This document shows, in pieces, positions 1 to 64,000 of a stretch of DNA of 64,000 bases (position 1 is its first letter; each line of letters starts with the position of its first letter). Location: the NCBI GenBank assembly GCA_027603945.1, contig JADIIU010000076.1:1-64000 (forward strand), given 5' to 3'. Under the pieces are notes generated by a model. It had not been told where the DNA came from. It worked only from the letters and a program-made list of their open reading frames with translations, and ran no database searches. Made by a program: the position numbers and the translations under genes. Source of the stretch: Terramyces sp. JEL0728 (taxonomy: Eukaryota; Chytridiomycota; Chytridiomycetes; Rhizophydiales; Terramycetaceae).

Positions 1-42
1 AACAATATCATTTACAAAGGTATATGAATATATTACTAATAA

Positions 43-888
<846 letters not shown>

Positions 889-1080
889 TAAATTTATTTG
901 TATATATTACCTGTTTGCTGCTCTCAATTTGAACATGGGAGCCAATCCAATTTAAGGAAATCACTGCGAATGTAAACAAACTGCAGAAAGTCCTGAATTA
1001 ATCAGCACGGCTTGATCTTTGACTGGCAGAATGGAGTCTCATATCTAATTACACAATGCAAGACATTTATTATAGTCTGG

Positions 1081-2336
1081 TTATTCATTATGAGATAGTT
1101 GATCACTTTGCAATCTAAAGTCAACAGTACTTACATTTTAGGGCCAGTGCCTGAATTAGACTTTTTCATCTCATTTGGAGCAGGTGCAAACCAATTGACG
1201 CTAAATGGCTTGGAGAGAGTGTCCCATGCCTGATTTAGTATGGCGGTGGGTGTAATTTCTTGTTGAACGGATTGTATCGAACATGTAACAGTTTTATCCT
1301 TTGAAAACTCTTCATCAGACTGTGCTTTGATAATTACCCATTTAGTATTGAAAAAAGATTCAGTGTTGTTCTTGGTAAATGTATTTGGAGACCATTTCAC
1401 AAGAAATATGCATTGGCCAAATTTGTATGCCTCTGCTAATCCTTGAGTCAATACCGGATGATCGCTAACTGCTACAAATTCCATAATGTATCTCATCATG
1501 TAGGAATCAGGTTCCAAATCCAGGTATTTTTCTACTGGATACATTTGAAGGATCTTTCCCATTTTGTTGAGTCTAAATGATACATTATCACCTACTTTGA
1601 AATCTTTTCTTATAATAAACTCTGGAAGTGGTGTTGTAATGTGTCCGATTTGTTCAATCTTCAGCGCATGCGACTGTACTTTGCTGTATTCATTTTTCAG
1701 TAGGAAAATGTCATCCAAGAACCAAATATCCGCAACTGGCTGATCATCAACTACATAGCGATGGACGCAAGTATATATTAGCTTTGGCTCCTCCGAATTT
1801 AAAGCATTTAACTCGGTCAAACTCAATCCATTTCCGTTATTCTCTGAATTTTGAGTCTGGAAATAATCATGAATAAACTTTCCTGCAATCTGAGTATCAG
1901 GCGTTGAATCTTTGACCAGCAATTTCACTGCTTCTGGTGATGCGTCCTTTATTATCCCTGTGGAAGGATCTGTTGTAATCCGAGCCTGTGTGTGCAATAA
2001 GACGCATTTATCTGTAGGGTGATCCTCAGGCATTTTTAAATTGTAGAGTTTGTTGCCATCATAAAAACAATGCGTGATCGTGGATATCAGATGTTCCCAA
2101 CCCTCTATCACAAACTACTTTTTTAATTTTCAACTAGCGATATATATGGATGGTCCCCAGTTACCGATTTGTGAGTCCACTTTCGGTGAGCCCAAAAATT
2201 CCAGCTTTGTTCCTACAGCAATAAATCCTATGGTATAACTGCAGTCGCATCCATTCAGCTCTTTTCCGCTGCTTGAAACAGCACCAGGAGTGGGAGGTAT
2301 ATTCTGTGTCAAGTTCTTCAAACTAAGACGCCCCAT
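1081..2336 (-). CDS. Unrecognised protein, 401 aa, two introns
   Basis: I do not recognise this protein. The proposed model starts at ATG 2336 (MGRLSLKNLT) and joins three exons. One intron at 1115-1134 is a typical 20-nt unit, GTAAGTACTGTTGACTTTAG, and moves the C-terminus to GPKILQSDQLSHNE. The other, around 2112-2141, is 30 nt in my model, longer than the local norm and less certain. Coding length is divisible by three after splicing. No signal peptide or membrane span is obvious. It shares a 107-base divergent spacer with the FMN-binding gene at 2444. Confidence 0.6.
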
Positions 2337-2443
2337 CTCATGCTGTTGAAGCAATGATTTTGTTACCAAATTTCCAATATGGCCTGGCTTCCAAAGTTGA
2401 AGGATACCGTAAAACGAAATAGCACTCGAGAAAATAGTAATTC

Positions 2444-3160
2444 ATGATTAAATTAGCTGTTGTCCAATGTGCATCAGTCCGCACTGACGGTACGCCTAAA
2501 ATCCACTCGCTGGTATACAGAGACTTTTTAAAGGATTCAAACCTAATTATATTCTCAGGATCGTCCAGAGACCCAGATATGATGAGCGTGATGAAAAAAT
2601 CCACTTCTGCACATGAATTATACTGGAATTACCCAAAGGAAACATTTATCATGGCGGGTAGAATGTACATTGTCGCATCTCCTAATTTATCACACAGATT
2701 AGGAACTCCACCTAGAAGGCTGACCAATGATCCAAATCCAGAAGAGTTTTGGGAAAAGGAAAGGGAAAGGCAATGGAAGACGCTGTCTAGGGAATATCGT
2801 GCTAGCTTTTCATGGCCGGTCTCTGGAGAGCTGCTTAAACCATCTGAAACAGCAACTTGGTCTGCATACAAGGGAATTAACACTGTCAAGCAATCCTATG
2901 GTTTGGATGTTGGCTATAAATACACAAGCTTGGATGCAATGCCAATCAAGCAATTGTCTCTAGCAGAATTAAAAAGTAGGGAAAATAACCCCCAAGCAGA
3001 ACTGGAAAATGTTCACCAAATGGCATTCGACAACTTTTGCCTGTTGATATTCAAGCCTACAAAGGTGGATCACACTGTCATCCCTCGCAGCGGAGTCCCC
3101 CAGAGATTCATTTACAGTACAGATAAAGATAATTGGGATGTTGAAGAAGTAAATCCTTAA
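2444..3160 (+). CDS. Pyridoxamine 5'-phosphate oxidase-like FMN-binding protein (Alr4036 type)
   Basis: A 238-residue split-barrel flavin-binding protein of the Pyridox_oxase_2/Alr4036 group, not the classical vitamin B6 enzyme. Typical features are the N-terminal strand ending in DSNLIIFSGSSRDP, the strand TFIMAGRMYIV, the segment ERQWKTLSREYRASFSWPVS, and the C-terminal VPQRFIYSTDKDNWDVEEVNP. Members bind FMN; their substrates are mostly unknown, so an oxidoreductase role is a family-level inference. Intronless and probably cytosolic. Confidence 0.85.
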   Translation: MIKLAVVQCASVRTDGTPKIHSLVYRDFLKDSNLIIFSGSSRDPDMMSVMKKSTSAHELYWNYPKETFIMAGRMYIVASPNLSHRLGTPPRRLTNDPNPEEFWEKERERQWKTLSREYRASFSWPVSGELLKPSETATWSAYKGINTVKQSYGLDVGYKYTSLDAMPIKQLSLAELKSRENNPQAELENVHQMAFDNFCLLIFKPTKVDHTVIPRSGVPQRFIYSTDKDNWDVEEVNP

Positions 3161-3201
3161 TAAACTAAAATTTTCAGTAGGAATTTTTTTTCAAAATCAA
3201 A

Positions 3202-4272
3202 ATGGCAAAAGGAAAGAAGCAAGAAAGAGTAGAGCCAGAAGAAGAGGAACAAATCTTGATTGACGAAGAACTTTTAGAATCCAAACCAGTTGAAGCTGTA
3301 CAATTGGATGCGTTGGTTTTAATGAAAATTATCAAGCACTGTGAACAAAACTCTGTTGCAAATGGACAATTACTAGGACTCGATATTTTAGACAAATTAC
3401 AAGTTACCCATTCAATTCCTTATCCTGTCAGTCTTAAATCTACTGTGGAAGGAGAAGCCGAAGAAGATTTGGCAACTTCAAACTATCCTCACGAAATGAT
3501 GAATGCTTTGAATTATTTGGATTATGAAACTAACATTGTTGGATGGTACCAGTCCACTTTGAATGGATTTGTCTCCCTTACAGATACATTGGTAAAGGCT
3601 CAATTTGACCACCAAACACAATATGCGCAAGCTGTTCACTTGATTGTCAACCCAAGCAAACCCGCTTGCAGCCATCCAACAATCACTGCTGTCCGACTTT
3701 CAGATCCATTCATGAAATTGTACGAATCAAAAAACTTTTCGTTAAAGAACCTCAACCAACACAATATCTCAGTAAGCACTATTTTTGAAACTCTACCAAT
3801 CCACATCAAAAACTCTAATTTGTTGAATGCAGTGTTCCATCAAATTTCTGAAACTATTCCATCCACTAGTGTCGATGAATTATTCGTCGAGCCACTATCA
3901 AGCGCACCTAACCACCCATCTTCTGAATTCTATTTGGAAAAGCAATTAGAATACTTGACTGAAGCTGTTGAAGACCAAGGGCAAGAGCACTGGAGATGGC
4001 ATACTTGGTACCGCGGATTCCATAAAGAACAACAAAAGGCTATTGCTCTGTCCACAAAGATGGCTCAAGAAAATGCCGCAGCAGTTGCAGCAGGCGGGAA
4101 ACCTCTTTATTCTGAAGAAGAACTTGTTCCAAACACCCCTGCATTGGCTAAAGCTCTTGCGTCTGAACCGCCGCGTTTAGACACACTCCTTAACCACACC
4201 TTAATTGATGCATACTGCAATCAAATAATTAGTTATGCTGGATCCACCCCTATTGAAAATGTTTCTGAATAA
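3202..4272 (+). CDS. EIF3H: Translation initiation factor eIF3 subunit h
   Basis: Non-catalytic MPN-domain subunit of the eIF3 complex that helps load mRNA onto the 40S ribosome. The 356-residue protein has an acidic N-terminus, then the diagnostic VQLDALVLMKIIKHCEQ at about residues 32-48, GQLLGLDI, and a partner-contact region with GWYQSTLNGF. The JAMM zinc motif is absent, as expected for subunit h. The C-terminal part contains an Ala-rich helix. eIF3h is missing from Saccharomyces but kept in many other fungi. Intronless. Confidence 0.93.
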   Translation: MAKGKKQERVEPEEEEQILIDEELLESKPVEAVQLDALVLMKIIKHCEQNSVANGQLLGLDILDKLQVTHSIPYPVSLKSTVEGEAEEDLATSNYPHEMMNALNYLDYETNIVGWYQSTLNGFVSLTDTLVKAQFDHQTQYAQAVHLIVNPSKPACSHPTITAVRLSDPFMKLYESKNFSLKNLNQHNISVSTIFETLPIHIKNSNLLNAVFHQISETIPSTSVDELFVEPLSSAPNHPSSEFYLEKQLEYLTEAVEDQGQEHWRWHTWYRGFHKEQQKAIALSTKMAQENAAAVAAGGKPLYSEEELVPNTPALAKALASEPPRLDTLLNHTLIDAYCNQIISYAGSTPIENVSE

Positions 4273-4351
4273 AAACAAATCAACTATTATTGATTCTATA
4301 CGTCATTCACATACAAACAATCACCTATTGTCAAAAACTCTTGTAATTTCA

Positions 4352-5580
4352 ATGGCAGAAGAAGTAAAAGTAAAGAAAAGACATAATTATAGGTCCGCAA
4401 ATCATTAGGAGTATACAGGTCTGCAATTCTTAACGCCAGGGGTCATGAAGGGACAGTGTATTCACTGGACGTTTATTGGAAACGCTCTGCATCAATGTCT
4501 ACATCATCTAAATCGAATCTAGGAAAAGTTACGCCAGTAGACGCATCAGACATGACAAATTTGGTGTACCTAGTATCAGGTTCACACGACCAGAGCATCA
4601 TACTATGGGAAGTACAGACAAATTTAAATACCAAACCCGAAACAGTCAAGGTACCATTTACCTTATCCAGGTCGATCAAATAAAAAGATTGAAGGGCCAT
4701 TCTGGCGATGTATATGCCCTGGAGGCAACGTCTGATGATGTACTTCACCGCGCAGGCAACCTAGTGTCTGGTGGTGACTATTCTATCAAAACATGGAATA
4801 CGGATACAGGAAACGTAATGCAGACCTTGCACGGCCACACTGGCTACGTGTCATGTATCAAAGTAAGAGGGAAACGAGTGTTCTCTGGCAGTTGGGATAC
4901 AACAGTTCGTTCTTGGAACATTGAGGTAATACTTGCTAACCATAGACTGGGAAAGGAATGCATGTTTTCAAAGGACACAAGAACATTGTGAATTGCATTG
5001 AGGTTATAGATACAGATATTTTTTCGGGCAGCTGGGATATGAACATAATACAGTGGAACCGAGCGGTAACTGATTTTAATATAGACCGGAGAGCCTGTAC
5101 ATATATATAGAGGCCATACTGATGGCGTGCAGTGTATTCAATACTACGAAGATCACCTGTATAGCGGGTAAGCGGTTTCTTACAAGATCAATGGATAAAT
5201 CGATTAGAGTGTGGAATACAAAAACAGCAAAAACCACAAAAATATTTAGGGGGCATCAGGGAGGAATCGAGTGTTTGAATGTAGTGAATGGCCACTGCTT
5301 TTCTGGGTCTTACGATAAAACCATTAGGTAAGTGCGGATTAATTCTAGATGTTTTCTGATTAAGGTAAATACTGCTAAATTAGACTGGCGATTGCATCGC
5401 TATTTTTGAAGGGCACACGGATGGTGTTTATTGTTTAAAGGTCTTTGGCGGAAGAATGTATAGCGGTTCCGGCGACAAGTCAATCAGACTGTGGGATGTC
5501 AAAGTAACCCCCACTAATAGTAGGATCTTGTGTCCATGAGACGAAAAACGTGGTGGGAAAAGCTGTTTAGTTGCTTGTAA
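4352..5580 (+). CDS. Seven-bladed WD40 repeat protein
   Basis: A 354-residue protein made almost only of seven WD40 repeats, each with a GH...D...SGS.D.(S/T)(I/V)..W pattern, for example RGHEGTVYSLD, KGHSGDVYALE, HGHTGYVSCIK and EGHTDGVYCLK. The repeats resemble the propellers of FBXW7/TRAF7-type proteins, but no F-box or RING precedes them. Nine exons are joined by introns at 4393-4418 (26 nt), 4651-4670, 4926-4945, 5066-5084, 5168-5186, 5328-5348, 5365-5383 and 5504-5523. Every repeat is restored only when these introns are removed. A 16-nt exon lies at 5349-5364. Its exact pathway cannot be told from the sequence. Confidence 0.88.
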
Positions 5581-5645
5581 GCAATTCATATCATTCATAA
5601 TACTAATTCATATCCATTTTTGATCGTTTTTATTTGTGAATCGAG

Positions 5646-6933
5646 TTACATGGATCCACGAGGTCCAAGTTTGTCAAGTGCTCTTGGTCCAAGCTCGGCC
5701 CATTCTGCCTTGGTAATCCAGAATGATTCTCTACTTTTCATAATATCGCCCAATACAGCACCTCCCAAGAACACCATATGCTTACGTCTAGGCGGGTCTT
5801 CAACTCTTATTTTGAATTTCTACCATTAAATAAAATGCACATTTAATCTGGATGTATCCCCCTGCAATACTTTTTCCAAATACAATTGTCTGACTTCTTT
5901 CTCCAATCTGCTAGGGAGACCTGGATACATGGATGTGCCCCCAGATAATACGATATGTTTGTACAATTCGGATCTAATATCAATTTCAGCAGCGTTAATT
6001 GTGTTGAACAGTAATTCTTGGTTAACTAAAAGATACCTCCGACACCAGGCGATTCGATATCTACTAAATGTGGCTGGAATAGAGCTTCTGGTGCTTCAAA
6101 TCTTTCTGAGCCGATTTTAATGACACGACCATCAGGCAACTAGTATTTAACTCGTGCTTACTGTATATTGTTCCATTAATACCGTGGTTTCAGTGGCGAG
6201 TTTGTGTTCCAGTTGCAAATCATAACCCACATAGCACAACTTTTCTTTTAGTTGACGTACTGTTTCAAAATCAGCAGTTCTGTTGAATGCATATCCTCTT
6301 AACAGTAGTAGTTTGATGAGGTATTTTGTGATGTCTCGTCCAGCAACGTCCAAACGACGGACAAGATGTGGAAGTGCGTAGCCGTCATATACAGGGACAA
6401 TGTGCGTAACACCATCTCCGGAATCAACGACAACACCAGTTTGTAAACCTAAAGTTAATAAATATAACCTTGGGCATAAAGGGTCAACACTGCTTGAATT
6501 GAAATAAATGCTCCATTGAATCCATAATGTTCAAACATGACCTCCAACATCTTTTCCCTGTTCTTTTTAGGATTCATTGCTGGTTCGGTTAAAAGAATTT
6601 TGTGGTCTGCATAGTTTTGAAGTCCAAGTTTCTCTTTGAACGTGTAATCCCACAAATGATACATATCAGCCCAGTTACGCACAATACCATTTTCCATAGG
6701 GTATGACATTTCAAGTTGGGCACGTAATGCTGCAGCTTCATCGCCGACGATAATATCCTTTAAGAATACATCTCCTGACTTTTCCTCTGCACGCAAGATT
6801 GGTCTGCCAACAACTGCAGGAAAGATTGCAGTTGGAAAGTTAGTACCAGAGAATCCACACTTTACAAACTTTTGTTAATCTATTGATTTACCCCGGTTCC
6901 GTTATCGCAAATAACAACTTCGTTCTTCGACAT
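5646..6933 (-). CDS. ARP2: Actin-related protein 2 (Arp2/3 complex)
   Basis: Actin-fold subunit of the Arp2/3 complex, which nucleates branched actin. The spliced protein starts [20 protein letters not shown] and contains the Arp2-specific segments [35 protein letters not shown] and [20 protein letters not shown]. It ends LGPRGSM at 5646. Five introns fit the conserved junctions exactly: 6869-6891 (23 nt), 6449-6468 (20), 6140-6161 (22), 6017-6036 (20) and 5820-5840 (21). The first exon encodes only the first 14 residues. Confidence 0.96.
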
Positions 6934-7231
6934 GTAAGATTGATTTGCAAACTCAAGCCACTAAAAACTAACCTAAAGAAGCTGAGCATAAAAGGATAGC
7001 GGGGCTATTCCTGATCTTAAAAATTGATGCGAGTAAGATTGCTTGCCGCCGATATTCTTTATTCGATAATCAAGGATATGCGCGATTCGTCAAGTAATCC
7101 AAAACCAGTGCTTAGGATATTTCTCGGCGGATATTCAGTTAATATTCATTGCACTTTAACGTCACCCATCAATCAGCGATGTGACGTCAAAGGAAGTATA
7201 AATCGCCGATATCTTTTAATTTTACAATTCA

Positions 7232-8435
7232 ATGGGCTACACGGCAGAGCAATTACTCACTCTAAATACAGTTACAAAGACATCTTCCGTGGTGGGGTTT
7301 GTAGGGGTGCTGGCAATGTTTGTCGTATGCGATTATTAATGTAGATGTTGTACAGAAATCCTGAATCCTTCAAGAATCCAACTGGCAGACTTGTTCTTGC
7401 GATTACAGTGACCGATCTTTTTGATAGTGGTATTCGAATTACTAATCTAGTAACAAAGTTTATTGGCAGATGGGGGCCTGATTCTGGCCTGACTTCCTTC
7501 CTTTGCTATGCCCAAACATGGTCAATTCAGCAATTTAATATTTCTTCCGTTATCCGTAAGTCGATATTAATTTTAGTTGGAATGCTGATGGGTTTCAACA
7601 CCGTGTACTTGATTTTCTTTAAAGGCTCTGTAGAAAAGATTCAAAAATTCGAGCCATACATGATTCTAGTTTCTTTTATCTTTCCAATTCCGTTTGCTCT
7701 TTACCCAATGTTTGGTAAGCCATTGGGGATTCCGATGGTTGGGGATGTGGATACTTGGTGCTGGATTTCAAAGCAACACGCAGTCTACCAAATTTATTTG
7801 TGGTTTGCAATATTATGGATAATCTTTGTCCTCAATCTGCTTATTTTGGCTGCTACAGTTTGGGCAATTAAAAAGAATGAAAAGGCATTGAACCAGCCGG
7901 TCCAGTAATTCAATTTAAATGTAGACAAAATAGTAGAATGTCTTTTGGAGTTTACATCCAAAGAAGAATGCTCGCTTATTTAATTGGTTTCGTTATTGTA
8001 TGGACCCCATCGTCTTTGAACAGAATTACTCAGCTTGCCTTGGGCTATCCTGTCTACACTTTTGGAATCTTGCAAGCATTGGTTTCACCTACTCGTGGGT
8101 TTATTGATTTCCTTGCCTATTTCTACTCATGGTGGTATTCCCCAGCGAATATCCGAGACAAAAAGCTCAGTGCTGGGAAAAGCATTGACGACCAATTGGA
8201 CAAAAAGAAGGGGAAAGGCGAGCTCCAAAAGTCTACCCAGACATTGCGTAAATCACCTTCTATTGATCCCAACGATGTGCTCTTTTCAACTGAAACTTTA
8301 AACAAAGTAGAAAAGACTCGCAAATTCTCTGAAGATATCCCGCTAGAAGGCAAAAGAGCAACTTCGTATGGAGACTACTTGAGCGACCCAAAGGTTTTCA
8401 GCCCTGAAACTTCCGACCCAAAGCTTTTTAAATAA
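7232..8435 (+). CDS. Seven-transmembrane receptor, cAMP-receptor/Git3-like
   Basis: A 380-residue polytopic protein with about seven hydrophobic helices, a W-C loop (DTWCWISKQ), and a hydrophilic Ser/Thr/Lys-rich cytoplasmic tail after residue 270. The overall pattern resembles the Dictyostelium cAMP-receptor and fungal Git3/Gpr1 class of G-protein-coupled receptors; the ligand is unknown. Introns are 7325-7344, 7556-7576 and 7905-7924. The middle one is 21 nt, in frame and stop-free, so an unspliced reading wrongly inserts seven residues into a membrane helix. The ATG at 7232 was chosen because it gives a continuous first helix. Confidence 0.8.
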
Positions 8436-8462
8436 AAAACTGTAATTATTTTGGTAACTGTA

Positions 8463-9197
8463 TTAGTAAACGAATGGAAAGAACTTTTTTGTTTGTTTGC
8501 AGTATTCCTTCCATTCTGGATAGCGCGACATGCTATCTTCTTTCCACCACATCTGAGGAAGCCAATAGATGAAAATAAAAGTAGCTAGATATACTGGCAT
8601 GACATGGGATTTTGTCAGACTGGCAAAGCTTGCATAGATGAGGAACTCGCCAAAGTAGTTGGGATGTCTGCAAACCGCAAATAGTTTGGTTGTAATCAGT
8701 TTCCCTGGGTTCAATTGCAACGTAATATCTTTTTGAATATCTGCTGAAAAATGAAGAAATATTCCAATGGTGTAGATGCCAATTGCCGCTGCCAACCTTA
8801 CTGGACTGCATTTAACATTAAATTTCGCAATTAATAGTGGATTTACCCAAAACATACCCAAACCAACGCAAACTACAGCGAATTGCGTCCATGGCACTCG
8901 TCTTTCCCACTTTTTGTCAGGGTAAACATTAGATTTCGTTACCCATAGCAATCCATATATCCCATGAATAGCGGTATAGACCATCATTGTTGGACTATTG
9001 AATCGGTTGTATTTCGCAGCTAATAGGAGGCAAACCGGCAGTGTTAATCCTTTGAGCAGATCGATTGGTATTGCATGTTTAAATCCAGGGTTTCCCGGAG
9101 GAACTGTTGCAGGGAATAGCAAATCATAAAATATTTTTGGCGCAAATGTATTGATTCTACTCCACGGAAATGGCACCTTTTCTGATGTCTTGGACAT
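8463..9197 (-). CDS. DUF1295 / steroid 5-alpha-reductase-like membrane protein
   Basis: A 244-residue protein with about six membrane helices. The C-terminal signature CRHPNYFGEFLIYASF followed by YWLPQMWWKEDSMSRYPEWKEY is characteristic of the DUF1295 family, related to steroid 5-alpha reductases and isoprenylcysteine methyltransferases. The His-Pro-Asn-Tyr motif is intact. Members are thought to be ER lipid or sterol-modifying enzymes; the substrate here is not predictable. Intronless. Confidence 0.82.
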   Translation of the reverse strand: MSKTSEKVPFPWSRINTFAPKIFYDLLFPATVPPGNPGFKHAIPIDLLKGLTLPVCLLLAAKYNRFNSPTMMVYTAIHGIYGLLWVTKSNVYPDKKWERRVPWTQFAVVCVGLGMFWVNPLLIAKFNVKCSPVRLAAAIGIYTIGIFLHFSADIQKDITLQLNPGKLITTKLFAVCRHPNYFGEFLIYASFASLTKSHVMPVYLATFIFIYWLPQMWWKEDSMSRYPEWKEYCKQTKKFFPFVY

Positions 9198-9219
9198 TTT
9201 AAAAAAAGTTTATTTGTAC

Positions 9220-10757
9220 TCAACGCAATAAATCACTGTCACCGGTATAGTGAGAAGGGCTGTTTAAACTGCTTTCTATGAATTCTGCGAATGTAATCGG
9301 GACAAACTTTGGGTTTCGCAACCCTTCAACAGTGAGCCATCTCTTGTACCTCTTGATATTTCTGCAATTTTTGTAATATCTATCCAACTCTTCAAATATA
9401 TCATCTCTCGCCAAAAAGAGGTCATACAGATATTGGTAATGGTCAGTTCCATTGTATGCCACCAAACTAACATTTTCAAGTTTCAAGATTGCCAGACTGT
9501 CATAGAATAAACGGCTTGATTCAAATGGAACTACATCGTCGTGCTTGGCATGGATGAGCATAATGTTATGCGGTATAAACTGCTGGAAATCGCCCTTTTG
9601 TATGAACCTTTCGCTTCGTTTCAAGATTTCAGTTGGAGACCAGTGCTTGAAAGATTCGTGTTTGTTTTCTGTGTTAAAAACAGTTACCAAATAATCTAGA
9701 CATGCAAGATAATTCTTCTATCCCTCTGATTTTTTCAAAATTCAAATGTTGAGGGATATCGTAAATGCCATTCAGAAGCACCACGCCCATCAGTTTATGG
9801 GTATGGGTTTGCGCATATTTTTCAATTGCAGACGAATGGTCCGAATGGCTCTCACAAGCTCTTTTAGCATAGTTCAAGACAGATGCCATGCAGAGGTGCG
9901 CTCCGGCAGCATGTCCTACCAGAGTAATGTTGCTAGCATCACCACCATATTTTCTGCATTCAGAATCAATTACCTGATATTGCGGAGAGTCCACTTTATT
10001 GCGGCATCAATATCGCCTACCATTTCGCTGATAGTTGCTTTTGGCCAAAGCGTATAGTTTGGAATCACTGTAACAAACCCCTTTTGAGTGAAATTGTATC
10101 CAATAGGGGAATATAGGCTCTTGTGTCCAGAATTCCATCCACCTCCATGAATGAATATGATTACAGGCCTGTGGTTTTCTTTCGAGTGGATGTAGGATAC
10201 ATGATCCCTGTTCTCGTATGTACTTTCATAAATATCCAGAGTCGTATCTTTAAATTTGCTTCCAAAGTTAATATTTTTAGCGATTCTCCCCTTTGACATG
10301 ACTTGCGTATTCTTCTTGTTCCATGTATTCCAGATAAATGTCTTGAAAATCACCATCGGTGGTCCGTAGATGTTCTTTGAAAGATAATTGAAAAACGCTC
10401 TATTGACTTGAAATATCCTTATTGGACTGAGTGGCAATCTAGGAAGGGTAATGTACAAAATTTTAGTTTTGTTTGGGTTCTTTTGTTGCGCGAATGCGAG
10501 GTACAGAGTCCAAGATATAGCGCACGGCAAGACTATTGTTAGCATAGAGTACATAAAAGCGATATCCATAGTGGGAACAACAAGTGGAACAAGAGCGGGC
10601 TGACCATAAAGAATATACACAACGAAACCCAACTCTGCGGAAGGGGTATAACTGAAGCATAGTGGTATCGGAGACGCTCAATCAGCTCGGCATAAGTGCT
10701 GATTGAGGATTTGACAAATATATAAGGCGCTGTTGCCGTAGTCTTGATGAGGTTCAT
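9220..10757 (-). CDS. Membrane-anchored alpha/beta hydrolase, ICME-like, catalytic Ser replaced
   Basis: A 492-residue protein with an N-terminal hydrophobic region (about residues 45-85) and an alpha/beta hydrolase domain. The oxyanion motif HGGGW and the segment VIPNYTLWPKATISEMVGD match isoprenylcysteine methylesterase and BD-FAE relatives. The nucleophile elbow reads GHAAGAH instead of GHSAGAH: codon GCT (Ala) sits where the catalytic Ser should be. Candidate acid and His positions (KHDDVVPF, NGTDHYQYL) are retained. Introns lie at 10533-10552, 9954-9973 and 9669-9687. It may be a pseudoenzyme, or the base may be a sequence error. Confidence 0.83.
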
Positions 10758-10839
10758 TTTCAAAAAGCAAACTTTTTGACTTTCCTGTTTTGATTTTCCT
10801 GTAGCACAAGCACATGCCAAAAATAGACAATATTATATA

Positions 10840-12417
10840 TTATAAACCTTTTTCTAGCTTCAGCTCAGCGATTCTTTTGCTGACTTGGGAGTACACAATA
10901 GCAACATTTAGCAAGCCAAGACCACCAGTCCAAGCAAACAAAATCCCGTAGTTCATTGGCATAGAGTTGCACTGCGAGCCGAGCATCATACATCGAAGAC
11001 CCTTTACAGAGTATTGAAGAGGCAGGCCATAGCTTATTTTGGTTACTGGACTCATAACTACCGGGTCCAGAATTGCCGATGAAGATCCAAGCTGGAGGAT
11101 TAGCAACAGCGAGACTATCAGAGAAAAGTTGTCTGGGCCAAGAAGTGCAGCCAAGCCAATGCTAAATTGCAAGTAACAGAATGAAGTCAACCACAAGAAT
11201 ACCCAGATGGCCCAAGGGCTGTAGTCTGTTTGGATAAAGTCCATCCCTCTGCTCAAGATAATCAAGAGGATTAAATAGATTGATGCGGATACCAAGGTAA
11301 TAAATAGGCTGACTAGAGCACCGGAGACGATATATCGAGGAATGAAATTCTTTTGGTCAAACAAATGAGAAATGGTTTGAAATTTCATTTGGTAAATCTT
11401 GAACAGTACCACAGCTCCAAGTATCCCACCAACCCATAGTACAATAGAGGCGATGTAAGTAGCAAAATTGTATCCGTAGAATGGAATTGGATGCATATTG
11501 TTTACTTGCAATTTGATGGGAGAAACCAGGTATCTTGGTGTGGTTAATAGACTCTCATAGCCGTTTGGATATTTTTCAGCTTCGCCAACGATAGTTTGTG
11601 AAATGGCCGCTGACATTCCATTGACCACTCCCAGTGTATACTTGTAAACCAGCCCCGTTACTGTCATTTGCCTGGCTTGATCATACCCAAACTCCATGGT
11701 GGTATTGAATGCATTACTGTAGCCAGTATGTGAGGTGGCATTTTGCACATTAGATAGGGCGGAATCGCTGAAATTGGACGGAATGTACAGGTATCCCCAG
11801 TAGTCGCCATGGTCAATCATCGTGCGCAAGTCATCTAAACCAGTGGCTGGGTCAAGTTTTGTCCATTTCAGAGTAGTGGAAGCAGAAGAATTTGGATTGA
11901 ACAAAAAGTAGTCTACTAATTCACCCATTGTTTTGTTGTGAGTCAAACGCAGAACTCGTGACTGTGCTTCTGGATGCTGCTCAAAGTGGAATCCATTGTC
12001 AGCAATAACAACGGCTACTGGTACATTTGGCAATCTGGATATTGGGTCCCACAAGCATCCCAAGTAGAAAAGCGCATACAAAGCAGTAATTATCGCGACG
12101 AGGATAACCATAACAATTGCAAGAGCAGGCGAGATTATGCTTGCTAAACCCAAAGGTGCGGGATTTTCTCTTTCAAGTGTCAAAAAGTTGTTTGAATCGT
12201 TAGCTTTGTCGTTTTGGGTTGACTTTTCTTGTTCAAGTTCAATCACTGTGCTACCTTCCTCTAGTTGAACTGGGCTGGTATCAGACTGTTGTTGAGCCTC
12301 TCTAATTTGCTCTTTTGATGACGCATCTTCCACGACAATATCTACAGCCTGTATCTCATCTGATGGGTTTGCATGTGTACTTGTTGAATCCACACGAACA
12401 ACTTCGATTTCAGACAT
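10840..12417 (-). CDS. SNG1/DUF3533-family membrane protein
   Basis: A 525-residue integral membrane protein. After an acidic Ser/Glu-rich N-terminus comes one helix (IVMVILVAIITALYALFYLG), then a large non-cytosolic domain beginning NVPVAVVIADNG with several N-glycosylation sequons, then five to six helices near the C-terminus. This topology matches the DUF3533 family of yeast Sng1 and bacterial YhgE/Pip proteins, linked to drug resistance and membrane asymmetry. The start at 12417 is preferred; the frame stays open upstream to 12558, but a TATA-like element lies in that extension. Confidence 0.8.
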   Translation of the reverse strand: MSEIEVVRVDSTSTHANPSDEIQAVDIVVEDASSKEQIREAQQQSDTSPVQLEEGSTVIELEQEKSTQNDKANDSNNFLTLERENPAPLGLASIISPALAIVMVILVAIITALYALFYLGCLWDPISRLPNVPVAVVIADNGFHFEQHPEAQSRVLRLTHNKTMGELVDYFLFNPNSSASTTLKWTKLDPATGLDDLRTMIDHGDYWGYLYIPSNFSDSALSNVQNATSHTGYSNAFNTTMEFGYDQARQMTVTGLVYKYTLGVVNGMSAAISQTIVGEAEKYPNGYESLLTTPRYLVSPIKLQVNNMHPIPFYGYNFATYIASIVLWVGGILGAVVLFKIYQMKFQTISHLFDQKNFIPRYIVSGALVSLFITLVSASIYLILLIILSRGMDFIQTDYSPWAIWVFLWLTSFCYLQFSIGLAALLGPDNFSLIVSLLLILQLGSSSAILDPVVMSPVTKISYGLPLQYSVKGLRCMMLGSQCNSMPMNYGILFAWTGGLGLLNVAIVYSQVSKRIAELKLEKGL

Positions 12418-12764
12418 TTTCGGTATTGCTTTTCGTAAAAAAATCAACCATTTTATATCATAATCGCTGCGGAGTTTCCTTAAAGAGGCCGCCAAAGTAA
12501 AACGGCCTGTTGGAAGAGATATTCGGCCGGTTCGGTCGCACAAAAGCGACATGTACACAAGTTGACCAAAAGGGAAAAATAGATGCTATAAGCTGTAGAG
12601 TGATTGTTTGGGCTGGTTCATTCTGGATGGTTGTTGATAATCCGCCTGGTAAATCATCTTTACCCAGTGAAAAATAAACTGCAAAGTATAAATACAATCC
12701 TATACTGAGGAAAACAATTACTATGGCACAAATCAAGATTATATTTACATTTTTATTTATTAAT

Positions 12765-14452
12765 TCACGACTCAGAATCATCTTCTTCGCCAACTTGGAA
12801 TATCTGCGACAACTGCGGCCTCATAGGTGATTTTGGTCGGAGCCTTGGAAAAGTGTTGCTATTCTGGTTCATTATTGCATCTTCACCAAGCCCGTGTATC
12901 TGCGGTAAACTTCCAGAATGCATTGGATGTGGTGCACCTGGGAACCCAATAATTGAAGATATAGGTTGTGGATCCATTGGATGCGAAACACTTCTCCTGC
13001 GAATCTGCCTCAAACTTCTCTTCTTGTGAGCTGCTACATGCCTCTTTTCAACTTTTTTGCCTATACTTCCAGCAGCAAGCCCGAAAAAGTGGGAAATAAT
13101 AGCAATCTACAGTAAAATGTTGCTTACCGCGTTGAACAAGAACAGCCACCAATACTCTATACTCCAAGGAGAGGTAAGTAGAAAATCTCCATATCCAATG
13201 CCTGTAATTGAAACAAAGGCAAAGTATAATCCATCAAAAAAGTCCCAGTCTTCAAAATAAGAAAAGACGAATCCAGAAAAGAACCACCAACAGATAACAG
13301 ATATTGCAAATGCAACAATCTTGATTGTATTTTCCTTTCTCGATATTTCTTTGTGATCTGATTGCGTTAGGTAACTTTCCCCAGTCGCAACAGTATACAG
13401 CGGTAAAGGATTTAAATCCGACGGAAATCGATTGATGGTGTTTGATGATTCTAGTCGGTCACTTGAGTCCACATACTCTGACTGTGTGTAGTTTCTATCA
13501 AGGGGATATCTTTCCAAAGTCCCAGCTCTATCTAAATTACCAGAAAGCACACTCATTTTATCTTCCAAGCTGGCTCTCTACCATTAGCATACTATCACCC
13601 TCACTTGAACCCTTTTTTCCGATTCCCCAACTACAATATTTTGATACGCGAGCATGTAAAATCCAGCAACACATAAACCGAACGTGGTGTAAAGGATCAT
13701 AAATAACCTGCCGCCAAATGTTTTTGGCACTATATTCCCATATCCGATTGTCAACAAGGTCATAATACAAAATTCCCCTGCTTTTTCAAACGTAAAGCTC
13801 TCAAGGAATGTAAATACCATTGATCCAAACATTATATACCTATTATTAGCTTTCACCAACCAAACAAACAGGAAGCTCGCGTATTCGTACTTTTTCTGTT
13901 CCATAGTTTGGTATTTTCTAATATTTTGAAGAAATGAAAGGTCGGAAACGTATAATAAGAAGGCAATCGTATGTATAATTGCTGAGGATGAACAAGCGGC
14001 CATTCCCCCGGGGTAGTATAAGTGCTCAGTTGGCGGATATCTGTATTTCCACTGCAAAGCTACAAACGCCAATAGCATTGCTATATTAGGTATATCTACC
14101 TTGTAGTAACGAACAAACACATGAAATCACAGTTGAAGGTCTGATTTTGTATCCTCTCGCCCTGCTCCTAATAGCAAATTGCGCAATCAATCCAATAAAT
14201 ATAGCGACTCCAATTGTCGCGTACTCTGTTGCTCCTATGTATATTCCGTCATAATCCTGATACGGATGTCTCACTTCTGATATATCATTGACAATCCAAC
14301 CTGGCGTACCTATAGCACGTACAGAACATAAAAATGCAAAGCTAGGTAAAATGGAATTTACTTTGAACATATACATGCATACTAGAGTTAGATTATATTA
14401 CCATATACGGCTTTGAAGCCAGGAAGTGTTCGATATCTTTGTATGTCAACAT
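12765..14452 (-). CDS. TOK1: TOK1-like two-pore outward-rectifier K+ channel
   Basis: A 528-residue potassium channel with eight predicted helices and two pore loops. The selectivity filters read TIGYGN (pore 1) and GIGYGD (pore 2), as in fungal TOK channels. A hydrophilic loop containing RRASLED, a possible PKA site, lies between pore 1 and the last helices, and the C-terminus is basic then Pro-rich. Introns: 14382-14401, 14342-14361, 14081-14099, 13578-13598 and 13107-13127. The first two flank a 20-nt coding exon at 14362-14381. The intron at 13578-13598 could instead be 15 nt, starting at an internal GTATGC. Confidence 0.9.
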
Positions 14453-14878
14453 TTTGAGAATGGAAAAAATTGGCAAAGAATGATGATTTGAACTGGACCC
14501 AACAGGCGAACTGCCACTCATTCCTTCCTCGTTGAAAAGATTTATTATTTAATTTCCTGTGTAGGATCTATTTATAAGCTTAACATCTGTGCTACTGTAA
14601 TTCCGGGACAATTGATAAACCCGTCGAAACGGAGATTGCAGCATCCGCCTTTCTAACTATATTGCAGTAAAAAGTGCGCTAACAATGTTCAACAAGAGTG
14701 TATTTCCGGTCGGTTATTACATTCCATTATATAAATAGCAATCGAATCAAGCCAGCCTTGCCTGCTTGATAGCCGTTCAATTTGTGGTATATTTCAACAG
14801 TTTACTATCAAGGGGCTTCTTGTATTGATGTGTGACTCATCGTGGGTATAAGTTTGCAAGTACAGCGCCAACAAAGCA
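14453..14878. other. Divergent intergenic region, TOK channel / RtcB
   Basis: A 426-base AT-rich spacer between the start codons of the channel and the RNA ligase. A TATATAAATA run lies near 14738-14747 and could serve RtcB. I see no RNA gene, repeat or coding frame that would be conserved. Confidence 0.5.
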
Positions 14879-16237
14879 ATGAAGAGAGTTATATTAGCGA
14901 TTAATGCGAACCAGAAAAAGCAATCAGTTGTGCTGATTGACTCTAACCCAGACCTGAAGATGATGGCAAAGAATAAGCTTTCGTTTTCAAAAGCCAAAAG
15001 GATTTTTGTACAAAGAGACGGACAAGTCCTGGAAACAGCAGATTATTCAATTATAGAACAAGACGATTTGGTACTAGTATCCGGCGGCGAAGATTATATT
15101 GGTAAAGCGACTTTGATTTCGCAATTCGAAAAACAAGGATCCAAAGTCAGAGTTATTTGTGACAGAGCTGGAGTGGAAGATTTAGCCCTCAAGCAATTGG
15201 AAGCTGTTTCTAAATTACCAGGATTAAATTATGCAGTTGGGATGCCTGATCTGCATGCTGGAAATCAATATCCTATTGGAGCTGTATTTTCGTTCAATGA
15301 ATATATATATCCAGAATTGATTGGCGGTGATATCGGATGTGGGATGGCACTGCATAGGTTCAGAGCATCCAAAAATATCATAGCCAGACCTCAAAAAGTT
15401 GCAGATTCAATAGTTACAATGGAGGGCGATTGGAAAGGCAATTTAAAACCATGGATGGACCAGCATCAGCTAACAAACACCAGCTTTGATAAGTCGCTGG
15501 GTACAATCGGCAGAGGTAACCACTTTGCCGAAATTCAGCTGATTCACGAAATATATGATCCGGAACTGTGTGATTTACATCGAATTGACAAAGAGTCAGC
15601 TTATCTGTTGGTGCATAGCGGGTCAAGAGGGCTGGGAAAAGAGATCTTGGAGAAACATATCGAAACCAATGGGAGAGGAGTTGGATTGAAAGTAGATTCA
15701 ATGGCAGCACAAGAATACTTGAAACAGCACAATGAAGCGCTGAGATGGGCTAAATGCAACCGCGATATTATTTCCCAGCGTATATTTGAATCCCTGAATG
15801 TTACAGAAAGTGACAAAATACTGGACATTTGGCACAACAACATTTCTGAAATTAAAAATGAAGGCCATGAATACTTGCACCGCAAAGGCGCTGCCCCTAG
15901 CAACGTTCCTGCGATTGTCATTCCTGGTAGCAGGGGTACACTGTCATACGTTGTAGTGCCAATTGGTGATCAGAAACTGAATGGATACTCTGTTGCACAT
16001 GGAGCGGGAAGAGAGATATCAAGGCAGAAGGCACTTGCCTTGAATCAAAGCTTCAAGAAATCTGTAGTTAACGAGTACGGAGGAGTAGTGATCTGTGAAG
16101 ACAAAGATCTATTCTATGAAGAGGCTCCAAATGCATACAAGAATATTGATAATGTGGTCCGAGATTTGCAAGAGCAAGGAATTGTAAAGATCATTGCTTC
16201 GTTCAAACCACTTGTAACCTACAAGATGAGAAATTAA
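14879..16237 (+). CDS. RTCB: RtcB-type RNA 3'-phosphate ligase with N-terminal ubiquitin-like domain
   Basis: GTP- and Mn-dependent ligase joining RNA 2',3'-cyclic phosphate or 3'-phosphate ends to 5'-OH ends. In 452 residues, the RtcB core carries the metal ligands in PDLHAGN, GGDIGCGM, GRGNHFAE and LVHSGSRGLG, and the guanylylated His in AHGAGR. The core is of the short bacterial type. Residues 1-78 form an extra domain (KRVILAINAN ... LVSGGEDYIG) resembling the KHA/KCTD9-like ubiquitin fold. Intronless, unlike many neighbours. Most fungi ligate tRNA with Trl1, so this gene is unusual; it could serve tRNA splicing, RNA repair or something else. Confidence 0.9.
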   Translation: MKRVILAINANQKKQSVVLIDSNPDLKMMAKNKLSFSKAKRIFVQRDGQVLETADYSIIEQDDLVLVSGGEDYIGKATLISQFEKQGSKVRVICDRAGVEDLALKQLEAVSKLPGLNYAVGMPDLHAGNQYPIGAVFSFNEYIYPELIGGDIGCGMALHRFRASKNIIARPQKVADSIVTMEGDWKGNLKPWMDQHQLTNTSFDKSLGTIGRGNHFAEIQLIHEIYDPELCDLHRIDKESAYLLVHSGSRGLGKEILEKHIETNGRGVGLKVDSMAAQEYLKQHNEALRWAKCNRDIISQRIFESLNVTESDKILDIWHNNISEIKNEGHEYLHRKGAAPSNVPAIVIPGSRGTLSYVVVPIGDQKLNGYSVAHGAGREISRQKALALNQSFKKSVVNEYGGVVICEDKDLFYEEAPNAYKNIDNVVRDLQEQGIVKIIASFKPLVTYKMRN

Positions 16238-16714
16238 TATAGCGGACCGATTATATTGCACAGTCTTTTTCAATATCGTCATTTAATTCTACTAAAAATA
16301 AGAATTTTTGGCAATGTCTGTGCTCGACTAACGATTCCGTTGGTAAGAAATCTGTTACTAATAGAATCCAGCAGGTAGAAACCATTCGCATGGCAAGATT
16401 GCAACTGAGCCTTTTGCAATTCTATTTTGTGTTTCTTTTGTCCAAAACAGTGCATTGTTTGTTTATGTCTAGGAAAAACGTGATTTGCCCCGCATCGAAT
16501 TAAAAATGAATAATGAGTAATCGCCGTTTCCTAGATTCGCTTGTCTTGAATTTTGGGTTGCCGTGCCCGTCATTAACAACTGCTAATGCTATTGCTTGTT
16601 TGGTGCTGCCTCCCCTGTGCTGTTTTCAGCCTTGACGGGATCTTTTGGTGACTTTGGCTGATTAAGCCACCCACATAAAAAAGATATAAAACCCAACGTG
16701 CTCTTGTGCAAGTA
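16238..16714. other. Intergenic region upstream of a MATH/BTB gene
   Basis: A 477-base spacer with no convincing coding frame. A TATAAAA box at 16685-16691 lies 24 bases before the downstream ATG and is the likely core promoter. No repeats or RNA genes were seen. Confidence 0.5.
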
Positions 16715-17722
16715 ATGTCTTATTCAAGTATCGATTGGCTAGTCGATGGCCAGCAGCTCTCCAAAGATTCGGAAGAGTATATTAAATCCCCAGTATTTGG
16801 TCCCAGCTGTTGTCAATGGGGCCTGTCTCTCTTCCCACAAGGCTACGAATACAGCTGCGACTATCTGTCGATATTCCTATGGTATATGACTGAAAATATT
16901 GCTCGCAATGTCCAATACACAATTACCCTTGGTACAAGAGGAAATCTCGACTCGCCCTTAAAATGCCGCTCATCTACATTCAACTTTACGAAGCAAGAAG
17001 GAAGAGGGTTTCCGAAATTCATTAAATTGGACCAGCTAAAAGAAGCTCTCGATGATAATGGCCAGCTCGCAATCCGCGTCGAAATGTGCGAATTAACAAT
17101 TGGAGAAAGCCTGCCCATCGGCATTGCACTACAAGAAGTAACCAGCTGCGGCGATGTTGATATTCTCACTAAAGAGAATTCAAAAGACTCGAATTACTCT
17201 TTAAAAGCACACCGAAATATTCTCTGCACAGTCCCTTACTTTGATAGAAAGCTGAATGGCAGTTTCCGAAGAAAGCGCAACACATCGTCCACTGCTTCAT
17301 TAGCTACGCTTGTCGATTCTAAAAGACCTACAATTGACTTGCAAAAGTTTTCAAGGGATGCTGTCTGTGCGATGCTAGATTTCATTTACACTGACGAAAT
17401 CAAAAAGTCTATGCCAGCTTCAATCAATACTCGGTGTGAAATATACGCACTCGCACACTACACTGAAAACAAGAACCTGCTCCTGTACATGACAAACAAA
17501 ATAACCAGAGACAACCTGAAATTCACTACTCTTCTCGATTTGCTCACCATCCCTAATGTCGATCCAACCGATGGTTTATATCCACGATGTTTAGAATTCT
17601 TCAATGAACGCGTCAGAGAAACTGACAAGATTCCAGATTTCCAATCCAAATTATATGATATGGACAAACAAACATTAATCGACTTACTTTCAATTTCGCT
17701 TGGCAATTTGCATTCAAAATAA
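16715..17722 (+). CDS. MATH/TRAF-like plus BTB domain protein
   Basis: A 335-residue protein with an N-terminal MATH/TRAF-like half (about residues 1-140) and a BTB/POZ half containing SLKAHRNILCTVPYFDRKL and DAVCAMLDFIYTDEI, followed by a BACK-like helical end. SPOP-type MATH/BTB proteins recruit substrates to cullin-3 ligases, and a cullin-3 gene lies at 36290, so an adaptor role is a reasonable inference. The second domain pair at 43240 is similar. The ATG at 16715 is preferred over upstream non-ATG codons. Intronless. Confidence 0.8.
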   Translation: MSYSSIDWLVDGQQLSKDSEEYIKSPVFGPSCCQWGLSLFPQGYEYSCDYLSIFLWYMTENIARNVQYTITLGTRGNLDSPLKCRSSTFNFTKQEGRGFPKFIKLDQLKEALDDNGQLAIRVEMCELTIGESLPIGIALQEVTSCGDVDILTKENSKDSNYSLKAHRNILCTVPYFDRKLNGSFRRKRNTSSTASLATLVDSKRPTIDLQKFSRDAVCAMLDFIYTDEIKKSMPASINTRCEIYALAHYTENKNLLLYMTNKITRDNLKFTTLLDLLTIPNVDPTDGLYPRCLEFFNERVRETDKIPDFQSKLYDMDKQTLIDLLSISLGNLHSK

Positions 17723-17920
17723 ATCTTGTTTTAATGATACCTTGAACTTGTGTTACATAACAAAAGACGAGAGTCGGCAAAGAATATAAAACCATCAACT
17801 TTATTTCAAATCTAATTTCGCACCAATGCGCACCTGTGTTGAAAAACACAAAAAAGATTTTAAATGTGAGCGATTTTTGTTGGCTATGCATCACACGCTC
17901 CATGATGCTTCCATACCTCT

Positions 17921-19094
17921 CTAGTATGGACGGCCAGGCTGCTTCTGGTCCCATTGTTGCGGCGGTTGTTGAGTGCCAGAAGTCGTTGGTCTGCTTGCTT
18001 GAACTTGGCCAGTGGATTGCTTGCGTTGTTCCTCTGTTTCATTGGCTACCTGGTTTGGGTTTCCTTCAGGGTTGCGTTTTGCGTCTTGCTAAACGTTAGA
18101 GATCATACTACTTGATATTTAAGGATTGTCCAATCAAACACATAGTCGTAGTGGAACATTTCGCGGACAAACAAGTCACGGAAAAGTTTTCGCAAGTAGG
18201 TGTAGTCAGGTTTATCATCGAATCTTAAAGTACGAGTGTAATTCAAGTAGATTGCAAATTCTTGGGGGAATCCTTTGCAAAGAATTTCAGTTGGGGTAGT
18301 CATCTTTTTTTCCATAATACGATCGTACTTTTGCTTCTTGGTTGCGGCCTTGAGTCCTTGCCATGGCAATGATCCTCTGCAGAAATACATCAATACATAA
18401 CCAAGGGATTCCATATCGTCACGGCGAGATTGCTCAACACCCAAGTGAGTGTTGATACTAGCATATCTAGCAGTACCAGTCAAATTCTTGTTTTCCTTAT
18501 ATGGAATATGCAAGTGGGTTCTAGGGTCTCTGTATTTCTTTGCAAGCCCAAAATCGATAACGTTGACTTGATTTCCACGTTTACCATTGCCCATCAAGAA
18601 GTTATCTGGCTTAATATCTCTATGCAAAAAGTTTTTGGAGTGAACGAATTCGATACGGGAAATCTACATTAAAAATCTCATACCAGTTGATCTGCGAGAA
18701 GCAAAACTGTTTTAAGAGTGAACTTGCGTCCACAGAAATTGAACAAATCTTCCAAACTCGGCCCCAACAAATCTACAACCATACAGTTGTAGTCTCCTTC
18801 CACACCAAACCATCTAACGAAAGGGATGCCGACTACGTCAGTCGCAAAACTTACCTCCTCCAGCGAGGGCTTTGTAAACACGGGCTTCATACTCCAACTG
18901 CGGATGCTTTGCTCTAACAGGCTCCAATTTAATCGCTACTTCTTCGCCATTTACGACATTTAGACCTGATGTTAGCAAAAAATACCCAAATAGATTTCAC
19001 CGAAACTCCCGCTCCCAATCTTTCTTCCGAAGCTGTACTTTCCACCCACTCTTATATTTGCCAAGTGTCTTGGTGCGTCGTTCATTTGATCCAT
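17921..19094 (-). CDS. Casein kinase 1 (Hrr25/CK1 delta-epsilon type)
   Basis: Ser/Thr kinase of 362 residues. Visible motifs are the Gly loop [22 protein letters not shown], the catalytic loop [22 protein letters not shown], and the CK1-specific [15 protein letters not shown]. The C-terminal tail is short and Gln/Pro-rich, ending [12 protein letters not shown]. Introns are 18966-18985, 18833-18854, 18664-18683 and 18089-18111. Without the last intron the protein would stop early and lose the tail. CK1 acts in DNA repair, trafficking and growth; the specific role here is not determinable. Confidence 0.95.
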
Positions 19095-19378
19095 TACAAA
19101 AAAAAGGAATTTGAATTTCGCACTTTTATAACGGCAGCTGATAGCCTGCGCCTCATTCAATCGGACTTGTTGGAAACATAATTGTGCATACATTGGACAC
19201 ACTCAAAAGAAAAGAGGTTCTGATAGATCTGCGAATGCCCGAGAAAAGCGATAATATCTCTGCGAACCATAATGACATGACAGCCAAATTGAAAATATCC
19301 AAAGATGGGTTTTCATCAATTTTTGATTTAGGGTTATCTACAAAGTAACTGATTGTATATCTGCATATTTATTTTAAG

Positions 19379-22300
19379 TTACTTTCTCCTAGATTTCAGG
19401 TCTTGCAAGAAATCGTCGACAGCAAGATCGTCGTATTGATCTTCGTCCCATAGCTGCTCCAAACCTTCGATTGCCTCTTTGCTTCCGACCTTTTGGTTGG
19501 AGGACTTTTTGGGGGTTTCCTCTCCTTCAAGAGAGAATAGGTCAAATATTTGGTTGGTATCCATCGATGCAATACCCGCATTATCAGAAGTGATAATGGA
19601 GGACGACAAATTGAGTTTGAACTTTTGCAATCTAAATTAAATACCAAATACCCCATGATCTTCTCTTCAAGTGTTCCTTTGGTAATAAGTCTATAAACGT
19701 TAACAACTCTTTTTTGTCCAATTCTATGAGCACGGTCCATAGCTTGCAGATCCTTCATTGGATTCCAGTCGTGTTCCATGAAAATAACGGTATCTGCACC
19801 AGTCAGGTTCAGTCCCAATCCGCCAACGTGAGTCGTTAATAATAAAACATCAATACTTGGATCTTGGTTGAAGGTTTGGACCAACTCATGTCTCTTGATT
19901 GGATCAGTAATCTGGCCATCTAACCGCATAAAAGTAACTGTAGGCATCAACTTTTTAAACAAGTCGTTTTGAATCATATCCAACATCTGCTTGACTTGAG
20001 CGAAAATTAAAACCCTATGTGGGGCAGTGGCTTCAGAAGTTTCGGTTCGTTCGACACCGATACCGCAATCTAACAGTAACTGTCTATCGTTAGCAAAAAT
20101 TACTGTAGTGCTAATAACTTGGGGGCGTTTTGGATATCATGGATGCTTCTTTTTTCAGCTTTCAGCTTGGCTTGCACTTTTTCGTATTGGGGATGCGTTG
20201 GTGTAAGTACAAGCGATGGATGATTACATAGCTTACGGAGATATTGCAGTGCTTGGAAAATGTGCTGTCCTTTCTTTCCTCCTTCACCACTTTCATTTTG
20301 AATATCTTCTGACATTACTGAAAAGTCTTCATACAACATCTTTTGCACATCAGACAATTCGCAATAGTAGTCCTGGATAATCTTTGGCGGGAGATCTTCA
20401 AGCACATCCTCCTTCATCCTTCTCATCAAGAATGGCAGCACTTGTTTGTGAAGTGCTTCAAGCGCCAAGGCACCCCTTTCCTGGTCTTTTGTGGACGCTT
20501 TTGCGTCTCTGGAAGCTTGAATAGGCTTGCCGTACCGCTCACTGAACTGCACCTCGGTGCCTAAAAACCCAGGCATGAGAAAATCAAATAGGGACCATAA
20601 ATCGACAACATTGTTTTGCACCGGTGTACCAGACAGGATCCTAGCGTTAGAGAGACTTACAATCTGTGGAATGCCTTAACAGTTTTGACCGATTTAGTAA
20701 GTTTAGTCGAAGGGTTTCTGATAACATGGCCTTCATCCAGACAGCAGTAATTGAACCGAAGAGGCGCAAAATGGTCAATATCATTTCTCAAAACCTCGTA
20801 GGAAATAATGATAATATCACGAGACATCATTTGTTGTCGAATCCTAATATCAAACATTGCTTACATTGCTCTTTCATTCTTGTCCCCAGTATAAATGATT
20901 GGCTTCAGAAACTCGGCATACTTTTTAATTTCAAAGAACCAATGCCCAGTTAAGGGGAGCGGACACACAACCAAACTTGGACAGTGGCAGTAATCCACCA
21001 GCTTGGTCTTTTTATATTCTTGTGCCCTGTTATAATGGTCAGACGCAATCATACAAATAGTTTGCAGAGTTTTACCGAGACCCATATCGTCACAAAGAAT
21101 ACCATGAAGTCCGTACCTGTTCAAGAACGCCAACCAACTAACACCTTCCTTTTGGTATGAACGGAGTTCCGCAGCAACAGAAACTGGCAATGCAAATTCA
21201 GTAATCTTTTCAGACCCTATAAGCTGCCCTATAAATTTACGCTCTATATTTTTCTTTTCTACAAGCGATTGTGGGAATCCAGGCGGGTTTGGTACTCCTG
21301 CCTCCAAAGGTGCAAGTTTAACCAACTGCGCAAACACATTGGTCGAAATAAATCGGACTTGCTCATTAGAGTCTGACATTCTTCCAAGTAAAGGCGCCAT
21401 CAAGAAAATCAGATAAGGCAATACTTTGTCTTGCAACATTTCCACAATTTGATACAGCGCTTCCACGCTGCCTTGTCGATCAGTATCAACTGTAGAGTGA
21501 TTTGTAAGCGGGACAACCTTTTCAATTACTTGAATCATCGCTGGAACTTTGACTTGTCTAGCTAGCGAACCAATGGCACAGGATGCCAAATGCCGAACAA
21601 GGGACAGATGGCTAGTCAAACAATTTGTAATAGGCTCCATCAAAGTCAGTATTGAAGGATACAGCTCTGGGTGAATGTATTTTACAAGAATATGGATTAC
21701 ATGAAGGGAATCGCAAAGGGGTTGTGTAAACGGTTCTTCAGGTGCAAATTTCTTTTTCGCCAGCAGCAGCGGATTGACAATGTTTAAAGATTCAGAGATT
21801 AGTGTCCAGAATGTCGGTATTAATTCAAATAACTTTGGGCCGAATTGAGCACAGAGTGATTCGATGGCTGCTTCAGCTCCACGATGAAGAACAATCTTTG
21901 CAATTCGTTCCTGTTCATTTGCTTCCGTTTGCGCAGCATCTTTAATAGCATCGCCAGCAGCTTCGTCAATTTGGTCAACGGCCTGTGAAACGGCGGCAGC
22001 TTTCCTACCTTTAGCTTTACCTTTTGGCGCTGCTTTAACGTCCTTCAATCGTTTTAGAGTAAGAACAATATTTTCATCCCGAACCTCTTTGGCGATCCCA
22101 ACAATACTAGGATCGGAGCACAAAAACACACAAATATTCTTTACCATTTTATCGTTAATGTTTGCTCGCTGTCCTTGAATATTTAAATCAATCATTTTTG
22201 CTACACCGTCTGCTGAGCGCTTTTGCAGCTCTTGGCTTTCTTCATTTTGAATGCTGTTCATCAGGTTGCGGATAATAGGATTCAGTTTGCTTGGTAGTGA

Positions 22301-25013
22301 TCCCATTATAGACACAGCAGACGCCAAAGAAGAGAATACACGCGTATCCAGCGTTCGTTTAAGGTTAATCGAAGAATTTTTGGATGAAACAGCTCTACGG
22401 TATAACTCTGCCATGTTCTCTGATACGCTAACTACTAATGGTGCAACATAATTGGTCAAGAATATTTCCGAGCATTCTAGGGTAAAATCTGCCCCTAAAG
22501 GCGACTGGAAACTTGGATCGGATTTGGTCATCATTGGAGGTAATGGCGGTAATGAGTGGCCCTGGTTGCTTAATGCATTGAACAGCAATAAACAATCATC
22601 CCTATTCACTTGTAATTGATTCTGCAGTTCTACAAAATAGAGCGCAGCTCCAGCATTAGCATCCGAGAGGACTTGCACCATAGTATCCCAAATAACTTGA
22701 ACCAATTTATTGGACTCGAGGAAGCTAGTCTTGTATATAGCATTAAAGTCAAGCACCCATTCCTGAATAACAATTCCGATAATAATACGGTGAAATGCCC
22801 ATCCAGAATTGACGTAGGCCATAATCCATTCAAGCACTTTGGGCTGAAAATTAGCCAGATTTCGATGATTCATTAGTGAACAGCAAAGTTTTCCCAGGCA
22901 ATTTGCTGCAGCAATTCTTCCATGCATAACTACCTCTTGCGACAAGATTGTTAGGTCTTGATTCATCATTGCACGATCCTGGGCTGGAATGTTCAATGTA
23001 TTTGGTGCATTCTTGGTAGTGGGCTGTGAGCTGTACGAGATGAATAGCCGGTGATCAAATGCACCGCCAATTGGAGACATAACTTGTGCCAAAAGTACCG
23101 ACAAAGTATTATTACATATTTTATCGAGAATAGCCTGATCACAGGGTTTAACAGATAACAATCCCACAAGCTGAGTCCACACATTAACCGTAGATTTAAT
23201 AACTTCTTCTTTCTCTTCCAAAACAAAGTTTTGAAAAAGGAGTCGAAGTAAATCAATTGTAACCCATGAAATACCAGCCGAATTTTCTTCTTTTGACAGC
23301 TCGGCTAAAGATGATAGTGTCCGTAACACGGCTAGTCGCACTGATGTGATTGCATGTCTAAAGAATGGGAATAGTTGTGGAACGAGTTTTTCTAGGAACT
23401 GGCTGGCTTCTTGTCGAAGGATATGGATAATTTGCGGTTTGCGGAGTAAATCGGATAGTAAATCCATAACAAATGACGTGGCTGCAGTCAAATCATCTAG
23501 TTCTTGGAGCGAGTCCCATAGATAAACAACAATCGTATTAAATATTTTTTTTTCTGGTAGCAATTTCACTAGTAAATCAGAAATTGGCAATAGTGATGAA
23601 GATGCTACCGCACGTACATCGTCATTGTGGTCCTTTAATCTACATTAAGGATAACTACCCTTCCACGATGGCTTTAAATGCAGGCGAATCCTGTCCGTTC
23701 GGCAATGGAAGAAGAATTTGATGCAGCAAATCCTGACGCACTGCCATCCAGTACTTTAGTCCAATCAAAGCTGCATGTCTCACGGCCCATTTTTGTGTAT
23801 TTTCTTCCTTTTCTTTTTCATGATATTCCAGTAACACGAGCAGCCCTTTATGCACTACTTTGAGACATAAATCATCCGGACAGTGCTCCAATACTACAGC
23901 TAGTGTTTGCGAACAGGTTTCTCTAACCGGAACAACAGCTTGGTCGCCAACAAAATCTGCAAATCTATCTAGAGACAGTACACACAGTAATCGGATCAAC
24001 AAATCTTCAAGTACCATTAAATGTCTTTTTTCGTTTTGCTTTTTATCTACTCCAACGATTTTACCATATCCACTGCCATGTGTTTTAATCAACTCTCGTA
24101 GTCCAATTGCTGCACCGTGTCTAGTCTCCCATTTCGGCGAAAACAAATCAAAAGATAACTGCTCACACAGTCCTTCAAATGGCCACTCGTCTCCAGTACT
24201 AAACACTCCAAGAGTAGACAAATCTGGCTTTTCTTTGAATTTAACCACAGTTGTGTTAGGGTCTTTTGGTTCTTTTTCCTTTTCTTCAACTTTGCGTTTC
24301 TTTAATGCCGACGAAGAAGTAATATCCGTGTATCGTGATGAATTGTCTTTTTTTGCCTGCTGCTTCATTTTTCTTTTTAGTTGATTACGCTCTCTGGCAC
24401 TCATACCAGCAAACGGATCAGTTTCCTCTACTTTTACTTGAACAACTTCGGTAATTGCTTTTTTCTGCTGCTGTTGCAGGGATATTTTTTTTTGTAAAGA
24501 AACATCTTGTTCATCAAAAAAGTCGACTGCAATTAAGATTGATTATTACCATCCATTAACTGCGTACCAAATCCCAATCGTTCCCTCAGTCTCTGTTTCT
24601 GTATTTGCAGCCGCTGTTTTGGATCCATATCACTTAAATCTGCATCAAATTCGCTGCCAGCACTAGCTAGTAAAGGCATACCCTTTTCCAGCACAGTATT
24701 GATATCAATACTATCAAAACTAAGCAATCCTTCCAATTCCTCCACTTTATTAATATCAATTACCATTATTGTTACTCGATGGCGGATCCCATTGACTGAC
24801 ATTATCACAGATTGATTGTATAGCTAATCCTGCAGCTACTCTAGTTTCCCAATTTTTGCTGTTCAAATGAACAAGTACTCGCGAAAGCAGCGGATATAAT
24901 TCGTCTGGATGCTGTTTTTGAATATGTCCAATTTGTTTGGCTGCTGTTGACCGTACTGTGCTGGTTGATCCTGTATCTAGCAATAGTACTAGTCTGTCCA
25001 GTCTCGTTGTCAT
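19379..25013 (-). CDS. MOT1: Mot1/BTAF1, TBP-removing SNF2-family ATPase
   Basis: A 1830-residue ATPase that dissociates TATA-binding protein from DNA. The N-terminus (MTTRLDRLVLLLDTG) starts long HEAT-repeat arrays. The SNF2 motor has CDDMGLGKTLQTI, LDEGHVIRN, LSGTPVQNNV, LLLTTHVGGLGLNLTGAD and DRAHRIGQKRVVNVYR; the end DLFSLEGEE...LWDEDQYDD matches BTAF1. Seven introns fit: 24745-24763, 24527-24549, 23640-23658, 20844-20864, 20641-20660, 20084-20103 and 19632-19651. The coding length becomes an exact multiple of three. It is the largest gene in the window. Confidence 0.97.
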
Positions 25014-25360
25014 TTGAGATTTGAATTTTTTTAGGCGAAATCTTTGGATCTCTTTCGAACAAAGTATCTTTTTGCTTTTTGATTCGCAAACTGTATAAAT
25101 CCATCCTTGATTATGCGCAAGTTTACACTTGTCTAATTGAATGAAGATGAGAGAGAAACTATCCTTTAATCCTTTTCCGTTGATTTCTACTTGAAACAAT
25201 AGTTGTGTATAACTTGTGAAATCCATTACGTATTATTGCGCTGTCTGCAAAGTAACCACGATTACCTTTTGATTACGTTCAAAACACGGTTCTGTACGCA
25301 AGCGTGTCATCCATCTATTCCAATCTTACCAATAGTGCCAAACCAACGCTAAACAGAATT
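25014..25360. other. Spacer between the Mot1 start and the velvet gene end
   Basis: A 347-base stretch upstream of Mot1. The frames open across it show no similarity to the beginning of BTAF1 proteins and are taken as chance. It probably holds the Mot1 promoter and the velvet terminator; nothing else was seen. Confidence 0.4.
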
Positions 25361-25838
25361 TCATTTATTAAATACTCTGCCATTAGTAGAAGTAGCTACC
25401 ACTCCTTGAATCTCAAAAGACTTGGAAACATCAGATATCCGATTCGGTTTTTTGTACAAATTCCTAAATATAATTTCAAACGGCTGCGTGTCTTGGTACT
25501 TGATACTTGGTTCCGCCGTCAAATCAATCACACAACAGCGGATTATGTAATTACCTACTACTTTGATATTAATGTCCGGAAAGATAAAGAACAAGTAGAA
25601 CTGTCCGTCTTCTGGATCTTTAAGTACATTTCCTTTTCTAATCACATCGCCATCGAAATTATTCAAGAGTGATTTGTGGTTTTGCGGAGTTATTGTTGAA
25701 CAAGGCTCTTTTTCTGGTGATAGACAGTATAGAAAACAAGTATAATGCAATTGCTCTAGTTCTAGTTTTGTCAAATTGTCTTTAAATATTGTTTGCACAA
25801 TTAGCACGGGGTATCTAATCAGAAATATTTTACATCAT
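25361..25838 (-). CDS. Small velvet-domain protein
   Basis: Velvet proteins are fungal transcription regulators with an NF-kappaB-like DNA-binding fold. This 152-residue protein is little more than the domain: VLIVQTIFKDN at the start, then NVLKDPEDGQFYLFFIFPDI, the NYIIRCCVIDL strand, and KSFEIQGVV near the end, matching the VLKD...YFVFPDLS...SFARQG pattern. A 19-nt intron at 25815-25833 leaves only five coding bases (ATGAT) in the first exon; the start is therefore tentative. Confidence 0.78.
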
Positions 25839-26654
25839 ACTGTTGATGAAAGGTTTTTTGATTCCGCTTTCTCTTCCGTATAATGGCTGCTGTCTTATTA
25901 CTAATCTAAAGTCCCTCATCGCAAATTATGTTGATTTGTGGGAAAAAGAGAAATTTTCGTTTAATTTTCAATAATTGAATGAAATTAAAATCCTGTTTTA
26001 CTCACGAGCAACAATTCTCATCTTGAAAAGTCAAGTACAAACTCAGTGATTGGAAATGGAAATGGGATGATGCGCTAAAGTTACGTTATAGATCGTGCAT
26101 CAAGAAAAAGGGATCTGAATTCGTAAGCGATAGTCACTATAGGAAAAAGAGAGATTATCGGTGAAACTTGATCTCTTTGCTATCTACAAAATGTCCAACT
26201 TTATTTTCATTTCCCGCAAAATACAACTAATTTACATTTTCAAGAATATAATCCGTTTAATTGTCCTCCAACGAAACGCTGTTTTATCACATGGAGTCTA
26301 TTGCTACCTGTAAAGCGATAACCAATATGCACTTGTTACTGTAGTTTTGTGTGTTGATTGAATATTTGCTAATTCATTTTTTTGTGTGGTTAATTTTTCA
26401 AATAGTGTGCACGGATGCTGAAAAGCGGCCGCCAAACATGTAAAAGTTCAATTTGTTTGTAAAAGTTCGATTTGTTTGTAAATTGTTCCTATGGTACCGA
26501 ATTGCAGTTGTAAGAGATGTTCTGGGAAAGATGGGATATTGTTGGTACCTGGAGTTGACAAACCAATTAGTAGCAATAACTGACGGATATATCCTTGGAA
26601 TACACTCATCAATCACCTGCTACTCTGGCTTAAACTCATTTTCAAAACATACGC
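25839..26654. other. Long intergenic region, velvet / HscB
   Basis: An 816-base AT-rich stretch. Short frames exist on both strands but overlap each other and show no conserved motif. A small tandem repeat sits at 26442-26479. No tRNA-like fold, known RNA or transposon remnant was recognised. Confidence 0.45.
26442..26479. repeat. Two tandem copies of a 19-base unit
   Basis: AAAAGTTCAATTTGTTTGT is followed directly by AAAAGTTCGATTTGTTTGT, differing at one base. It is noncoding in my model. Function unknown; simple replication slippage is enough to explain it. Confidence 0.7.
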
Positions 26655-27266
26655 TTAAGACATTTCATGCAATTTATTCCTGATTTGATAATAATACTTT
26701 AACCGAATAGTTTCTTTTTTTGCCAATTCCAAATCATTACTCTTGAATGCTTTGCCGATATTATCGATAATCCCATTGATTTTGTCATTATTCTGTTGAA
26801 TATAGTCATCAACTTGTTCTTCATTTAATTCTTCAATTTCCTCTTGAATATCCATAATTTCCATCAGGAATTGCTCATCATCAGTTTTTACAGTTTCATC
26901 AATTTCAATTCCGTTAAGGGAGAGTAAGTATTGCGATCTAGACAAGGGATCCTTTAGTATTTGAAAAGCCGCATTAATTTCGGATGATTGCTGTTCAGAA
27001 ATACTTTTTTCTAATTTTGATTTTGAAGAAAATATGTCTGGATGTACTTGAGCTTGCATTTTCAAGAATTTCTGTTTCAATTCATTTTGTGTTAGATTGA
27101 AATCGACGTTGAATAAATTAAAGTAGTTTTGGTTTTTTGGCGGTTGGATTATTGAACAGGACTGGCAGAATAGCGGGTTTGTTACTTTTGTATTGCATTT
27201 CCAGCATGGATTGTTTATCTTTGTAGAGTATTGTTTTCTCTGTATTGAATTGAAAAATCTCTTCAT
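26655..27266 (-). CDS. HSCB: HscB/Jac1 mitochondrial iron-sulfur co-chaperone
   Basis: J-domain co-chaperone that passes nascent Fe-S clusters from the scaffold to an Hsp70. The 203-residue protein starts MKRFFNSIQRKQYSTK, a likely mitochondrial presequence. Two CxxC pairs (CWKC and CQSC) form the zinc-binding domain seen in human HSCB but not in yeast Jac1. The J-domain has the essential HPD in QVHPDIF, and the C-terminal helical domain contains FLMEIMDIQEEIEEL. Intronless. Confidence 0.93.
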   Translation of the reverse strand: MKRFFNSIQRKQYSTKINNPCWKCNTKVTNPLFCQSCSIIQPPKNQNYFNLFNVDFNLTQNELKQKFLKMQAQVHPDIFSSKSKLEKSISEQQSSEINAAFQILKDPLSRSQYLLSLNGIEIDETVKTDDEQFLMEIMDIQEEIEELNEEQVDDYIQQNNDKINGIIDNIGKAFKSNDLELAKKETIRLKYYYQIRNKLHEMS

Positions 27267-27886
27267 TTTCAAAGTATTTTTGGTCTGTTCGAGTTAGTGT
27301 TCCCACCAGCCACAAGGAAATAATTCAGCCACAAATGGAAACAACTGTAATCCCTTTCATTCTTAATTATCATGCAGATATATCGTAATTTTCGATTACA
27401 TTGTATCTGTGGAATTCTATAGAAATGCTGAGCCTTGTCCTGATATCGCCCAATACGCCATCGCTTTTCATATGATAATAATTAATGTAGTACAAGCAAT
27501 CCTACGATGGTTTCCAACATTAAATTTTCAATAACCGCACTGGCACGCAGACAGTCGTTGTACATCACTCGCACTTGATGGTATGCAAAATATGATTGAA
27601 TTAGAAATTAAATTCTGCTTATCAAATGAACGGCCATGTAGCACAAACAGACGAGTTTGAAAACTAGGGCTTTTCAAGAGACTTAAAGAAAATTAAAAGG
27701 AAGAGAATAAAATGAATTAAACGGCGAGCAAGATAAAGAAACTACTGAATAAAATATTGTTATTCATCTTTTAATTCTCCCTGTCGATTCGTTTTAAAAT
27801 CTACATCTTGTAGGTAAAAATTCCGCCCACAAACGCAACATGTGAATGTTAAACCGTATAAAAAGTAAAAGGTTTTTGTGAAATTA
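27267..27886. other. Intergenic region upstream of a small hydrophobic protein gene
   Basis: A 620-base spacer between two divergently read genes. A TATAAAAA box at 27857-27864 precedes the downstream ATG by about 23 bases. No other structure was recognised. Confidence 0.45.
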
Positions 27887-28207
27887 ATGGATACAATCGC
27901 ACTGACACTAGACACTCTCGCCCTCAAATTCGAAAACCCAACACTAAAATCATTCGTAGACAATCATCCAATAGTATCAAAAAGCATAGCTGTCGGATTA
28001 GCAGTGCCTATTGCAACGACTGTCGGTATAACTACTGTTGTTGCTGGTACTTGTTTTGCAGTTGCTAGTGTATGTTGTTTAGGTGCATTCGCAGTTACTT
28101 CTGCTTTACTACCTTGTTATATTGTTGCCCTGCCGTTGACTAATCAGAAATACATGAAGAGAGATTCGTTTGATTTGATTGAAGAGAATGGGAAAATATT
28201 ACTCTAA
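27887..28207 (+). CDS. Small hydrophobic protein, divergent member of the 61-kb family
   Basis: A 106-residue protein with no known homologue that I recognise. Its N-terminal pattern, ENPTLKSFVDNHPIVSKSIAV, followed by an Ala/Val/Gly/Cys-rich hydrophobic stretch of about 60 residues, parallels the four proteins encoded at 60810-62761 (consensus N-x-x-IQ-x-FI-x-x-(H/Y)P). It lacks their GG-V-x-KxGI segment but ends with EENGKILL. A single membrane-embedded hairpin is plausible. Coding status is supported by the paralogues and a well-placed TATA box. Confidence 0.72.
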   Translation: MDTIALTLDTLALKFENPTLKSFVDNHPIVSKSIAVGLAVPIATTVGITTVVAGTCFAVASVCCLGAFAVTSALLPCYIVALPLTNQKYMKRDSFDLIEENGKILL

Positions 28208-28396
28208 GTTGAGCTGGTACTCAATATATTTATTTATCATCTATTATTCATTACTATTGAGTTATTTCTTTTGATAGTTGGCAAGTCAATTGGCTACTAA
28301 TCAGTAGTTGGTTCGCAAGTGAAATTACTGGAAAGTATTCATGTGCGATTCTTTTGCTTATTAAGCTATCATCTGGAATACTTTAAACTCGGACTA

Positions 28397-28468
28397 CTCT
28401 TCCAAACACCAATACTACTACTCTTCCAAACACCAATACTACTACTCTTCCAAACACCAGTACAACTA
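28397..28468. repeat. Three tandem 24-base repeats upstream of the PAN-like protein gene
   Basis: The unit beginning CTCTTCCAAACACCAATACT recurs at 28397, 28421 and 28445; the third copy has one substitution. The array lies in the 328-base spacer 28208-28535, which otherwise contains nothing I recognise. It could be promoter-proximal slippage DNA. Confidence 0.8.
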
Positions 28469-28535
28469 ACTTGAATATTCGATTCGGGACTCGAATCAGT
28501 CCAAAAATATTAGTTGGAAAAAATTAAGTTTCTGC

Positions 28536-31500
28536 ATGATTACACTTCTCCTTACAAGTGTGCTAGCACAAAATTCATATTATTACAATGGCTACATCAT
28601 GTACCATTCAGTAGACTACGTTTTCAACTCTACCTGTGGATTTCAAAATGCATTCCAATCGCAACTGTTGCAAACCGGCAGTTCCATGCAGCTTGTCGAT
28701 TGTGGAAAGCTTTGCAGCTCGCAAATCAATTGTCAATATTTCAACCTTGATAGTGGTGGAATATGTTACTTGTATGCTGGAGCTGTGGAAAGAGCAACAA
28801 TGACTACAGGTGCAGGATGTGGAATTTCAATCAATAGCGCTGATTATTATCCCTCTGATAACGGACTGATGAAATATTTAAGTTTTGATTATAATTATTT
28901 TGGAGTTAATATGCATGAAAATAATGGAATGTATTACGGAAAATGTCTTTTCAAGCAAACATCAACTAATCAAGTTCAATCTAGCGATCCTATGCATTGC
29001 GGATCTATCTGTGCAGGATCAACTTGCACACGTTCGTATTATCGTGACAATGCATGCTACTTGTACTCTGATGAAATTGTGCTGGATACGATTCTACCAA
29101 ACGATTATTCAACCTGCTTTATTAATTCAAAAACAACACAATGTAAAGCAGATGGAGAGTTCATCAAGTGTGATCAGCATGTCAAGAAAAAGAAATCTGT
29201 GATTTATTACGGTGCAGAGATGGATTTGGATGATAGTAGAGAGTATGCGTATGGAAAATTCATGCAGGATTTGGTGCTAAACCCTGATTCTTGCAGCTAT
29301 AAATCTTACAACCAGTGTGTGGAAGTATTCAAGAATTCTACAAGCTTTATGTTTACATTAGATTCTAGTTACCATTGCTGTCTCTACGGGAGCTCTTTTA
29401 GTCCATCAATTAGTCGCGCAGGTGATACTAACAGGATTTCTATTGGAGTTTCGCTATCGAATTGCACGATTGATAATCACAATTGGATGACTTGCAATGG
29501 CGTCGGTGAAAATCCTTCTGCTTTTCAATCATGTTTAGCAACTTTGTATAAAAACACTTCATACATCTACACAACTCCGATTGACTGCCAAATATCGAAC
29601 CCCTTCAATTTGACTGTTGACAAAGAAGTTAGTCTGGAAGAATGCATGGATCTATGCCACAAGAATTCAAGTTGCCAAAGCAATTACTGGACGCCAGACG
29701 ACGTGAAAACCGTTAATATTACAGTTGGGAGCAACAGTACAGACAAAGTGCAATTAGGACATTGTAATGTACTCCCAGCTGATAATAACGGAACCATTTT
29801 TGTAGATGTGACTAGCAACAATTGTATTTACAATTCAACTACCCAAAAATGCCACGAAAAGGATGATATTTACAACAGGTACCCGGCTGATATTTACTTG
29901 AACGGAGTGGCATTTAGAAAAGACTTTTATTCTCCTTTCTATGTTGGAGAAGAATGCTCATTTGGTAATTGGGTAAATGTCCAAGTTTCACCGATTTCCA
30001 CCAACGATTGTCAAGCCGAGTGCTTGAGTGATCCCAACTGCTCTCATTACATGAACTTGTTTGCATCATGCTTCAAATTCTCTGGTGTGCCTCTTTTACA
30101 GCAAATTGTACCGAGAAACACATCAACTTGCTTTATACACCAACATTCTTTTGATTGCTTGTTCAACAATGCGTCACCTAATTGTGCAGCCGAATTCCAA
30201 TACCAAGGAGTAAACCTCAACGGTGTCTTGTTCCACGACAACGAAAAAGAGCTTTACAGTTCAAGTTGTAATATTAAATATGCTGCACCGGTATTATCAA
30301 CCCCCAAGGCTGGTTTTGAAGATTGCAGAACGCAGTGTTTAGATGACCCCAAGTGTACAATGTCCAGTATGGATTCCAGCGATAACTGCGACATTTACTA
30401 TACAAAAATAGACGAGACTGTTAGTTTCCAATCATCCGGTGGTTCAAATTGTCAAATAGTGAAATCTAGAACAGACCTTACAGTCCATGGACGTACCATT
30501 GAATTTAATTTCCGAAAGAATATCCACCATAACACCAACGATTTTGTGTTTGGACTCAAATATCAAAATATCGATGTACTTAATATCGCCTCTTCGCACA
30601 ACAGCGTCTTTCATTATTTCACAAATACTATTGGATGCGAATGGATTGAAACTAACGATATGAACATTGACACTGTGCTTTTCGTTACAAATCAAGACGA
30701 TTGTGCTTGGCAATGCTATATTAACCTTGATTGCACTCATTTTGCTTATGAATTCACTGAAAATTACAGTTACGGCACTTGCAATCTCAAAACCAACTTT
30801 TCGCCAGATACGCAAATGATCAACAATCCTTCGATAAAATGTGGTAGTCTGACAGAGAGAAACGCGTGTGTACCACAGAATGGAGAAATTGTTTGCAAGA
30901 ACAACCCATCAACAGTTACCAAAAACAATTTTGACGATGTGTTCTTTAACAACTACCTCTTTTCATCGTTCCAAGATTTAGCACTTAATTACAGGTGCCA
31001 CTGGAAGAATAGCGTACCAATTCAATCAACACCATTGGATTTCGGGTCCCAGTGTGCATATCTTTGCCAGAGTCTGCCGTCGTGCACTTTTTACGATTGG
31101 ATTCGTACCATGGAATACAACACCCTGCCTACCTGCAACCTTTACAGCAATTCTCTTGATACGTCGTTGATGGAGCCTTCTTGGCATGAGTGTGGGTGGA
31201 AAATGTCTACCAGCAACTGCCAAGTCTCTGTGTCTCAAGGATCGTTGGTTTGCGCCAACTCAACCGCCCCAATTCCGTCTAGGATCGAAACCACTCTTAC
31301 TCAAGTAACTACGTTTGTCAAAGGCACTATTGTGGTCCAAGGAACTACTGTTGCAAATGCCACTATCGTTAATAATGGAGATGGAGTGACTGTAGTTGGA
31401 GGGAATCAAATCAACAATGGGCAGATTTCTACAGACGTGTAAGTTGTTGCTAATGATAGTGTTGTTACTATTACTGATTTTCCTACTGAAACTGTTGACG

Positions 31501-32470
31501 AAACCAACATAGTTGCAACAGTCACCGTCGTTGAGACTGTAGCCTCCAAGAATGAACCACAAGATTACCCGCCATCTTTACTATATTCAGTGGCAATTGG
31601 TGGCTTGATTGGCAGCATTTTCTTGAATGTGCTACTCGTTGCAGCACTGGTCAAATTCAATCGCGATTTGTCTCAGCCTCTCGATGCAGGTTCTACAAAT
31701 GCTACGAATGAAGCCATCAAAGCGACCAGCCCCGACTCTATTGAAGTTTCAAACCTGCCATCCTTGACAAACAGTGTTTTGATGGCTAAATTCCAAGAAA
31801 TCAATAACAAGAATAGAAATATTGTTCAAGTGTCTAGAAATGTGTGGACTGGGCCTGTTTCCACTATTTATTTATTTGCCAACCAACAAGGTATGGCTGT
31901 GTTCAACCATTTGCTGGTTTTCTTTCTGTATCCAAGAAACATTTCATTCGCAGTAAATTGTTATTAATATAGTCTCCTGAAGATGTTGATGAACCCGGCA
32001 TGACTAAAGTAGCAAAAGGTGACCAGATTACCCTCAAATTACATTCCTTTGATGGCACTTTTCTAGGCACAAATGAAACAAAAGAATTGGTGGGCAAGTT
32101 CCCAGCTCGAATCATCCCGCCTCCAAAAGAATGTCCAAAGCTGATATTAGTTCACTGCCCAGAATACACTGAATTCTCCAATCCTAAACAGTACGAGTTT
32201 TTCGAATCTACAAAAACCCTATATCCTGACCACGTCTCTCTTCGAAAAGTTGAAGATTATAGATCGTTGGTTCCAAACCAATATTTTTCAACTGGGATTT
32301 TTGAATCTTTGAATAACATCAAGGTTCTAGTCAGTGGCTCGCATGATATGATGAAATTCATTTACAAGTATATCGATGGAGTAGCTGACGAAATATGGTC
32401 TTATGTTGATACCCATATCGTCACTTATGACTATGACATTGCAGATGATAATTATCCATATGAATACTAA
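28536..32470 (+). CDS. Large cysteine-rich surface protein with PAN/apple-like repeats and one membrane span
   Basis: A 1297-residue type I membrane protein. A signal peptide (MITLLLTSVLA) is followed by about seven repeats of pattern C-x3-C-x4-6-C...C, for example DCQAECLSDPNCSHY and DCRTQCLDDPKCTMS, near residues 55, 152, 368, 490, 595, 720 and 840. These resemble PAN/apple modules, which bind sugars or proteins. Many N-glycosylation sequons are present. A Thr/Val-rich stalk leads to a helix near residues 1010-1035 and a cytoplasmic tail with a possible degenerate SH3 fold ending VGKFPARII. Introns: 31439-31459 and 31953-31972. The function is unknown; surface recognition or adhesion is likely. 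Confidence 0.8.
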
Positions 32471-32481
32471 TAAAAATGGGT

Positions 32482-33506
32482 TTATTCAGGATGTAGTATT
32501 AAAAAGTTTTGCATTTCTACATCTGTGTACTGCTTCAGCTCCAATGCCATTTCATACAGCTCTTGGTCATTATTGTATACTACAGCATTCGCTAGTACCT
32601 GCATAACGTCTCTATGGAACTCTGCGGTGGTTTGTACTTGCCGATTCCTGATTCTACTTTTCACTGTTTCCAGACACATTGGCTGCAGGATAAATTTACT
32701 GTAGGTGATATCTTTTGGTTGTTTAAGAAACAAGTTCCCCGCTCGGTGATCTGCTATTTTATCCCATATCATCAATGCGGTTTTCTGCCATGTGCTGTTT
32801 TTCTTCTTTTTTGTTTCCTCTATGATTAATTTTTGCCAACCTTCAGTTGAATCTAGATCGGAAATATCACTGGACTCTTGTTTTTTCAGCGCTTGGTGAG
32901 TATAAAGTTACCTATCGGCCTCAGCTGTTCCATTTTGGCCGAATCGAGCTGTATGCTTGTTTCTGAAGAGTTCTGTTCAGAATCTTCTTTTGATTCATCT
33001 GCTACTTCACTTTCGGGACTTAAATCCTTGGTTTCTGTTTCATTTACTACTTTATTTTCCAGCTCGATATCTTGTGGCAGTTCATCCTCAACCGGATCTA
33101 CGTCCATTTCGTGGTCGCTTTCAACATTTACTTTGCTATTGCTCTTGGATGGTGTCGACTCTGTTTTGTGATTAGTCTCCATTGTAGGTTCGAGTGGTTC
33201 CCGTTCCTTTTCCTCATCAATAGTCTCTATTGTTTGCACTGAATCAAATTCAATGCTTTGCGCGGACTGTTGATCTAGTGCCATATACTGCCTTTCAAGA
33301 TTTGCCAGCATCTCCCTGATTTCCTTTATTCTCACTTGCGATAGTTCTGTTTGCAACTCTGCCAGCCCTTCCTTTGGCAACTGATTATAAATTTCCAGAC
33401 ACTGCTCCACAGGGTTATTGTTCTTTTCCAAGCACTCTTTTATTTTACTCCAATCGTGATTCAATTTGATTGTTAGCTGTACCACGAGCAGTTTCAATTC
33501 TGCCAT
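32482..33506 (-). CDS. BRD8/Bdc1-like bromodomain protein
   Basis: A 334-residue protein. The N-terminal 80 residues form a helical region beginning MAELKLLVVQLTIKL with NHDWSKIKECL; the middle is acidic and Ser/Glu-rich; the C-terminus is a bromodomain ending ETVKSRIRNRQVQTTAEF...NAVVYNN..QELYEMA. This order matches BRD8 of the human NuA4/TIP60 complex and fission yeast Bdc1. The NuA4 assignment is by architecture. One 20-nt intron at 32892-32911 joins the acidic part to the bromodomain. Confidence 0.85.
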
Positions 33507-33751
33507 TTGGTGATCAAAATTGAAAACTTGAACGTGTAAATTATCGGGCCATTAGACTCCTTGATGCCAATACTCAGCGGCTATTAGACAGCAGTTATAT
33601 AGTTTACATCTACGGCTATTTGATGGGACTTGCCAGAGCATTGTTGCTAGTAATAAACTTTTCATACAGCAATATCAGTAAACGTAAAAGACCATGTTGC
33701 TTAACTCAATATTCAAGGTCTGCTGTCTCCAACTGAAGTTTACTTTTTTCA

Positions 33752-34993
33752 ATGTTGAAATCCCTGCAAAAAAATATCTTTAAAAGAATAAAGTGCAATC
33801 GAACGGGCAGCCAGTTGCAGCAATCACCATATAACATGCATCATCTGCATACGGAGTTGAATCAGTTGAAATTACAGAGAAATTCCAAAAAGGTGCATTC
33901 AAACAAGAATGTGGTGGATATATTCACCAAGAATTGGCTGTTAAAAGCTGCTGGAATGGAATCACCAACCTTTAATCTGCCCTTTAATCAATTACCAACG
34001 CCTTCCGAAACCCCAGAGCTGATAGAGAAATTCAAAAATAGCCCTCAATACAATATGATTTACATTTGTGCCAACTTTGCAAAGCTAGACATTAATGAAG
34101 CAGGATCTTTGGTATGCGATGATGCTAGAACCAACGAAATATTGGCAGCTTCAGTTATATTTTCAAATGGCATTGAAGCAGCTACTGAATTTCTTTCAGC
34201 CCAAAACATCAAACTTACGTTAACATTATCACTGTTATTCTGCAAGCAATGTTTAGACTCTAACCAGTCAATCCTATTTTTTAAATATTTCAATTTGCTC
34301 AGAAGTACTTGGCAGCCGCTGTCAAAAGCACATTATGAAAGTTTGGTGATATGGCATATGAAATATATAATAAGGAAAAGCGACTATTTCTACGACAGAT
34401 TCCTGTTTCTCAAAGGACACCAAAAAGAAGTTGGGAAGAGAGTGCAAGTAATGTTATTATCGCTCAAGTGGCTACTAAACTACATGTCGCTGAACGATAT
34501 GCGGCCAGATTCACTGATGTATCACTACGTTATTCTAGGATTTTGCAGGGCAGATTTAACCGAACTTGCACTAATATACTACAACGAATACAAGAAAATG
34601 CACCGCCCAACTCTGGCTATTTTGGATTATTTGATTGTATCTCATTGTAGACAGTATAATTTAGATTCGCAGGTGATGGTGAATGACTACCGAGCCGTAA
34701 TTCAAGATTTAGTCAAAGAATACCCCGCGAGTGCCAGTGATTTTGTATTATATCACTTGGGATTATTTGAACTCCAATTCAACGATTCCAAAAGTCCCGC
34801 TTACTTTGAAACGATAAAATGGAGCGGTAAATGGGCAAAGAAGCAAATGGGACCTAAAGTAGAGTACCTGCAATCTCAGTCCATTCCTGTTGGCCATAAC
34901 GACTTTAAGCGATTGGCTAGAAATGGCTATTCCAGAGAGAAGGTGTGGAATACAGTAGTGGGCGACTGGGATAATATCAAAAAATTAATATAG
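33752..34993 (+). CDS. Probable mitochondrial PPR-like helical protein
   Basis: A 413-residue protein with a basic, amphipathic N-terminus (MLKSLQKNIFKRIKCNRTG) suited to mitochondrial import. The central part is predicted all-helical; the segment MRPDSLMYHYVILGFCRADLTE resembles a pentatricopeptide repeat. I cannot name a specific orthologue. RNA metabolism in mitochondria is the usual role of such proteins. A 21-nt in-frame stretch at 34448-34468 has GT...AG ends but no clear branch motif and was kept as exon. Confidence 0.6.
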   Translation: MLKSLQKNIFKRIKCNRTGSQLQQSPYNMHHLHTELNQLKLQRNSKKVHSNKNVVDIFTKNWLLKAAGMESPTFNLPFNQLPTPSETPELIEKFKNSPQYNMIYICANFAKLDINEAGSLVCDDARTNEILAASVIFSNGIEAATEFLSAQNIKLTLTLSLLFCKQCLDSNQSILFFKYFNLLRSTWQPLSKAHYESLVIWHMKYIIRKSDYFYDRFLFLKGHQKEVGKRVQVMLLSLKWLLNYMSLNDMRPDSLMYHYVILGFCRADLTELALIYYNEYKKMHRPTLAILDYLIVSHCRQYNLDSQVMVNDYRAVIQDLVKEYPASASDFVLYHLGLFELQFNDSKSPAYFETIKWSGKWAKKQMGPKVEYLQSQSIPVGHNDFKRLARNGYSREKVWNTVVGDWDNIKKLI

Positions 34994-35118
34994 TCTCGAA
35001 TAACGCGTATTTGTCCTTGTTTGTATGGATAGTATATTCTCATTTCTGTAGTTCTTTCTACCCCACTGCTCTGCCACTTTATTTAGAAAAACGGAGACTT
35101 TTTTTCAGTCATCAAAAA

Positions 35119-36166
35119 ATGTTGAGATTGACAAAAACTAGTATTCGATTTGTTAACGGCAGTCAGACAATATTCCACTCATACCTATGACAGCAATGTT
35201 CTGAACATGGCAATTAACAAAAATACCAAAGTCATTTGCCAAGGATTTACTGGAAAGCAAGTACTGAAAGCGTAATGATAGGGGACTTTCCACTCCAAGC
35301 AAGCTATAGAATACGGAACTAATATGGTTGGGGGCATCTCACCTAAAAAGGCTGGGAGCACCCACCTTGGATTACCTGTATTTGGCAGCGTACAAGAAGT
35401 ACCAATTTTTTGACGATAGGCTGTTGACAAAGTAAAGCCAGACGCTTCAGTTATTTATGTTCCGCCTCCAGGAGCCGCTGCTGCAATCATTGAGGCCATC
35501 GAAGCTGAAGTCCCGCTTGTCGTCTGCATTACTGAAGGAATTCCTCAACAAGATATGGTCAAAGTCACCAAAGTATTAAAATCACAAAGTGCTACACGTT
35601 TAATTGGACCTAACTGCCCTGGCATCATTGCGCCTGGAGAGTGTAAAATCGGAATTATGCCTGGACACATTCACAAAAAGGGAAAAGTTGGAATTGTTTC
35701 TCGTTCAGGTACTTTGACATATGAGGCTGTTGGCCAAACTACTGCAGCTGGACTTGGCCAATCTTTGTGTGTTGGTATCGGCGGTGATCCATTCAACGGA
35801 ACTAACTTTATTGACTGTCTTAAAGTATTCTTGAATGATCCAAACACTGAAGGTATTATCCTTATTGGTGAGATTGGTGGAAGTGCTGAAGAAGAAGCTG
35901 CAGAGTACCTCATCCAACATAACCTCACAAAGGCAAACCCAAAGCCTGTCGTTTCATTCATTGCCGGGTTAACTGCTCCACCTGGCCGTCGTATGGGTAA
36001 TCTCTTGTTAATTATAGGCCACGCCGGTGCAATTATTTCCGGAGGAAAAGGTAAAGCTGAAGATAAAGTGCTTGCCTTACAAAAGGCTGGAGTTAGAGTT
36101 ACTCCTTCCCCTGCTAAACTTGGTGTGTTTATGCGTGAAGAAATGCAAAAGTTGAACCTTGTTTAA
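35119..36166 (+). CDS. LSC1: Succinyl-CoA ligase alpha subunit, mitochondrial
   Basis: TCA-cycle enzyme making GTP or ATP from succinyl-CoA. The spliced 320-residue protein has a short presequence (MLRLTKTIRQYST), the CoA-binding [37 protein letters not shown], and the phospho-His loop [12 protein letters not shown]. Introns are 35141-35162 (22 nt), 35261-35281, 35399-35419 and 35997-36017 (21 nt each). The first exon is only 22 bases. The last intron is in frame and stop-free: if left in, it inserts seven residues directly before the catalytic HAGA motif, proving that it must be spliced. Confidence 0.97.
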
Positions 36167-36289
36167 ACTGCACCTAAATAAATTTTCATCAGAGCCTCTT
36201 ATTGTTATTTGTAGGTCGGGTTGGTTACTGCAACGTTCGGAAATACGATGATTCGTCAATCAATTTGAAAAGCTTGGCAATCTCAAAAA

Positions 36290-38676
36290 ATGTCCACAAA
36301 AGTGAGAATTGGGAGGCCATTCAGCTCCAAACCTGTAAAGCTATCGTAATATAGAAAAATACCGATGAGCAGTGGGAAATCATTTCAACTGGGATGAAGG
36401 AAATCTTCAATTGCAACTCCTCCAAGTTGTCGTTTGAAGAACTTTACCGTTCCGCCTACACAATGGTATTACACAAGGACGGCGATAAGCTATATCAGAA
36501 CGTCGGCCAATTGATCGCTGGGCACTTGGCACAGGTCATTCAATCCAGAATCGCACCAAGATTTCCAACTGGACATAATGAAATTTCAATTACCGAAGGA
36601 CAAGCATTTCTGAATGCAATTAAGCTTACTTGGGATGAGCATATCACGGCAATTGGAATGTTTAGCGATTTGCTAAAGTACATGGTAAGTACTGCTAACC
36701 GCAGGATCGATCTTACCTTTCCTACAAAGGATTGCCGCTTACTTATGATATGTGTCTAAATGTATACAGAGACACTGTTATACTCTCAAAGGAACATCCA
36801 CTGAAAGATATGATTATCAACAGCCTATTGAGACTTGTTCAATACGATCGGGAAGGACATGTGGTAGACAAAATGCTGCTATCCAAAATTGTAAAGATAT
36901 TTATGGTCTTGTCACCTCCTGGAGTTCAGTCAAAGCTGACCAGTTTGTACGATACCGATTTTGAAGAAGCATTCCTGGCAAGCTCAACAGCTTTCTACAA
37001 GGATGAAAGTAAAAAGCTGACTGGACGCACCGCGGCAGACTTTTTCAGCAAGGTATTCAATTTGTAACTATAGGTGCAAGCTAGACTTGAGGAAGAATCA
37101 ACGCGGGTAACAGTAGTTCTCACGCCTTCCACTGAAAAAAAACTGTTGGATATCGTAGATTTAGAGTTGATTACAAACAATGTGAAGCCATTAATAGAGG
37201 TATTGTTTGTATTGATCGTAGCTGGATTCTGGCTTAGTGTCAATGATTAAAAATGAAAGGATTGAAGGCTTGATGACTATGTATGATCTATTCAAAAGAG
37301 TTCCAACCGGACATCCCGAAATGAGACAGGCTTTGGCAGCACATATCAAGGATTTAGGGAAGCAAATCCCAGCACCAGATTCCACCGAAAAATCAAAATC
37401 AGGAGTGACAATTGAATGGGTTGAAGCAATGTTGCAGCTCAACTTTAAATTTGAAGGGCTGTTGAGTGCTTGTTTCAATAGCAATCCTCTATTTGAAGCT
37501 GATATCGACTCGGCAATGCAAACTGTGATTAACAGCTGTCAAAAATCGCCTGAATATGTTAGTTTATACATGGACCATGTCCTTCGACAACAGAGTAAGG
37601 GTAAACTGGCCGAAGATTTTAATGTTGTTGCCGACAGAGCCATTGCGATTTTTAGATTTTTGCAAGAAAAGGATATTTTTGAGCGATACTACAAGCAGCA
37701 CTTGGCAAAGAGAATGCTACAGTCGAAAATCAGCAGCGAAGATTCTGAAAAAATTCTGCTGTCTAAATTAAAGTTGGAATGTGGGTACCAGTTCACTTCA
37801 AAGTTGGAGGGGATGTTTACAGACTCGAGATTATCCATTGAGCTGACTGGTGCATTCAAACAGCAAATAACCCAAAAAGAAATTGTCATACCCGAGCTGT
37901 TGGTATCTGTTTTAACTTCAACATATTGGCCATTCACGCTTTCTGACAATACAAGTGTTATTCCGACCGAACTTGAATCCGTTGTATCCTCATTTGAAAA
38001 GTACTACTTATCAAAACATTCCGGCAGAAAATTACAATGGCTAAAGAATATGGGAACTGCAGACTTGAAAATTAACTTTGGCTCTGCCACAAAGGAAGTG
38101 AATATGAGCACTTACTGCATGTTTGTGCTGCTCAACTATTTCAAAGAAGGCAGCGAACCTGTGCCATTTAGTGTTATAGAAGAAAGCAGTGGCATACCTG
38201 CAAAAGAGTTGGTTCGCACCTTACAAACGCTTTCTCTGGGTAACCGACTTTTTTGATTTTAGGGAAATACCGTTTATTAACAAAATCAACCAAACAAAAA
38301 GAAATTGCTGTTGATGACACATTTACTTTCAACGACAAATTCACCTCCCCATTAGCAAAAATCAAAATTCTTACCATCTCATCTGCCGAAAATGCGGTGG
38401 ACAAGCAAGAACGCCAACAGACAATGGATAAAGTAAATGAAGACCGCAAGCATCAAATTGAAGCTTCCATAGTCAGAATAATGAAATCGCGCAAGACACT
38501 CGAACACAATATCCTTGTTTCCCAAGTTATCAGTCAATTAGCTTCACGGTTCGCACCTGTTCCAGCAATGGTTAAACAGCGCATTGAAAGTTTGATCGAG
38601 AGGGACTACTTGGAACGCGATGCTAATCAACGGTAATTGGTATTAATTTAGGAATACTTATCATTATTTGGCGTAG
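36290..38676 (+). CDS. CUL3: Cullin-3 ubiquitin ligase scaffold
   Basis: Scaffold of CRL3 ligases that binds BTB-protein adaptors and Rbx1. The 753-residue protein begins MSTKVRIGRPFSSKP and includes the N-terminal cullin repeats (LSFEELYRSAYTMVLHKDGD), the cullin homology domain (LAKRMLQ, LQWLKNMGTADLK), and the winged-helix end with the NEDD8-acceptor Lys in IVRIMKSRKTLEHN. It finishes NTYHYLA, the canonical cullin C-terminus, after the last intron. Introns: 36335-36354, 36685-36704, 37053-37073, 37200-37221, 38240-38262 and 38633-38651. Confidence 0.96.
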
Positions 38677-38839
38677 ATGTAATAAATGTCTTGTATTTGT
38701 TTTTGGGTTTTTGACAGGTAGATTCGTTCAGAATTGAAGCAACAGAATATCTGGTTGGTATATGTGAGAGAAACCACCATTACTTCGGAATTAACTATAT
38801 TCCAAGGGGTAACAATCCACAGAGATTTTTTCATTTTGA

Positions 38840-39640
38840 ATGACGTTGGAGCAGTGGGTTTCCGTGCTTGATATAATCATAAAATCACAGAATGCAACGC
38901 TGATCTTGGCGAGTGTGATTATGACATATCTCATAGCATCAAAGAAGATATTTATTCAGTTCCGCACCAAAATGATTTTCATCTATGTGATTTGTTTTCT
39001 ACAAGGAGCACTAAACTTTTTCTGGAGCGAAACTAATGAAATTGGAGAAATTAATACTTGCCTATTACTTTCAGCATTATTTGTTACTTTTACAATCACA
39101 ATTATTGACACGGAGGTGCTAAAAGCATTTTCAATTCTCGATGATAGGATTACAGAAAAAAGAATTTACTATTGGAGAGTACTATTGACAGCCATTTACT
39201 TGATCACATCCGCACCGGTAATCGGATTCCTATTTTACGGAAAAGATATTCCAAAGTTGCTGGGAAACATAGGAGGTTGGTTTTCATTGTTCTTTGCCAT
39301 GGTAGTCGTCCTGTATGATAATATCCAAGGAGCGTATCTAAACTACATAGTTTTTAACACAAAAAAGCAAAAGAAGGAGATATCTTTGAAAACTATTAAC
39401 GCACTAAAACAGACTGTATGCATCAATTTTGCTATTATTTCCATTGACTGGATAACCTGTGCTTTATACGCGTATCTTATCGTAGATCCAGACCAAACGC
39501 GTGCAAATCCAACATTCATGCCAATAATGATAATATGCCAGACCAACTCTAGCTTGCATGCGATCTTGCTGATGTTTTTGCTCCAATCTCTAAAGAAATT
39601 CACATTTGCTGAAACCAAGATAGCCAAAGGATTAGCATAA
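38840..39640 (+). CDS. Unrecognised seven-transmembrane protein
   Basis: A 266-residue protein with seven evenly spaced hydrophobic helices and short loops, a topology like a small G-protein-coupled receptor. I see no family signature such as DRY or NPxxY. The N-terminal segment before helix 1 is about 20 residues and the C-terminal tail is very short (KKFTFAETKIAKGLA). The 7TM gene at 58422 has a similar helix pattern but a long Ser-rich tail. Intronless. Function unknown. Confidence 0.65.
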   Translation: MTLEQWVSVLDIIIKSQNATLILASVIMTYLIASKKIFIQFRTKMIFIYVICFLQGALNFFWSETNEIGEINTCLLLSALFVTFTITIIDTEVLKAFSILDDRITEKRIYYWRVLLTAIYLITSAPVIGFLFYGKDIPKLLGNIGGWFSLFFAMVVVLYDNIQGAYLNYIVFNTKKQKKEISLKTINALKQTVCINFAIISIDWITCALYAYLIVDPDQTRANPTFMPIMIICQTNSSLHAILLMFLLQSLKKFTFAETKIAKGLA

Positions 39641-39782
39641 AATCATAGGAAAGAACCCCACTCGATAAAAAGTACTCGGTGGTATCAAAGATCCGGAACA
39701 GCAGTTTTGACCAATATATGAATTATAGCTTTAAGTGTCAGAATCAAAAGACTTATCGAGGAGAATAATCTTTGGTCAAGGC

Positions 39783-42130
39783 ATGAGAGAAGCGTGGTAC
39801 ACCGGCTTCTTGGTAAGTAAATTGTGCACAACCTTCACTGATTTTGAAAATTTTAATCTTGAACGCCAAATGGACAAAATCGGATATATAAAATCAAAAT
39901 TGCCAGCTTCAGGCAAGCAGAATCTTACATTAGATGAACAGAGAGAAGAATTAAGTCAAGATCAGCAGGTCTTGGATTTTGCGCTGGAAACAATTGCCCT
40001 TGAAAATGATCCAGAACTCAACACTCAATTAACCGGTTTGATCGCAGAAATGGCTAAAAATGGTACTTTGACTTGACGAAAGCAGATTCACGTTCATCAT
40101 TGCAACCAACGATTCCTCACCTGCTTAAATTACTAGGAATCAATGATCAGTTATCTATTAATACACTTCGATCACTCGCTAACTTGTGTTTCGACAACGG
40201 TAATAGTTGTTGATGATAGATGAAAGCAGAGAAGCTATTTTGGAATGTGGAAAACTGGCAGATATTGTCGCTCAAATCAAAAACAAAGAGATTTCTCATA
40301 TCGCACTCGGTTCAGTACTCAATATTAGCATGGATAATGGTTATTTACCTTAATAGTAGAATCTGTGCAGTCAGCCATGGTTGAATGTGGTATCGTTCGA
40401 TATTTACTCGACATTCTTGTAGATATAAAGAATAATCCAAAAAACTGCCCATTGGCTATCAGAGTATTCAGCAATATTCTGGAATCAGACGCTGGATTGG
40501 AAAAGCTGTACCAAGAAAAGCTGCTAGAACTAATCGCGTCAAATGTGGAACATGTTACCAGTCTGTTGGCCAATCATGACACATATCCCTTTGTAATTGA
40601 CTATATGGATGCACTTTCAATCCTATTGGATACAATTTCTGAAGTTGAAAAGGCACAGACTGAAATGGAGACTTCGGGACTATTGGTAAAGTTACTCGAT
40701 TTCATCGACACAAACCCTGACTACGACAGCAGTGAGACGATCGACGGAGAAACGTCTTTGGACACAATCAATGTATTGCTGGCCAAAGTAGTAACTTCCA
40801 TTACCATGTCTGGTATTTATTATTAACTGTTGATGCCAACATGACTGTCCTTACTGATAAACCTGATGTCATCAACCGATTTATTAGGTGGATGTCTGAT
40901 TCCCATATTGAGCAGGAACATGCACTATTTGATGATATTCGTATGTCTGGTGCCCTATGTATCGGCAACCTGGCAAGAAGCGGTACTCAATTACTAATGA
41001 GACAAAACGTGTATGAAACTAGTCAAGGACCACGGAGTTGTGGAGCCATTATTGCAATTAGCCCAGATTGAAATCAACAGACTCAACATTATCCACAACA
41101 AGGCTGAAATCAAACCAGTGATCAAAGTTATTCATGCAGTCATTGGGGCATTCAAAAACCTCTCTCTCGCTGGTAATTTGTGTTGATTTAGCTGGGGCAA
41201 GGGAAATGCTGGGTAGATTAGGCACCATAAATACTGCAACGGCAGTTTTGCAATTAAACCATATGAAGCCGGTTCTAGTTGGATGCATTGGTATTCTAAA
41301 GAACTTGTGCGCGGGAGAGAATGGTAATTTTTGCTTTAGGTAGATGAAAATACGTATAGGATAATAACTGGGCTTAATCCTTCTGAAGATACATTGAAAG
41401 ACATGCAGCCATCAGCTCCAGATGCATTGTCGCCTCTTGGCAAAGTGATTAGGCTTATTTGGAATATCTCTGACGACACAGATGGAGGAATTCGTACCGA
41501 AGGTGGCAGATTAATTGTCAATGTAGTTAGGGCTATTAACAGGACCAAAGGTTTCTTATTCTAACCTAGCTGAACAATTTGTTGCAAATGTAGTTCAATT
41601 AAACAGCACTGCGCCATTGATACAGATTTTAACAGGTGCTGTTGTCACAAGAAACTCTTCTGATTCGCCAGTGAATGAAAGTCATGATGCCGATCACCAC
41701 GTTCACTTTGATGCAGCACCTGAAGCTAGTAAAGTATTCCCAATGGTGCAAAATGAATCTCTTGTTGCTCTGACCATCCTATGTTCAAGTACTATTTGTT
41801 GATATTAGTGAATGCTACTTGTGCACAGCGAATTATCAGATATACTCAATCAGTTACTCCTACTTTGGTGCATATACTTACTAGCACTGAAACCCGCGAT
41901 GAGGACCAATCACGAATCTATCCAATTGAAACCAAAATGAATGTATGCTTGTTGCTAAAGTACCTTGCCAAAGAACGTAGGTTATTTCTCACGTAGCATC
42001 GTACAAGGAATCAGCTAAAGAATCCTTCAACTCTGTTTTGACAATCCTGGGTTCTAAACTTGGGACAGGCGAAGTTGAGAAATTGTGTAGAGCTGCCATT
42101 GATCAAGTTTTGATTGAGTTGAATAAATAA
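39783..42130 (+). CDS. RAP1GDS1 (SmgGDS)-like armadillo protein
   Basis: A protein of about 716 residues built of armadillo repeats, such as INTLRSLANLCFDNDESRE and SGALCIGNLARSD, in the order seen in RAP1GDS1, a chaperone and exchange factor for small GTPases with polybasic tails. Ten introns: 40063-40082, 40200-40219, 40340-40359, 40813-40832, 40983-41001, 41173-41191, 41324-41343, 41551-41569, 41789-41808 and 41977-41996. The intron at 40813-40832 ends in TG, not AG, but its removal restores the frame. Nine of the ten split a codon after its first base, mostly a G. The start is uncertain: ATG 39783 is in frame, and ATG 39718 would need a 26-nt intron. Confidence 0.82.
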
Positions 42131-42248
42131 CACATATTTTACTGATATTGCTATTAGAAAAGCATATGCTAATCTATCCGTGCAGATACTCGAGCAAGTC
42201 GTCTTGAAATTACAAATCTTGCAAGCTTACCAGTAGTTTAACTTGAAT

Positions 42249-42689
42249 TTATTGAGTAAAAACAGACACTAATGAATTGAACAAAGAGATGAACGCAAAT
42301 AATAAGCCTCCAAACCAAAATATACTTCTATGAGGCTGCAGTCCATTTGCAAATGCGTAGGTGTGCATTAATCGAGAGAAAGTGTACCCAAAGTAACAAA
42401 TGACATTCAATACAGAGTTTCCTGCAAATAACGCGAGAATGAAAATTAAGAGTGAAATAGGAATCGATTCAACATCATTCTGTACAATTCTCGTCCATCG
42501 TTTTTCCTTTTCGTCTCCGGTACTTTCAAAACTTTGAGATCCTTTGTTAAACTTTGAATCCTCTGGAGGTCTGCTTCCATTTTCAAATTTAGCACCACCT
42601 TGTACAAAGAGAGCAAGTATGTATTTCGCAAACAAGATAATTGCGCATATAATCAAGGAAGCTAGTTCGTATTTTTCCACGAATTTCAT
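42249..42689 (-). CDS. MAPEG-family membrane protein (microsomal glutathione S-transferase-like)
   Basis: A 146-residue protein with four membrane helices, the standard MAPEG size. The loop and helix RIVQNDVESIPISLLIFILA followed by FSRLMHTYAF and QPHRSIFWFGG correspond to the conserved ENxxxxxP...R.xHxxxY region of MGST1. Members conjugate glutathione or reduce peroxides in the ER. The ATG at 42689 (MKFVEKYELA) is the first in-frame Met codon. Intronless. Confidence 0.85.
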   Translation of the reverse strand: MKFVEKYELASLIICAIILFAKYILALFVQGGAKFENGSRPPEDSKFNKGSQSFESTGDEKEKRWTRIVQNDVESIPISLLIFILALFAGNSVLNVICYFGYTFSRLMHTYAFANGLQPHRSIFWFGGLLFAFISLFNSLVSVFTQ

Positions 42690-42788
42690 TTGAGGATGGT
42701 TGAATTCTGTACAATTTATATTTGCGGGTATGGAAAAATTTGGCAACTAACCGGATAAATGGCAAAACGGCCGACAAGGAATAAATAT

Positions 42789-42982
42789 TTATAGTTGATC
42801 TTTATCCCAAGGACAGCCATTCTCTTTAAGCCATTTCATGTTGGCTAAATTCCATTTGCTGCAGCTTCGTGAAATGTCGGTTGCCATCCTTAAATATTTA
42901 CTTTGCAGTCTCTTGTGTTTTTCAGTGTTTCTTTATCACAATATAGCCAAATCCTGTCCCAAATTTCAGTTGGTAAGCTCAT
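42789..42982 (-). pseudogene. Decayed F-box/ankyrin gene fragment
   Basis: Reading leftward from ATG 42982, the first 27 codons give an F-box-like start (SLPTEIWDRIWLYCDKETL). The same frame then meets a TAA within a few codons, continues as TFHEAAANG, loses one base, and resumes as NLANMKWLKENGCPWDKDQL before a stop. The F-box followed by WL-x-x-x-GCPWD ankyrin-type repeats is a known architecture, here shrunk to under 200 bases with one stop and one frameshift. Part could be sequence error, but the short size argues for a relic. Confidence 0.5.
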
Positions 42983-43239
42983 CCTCAGATGTACTTTGTC
43001 TCGGAAACAATTCTGACAAGATGTGATTTCTTGGCTCTACTTATTAATACTCCAGCCATTGAGCCAGATCAGAACAAACGTATTTGCTTTACTCCAAGTT
43101 CTTGGTAAAAAGTATTTCGTGTGTGATATTCCAAGCATAAGCAGACCGGAGATGGCAAATTCCACATGAATACATTGAGATTTGTTGGATGCTATCCAGT
43201 GGAGAGAGTTGTCAAACGGGAAAATTTTAAACTTTCAAA

Positions 43240-44161
43240 ATGGCGTTTATCGGGTATGTTTGGCAAGACATTGATTTAAAAACGGACAAGGAGTTTATAT
43301 TCTCGCTACCGTTCGGAACAGATGAACAATGGCAACTGGTAGTGTATCCAAAAGGAAACAAAACTGGGAAATCAACTCACATCTCGGTTTTCCTCTACCC
43401 GTATTCAACAGATCCCAAATACATTCCAAGATTAAAAGTAAAATGCAATATTTCTATAGGACAAACGCTCTTTATCGAGCCGAATCTTGTGCTGGATTTC
43501 AAGCAGCAAACCATGCAGGGTATGCCAGAATTCCATCCAATTGGGATAACGGATAGTATTACAATCAACACTACTGTTTATTATTCGCAAGTTACCCGCA
43601 ACCCTTCATTAAACTTTTTTTTGAATAGGGACAAGCAGGAAATTGTAACGATTATTTCAAAGGAAAAATCACTCGTCAAAGCCCACAAAAACGTTCTTTA
43701 CCAGCTGGAATACTTTAGAAATGCTTTATCTTTGGGTAAATATTACTAATCTAGCAAGTACTGTTTAATCTAACCAAGCCTCCATTATTTTTGAAGATTA
43801 CGAAGAGTATACAATCCTAGGAATGCTGGAATTCATGTATTCAGGCAGGATCTCTCTTCATCAACCCAATACAATCCAAGAAAGATTGCATTTATACAAC
43901 ATTTCATTTCTAACTGTAAACACGCAGCTATCGCAGTATGTATCCAGCCTACTAGTCTCGAGCCACTTGAATATCGATAGTGTGTTTGATTTACTGAAAC
44001 TGCCTACTGTTGATGGAGATTTGCAACAAAAATGTGAAGAATTCATTACTCGAAATATCAAGAGTATCTGCAAACGATCTGATGTGCGAGACCAGCTGGT
44101 TTCATTAGGGAGCGATAAACTAGCTTCCATCCTCCTATTATCTGTCGAGTTGAAAGATTAA
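43240..44161 (+). CDS. MATH/TRAF-like plus BTB domain protein
   Basis: A 292-residue relative of the protein at 16715: an N-terminal MATH-like half (WQDIDLKTDKEFIFSLPF), then a BTB half with KSLVKAHKNVLYQLEYFRNAL and EYTILGMLEFMYSGRI, and a helical end. It is a candidate cullin-3 adaptor. The single interruption at 43736-43778 is 43 nt, twice the local norm, and can be read as a 19-nt intron, a 3-nt exon (CAA) and a 21-nt intron; both readings keep the frame. Confidence 0.78.
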
Positions 44162-44234
44162 GACAAGGAATAAACTCGTTTTTACTGCAAATTTTTTCTG
44201 CAAATTGTAAGCTGGGGAACTGTAGAATCCCCAA

Positions 44235-45721
44235 ATGTCGACAACAACCAGAATAACGTTATTCGTGACTGGTGTACTATCAGGATTACTTGTTTATAAC
44301 TTGATTAGAGAAAGGAAAGAGAAATCGCCAAAGGAAGTATCTGCAATTTCGGTTGATGAACCAGGGGAGTATTATGGGATCGATGAATCGGAGAATCTAC
44401 TGAATCTCTTGCTATCAATAACACAGGAACAAACCATGTCAGGTGCATTATTATTAACCAAGGTTTTTGATTATTGACATTAGGTATTTTTGATTTTACT
44501 CAGGTACACAATAAATAACAGCAGGTATATACAATATAACACAGATACAATAATACATCGATCCGTATCGTGTAATAACTGCGGGATGTCTCCAGTGCGG
44601 GGCTGGAGATTCAAATGCGCCAATTGCGTAGATTTTGACCTATGTACAAATTGTGAAGCGCTTGATTCCCACTTCAAGACTCACACATTTATCAAAATCA
44701 AGATACCAATTCCGCCACAAGCTAACCCAAGGTCAATGATCTTTCCACCGCTATATCCAGGATTACTATTTAACAATGTTGAATCGTTTGACACGGGTGA
44801 ACTGGAGAAAGAGACACATTTTGATCAGATGGAGATTCAAGGATTTTACGAGCAGTTCAAGAGTTTATCGACATTGCCTGACGATGGAGGTATTACAAGA
44901 CAGACGTTTGAAAAATGTTTAGGAAATTTGAAAAAGGAGAGCTATGTCATTGTGGACAGGATATTTTCATTCTTTGACCAAGACAGAGACGAAATTATTT
45001 CATTTGAAGAAATGGTACGTGGGCTATCTGTGCTTATCAAAGGTATCTATCCTTAATCCAGGCACAATGGAAGAGCGTATCAAGTGTGAGTTTTATTAAC
45101 ATAGTTGGATTCCAAGGATATGATTTGAATGGGGATGGGGTAATTTCAAAGGATGAATTGAGAAAAATGTTTAAATCTTATTTTGTTCTGTCAATGGAAT
45201 TGGTAAGAGGAGTGGTGAAAGTAATGGAGGAAGGAATGCTCGATTCTTTTGATGACGAGGCAACCAAACCTGTATCTGCCGCTTTTGGCGCGCCGTCTAC
45301 ATTAGAATCCTCTCAACCCCAACAAAAAGATGAAGAAACACAGACAAGGACTGAAGATAGGAGGGAAGAAAGAACTGAGGAGACTAGACAGAGATCAGGG
45401 ACGCTAAACAGACCAATATCGAATCTGTCGCATGTTGTTACTACATTTGATGACGACGACACACCGCCTCCTACCCGTCAGCCGAGAAGAATAGTATCGT
45501 TCGATATGCTTACGCCATCGCCTCGTTCACTAGATTTACGACCAGCGCTGCCATTCCTCCAAGATGACGAGCATGTGCCGATAATGGAATCAATCAGCCA
45601 GGACGCAATAGAAGAAATGATTAGTCAAATATATAGTCTAGTTGGTAAAAGTGAAGGCGATTTGACATTTGAAGATTTCAAGATCATAGTGGAGAACGAT
45701 GTGAATATTCTTGCATGGTAA
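44235..45721 (+). CDS. Membrane-anchored ZZ zinc-finger and EF-hand protein
   Basis: A protein of about 475 residues. An N-terminal helix (ITLFVTGVLSGLLVYNLI) probably anchors it. A ZZ-type zinc finger follows: CNNCGMSPVRGWRFKCANC...DLC..C. Two EF-hands read FDQDRDEIISFEEM and YDLNGDGVISKDEL, so calcium binding is likely; a third, degenerate one lies at the very end. A Ser/Thr/Arg-rich stretch lies between. Introns used: 44463-44483, 45043-45061 and 45086-45104. The region 44463-44544 contains four adjacent intron-like units, so the junction before the ZZ finger is uncertain. Confidence 0.75.
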
Positions 45722-46208
45722 CTGCTATTAATTGTAGGATTGAAGCACTGGGGTCTGTTTTTTAATAATATTTCAAGATAAATGCTGGCTTTTAATAGTT
45801 TCTCCTTTATATTAATATTCCTACAGCAGATTACAAAGGGCCGTCTTTGTGTACGCATTCTGATTATCTGTTGGATATGATTAGGCTAATAACAGCCACC
45901 TGGAGATACATATACCGGGGAAATATCATTTTTCAGCTTTTCACCGCTGGTTGTACCCAAGGGGCGGTGTAATTGGACAAATGGCCAGTTACAATTGATA
46001 AACTCTTGTGCTACCACCAACTTGACTGGTTCTGTGGAAACTTGCCTTTTTGGTCCCGCTTATTTTTCGGAAAATCCAAAATTTGACCACTCTCGTTTTT
46101 TTGTTTCTCCACCAATCTTCATTCACCATTTTTTACCCGCACGCGATCACATTATCCGCCCGACTAAAAGTATAAAATCAGACCAAAATACCCAGATGCA
46201 CATCTCAT
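45722..46208. other. Desaturase promoter region
   Basis: A 487-base spacer. TATAAAA at 46171-46177 lies 32 bases before the desaturase ATG, with a pyrimidine-rich tract upstream (46060-46140). No conserved coding frame was seen. Confidence 0.55.
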
Positions 46209-47426
46209 ATGATCGCTCATAAAGACAATCAAAAAGACAAAGTTAAAAACGCCAACAAGCAGATTTGGTGGGAAGTTATAGCTGTTCTTACAGTTGTCCA
46301 CACCGTCGCTGGCTTATCCCTCTTATACTACACTCCTGCTGCTGCAACTGTAAAACTCACTACCTGGCTCGTTGCCCTCGGTGCATTTGGGTACTTGATA
46401 GGCTAATCTAGAATTACTATGGGCTATCATCGTCTATGGTCCCACAATTCCTACAAAGCAATCCTGCCAATCAGAGCAGTGCTTGCTTTCATGGGTACTC
46501 TTGCTTTCGAAGGATCGATTAAATGGTGGTCATTGAGACATCGTTTACATCACAGATACACCGATACCGACCATGGTAAGTTGATTTTGATGGTAGATCC
46601 TTATGACGCTACAAAGGGATTCTTATACTCTCATATCGGATGGATGCTTGAAAAACAAACTTATACTCGCATCAAGTGGATCGACAAATCCGACTTGGAC
46701 GATGACGAAGTTGTCCAGTTCCAACACAAGTACTATCCTCAATTGGCCCTCGTTTCTGGTATCTTCCTTCCAACTCTGCTTGGATTCTTTTGGGGCGACG
46801 CAGTTGGTGGATTCTTGTACGGTGGATTTGTTTCTAGAATTGCCATCTGGCACTGCACTTGGTTCATCAACTCTTTGGCTCACAGTTGGGGCGAACAAAC
46901 CTTTTCTACTGAAAATACTTCAAGAGGAAACCTGCTGCTCGCTTTACTGACCATGGGTGAAGGCCATCACAACTACCATCACGAATTCCCAAGAGATTTC
47001 AGAAACGGAATTCACTGGGATGATTGGGATCCTACTAAATGGTTGATCGCTGGGTGCAACTTCTTTGGCATGACCTATGATTTGATTACTGTTCCAGAAG
47101 ATGTCATTCTAAAAGCTAAAGTGTCGACCGCCATGGAACATATTGCAGATATGAATTCTAAATTAATCTGGAGTGACGAAACCAAGCTCCCACAATGGAC
47201 CAAAGATGACTTTATCAACGAATGCAAAAACAATGAACTCATCATCCTCGATGGATTTGCGGTAGATATCAGAGAATTCAAGGACCAACACCCTGGTGGA
47301 AGCGTCTTGCTCACAAAGTATATCGGAAAGGATGCTACTAAATCATTTTATGGTGTCTTGAACAATCATACCAAGAGTGCAAAGCAAATGATGACGGATC
47401 TCAGAGTTGCTAAAATTATCGAATAA
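46209..47426 (+). CDS. OLE1: Stearoyl-CoA Delta-9 desaturase with C-terminal cytochrome b5 domain
   Basis: ER enzyme placing the first double bond in palmitoyl- and stearoyl-CoA. In 398 residues the three His boxes are present: HRLWSH, RHRLHHRYTD and HNYHHEFP. The C-terminal b5 domain has the haem motif HPGGSVLLTKYIGKDATKSF, the fused arrangement of fungal Ole1. A 21-nt intron at 46391-46411 interrupts the GITMGYHRLW motif; splicing restores it exactly. Four hydrophobic helices flank the catalytic region. Confidence 0.96.
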
Positions 47427-47443
47427 ACATAATTTTTATCATT

Positions 47444-48877
47444 TTAAACAAGAGGAGGATTGGCATTTTTCAAAAGCATCACAAATTCATCGTGGAACCA
47501 GTCGCCAGCTTGCGGTGCCCCTGGCAATGAATCTATTCCGTTTGAAGTGGTTGGATCACAGAAGCCATCTAATCTAGGAGCGCCGGGAGGGCCAGAGACG
47601 CCGTCACTTTCACCTGGGGGTTTAATCCAAACAAACGCATCAATGAGTGCAGATGGATTAGCTTGTGGTCTTGGGCCAATCCCAGCTCCTTTAACATTAC
47701 ACCACGAACCCCAGTTGGTTCTGATGCCTGCTTGCCCGCTCCTTCCTGTATCAACTATAAATCTAGTTGGCAGACCCATTGGACCAAACACTGTGGCGAG
47801 CTGTTGTGTATATATATTTTCATCGATGCATGGATTGCCTTCATACTACCATTAAAATTACTTACAGTCAATTGTCCATTATTGTTTTGAAGTGGATCTG
47901 CTTTTGCCGGGGCAGTTGTTGGCGCATTGAATGGAGAATAATTGGAAACACTTGTTGCAAACCCTGCAATCTTGGTTTTTGGATTGAGAGCAAGTGCTGC
48001 GTTGAAGACTCTTTGGAAAACTTTGGCGCCTAACTGTTGATTGTTTGGCCATCCTAGCCATCCACCGTGGGCTGCATCTACATACTGCCATACATTTGGA
48101 AGACTTAATTGCGAAAGCGCGTAGGCAACACCGTCTTCGTATCCCTGTTGTGCCTGAACACATTTTTCAGTGCCAGGAACGTTTGTCGCAATATTAGGCA
48201 ACGAATCAGGTTCGATAATCAATACAACTCTGACATTTGGGTTGAAGTTTGCTTTCAAGGTTTCGACAATTACATCAATGTACTAGATTAATCTAGAATT
48301 ACCTTTGCCTTGTAAGTGTCAATGCCGCCAATTGGAATCTCGCCGTTAGAAGCTAGAGCATGACAATCCCGTCCAGGTAAATCATAAACAACAAACTGGA
48401 CTGTTATATTATTTTTCGTTTGTGCTGCTTGCTTTGCAGCTGCTTGCAATCCTGTTGACAGTCTTGCAAGGTTAACCATAGTGTCCATCCAAATCGCAGT
48501 AGAGTATGAGGCGACCTTGTTTGCCATAGCAGCGATAGACGAATCGTTCGCAATGGATGATTGGACTTGAGCAACGAACTCTGGATTGATGAATCCGGTC
48601 GCACCATAGAATGGATTATCCGTGCTAGGTGCGACAGTTGGATGTGGCAGAGATGTAGTTACTGGAGGTACATTGGTTGGGACTGGATTTGAACCTGGAA
48701 GGCATTGGGAATAGTACTGGTTGGAAACAGCACAATTTGCTCCAGCAACACAGCAGGTCGGACCATTCCAGTTTTGTCCACCACTAGAATCAGCTTTTCT
48801 TACCATTGTGAATAGAGTGCACCACAGTCAGCCGCGACAAAGCTAGTTAAAGCCAAGTGCAAGATCATTAAGCACAT
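47444..48877 (-). CDS. Secreted GH6 cellobiohydrolase with N-terminal CBM1
   Basis: Cellulase of 457 residues. A signal peptide (MCLMILHLALTSFVAA) is followed by a fungal cellulose-binding module (CGALYSQCGGQNWNGPTCC...QYYSQCLPG), a Pro/Thr linker, and a GH6 domain with YDLPGRDCHALASNGE carrying the catalytic acid, IIEPDSLPN, and VDTGRSG. Three 20-nt introns: 48784-48803 (splitting a CBM Cys codon), 48283-48302 and 47846-47865. The next gene, on the same strand, is a GH1 beta-glucosidase, so the two form a cellulose-to-glucose pair. Confidence 0.96.
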
Positions 48878-49050
48878 TGATTTATTGAGCTGCTATTTAT
48901 TTAGAGCACATCGATCAGTTGACTTAAAGATTCCATCAGTCCAAATATGGCAATGGTGTCTGAGATTGACCTTCAACAATGCTCACAAGACCAAATAAAG
49001 TTTAGGCTGATCGGATTGAAGCACCAGAATGCATAGGTTAAAATATTTAT

Positions 49051-50661
49051 TTAAATCTCTTTGATATCAGTCGCGGTTCTCTTGCCAGTGGTAACTGTCT
49101 TTTTCCCGTCGACACTAGTTCTGGTGGTGGTTGTAGTTGTAGTGGTGGTAGTTTTAAGGAAAGCGCGCTTGTCCCGAATAGCTACATGAAAGAAATTTCT
49201 AATAAATCCAAGTGATTCCTTTGGATATCTTTCCAGTGTGTTATAGTCCACATAGGTAATACCAAAACGTTCAGAGTAGCCTCTTGCCCATTCAAAGTTA
49301 TCTAAAAGCGACCACGCAAAATACCCTGTAATGTTGCTTCCTTCTTCAACCGCTTTGACTAGAGATTGCAAGTAGCCGTGGTAGTAATGAATTCGTTGAG
49401 TATCATGTAACGCATCGGCAAGTTCTTTTTCACCAGCAACACAGAACCCGTTTTCAGTAATTGCGACTTCAGGATTACTATACCTTTCCCTAATGAATTT
49501 CAATAGTTTTCCAAATCCCCATGGCACATCAAAGAGCCAGAATGCTTCAGCTTTCGGACCGATTAGATTGCCATCTATATCAAATTCGGTAGCAATGTTG
49601 TTTCCATCGATATCGTTTGTAGGAGGTATTTCAACACCAGTGTCTTTAACGTACATGGTCGTGTAAGAATTCAATGCAAAGAAATCGGCAGATCCAAGCA
49701 CCAGTTGCTTTTCTTCTTTGGTAAAGCGAGGTAGTCTATCTCCTAATTGACTTTTGAGTGACGCGGGATAATCCCCAGTCAAATAAATTGGGTCCGCAAA
49801 CCAACATAACATGAATTCCAGTCTTCTCTTTGCTGCTTCAGCATCTTATTATTGTTGAATTACCTTTTTCTTCCTTGGTAAATGGTTCGAACCAGTCACA
49901 GTTTAATGCAATGGAAATACGTCCGTTTTGAGCAGCTTGATACCTTTCTCTGTAAACCTGTGCAGCCTTTGCATGAGCCAACAATGAAGTATGACCAGCA
50001 CGCCAAACTTCATTTGACGGATCGCCAAGTCTGCCAGGAGCATGGGGGCCGTCATAACCATACCCAAGCTTACAAAACGTGTGTGGTTCAATATTAATTT
50101 GAAATTACCATTCAATGTCATCCAGTTCTTTACACGATCGCCAAATTCTCTGAAGCATGTTTCTGCATAATAAGCAAAATCAATAGGCAATCGTTCGGAA
50201 TTGAGTAGCCCACCGTATTCATCGTCAAGCACTTGCGGTAGATCCCAATGATATAGCGTGACCCAGGGTACAATTCCGTTTTCCAAGAGTGCATTGAACA
50301 AGTCATTGTAATGTTTGATTGCTGATGGATTGATAGGCGATCCGGCTTTACCCTCAGGAACAATTCTAGACCAAGATAGAGATAGTCGATATGCAGTTGC
50401 ACCCATTTCTTTCAAAATTTCTATATCTCTAGGATACAAGTGGTACTGGTCGACAGCTACGTCGCCATTCGAACCATCAAACACTTTACCTGGTATTTTG
50501 CTGAATGTGTCCCAGATGGAAGGTGTTCTGCCGTCTTTGCTGAAAGCTCCTTCAACCTGATATGCAGCAGTTGCCGAACCAAAGGTGAAATTGGATGGGA
50601 GTTTGTCTTTGACTTGCAGCGGGATTGAGTTTGCAGATAGCTTATCTTCTTTGCCGATCAT
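49051..50661 (-). CDS. GH1 beta-glucosidase with a non-AG intron and poly-Thr tail
   Basis: A 523-residue enzyme hydrolysing cellobiose or other beta-glucosides. GH1 landmarks: NFTFGSATAAYQVEGAF, YHWDLPQ, the acid/base in TLNEPHTF, and the nucleophile in ITENGF. No signal peptide is visible, so it is probably intracellular. The intron at 50089-50108 splits the catalytic Glu codon and runs GTAATTTCAAATTAATATTG, ending in TG; the other, 49845-49863, ends in AAG. The C-terminus has a run of about ten Thr followed by a basic stretch, unusual for GH1. Confidence 0.95.
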
Positions 50662-50776
50662 TTAGTGTTGTAGCCGGTAATGCACTGTTATACTATTTTA
50701 TGTTACACAAGTTATTTAGACCCATGACTAAATGATGCCCATTGACCTTATTAAAATGATTGATAATGCCTGTTTA

Positions 50777-52156
50777 TTATAAATCATCAAAGCGTAATAC
50801 GAGTTCCTTTTTGTTGATTTTCCCCATTACATTCCGAGGGATCTCTTTCACGTTCTTTACAATTTTAGGTATTTTGTAAGATGCGATTTTCTCCTTTAGC
50901 TGCCTTCTAAAAGGTTCAATTTCAACAGGCGAGTCACAAACGACCAATGCGGCAACTACCTGTCCCCACTCTTCATCGTCTAACCCTAGAACGCAGCATT
51001 CGTTCATTCCATCTAATGACAAGATTTCCCTTTCGATTTCCAACGCACTGATTTTGTATCCACCAGATTTAATGATATCCATTGACCGACGACCTTCAAT
51101 GAAATACACTCCATCCTTTTCGTACCCAATATCACCAGTTCTAAAAAATCGCTTGCTATCAATGTAAACGATTTCTTTTTCAGTTTCGCTTGGCTTCTTG
51201 TAGTACTCTTTAAACAAATTACCAGAAGATACAAGTATTTCATCATTTTCAAGTACGACCGTAACACCTGGTAATGGTTTGCCGACTGAGTTGTCTATTC
51301 GTGAGGTTACTTCAAGCCCACAACTGAGTGCCATTCCAATTTCAGTCATCCCGTACCGTTCAAGAATGACATGTCCAGTCAACTCTTTCCACTTATTCTT
51401 GATTGGAGAAGGCAATGCAGCTGATCCAGAAACAAACAGCCTTGTCTTCAAATCGTGTTTCTGCGGTTTAGACAGTAGCTTGGAGTAAATAGTAGGGACT
51501 GCCATAAACAGAGTACATTTAGGTAGTTTAGACCATACTGTGTCGATATTGAAATCAAGTAGTTCTACTGTAGCTTTGCTGACTAGTAATGTCAACAACG
51601 CATTTACGATTCCGTGTATATGGTGAACTGGCAAGATGTGAAGTAGGTAATCGTCACAATTAATCTCCCAGGCTTTCGTAAGTGAATTGACTTGCGAGAG
51701 CAGTGATTTGATGGTATGTACAACTCCTTTTGGCTTCCCAGTTGTCCCTGAAGTGTACATGATCAAAGCCTCGCTATCCCCAACAGTTCCATCCAAAAAG
51801 TAATATCCGTCGGTATCAACTATATCGCCGCCAAGAATATCGTCAACAAGCAGCACTTTAATTCCTAGCTGTTCCAATTCCATAGCCCTCTTTTCAAATT
51901 CCTTTGAATATAACAGCAGAGTGCATTCAGAGTTTTGGATGGTGTATTCCATTTCTGGAAGCGGATGGATGGAGCAGATTGGCACCGCTACACCTACCCC
52001 AAATACAGCAAGGAGTGAGGCAGCATACTTGAGGGTTTTTGAACAAAGGATTGCAACTCGGGTGTGTTTTAGCTGATGTCTTATCTTGAATGCTGCTTGC
52101 TTGAGTTGGTTGTAGGTGATTGTAGTTTCTCCATAGACCAACGCTGGCTTATCCAT
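50777..52156 (-). CDS. ACSF3: Malonyl-CoA synthetase, ACSF3-like
   Basis: AMP-forming acyl-CoA synthetase of 459 residues. It has the P-loop MYTSGTTGKPKGV, the ACSF3-characteristic ERYGMTEIGMALS, FFRTGDIGYEKDG, the hinge region GRRSMDIIKSGGYKISALE, and the catalytic Lys in EIPRNVMGKINKKEL. ACSF3 activates malonate, mainly in mitochondria, supplying lipoylation-related fatty acid synthesis. From ATG 52156 (MDKPALVYGE) no mitochondrial presequence is evident, so location is open. Intronless. Confidence 0.88.
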   Translation of the reverse strand: MDKPALVYGETTITYNQLKQAAFKIRHQLKHTRVAILCSKTLKYAASLLAVFGVGVAVPICSIHPLPEMEYTIQNSECTLLLYSKEFEKRAMELEQLGIKVLLVDDILGGDIVDTDGYYFLDGTVGDSEALIMYTSGTTGKPKGVVHTIKSLLSQVNSLTKAWEINCDDYLLHILPVHHIHGIVNALLTLLVSKATVELLDFNIDTVWSKLPKCTLFMAVPTIYSKLLSKPQKHDLKTRLFVSGSAALPSPIKNKWKELTGHVILERYGMTEIGMALSCGLEVTSRIDNSVGKPLPGVTVVLENDEILVSSGNLFKEYYKKPSETEKEIVYIDSKRFFRTGDIGYEKDGVYFIEGRRSMDIIKSGGYKISALEIEREILSLDGMNECCVLGLDDEEWGQVVAALVVCDSPVEIEPFRRQLKEKIASYKIPKIVKNVKEIPRNVMGKINKKELVLRFDDL

Positions 52157-52269
52157 TATTTTTGATATTGGAGGTTTCAAAGTAAAGAATTTCAGAGTTT
52201 GGTGGACGCATGTCTATGATCGCACACCAATGCCGACTGGATAGCTACGAAATCATCAAAACTCGTTTA

Positions 52270-53210
52270 TTAGTATTCATAGAACCCTCTCTTTGTCTTT
52301 TTGCCCAACCATCCAGCATCCACATACTTGACCAACAACGGACTTGGACGGTACTTGTCATCGCCCAATTGATGATGTAAAACCTAAATAAACCAATATT
52401 TACTCTCATGATAGATAAACAAGTATCCAATCCAATGAAATCGCCGAGTGTCAAAGGTCCCATTGGCACATTAGTCCCCAACTTCATTGTTTTATCAATA
52501 TCTTCCCTAGTCGCAATGCCTTCTTGCAGTACATAAATAGCTTCGTTAATGTACGGCATCAGAACTCTGTTTGCAATGAATCCTGGCACATCCTTGGATA
52601 AAGTTGTAGTTTTCTTTAACGTCTCTGCAAGTTGAAGAGTAGCATCAAGAGTCGCTTGTGAAGTTGCTAATCCAGGAATAACTTCGACTAGTTTCATGAT
52701 TGGAACTGGATTCATGAAATGCATACCAATTACTTTTTCAGGCCGTTTTGTAGCAGCTGCAATTTTGGTAATTGAGATTGAAGAAGTGTTTGAAGCTAGA
52801 ATGGCATGTTCTGGAGTGATTTCATCCAAGCTCATGAACAATTCTCGCTTTAAACTCGGGTTTTCTGATACTGCCTCAATAACGAAATCTACATTCTTGA
52901 AACCCTTGATATCAGAAGTTGTTCTGGTCAGTTGTTTGTGCTGTTCACGTTCTTCTTCGGTGATTTTACCTTTCAAAACGTCTTTTTGAAGCATCAAATC
53001 TTGTTAGTTAGTTATTACCCATGAATTTCAATCCTTTTTCTAGCTGGCTGGCAGATGAATCTAGCAGCAGTACATTCTTGCCAGAGAGAGCAGAGACATG
53101 GGCGATACCTATACCCATCTGGCTATTGTTAATGAAGGTTACCCAGCACCGATAACTCCAATAGTTTGGATCGATCGTCTGCATTGAACGAGATTTACTT
53201 TTTTGAACAT
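52270..53210 (-). CDS. HADH: L-3-hydroxyacyl-CoA dehydrogenase, mitochondrial type
   Basis: NAD-dependent beta-oxidation enzyme of 293 residues. A basic presequence ([15 protein letters not shown]) precedes the Rossmann motif [15 protein letters not shown]. Further signatures are [39 protein letters not shown], and [16 protein letters not shown]. It ends [11 protein letters not shown], as in the family. Introns are 53123-53142 (inside the NAD motif), 53000-53018 and 52384-52403. A 3-hydroxybutyryl-CoA dehydrogenase role is an equally possible reading. Confidence 0.95.
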
Positions 53211-53354
53211 TTTGAAAGATTATTTTCTGTTGCCAAAACCTTTCACCTGACAAACCGCATTTGTTGGTCATTCTTGATTACTTTGTATTATTGGGGTGTT
53301 AGAGCGATACATGCTTATAGTATACGCAACACATACAAGTACATTCGAAAATCT

Positions 53355-53887
53355 TTATTGCACTTCTTCCTCCAGACACCCACATTTCCACAGTTTCTCT
53401 ACAGTACTACAATCAAACTGCGGTTTATCCAACCTCTCATTAACCAAATTGTGTATTTCACAAGTCCACTGCACAACGTCATCTCTATTCTTGACTCTTG
53501 GTGGATGTTGCTTCAATAGCCGTTGAAAGTGACTGGCGCAATCACCGCAAGGGTATAGCGTTGCGAATAATTTAATAAAATCCAGGAAGGCTTGTTGGTC
53601 ACTTTGTTTAGGTTCAAGTGGAAATTTTACAGACATTACATGTAGTAATCGCCACGAACTTCTCCCTAACTCAGCACTAGATCAGCAAATAGTTACCGTA
53701 GAGTTTCGTTACCCATTTTTGACATTATGGGTTTGTCTGGCTGAGTGAATGATGGTCGGAACAGTGATTTTTGCTCTTTAATATCCAGGTTTCCCACTTT
53801 TCTTGTATCCGCAATGTTGTATATGAATAGCACTGTAAATAGGGTTATTATTAGTATTAGGATATTGCTTTTCTTTATCGGCAGCAT
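53355..53887 (-). CDS. FAD-linked sulfhydryl oxidase, Erv2-like
   Basis: A 170-residue thiol oxidase that passes disulfides to substrates and electrons to oxygen. The N-terminal helix (ILILIITLFTVLFIYNIA) acts as signal anchor, favouring the ER enzyme Erv2 over mitochondrial Erv1. The active centre is CGDC within LYPCGDCASHFQRLL, with WxxLH-type FAD contacts at SSWRLLHV and the NLVNERL helix. A C-terminal CGC could be the shuttle cysteines. A 20-nt intron at 53677-53696 follows the stalk. Confidence 0.9.
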
Positions 53888-54025
53888 CTATGTTTTTGGG
53901 AGAAAATCTGGCGTCTTTTTAGTTGTACAATTTAATATTTGTGAAACTTTGAAACCCCAATTACGAGTAGTTTGGTATTATAAAGTATTTCCAAAGTATT
54001 GCAAAACAGAACAAATTAAATAATT

Positions 54026-54514
54026 TTATAGGAATAAAGAATAATCAAGAACACGGAATTGTTCAACGGAATTGGAAAACACATTCAACAGACCAACTGA
54101 ATCCTCAAACGCATTCATGGTAATCAATATCTCGGTGTCTTTCTCCACGACTAGTCCCAAATAAACCACAACCACATCCTTGATTGTGGAATTGAACTTT
54201 GCAACTTTTTGTCTCCCAACAAGCACCAATTTATTCGCATCCACTTGATTCTGAGTAGTAATAGAACTAGCTTCTGCTTCATTGTCTTGTGCCAGCAATT
54301 CAAAATGTTTTAAACCGGACTGCAAGAGCGGTAATCCTGTAGGTTCGAGAATTTCGATTATCATTGAAGTGTTTGATTGAGGATCGAGGAATACTTCTTG
54401 GTTATCTGGAATTTGTCTTGTTTCACTAGCGTCAATGTAGGTCGGTGGTATCAATGATCTGATTGCCCCTCCGAATAACAATCTTTCCTGCCATTGATTT
54501 TGCATTTGAACCAT
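54026..54514 (-). CDS. MOG1: Mog1/RANGRF Ran-binding protein
   Basis: A 162-residue protein that binds Ran (Gsp1) and stimulates nucleotide release, supporting nuclear transport. The family signature is seen as LLFGGAIRSLIPPTYIDASE followed by RQIPDNQEVFLD; the rest forms the compact Mog1 fold. Length fits the family. Intronless. Confidence 0.9.
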   Translation of the reverse strand: MVQMQNQWQERLLFGGAIRSLIPPTYIDASETRQIPDNQEVFLDPQSNTSMIIEILEPTGLPLLQSGLKHFELLAQDNEAEASSITTQNQVDANKLVLVGRQKVAKFNSTIKDVVVVYLGLVVEKDTEILITMNAFEDSVGLLNVFSNSVEQFRVLDYSLFL

Positions 54515-55118
54515 AAACTTTTTTCGCTCGAAAATTTGTCATCTTTTTTCTTTTCAAATCTCATTCAGTGAGTTGTATTGTTACTAGAGCTATTCGACCG
54601 CCATATAGCAATAGTAATTGCTACAACTGCTTCTATATCCGAAACATACAGTTGGCGAACTTTCATCCTCAGTATGATATTTCCGATTCCCGTTTCGAAG
54701 ATAAACCAAAGAAATTAGAACTTGCATATCCTTATGGTATTCAAGCGTCAGAAACTTTGAACAAACGATAGTTTATTATTGCGGATCAAGTATTCCCGAT
54801 CGAACCGGTTTAATAGCCGATATACTTCTCGCTGACTCTATTATACTGTCCAAACTGGTCTTTGCAGCGTTTGGAGTGAGATAAAGCAAAAGGGTGGTTG
54901 AAGGTCTAATCACAAAGCTGGGGAATAAGCCAAATCAATACAAGGTGAGTTTATTTACAAGCAGCTTTGCAATGCGTACACAAGTTTATCAAGCCTGGTT
55001 TACTCAAAGCAATTTCAGGGCCGTTTAACCTTAAGTCGACATTAAGTTCCCGACAATCACTGCCGCAGCAACGTGGAATTTTGCATTAAATATAAAAACC
55101 CAGAATATCCCAAACAGC
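54515..55118. other. Unresolved stretch between Mog1 and the P450
   Basis: A 604-base region with coding-like but uninterpretable frames on the plus strand. An open frame covers about 54571-54771 (includes NFHPQYDISDSRFEDKPKKL) but lacks an ATG. Intron-like 20-mers sit at 54569-54588 and 54945-54964. No join gave a recognisable protein. It might be a decayed gene, an unknown gene with an unseen start, or noncoding DNA. Confidence 0.35.
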
Positions 55119-56663
55119 ATGGATTACACAGTTGCTGCAGTTTCTACATTAATAGCGATATACGCACTACACAAATTATTAAAAAAGGATCCATATGCGG
55201 ATATCCCTGGCCCTTATGCATTCCCAATAGTCGGCTCAATTCAGACATTCAAGCAATCCCTGGCTGGAAAATCTCACGAACAATGGATGGTTTTTGCTTC
55301 TCAATTCAAAAGGATATTCAAAATAGAGCGATTAGGAGTCACAAACGTAATTATTACAGATGCAGATGAAACTAAACGCATTTTAACCGACACTGATTCA
55401 TTTGTTCGTAGATCTGCAATATTCGCTTTCAAGTAACTTGAATTAATGCAGGGGACTAATGCTGGACCATGCTTTATTTGTATTCGGAACTGGAGATCAG
55501 TGGAAACGGCATCGGAAACTAATTCAACCTGCTTTTGGTCCAACTCATTTGCGCCATGCAGCTCAAACTACAGTGGAGATAATGGAAAAGTTGGATAGAA
55601 TATGGGAATCGAAATTTGTAAAGGAAAAGTCGTTTGATGTTGACGTACATGCCTTGATGAAATCAATTACACTGGATGTCATGTATCTGATATTAATATA
55701 GCGGAAAAGTAGCATTTGGGTATGATATGGAATCGCTTGAAAAGTTTTCCAAAGGTCTGCAAGGTGATTGGCAGGAATATGATATTCTTAGTATCAAAAC
55801 ATTACCTCGCAGAGTAGTATTCCCAGAATTCCTGTGGAAACTGTTTGGGGTTGCTCCAAGTTCAAAGAACATTGTTGATGCAAGGACCAATGTTGAAAAA
55901 ATGCTGACTGGACTATCAAACCAGCGATTAGAAAAGATCAAGAATGGAGAAATTAACCAAGAAAATTGGAAGATGGATGTGTTGCAACGGTTACTTATTT
56001 CGCAAGAACAAGGATCGCTTACCAGAAATGAAATATTTGGAGAGCTGCTTGGATTTATTTTGGCAGGGCATGAGTACTTTTGTTTCTAACCTAGAACATC
56101 TTCAAATACGCTATCTTTTGCCATGCTTGAATTGGCCAGAAATCCTGATGTTGCAGAAAAGCTCTATGAAGAACTGGACAGTGTCGATCTGTCCAATAGC
56201 GAAAACATCATTGAATTACTGTCATCCTTGAAATACTTGGACAAGTTCTTGAAGGAAGTACAAAGAAGACACTCTATAGTAGGAGCATTGGGCAGGGAAA
56301 CCACCAAAGATGTTCAAGTATGCGGCCATCATCTGCCAAAAGGAACCAGAGTCCAGTTGTACTTGCGAGCGATCCATATGAACCCGGATTACTATGAAGA
56401 CCCTGAAAAGTTCAATGTGGATAGATGGGACAAGGAAATCAAGCCAAATGCATTTGCACCATTTGGAGACGGGCCACACAACTGTATCGGGCAGAAACTA
56501 GCTGTAATTGAAACCAAGGTAAATCATATTAACATAGATTGCATTAATTCATGTAATTCAAAAGTACAAGTTTGCTATTATCCCGGATTTTGAGATTGAT
56601 TTGATCTCTGTGATTACAATGACTTTTAAAACTGGTTTGATGATGACTGTTTCCAAGCGGTAG
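55119..56663 (+). CDS. Cytochrome P450 monooxygenase
   Basis: Microsomal haem monooxygenase of 488 residues. An N-terminal membrane helix (YTVAAVSTLIAIYALHKLL) and the hinge DIPGPYAFPIVG are followed by the I-helix AGHETSSN, the K-helix ExxR in LKEVQRRHS, and the haem-ligand loop FAPFGDGPHNCIGQKLA. Introns: 55433-55451, 55683-55701, 56073-56093 and 56519-56537. The third interrupts the oxygen-activating AGxET motif, restored only by splicing. The family and substrate cannot be assigned from motifs alone. Confidence 0.95.
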
Positions 56664-56878
56664 ATTTCAAATATATCTTATTCGCAACAAAGGATTTTTA
56701 TTTATTATTGCCTCCTATGCTAGTTTCTTTACACGATCTAAATCTCCACATTTGAATTGGAAATTTAGAAATTAGATAACATGAATTGGCTGAAAGAGAA
56801 TTTAATGTGAAATATAATGAAATATGACTCTTGATAAATTCGACATTAGATCAAGATGCTTGTTTTCAAATAATATAT

Positions 56879-58273
56879 TTATTTTATGCATATTTCTTTG
56901 TCATCCAGGTACCACATTCCGTACTGACTCAGTTCGTTTGTTTTGACGGCAAATGAATTGCGGAATGGGTTTGATGCTATATTTGGATGGAACATGATTG
57001 GTAGTTTTGAAGGAACAGCACGGTTCTTTGAAAAGTGCGGATCATGCACAAGTCGATGATATTCATGCACACTCGTTGCATCAATAAATGATGGTGTAGC
57101 ATGGTTGTATATTAAATCAGTTAATATTGCCGGATTGTAGAATTGATAGATATCCAGCAACCTTACTTTTATAGCATTGGGATTGGCTGTAAAGTTGGTG
57201 ATTTTATCTTCTACCCCTTTTTCAGGGCAAAAAGGTTTAGACTGCTTTGTTCTGGGTATACATCTTGGCAATTGGCCAACTATTTGAACAGGCATTAGTT
57301 TTTCAAATATATGATCGACCCCGTCTTGATCGTTGAAGCCCTCCAGCATTGCCTCATGCAGTTTTTTATATAATGTGATTGTATTGCTTGTTGGTTTGGC
57401 GTAGAATAGTCCACCGCATATTTTTGGTACGTATGCACCTCCTTCATATGGATCGCCCAGAAACGGATGCGCTTTCCTTGGATCCATTGAATAAACTACA
57501 TCTGGTTCTATTTTTAACAGCGGGTCTTTTTCGAGTTCAAGAGCATTGTCGTATTTAGCATCAAATTTCTTGTAGTCATCTGGTTTATAAAACTTGTCGC
57601 CAGTCCAAAGATGAGCAATGAAGCGAAATATCCCTTGTCCATTAGGCTTCCAGTCTTTCCCAATCACTGTGTTTCCAGTAAATTCTTCTTTTCCAAGACC
57701 ATTATTTGCAGTGATTACTTGCCAAGGGTTTCTGTTGAATACCACATCGCTATCAGCAAACACAAACCCAACTTTGATAGTTTCCAACAAATGAACAAAT
57801 AACAACGGCCTTAGTGCCATAATCTCGTAGAATTGCTCTTTAGTTGGCCTGGTAATCAGTCCAGACATGAATTTCTCTTCCGCGTAGATCCCAACTTTCT
57901 TTATTTCCGGTATAGTCTCTGCTATTTTATCAAGCGATAGTTCAACTTGTTTGTCCATTGCCCAGATAATGATGTATTCAAACATCTTGGGATCTACTTT
58001 TTGGATTGAGCAGACCAAGTTCTTGAAGAAGGATAAATATCCTGAACTGACCGATATTATCATTGTAACTTTGTTGTTGGAATGTCTATCAAAGAATTTT
58101 ACTTGTGATTCGACCGAGCTGTTTCCCCGCACCATGGAAAACTTTGTTTTAATTACATCAGTATTGATTACAGTTGATTTTTCAATATTTGATTTTGCTG
58201 AATATACAAATAGACTGGTGAAAATTAGCAGACACCAGACTAATAAGGACAGAAGGAACCTTTTGTGCAGCAT
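56879..58273 (-). CDS. Type II membrane glycosyltransferase (Nucleotid_trans family)
   Basis: A 464-residue Golgi-type protein: short basic start (MLHKRF), signal anchor (LLSLLVWCLLIFTSLFVYSA), then a GT-A catalytic domain. The metal-binding DxD appears in GFVFADSDVVFNRNPW, and GGLFYAKPTSNTI and NDQDGVD are typical of the Nucleotid_trans group. Donor and acceptor sugars are unknown. Intronless. A second glycosyltransferase lies at 59741, separated by a 7TM gene. Confidence 0.82.
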   Translation of the reverse strand: MLHKRFLLSLLVWCLLIFTSLFVYSAKSNIEKSTVINTDVIKTKFSMVRGNSSVESQVKFFDRHSNNKVTMIISVSSGYLSFFKNLVCSIQKVDPKMFEYIIIWAMDKQVELSLDKIAETIPEIKKVGIYAEEKFMSGLITRPTKEQFYEIMALRPLLFVHLLETIKVGFVFADSDVVFNRNPWQVITANNGLGKEEFTGNTVIGKDWKPNGQGIFRFIAHLWTGDKFYKPDDYKKFDAKYDNALELEKDPLLKIEPDVVYSMDPRKAHPFLGDPYEGGAYVPKICGGLFYAKPTSNTITLYKKLHEAMLEGFNDQDGVDHIFEKLMPVQIVGQLPRCIPRTKQSKPFCPEKGVEDKITNFTANPNAIKVRLLDIYQFYNPAILTDLIYNHATPSFIDATSVHEYHRLVHDPHFSKNRAVPSKLPIMFHPNIASNPFRNSFAVKTNELSQYGMWYLDDKEICIK

Positions 58274-58421
58274 TTGTATTTTGAAAAAAAGTTGAAATTT
58301 GCTAACTTGGCACCACTCTATGAAGCTACAGGCTGTTGCAAATCCGCTAGCCCAATTGCGATCGTAGTTTGCTTATAATGTTGCTCACCAGTAGCAACGT
58401 GTTAAAATCCAAACCAACTCT

Positions 58422-59478
58422 TTATTTCTCAAATTTCTCTGATGTAGTCCTTGGAAGCGTTGGAGAAAATACGTCCACTTCTGCTTTGGCAAAAACATCA
58501 TTTACTATTGGTCTGGGTTCATTATGCATGGATTTCTTTACAGACATCCCACGAGATTCGCTGTTAGAAGATCCAGTTGGTCTGAATTAATAATATTTAC
58601 CTGTTTGATTCCAAGAGTTCTTTCGAGCCAACAAAACTGCTATGTACAAACACAAATATAGATACACTCTGAGAATAATATTGCGCGACTAGATTAGCTA
58701 TTCTGTACATATAGCGGTGAAGGATAGCGGCGAATTGTCGGTATTAGAAAAGCAGGCTAGTGCAGCAAACAAGGAGAATATCTTTAGAGAAACCAGCAAC
58801 ATATAGTCCACCAATTTGTGCTTGAGATACAATTCTTTAACAATTTCAAATCCTTTCTTTTCCGACCCCAGTTTTTGGGCGATTTGATAGAGGAAATACA
58901 AAGAAGCGCTGGAAAAGCTGCCGGCTTCAATCACATTCGATATAGCAATCACGATGTTTGACAGCTACCGTTAATCGCAGCGCAACCTTGACGGCTGGCA
59001 AGTGAAACAAATTGATGTTTTCCGCTTCCATTAAAAATTGATAATTTAGGTACTGTCTAACTATTTGGTACAAACGGCCTATAATTGCCAGTCCCATAAC
59101 TGCAACTATTACGCGGTACTTGGATACACTAATATCCTACATTAGCAGACGGTATACTTTTGCCATCACTGGAATGCGGATAATTATCACGAGAAAAACC
59201 AGTATGGAGGCTAGTGAGTTAAATCCTGTCCCTAATAGCAAAGTTAGTGCCTGATTTGAAAGTACATTTCCATATGGCGACACAATTATATCGGCAAACG
59301 CAATGGTGGTCAGTATAGATAGTAAATTTGCTATTGCTGCTCCAACAGATAACACACTGATTTTCGACAGCTTGTCCCTCGCGTTAACATACAGTATATG
59401 GTATATTCCCATATTACGTTGTAGGCCAAAGGTAACGAGCACAATCGATGGAGCTACAAAGGCATTCAGTGCATTCAT
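58422..59478 (-). CDS. Seven-transmembrane protein with Ser-rich cytoplasmic tail
   Basis: A 324-residue polytopic protein assembled from five exons; seven hydrophobic helices are followed by a tail of about 60 residues rich in Ser, Lys and Pro (RPTGSSNSESRGMSVKK), ending PRTTSEKFEK. The pattern suggests a receptor, but I recognise no specific family. Introns: 59137-59157 (21 nt), 58965-58986 (22), 58689-58708 (20) and 58582-58600 (19); removal gives one continuous frame. Without the last two the protein would end at the seventh helix, so the tail is visible only after splicing. Confidence 0.72.
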
Positions 59479-59740
59479 ATTTTGTAAGTGGTGACGTGTA
59501 AAACTTGCCTCTCATTGTCAAGTATGGCCCTTGATTGGTACTACAATAGTACCATATGTAAAGGTACCATGTATTTGGAGCATCTTATCTAATGGCTTTC
59601 ACGGTGTCTTGGCAAGGGGAGGAATGAAAACAACTCTAGTTTATTTCTATCAAGAGAGCAAAGAGATTTCCAATCTCATCTTCATTACACGACCCCTAAC
59701 CTTGCAGAGTGTAACGATAACTCTGCCTTGATCCAAATTA

Positions 59741-60694
59741 TCAAGATATCATGAATTCATAAAAGTATGCCAAGTAAGAGTACCAGCCATCTCCCATACA
59801 CAGTCTGGGGTATTTCGACAGCTTAATAATCGGCGCTTCATCAAACTGACCAGACTTTAACAGCGCAACTGCTTTGCCAACTTTGAAATTGCCGCGCTGT
59901 AAATGCAAATACGGCGTGTCTTCTGCCTTCAAATACGTAATCTTGTAATCAGCATCTTTGCTTTGAAGTACTTTTTGAGCCGCTAAATGCATAGTTAAAT
60001 AATCTAGAGGCTCTATTTTTTGAGTGTTTGCATTATCTTGGATATATTTAACATAGCCATCCACTGTATCAAAATCGTTGATTTTATAAAATTCCGTTTT
60101 CCAGTCTTTGATAAACTTTGAATTGGGTATACTTGCAAGGAACCAGTTTTCTATAACCGGATACTCACTATTGGTTGTGAATTTAGCGAGGTAGTAGCCT
60201 ATAAATTCACTTTGATCATGGTGCTGGTATGCGTTGATCCAATTGATAGGAGAGTGAAGTATAATCGATGAATCCAGCCATATTCCTCCATACTTTTCCA
60301 AAACAGCTAACCGAATAAAATCACTGGTTCGTTGTGGATTATCGGCATATTTTAATTTAAATACATCTTGAAATTCTGGATCACTTGGTGTGATTACCCT
60401 AATTTCATAGTCAGTGGATAACTTCCAGCTATCCATAAACTTTTGAATATCGGGAGGAATATTACTGTTACTCCAGTACGTCCAAATGATGTTTGGAATT
60501 GAGCTAGTTTGTTTCGTGCCATACTTTAGTTCCACGTACTCTCTAGCTTTCATATGCTGGTACTTGTTTACATGGTAATCAATATAACTCGTTTCTGCTA
60601 ACTGAAATCCAAATACAATCAGCGCAGTTAGTATTACAAGTGATCCACAGATAATTAATATATGTTTGCGGACAGTTTTTGGCCTGAAATTCAT
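59741..60694 (-). CDS. Type II membrane glycosyltransferase, GT32/capsular-synthesis-like
   Basis: A 317-residue protein with an N-terminal anchor (HILIICGSLVILTALIVFGF) and the motifs SIPNIIWTYWSN and TSDFIRLAVLEKYGGIWLDS, typical of the DXD sugar transferases related to Och1/GT32 and capsular polysaccharide synthesis proteins. The DxD position reads LDSS, with only the first Asp obvious. Likely Golgi-located. The ATG at 60694 is the first in frame. Intronless. Confidence 0.82.
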   Translation of the reverse strand: MNFRPKTVRKHILIICGSLVILTALIVFGFQLAETSYIDYHVNKYQHMKAREYVELKYGTKQTSSIPNIIWTYWSNSNIPPDIQKFMDSWKLSTDYEIRVITPSDPEFQDVFKLKYADNPQRTSDFIRLAVLEKYGGIWLDSSIILHSPINWINAYQHHDQSEFIGYYLAKFTTNSEYPVIENWFLASIPNSKFIKDWKTEFYKINDFDTVDGYVKYIQDNANTQKIEPLDYLTMHLAAQKVLQSKDADYKITYLKAEDTPYLHLQRGNFKVGKAVALLKSGQFDEAPIIKLSKYPRLCMGDGWYSYLAYFYEFMIS

Positions 60695-60809
60695 TTTTAA
60701 GAGTGAGATTTGCTGGAAAACAACTAAACTTGATTTGCCGCTCACACACCTTGAAAAAGAAAATTGGCAGCAATGACTTTGATATTAATGGTTTATTGGG
60801 TAACAACAT

Positions 60810-61202
60810 CTACACTTTTTCATTGACCTCAATGATCTTTGCTTCCATTTCACTTGCTAGTTTCTTGCTTTTGCTGCCATAAATTATACCGTGTTTCGTT
60901 ATTTCTACATCCCCACCACAAGCTTTGACTATTGGAGCAGTGACTAACGCAACAGGTACGGCAACTACGGCGACTGCAGCAGCGACTGCAGCAGCTCCAA
61001 CTGCAACGCCAACAGCTCCAACAACAGTTACAGTTGCAACAGGTACAGCAATAGATGCGGCGACGTTTGGATGCTCTTCAATAAACTTTTGGATAGTTGG
61101 ATTTGATGATTCAAGATGCAGGTGGCCATTTTCAAAATTAATGATGTTTTCTTTTTTTACTGCAGCTTCTAGTTGCTTTTCTTCAAAGTTTTCCTTTTGC
61201 AT
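60810..61202 (-). CDS. Small hydrophobic protein, family member 1
   Basis: A 130-residue protein of unknown function. A charged N-terminus (about 40 residues) is followed by the family motif NPTIQKFIEEHPNVAASIAVP, a 45-residue Ala/Val stretch long enough to cross or loop into a membrane, and the family end GGDVEITKHGIIYGSK, then a Lys/Glu tail. It is divergent from member 2, with 123 bases between the two ATGs, suggesting a shared promoter. The Ala/Val tract is rich in GCx codons and simple-sequence-like. Confidence 0.78.
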   Translation of the reverse strand: MQKENFEEKQLEAAVKKENIINFENGHLHLESSNPTIQKFIEEHPNVAASIAVPVATVTVVGAVGVAVGAAAVAAAVAVVAVPVALVTAPIVKACGGDVEITKHGIIYGSKSKKLASEMEAKIIEVNEKV

Positions 61203-61325
61203 TTCACTGTTCTCTCTCTCGCTCGCAATTTATATTCGTCTGGGGAAACTTTGGTGCAATTTGCCGCACTTTAAGCGACACAGCCGTGTGTACAGAACCT
61301 TTTCCAAATAGAGTAAATCAAAACC

Positions 61326-61712
61326 ATGTCTCTAGAGACGGAATCATACACAGACAACAACCAGCAATCCGCACTCAATTTTAGCCCAGGGGGTTTACAG
61401 CTCCAATCCAAAAACAAGAAAATTCAAGAATATATAGACAAGTACCCTCTTCGAGCAGCTGTTTTATCCATACCAATCCTCGTATTAGTCATAGGAGCTG
61501 CATTAGTAGTCACAGCAGTCGTATTAGCTGGCAGTGCGATATTTGTAATTATTGCGGTTCCAATAGTGTTTGTAGTCGCACCAATTGCAAAACTCTTGGG
61601 TGCGGATATCTCAATAAACAAGAATGGAATTCAATATTGGGGGGATAAAGAACAACCAAAGGAAGAAATTGTCATTCACGAAGATAGTGATTTTGACCAT
61701 AGCGACAATTAA
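61326..61712 (+). CDS. Small hydrophobic protein, family member 2
   Basis: A 128-residue relative of member 1. It carries NKKIQEYIDKYPLRAAVLSIP, about 50 hydrophobic residues rich in Val/Ile, the segment GADISINKNGIQYWGDK, and an acidic end (EIVIHEDSDFDHSDN). Member 3, next door, shares the KYPLRAAVL core and the EDSDFD end, so the two are likely a tandem duplication. No known domain was recognised. Intronless. Confidence 0.8.
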   Translation: MSLETESYTDNNQQSALNFSPGGLQLQSKNKKIQEYIDKYPLRAAVLSIPILVLVIGAALVVTAVVLAGSAIFVIIAVPIVFVVAPIAKLLGADISINKNGIQYWGDKEQPKEEIVIHEDSDFDHSDN

Positions 61713-61810
61713 AGTGTAATATAAATACTTGTCTTTACCTTAATATTCCAATAGAATTCAATTCCTTCAATTACCGAGTTAGAAAGTTTGAAACACAACA
61801 AAAAAGCACA

Positions 61811-62218
61811 ATGCCAATAGAGATACAAGAACCAAAAGAAAATGGTGCACAGCCTGGACTGAGTATCAGCGCTCAAGGAATGCGCATGAGGTCAACCAAC
61901 AAGACAATCCAGAAATTTATAGACAAATATCCACTACGGGCAGCAGTACTTGCAATACCAGTAATCGGACTAGCACTAATTGCAGCAGCGATATTTGTAG
62001 TAGTGGTGTTAATATCAGTTGGATTATTTGTCATTGTTGTAGTACCAGTATCCGTGGTTGGACTTGGATTTGCAAAGTTACTTGGAGTGAATGTAGCTTT
62101 TTCAATGAAAAGGCTGTTTGCGGGTAAGAATAATATTGTGTTTGCAGAAGAGATTATAATCAACGAAGACAGCGATTTTGATTTGGAGAGTATCGGTGAA
62201 TTGGAGGACGATGAATAA
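61811..62218 (+). CDS. Small hydrophobic protein, family member 3
   Basis: A 135-residue protein with NKTIQKFIDKYPLRAAVLAIP, a long Ile/Val stretch, and the acidic end EIIINEDSDFDLESIGE. The GGD-like segment before the tail is replaced by GVNVAFSMKRLFAGK, so this member is diverging at that site. It lies 98 bases after member 2 on the same strand. Intronless; membrane association is inferred from hydrophobicity only. Confidence 0.8.
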   Translation: MPIEIQEPKENGAQPGLSISAQGMRMRSTNKTIQKFIDKYPLRAAVLAIPVIGLALIAAAIFVVVVLISVGLFVIVVVPVSVVGLGFAKLLGVNVAFSMKRLFAGKNNIVFAEEIIINEDSDFDLESIGELEDDE

Positions 62219-62464
62219 ATATATATTAATGCTGGTCTTGTCTATTAATCTGTGTTGGATTCTTAAGTAATGATTTATTGCTGTAGCATTTCTTGGATTC
62301 TTTACCACATACTATAGCATCTCGCTCCTGCTATTCTTTGGCTAAATGCCGGAATTAATATCGACGAATCCCAGGCGAATAGAATTCGTCAACGCAGCGA
62401 ATTTTCACCGAATGTGCTGTGCACTTGAACTATTTAAAGCACAGAAAACAATCAAATAACAAAA

Positions 62465-62761
62465 ATGACTACAATTGATATCAAACAGTCTCCGCTTGAA
62501 ATCCCATCCGAAAAGGCATTTCTTAAAATCGACAGCACTGGAGTCCACTCTTCGAGTCCAGCAACCAAAAGGTTTATTGAAGATCATCCTATACTAGCTA
62601 CTGCTGCTGCTATCCCAGTTGGTGCCGTAATTGCAGTTGGCGCAGTTGCAGTCGCTGGTGCTGCTGTCATTGCCAGTCCCATTATATATGCAATGGGGGG
62701 AAAGGTAGAATACAAGAAGGGTGGTATAATAATTGGAGGGCAAGAGCCTGAATCAAAATAA
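62465..62761 (+). CDS. Small hydrophobic protein, family member 4
   Basis: The shortest of the clu­ster at 98 residues. It has SPATKRFIEDHPILATAAAIP, an Ala/Val/Gly stretch of about 30 residues, and GGKVEYKKGGIIIGGQ near the end, close to the corresponding segment of member 1. The acidic tail of members 2 and 3 is missing. ATG is preceded by an AAC-rich leader (ATAACAAAA). Function unknown. Confidence 0.78.
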   Translation: MTTIDIKQSPLEIPSEKAFLKIDSTGVHSSSPATKRFIEDHPILATAAAIPVGAVIAVGAVAVAGAAVIASPIIYAMGGKVEYKKGGIIIGGQEPESK

Positions 62762-62860
62762 TTGTATATACACTCTTTTTTAGACACAATCTCGTAAAAG
62801 AACAAATACGCAGTTAAATCAAGAAACATTGTTATCGAGATCAAATATACATGTATTTTA

Positions 62861-63454
62861 TTAATTTTTCTGTCTTTTACTTGGATCTAGCATTAGTAAT
62901 ACTTACCATCGCTGTGTTCGGCTGCTCGTTTTGGCGGTCCTGGAGGTGGTCGTGGCATCATTCCAGGTGGAAACATTGGACGGCCATCTGGGAATGTAGG
63001 CATAGGCATACCTGGTGGCATTGGCATACCTGGAGGCATTGGCATCCCAGGCGGAAGTGGCATTCCTGGTGGTATTGGAAATGGTGGACGCATACCAGGA
63101 GGTAGAGGCATTCCAGGCGGTATAGGAAACGGCGGTCTCATACCTGGAGGAACCATACCAGGCGGAAACGGCATAGGAGGTCTCTGCCTGTTCTTTCCAG
63201 GGATAATCAACTCTGGAAACCCTCCCAATCCAGCGTAAACATACGCCTTGGTGATATTATTGACAACTTGTTGTACCTTGTATCCATCTATTTCTGAAAA
63301 GTAATTCTGAACATGCATTTTATGTTTCCAACCTGCGTTGTGATCTTTTCTTACTCTAGGCGAGTCGTGTGTAAGGTAAATGTCGCAATAATCTATTATT
63401 AGTATGGAAATAACCGCAGTAATACTATGGTTAGCAGATTCTTACTTTTGGCAT
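62861..63454 (-). CDS. YHC1: U1 snRNP protein C
   Basis: Zinc-finger protein that stabilises pairing of U1 snRNA with the 5' splice site. The spliced 176-residue product starts [20 protein letters not shown], with zinc ligands C6, C9, H24 and H30. A helical part (VQNYFSEIDGYKVQQVV) is followed by a long Pro/Gly/Met-rich tail with repeated PPGM units, as in U1-C. Introns: 63425-63445 (21 nt), 63393-63414 (22) and 62887-62906 (20). The first two enclose a 10-base exon, TATTACTGCG, encoding part of the first Cys motif. Confidence 0.95.
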
Positions 63455-63703
63455 TAGAAAAAAGATCTCGAAAAATTTGAATTTCGACTTTTGTTTCAGT
63501 GCAACAGCAAAAAGTTATTGGAATTCAAGTTGTACAGCTGTCCTGCGTATGATTTACCCTTTCGTATCATGAATTGAATGGTCCCACCCACGGATCTCTA
63601 TCAGATAATCTTTACTAAATAATATGAAATTGTTCATACCAGATAGTTATATGGCTAATTCAAAATGAGAGCAGCAAACAAGTAATGTATACAAATAAAT
63701 TTA

Positions 63704-64000
<297 letters not shown>

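Follow-up and report, generated by a model that had tools for sequence, protein, structure and literature searches.

The 64,000 nucleotides analysed here (the window) belong to Terramyces sp. JEL0728, a member of the Rhizophydiales in the Chytridiomycota, in line with the fungal host proposed in a sequence-only reading of the same DNA. Genes on both strands are interrupted by very short putative introns: gene models with a coding length of at least 450 nt contain 92, of which 91 are 19-23 nt long (22 of 19 nt, 38 of 20 nt, 20 of 21 nt, 7 of 22 nt and 4 of 23 nt), where the earlier reading had counted 83 of 86. The remaining one, a 101-nt call, was rejected as a miscall, and a 20-nt intron ending in TG (50089-50108, minus strand) sits within it. 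If retained, most of these segments would disrupt the frame or bring in a stop. The features below come from gene models, with other evidence named where it exists.

1115-1134 (-): 20-nt intron
2437-2456 (+): 20-nt intron
4352-5580 (+): WD40 gene (WD40 repeats in the spliced protein), eight introns of 19-23 nt at 4370-4392, 4651-4670, 4926-4945 (20 nt, GTAATACTTGCTAACCATAG), 5066-5084, 5168-5186, 5328-5348, 5365-5383 and 5504-5523
5646-6933 (-): Arp2 gene, five introns; spliced product of 393 aa, 99% identical to a 393-aa Boothiomyces macroporosus protein
6869-6891 (-): Arp2 23-nt intron, codon 14 phase 0, homology-only alignment
6449-6468 (-): Arp2 20-nt intron, codon 147 phase 1, homology-only alignment
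6140-6161 (-): Arp2 22-nt intron, codon 243 phase 0, homology-only alignment
6017-6036 (-): Arp2 20-nt intron, codon 277 phase 1, homology-only alignment
5820-5840 (-): Arp2 21-nt intron, codon 336 phase 0, homology-only alignment
7232-8435 (+): Dicty_CAR-like receptor gene, four introns at 7325-7344, 7430-7450, 7556-7576 and 7905-7924
9220-10607 (-): gene, three introns at 10533-10552, 9954-9973 and 9669-9687
12765-14452 (-): ion channel gene, six introns at 14382-14401, 14342-14361, 14081-14099, 13840-13860, 13578-13598 and 13107-13127
17921-19094 (-): casein kinase I gene, four introns at 18966-18985, 18833-18854, 18664-18683 and 18089-18108, model and 4tn6_A alignment
19153-25226 (-): Mot1 gene, eight introns at 24745-24763, 24527-24549, 23640-23658, 20844-20864, 20641-20660, 20084-20103, 19632-19651 and 19361-19382; homology support at four helicase-part junctions, model alone at the other four
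25815-25833 (-): 19-nt intron
31439-31459 (+): 21-nt intron
31953-31972 (+): 20-nt intron
32820-32840 (-): 21-nt intron
32892-32911 (-): 20-nt intron
35119-36166 (+): succinyl-CoA ligase alpha (SCS-alpha) gene, four introns
35141-35162 (+): SCS-alpha 22-nt intron, codon 7 phase 1, model, outside the aligned homologous region
35261-35281 (+): SCS-alpha 21-nt intron, codon 40 phase 0, homology-only alignment and public protein
35399-35419 (+): SCS-alpha 21-nt intron, codon 79 phase 0, homology-only alignment and public protein
35997-36017 (+): SCS-alpha 21-nt intron, codon 271 phase 1, homology-only alignment and public protein
36290-38676 (+): cullin-3 gene, six introns at 36335-36354, 36685-36704, 37053-37073, 37200-37221, 38240-38262 and 38633-38651, model, with public protein for four of the six
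39783-40826 (+): gene, three GT..AG introns at 40063-40082, 40200-40219 and 40340-40359
40813-40832 (+): candidate TG-ended intron of 20 nt (GTATTTATTATTAACTGTTG), gene-finder call alone
40841-42130 (+): gene, six introns at 40983-41001, 41173-41191, 41324-41343, 41551-41569, 41789-41808 and 41977-41996
43736-43754 (+): doubtful 19-nt intron, followed by a 3-nt exon (43755-43757)
43758-43778 (+): doubtful 21-nt intron, after the same 3-nt exon
44586-45765 (+): gene, three introns at 45043-45061, 45086-45104 and 45718-45737
46209-47426 (+): fatty-acid desaturase/cytochrome b5 gene, two introns at 46391-46411 and 46576-46596
47444-48868 (-): GH6 cellulase with CBM1, three introns at 48784-48803, 48283-48302 and 47846-47865
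49845-49863 (-): GH1 gene, 19-nt intron
50089-50108 (-): GH1 gene, 20-nt intron ending in TG (GTAATTTCAAATTAATATTG), alignment to 8in1_A gap-free once removed
52270-53210 (-): gene, three introns at 53123-53142, 53000-53018 and 52384-52403
53677-53696 (-): 20-nt intron
55119-56663 (+): gene that we take to be P450-like from its motifs, four introns at 55433-55451, 55683-55701, 56074-56094 and 56519-56537
58422-59478 (-): gene, four introns at 59137-59157, 58965-58986, 58689-58708 and 58582-58600
60598-60616 (-): 19-nt intron, weak branch motif
62887-62906 (-): 20-nt intron
63393-63414 (-): putative 22-nt intron adjoining a putative 10-nt exon (63415-63424)
63425-63445 (-): putative 21-nt intron adjoining the same exon

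Coordinates proposed in the earlier reading recur in these models: 1115-1134, 4926-4945 and 35997-36017 are identical, and 63393-63445 corresponds to two modelled introns, 63393-63414 and 63425-63445. Its intron counts also held for Arp2 (five), cullin-3 (six) and SCS-alpha (four), Mot1 being modelled with eight rather than seven.

Intron lengths and boundaries

A gene finder whose length prior was flat over 15-300 nt, and whose sole motif was GT..AG, placed 23 of 34 introns at 19-23 nt in the window alone. Seven decoy dinucleotide pairs, run with a codon table learned from the GT..AG models, gave just 2-8 introns of 15-25 nt per 26-34, with no peak. The window was then joined by 20 stretches, one 10-kb piece from each of 20 other contigs (264 kb in total, of 15.0 Mb), and the motif-free finder returned 104 of 168 introns at 18-24 nt with a peak at 20 nt. 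With the motif and a flat length prior the proportion was 285 of 346, and tiny introns occurred in all 21 stretches sampled, window included, at a density of 1.93 per kb of coding sequence. The narrow mode below 25 nt that serves as the genome-wide criterion of tiny-intron genomes is thus present in the 264-kb sample. In the raw sequence, GTA...AG segments with a branch-like motif numbered 39 at 19 nt, 50 at 20 nt and 38 at 21 nt, where first-order random sequences gave 23.2, 17.6 and 15.4, a peak that is visible yet modest.

Boundaries were also set by protein alignment, with six proteins for Arp2 and five for SCS-alpha, under neither a length rule nor a motif rule. The pieces excised from Arp2 (23, 20, 22, 20 and 21 nt) were identical with all six proteins, and the internal SCS-alpha sites gave 21, 21 and 21 nt with all five, one protein adding a spurious 19-nt piece; all eight introns so defined reach GT..AG by a slide of at most 4 nt. 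Alignment of cullin-3 to two divergent homologues gave a messy result, in which 7 of the 16 pieces excised slide to GT..AG. In casein kinase I all four junctions fall in a stretch of 307 residues that aligns ungapped to casein kinase I delta (4tn6_A); the three internal SCS-alpha junctions lie in an ungapped alignment to a solved chain, and the four helicase-part junctions examined among the eight of Mot1 in ungapped stretches against 7zb5_E. Once 50089-50108 is removed from the GH1 gene, the flanking residues align gap-free to a GH1 beta-glucosidase (8in1_A). A search of viral contigs with the Arp2 query found no relative.

The public Terramyces sp. JEL0728 protein confirms seven of ten SCS/cullin introns, including four of the six cullin-3 junctions; of the other three, one is outside the protein, one is swapped for a gene-fusing intron and one falls at the match end. 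Among public proteins of the chytrid group examined, some are fused, some miss intron-adjacent residues, and some seemingly carry a retained intron.

Splice signals and splicing machinery

The tight donor-branch spacing implied by the sequence-only reading is borne out: the first G lies 13-14 nt from the branch A in 325 of 386 introns, the A lies 5-6 nt from the last G, and it is mostly intron base 14-15 within a clear YTAAY motif. Among the motif-free introns, 78 have a clear branch motif, and in these the distance was never below 13 nt (13 nt, 34; 14 nt, 30; 15 nt, 10; 16 nt, 3; 17 nt, 1; 12 nt or less, 0). A YTRAY motif whose A precedes the last G by 4-7 nt was found in 78 of 104 short motif-free calls versus 16 of 59 longer ones. 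The donor consensus is GTAATT, and a G at +5 occurs in only 20% overall: 15% at a spacing of 13, 20% at 14, 36% at 15 and 24% at 16, which is not monotonic, and 9% in 23-nt introns. Grouped, +5G occurs in 24 of 159 introns at spacing 13 or less versus 18 of 57 at 15 or more (Fisher p 0.011, a single uncorrected test on gene-finder calls); overall U1 complementarity showed no dependence on spacing (Spearman p 0.23).

Both GT..AG ends and a YTNAY branch near the 3' end, by which U2-type introns are recognised, were found, with rare TG-ended exceptions. U12-type introns are marked by donors ATATCCTT/GTATCCTT and branch TTCCTTAAC; with a donor consensus GTAATT and branch YTAAY, this identity was rejected for the population. 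Non-AG acceptors were likewise rejected as a class: TG accounts for 4 calls, not above GA (7), TA (5) and TT (5), and we therefore argue only for the TG-ended case in GH1.

The sequence-only reading had named splicing genes for inspection, and of these SF1, U2AF35, Prp8 and U2 were found, U1 and U6 were not. All five protein factors sought (Prp8, SF1, U2AF35, Slu7 and Prp18) are present, and the U2 snRNA carries GUAGUA. Yeast work indicates that a short branch-to-AG distance could make Slu7 and Prp18 dispensable; their loss was rejected, both being present. U1 gave no Rfam match, and the pattern ATACTTACCTG gave 4 matches versus 12 for a reversed-pattern control; none of the four is U1 by cmscan, none has an Sm-like site, and two look coding by eye. 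The search for U6 returned two near-identical copies below cut-off, two chance-like pattern matches and nothing further; the draft assembly may lack U1 and U6 genes. At gathering scores, Rfam had no match in the window and ten stretches.

Interpretation and origin

Taken as a whole, the data are very probably best explained by U2-type spliceosomal introns of 19-23 nt, genome-wide in a rhizophydialean chytrid, together with the mechanism and shrinkage set out below. That they are removed as RNA we infer from frame, homology, motifs, the splicing factors present and public annotation.

Insertions at the same sites in relatives bear on origin. They were read as retained introns from annotated proteins, where only stop-free ones divisible by three are visible, so that the sample is tiny and biased. 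Exactly where Arp2 is interrupted at codon 147 phase 1, two Batrachochytrium salamandrivorans records have a GT..AG-compatible insertion of 27 nt; at SCS-alpha codon 79 phase 0 a Rhizophlyctis rosea protein has one of 66 nt, again in the identical codon and phase; and at SCS-alpha codon 271 phase 1 such insertions occur in B. macroporosus (21 nt) and Globomyces JEL0801 (27 nt). These few insertions suggest ancient introns that were shortened where they stood. Longer introns may persist at shared positions in relatives, and shrinkage would then be traceable step by step.

Introns of roughly 20-30 nt could, on the other hand, be ordinary across Rhizophydiales and familiar to annotators, Terramyces merely standing at the short end. 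This is favoured by GT..AG insertions of 21, 24 and 27 nt, compatible with retained introns, that occur in proteins of B. macroporosus, Kappamyces JEL0829, Globomyces JEL0801 and B. salamandrivorans, and by the public Terramyces protein, which already splices those seven introns. However, the insertion sample has the bias just described, one B. salamandrivorans insertion measures 117 nt, and no description appeared in titles or opening abstract lines among the matches listed in open-licence full-text literature; we give this possibility somewhat less than an even chance. The models are unlikely to miss a further set of long introns of the usual kind: 9 of 412 final calls and 59 of 168 motif-free calls exceed 24 nt, and the SF1 and U2AF35 models contain putative introns of 63 and 266 nt, but many long calls vanish once motif and length are learned (an effect partly built in), and the single long call checked was a miscalled 20-nt intron. 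Segments kept in transcripts and bypassed would also look very short and uniform, a reading made very unlikely by the GT..AG ends, the branch motif at fixed spacing, the presence of U2 and splicing factors, and the 66-nt same-site insertion in Rhizophlyctis. Assembly errors or pseudogenes might account for frame disruption by most segments, but hardly for the same lengths and motifs in 21 of 21 stretches or for spliced products gap-free against conserved proteins over hundreds of residues, and we give them next to no weight.

If the segments are spliceosomal introns, a spliceosome retaining SF1, U2AF35, Slu7, Prp18, Prp8 and U2 would remove them. Side-by-side binding of U1 and U2 on so little RNA is probably impossible, and the donor would for that reason likely be passed from U1 to U6 while U2 engages the branch; weakened pairing at +5 would help U1 depart. 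Ancestral introns would have been shortened in place until the donor-branch spacing hit a floor. A more radical version, with altered donor recognition in which +5G is abandoned, U1 and U6 have diverged past standard searches, 13 nt is a hard donor-branch floor and U1 and U2 are never co-bound, we consider rather unlikely.

Comparison with known tiny-intron genomes

Work to date on the lower limit of intron length, and on what determines it, has centred on ciliates, a nucleomorph and parasites. Tiny introns probe how little RNA a spliceosome can act on, and a fungus with about two of them per kb of coding sequence, in which the splicing factors sought are present, would be more tractable and nearer to yeast models. 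Gene predictors stumble on such introns, as some of the public chytrid proteins examined indicate.

The sequence-only reading was right to compare the introns with those of ciliates and the nucleomorph; the comparison was incomplete, since mikrocytids and Encephalitozoon cuniculi also belong. Introns of the heterotrich ciliate Stentor coeruleus measure 15-16 nt and occur in 18% of genes; they share with Terramyces narrow lengths, a fixed branch A near the 3' end and a conserved U2 GUAGUA, and the most abundant one starts GUAAUU, without +5G (PMC9505925). They differ in being shorter, with the branch A as 10th base and no strong branch consensus, and in a scarcity that contrasts with the intron density of Terramyces (PMC9505925). 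In Paramecium and Nyctotherus, also ciliates, introns of about 25 nt form the sole class and are longer than those of Terramyces (PMC5014332). The chlorarachniophyte nucleomorph has numerous introns of the same lengths (18-21 nt), in a relic endosymbiont nucleus rather than a fungal nuclear genome (PMC10245619). Mikrocytid introns (16-17 nt) are likewise very short and uniform; these parasites have a highly reduced spliceosome (PMC10245619), and in Terramyces the five protein factors sought were all found. Trichomonas vaginalis has type B introns of 23-25 nt with a CTAA-type branch motif, but only 63 active introns in total and a second, long class (PMC12316389). The microsporidian E. cuniculi belongs to a fungus-related lineage, and its introns of 22-76 nt have GT-AG ends and a branch motif as in Terramyces, but it is a reduced parasite with 37 introns (PMC3629993), where Terramyces has about 1.9 per kb of coding sequence. 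Its shortest, at 22 nt, is the shortest fungus-related intron in the literature examined and exceeds the Terramyces mode of 20 nt (PMC3629993); the predicted introns of Terramyces appear to be among the shortest known.

Intron lengths from protein homology and gene finding

Introns of 19-23 nt make up 91 of the 92 in our final window models (coding length of at least 450 nt), much as the sequence-only reading had claimed. Homology gives the same lengths. Spliced protein-to-DNA alignment, run without any length or motif rule, cuts 23, 20, 22, 20 and 21 nt out of the Arp2 gene whichever of six proteins is used (from Gorgonomyces, Polyrhizophydium, Caulochytrium, Rozella, Capsaspora and a sea urchin). 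Any of five chytrid proteins likewise takes 21, 21 and 21 nt out of the succinyl-CoA ligase alpha gene (SCS-alpha), one alignment adding a spurious 19-nt piece. Cullin-3 gives a messy picture with two divergent homologues, 7 of 16 pieces sliding to GT..AG. Ungapped alignment to solved chains supports all four junctions of casein kinase I, the three internal junctions of SCS-alpha, and 4/4 junctions in the tested part of Mot1, a gene with eight. The spliced Arp2 product shares 99% identity with its Boothiomyces macroporosus counterpart, and spliced cullin-3 matches a public Terramyces sp. JEL0728 protein at 100% identity across 97% of the cullin-3 length.

A 101-nt call in the window proved wrong, since the conserved region of the GH1 beta-glucosidase reads through when a 20-nt, TG-ended piece is removed. 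Three such introns, each with an otherwise normal branch motif, are listed below; the GH1 case is the only one with a protein alignment behind it.

TG-ended introns of 20 nt
50089-50108, reverse strand: intron, from GH1 protein alignment
40813-40832, forward strand: possible intron, from prediction
8344-8363 of L017, a further DNA stretch: possible intron, from prediction

Micro-exons of 10 nt (63415-63424) and 3 nt (43755-43757) are predicted between tiny introns. The GH1 gene adjoins a GH6 cellulase carrying a fungal CBM1 domain (47444-48868, reverse). Elsewhere in the window lie an RtcB RNA ligase gene without introns (14879-16237, forward), in a fungus, and a receptor gene (7232-8435, forward) matching the slime-mould cAMP receptor family.

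The length preference is also visible statistically. On both strands, GTA...AG segments with a branch-like tail motif number 39, 50 and 38 at 19, 20 and 21 nt, against 23.2, 17.6 and 15.4 expected from first-order random sequences. A gene finder using codon usage, a flat intron-length prior of 15-300 nt, and GT and AG alone as splice motif placed 23 of 34 window introns at 19-23 nt; seven decoy dinucleotide pairs, run with a codon table trained on GT..AG models, each placed 26-34 introns, of which 2-8 measured 15-25 nt. The sequence-only reading had also proposed measuring lengths beyond the window. With 10-kb stretches from 20 other contigs added, one per contig (models >450 nt; assembly of 15.0 Mb in 231 contigs), 104 of 168 introns fell at 18-24 nt (mode 20), with at least one short intron in every sampled stretch. 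The proportion was 285/346 when donor and branch motifs were learned and length left flat, and 403/412, a figure partly built in, when length was learned too. Intron density is 1.93 per kb across 204,654 coding bases.

Intron anatomy and splicing machinery

Anatomy was read from 386 introns of at most 26 nt; as these had been called with a motif model, we checked them against a motif-free set from the flat-length, GT..AG-only gene finder. The donor carries A at +3 (88%) and +4 (58%) and T at +6 (55%); position +5 is T in 41% and G in merely 20% (21% in the motif-free set). The branch motif is YTAAY, preceded by a T-rich stretch (T 0.40), and 247 introns end in TAG. Two narrow spacings, with a lower bound near 13 nt between donor and branch, define these introns: the first G lies 13 or 14 nt from the branch A in 325/386, bearing out the tight space first proposed, and the branch A lies 5 or 6 nt from the last G in 343/386. 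Only four of these calls fall below 13 (three at 12, one at 11), and the motif-free spacings all lie between 13 and 17. In the motif-free set, omitting five calls below 18 nt, a YTRAY motif whose A precedes the last G by 4-7 nt occurs in 78/104 short introns against 16/59 longer calls. According to PMC8363638, U2AF65 binds eight or nine pyrimidines, a tract too long for the gap from branch motif to AG, which is only 2-3 nt in most introns.

The frequency of +5G is 15% at a spacing of 13 (n=155), 20% at 14 (n=170), 36% at 15 (n=39) and 24% at 16 (n=17), or 24/159 at 13 or less versus 18/57 at 15 or more (Fisher p 0.011, uncorrected); overall complementarity to U1 shows no trend with spacing.

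Inspection of the splicing genes, another suggestion of the sequence-only reading, recovered U2, SF1, U2AF35 and Prp8 and left U1 and U6 unlocated. The U2 snRNA (140 bits) carries the GUAGUA branch-binding motif. All five protein factors tested are present: Prp8, SF1 (helix-hairpin, KH and zinc knuckles), U2AF35, Slu7 and Prp18. Models of splicing-factor genes themselves contain short introns, together with predicted longer ones (one 63-nt call in SF1, one of 266 nt in U2AF35). Searches of this genome found neither a U1 snRNA gene (Rfam, patterns) nor a U6 snRNA gene (Rfam, BLAST, patterns), which we do not read as absence. Two near-identical, weakly U6-like sequences (27 bits) in the further stretches L022 and L023 are probably a repeat.

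Public annotation and the origin of the introns

Public annotation stumbles on these introns: SCS-alpha and cullin-3 (35119-38676), separate genes in our models, are joined into one Terramyces protein, HDV01_007049, and ten residues next to an intron are missing from the SCS record of B. macroporosus. The public Terramyces record confirms 7 of the 10 SCS-alpha and cullin-3 introns.

Genes concerned
5646-6933, reverse strand: Arp2
35119-36166, forward strand: SCS-alpha
36290-38676, forward strand: cullin-3

We aligned 240 public proteins (120 Arp2 and 120 SCS-alpha matches) to the window's proteins, a survey that can reveal only stop-free insertions divisible by three. Among 58 insertions of at least 4 residues, eight would fit a retained GT..AG intron, and five of the eight match a window intron exactly in both position and phase; short transit-peptide insertions included no compatible case.

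Insertions in public proteins
GT..AG-compatible, at a window intron position:
B. macroporosus, 21 nt, SCS codon 271 phase 1
Globomyces JEL0801, 27 nt, SCS codon 271 phase 1
Rhizophlyctis rosea, 66 nt, SCS codon 79 phase 0
B. salamandrivorans (two records), 27 nt, Arp2 codon 147 phase 1
GT..AG-compatible, not at a window position:
Kappamyces, 24 nt, SCS codon 223
B. salamandrivorans, 117 nt
Protein record P0129, 159 nt
At a window position, not GT..AG-compatible:
Irineochytrium, 63 nt, SCS codon 40
Protein record P0198, 33 nt, SCS codon 79

From these few cases, some intron positions thus look ancestral and their lengths shortened.

Mechanism and comparison with other tiny introns

U1 pairs with the donor over roughly positions +1 to +6, and the branch helix takes up some seven bases, which would leave two or three bases between them; U1 and U2 are therefore unlikely to sit on the intron together. 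Sequential handover of the donor to U6 would be the simplest way out of this crowding, and the loss of +5G would fit a weaker U1 hold.

Terramyces, a genus of the Terramycetaceae (Rhizophydiales), is a free-living soil saprotroph, and no description of such introns in fungi appeared among the matches listed in the open-licence literature. Introns of the same order of length occur in Stentor and other heterotrich ciliates (15-16 nt in Stentor; PMC9505925), in the chlorarachniophyte nucleomorph (18-21 nt) and in mikrocytids (16-17 nt; both PMC10245619); Trichomonas has introns of 23 nt (PMC12316389), and those of E. cuniculi go down to 22 nt (PMC3629993). Stentor's most abundant intron starts GUAAUU (PMC9505925), and the start of this type common to Stentor and Terramyces may represent convergence.
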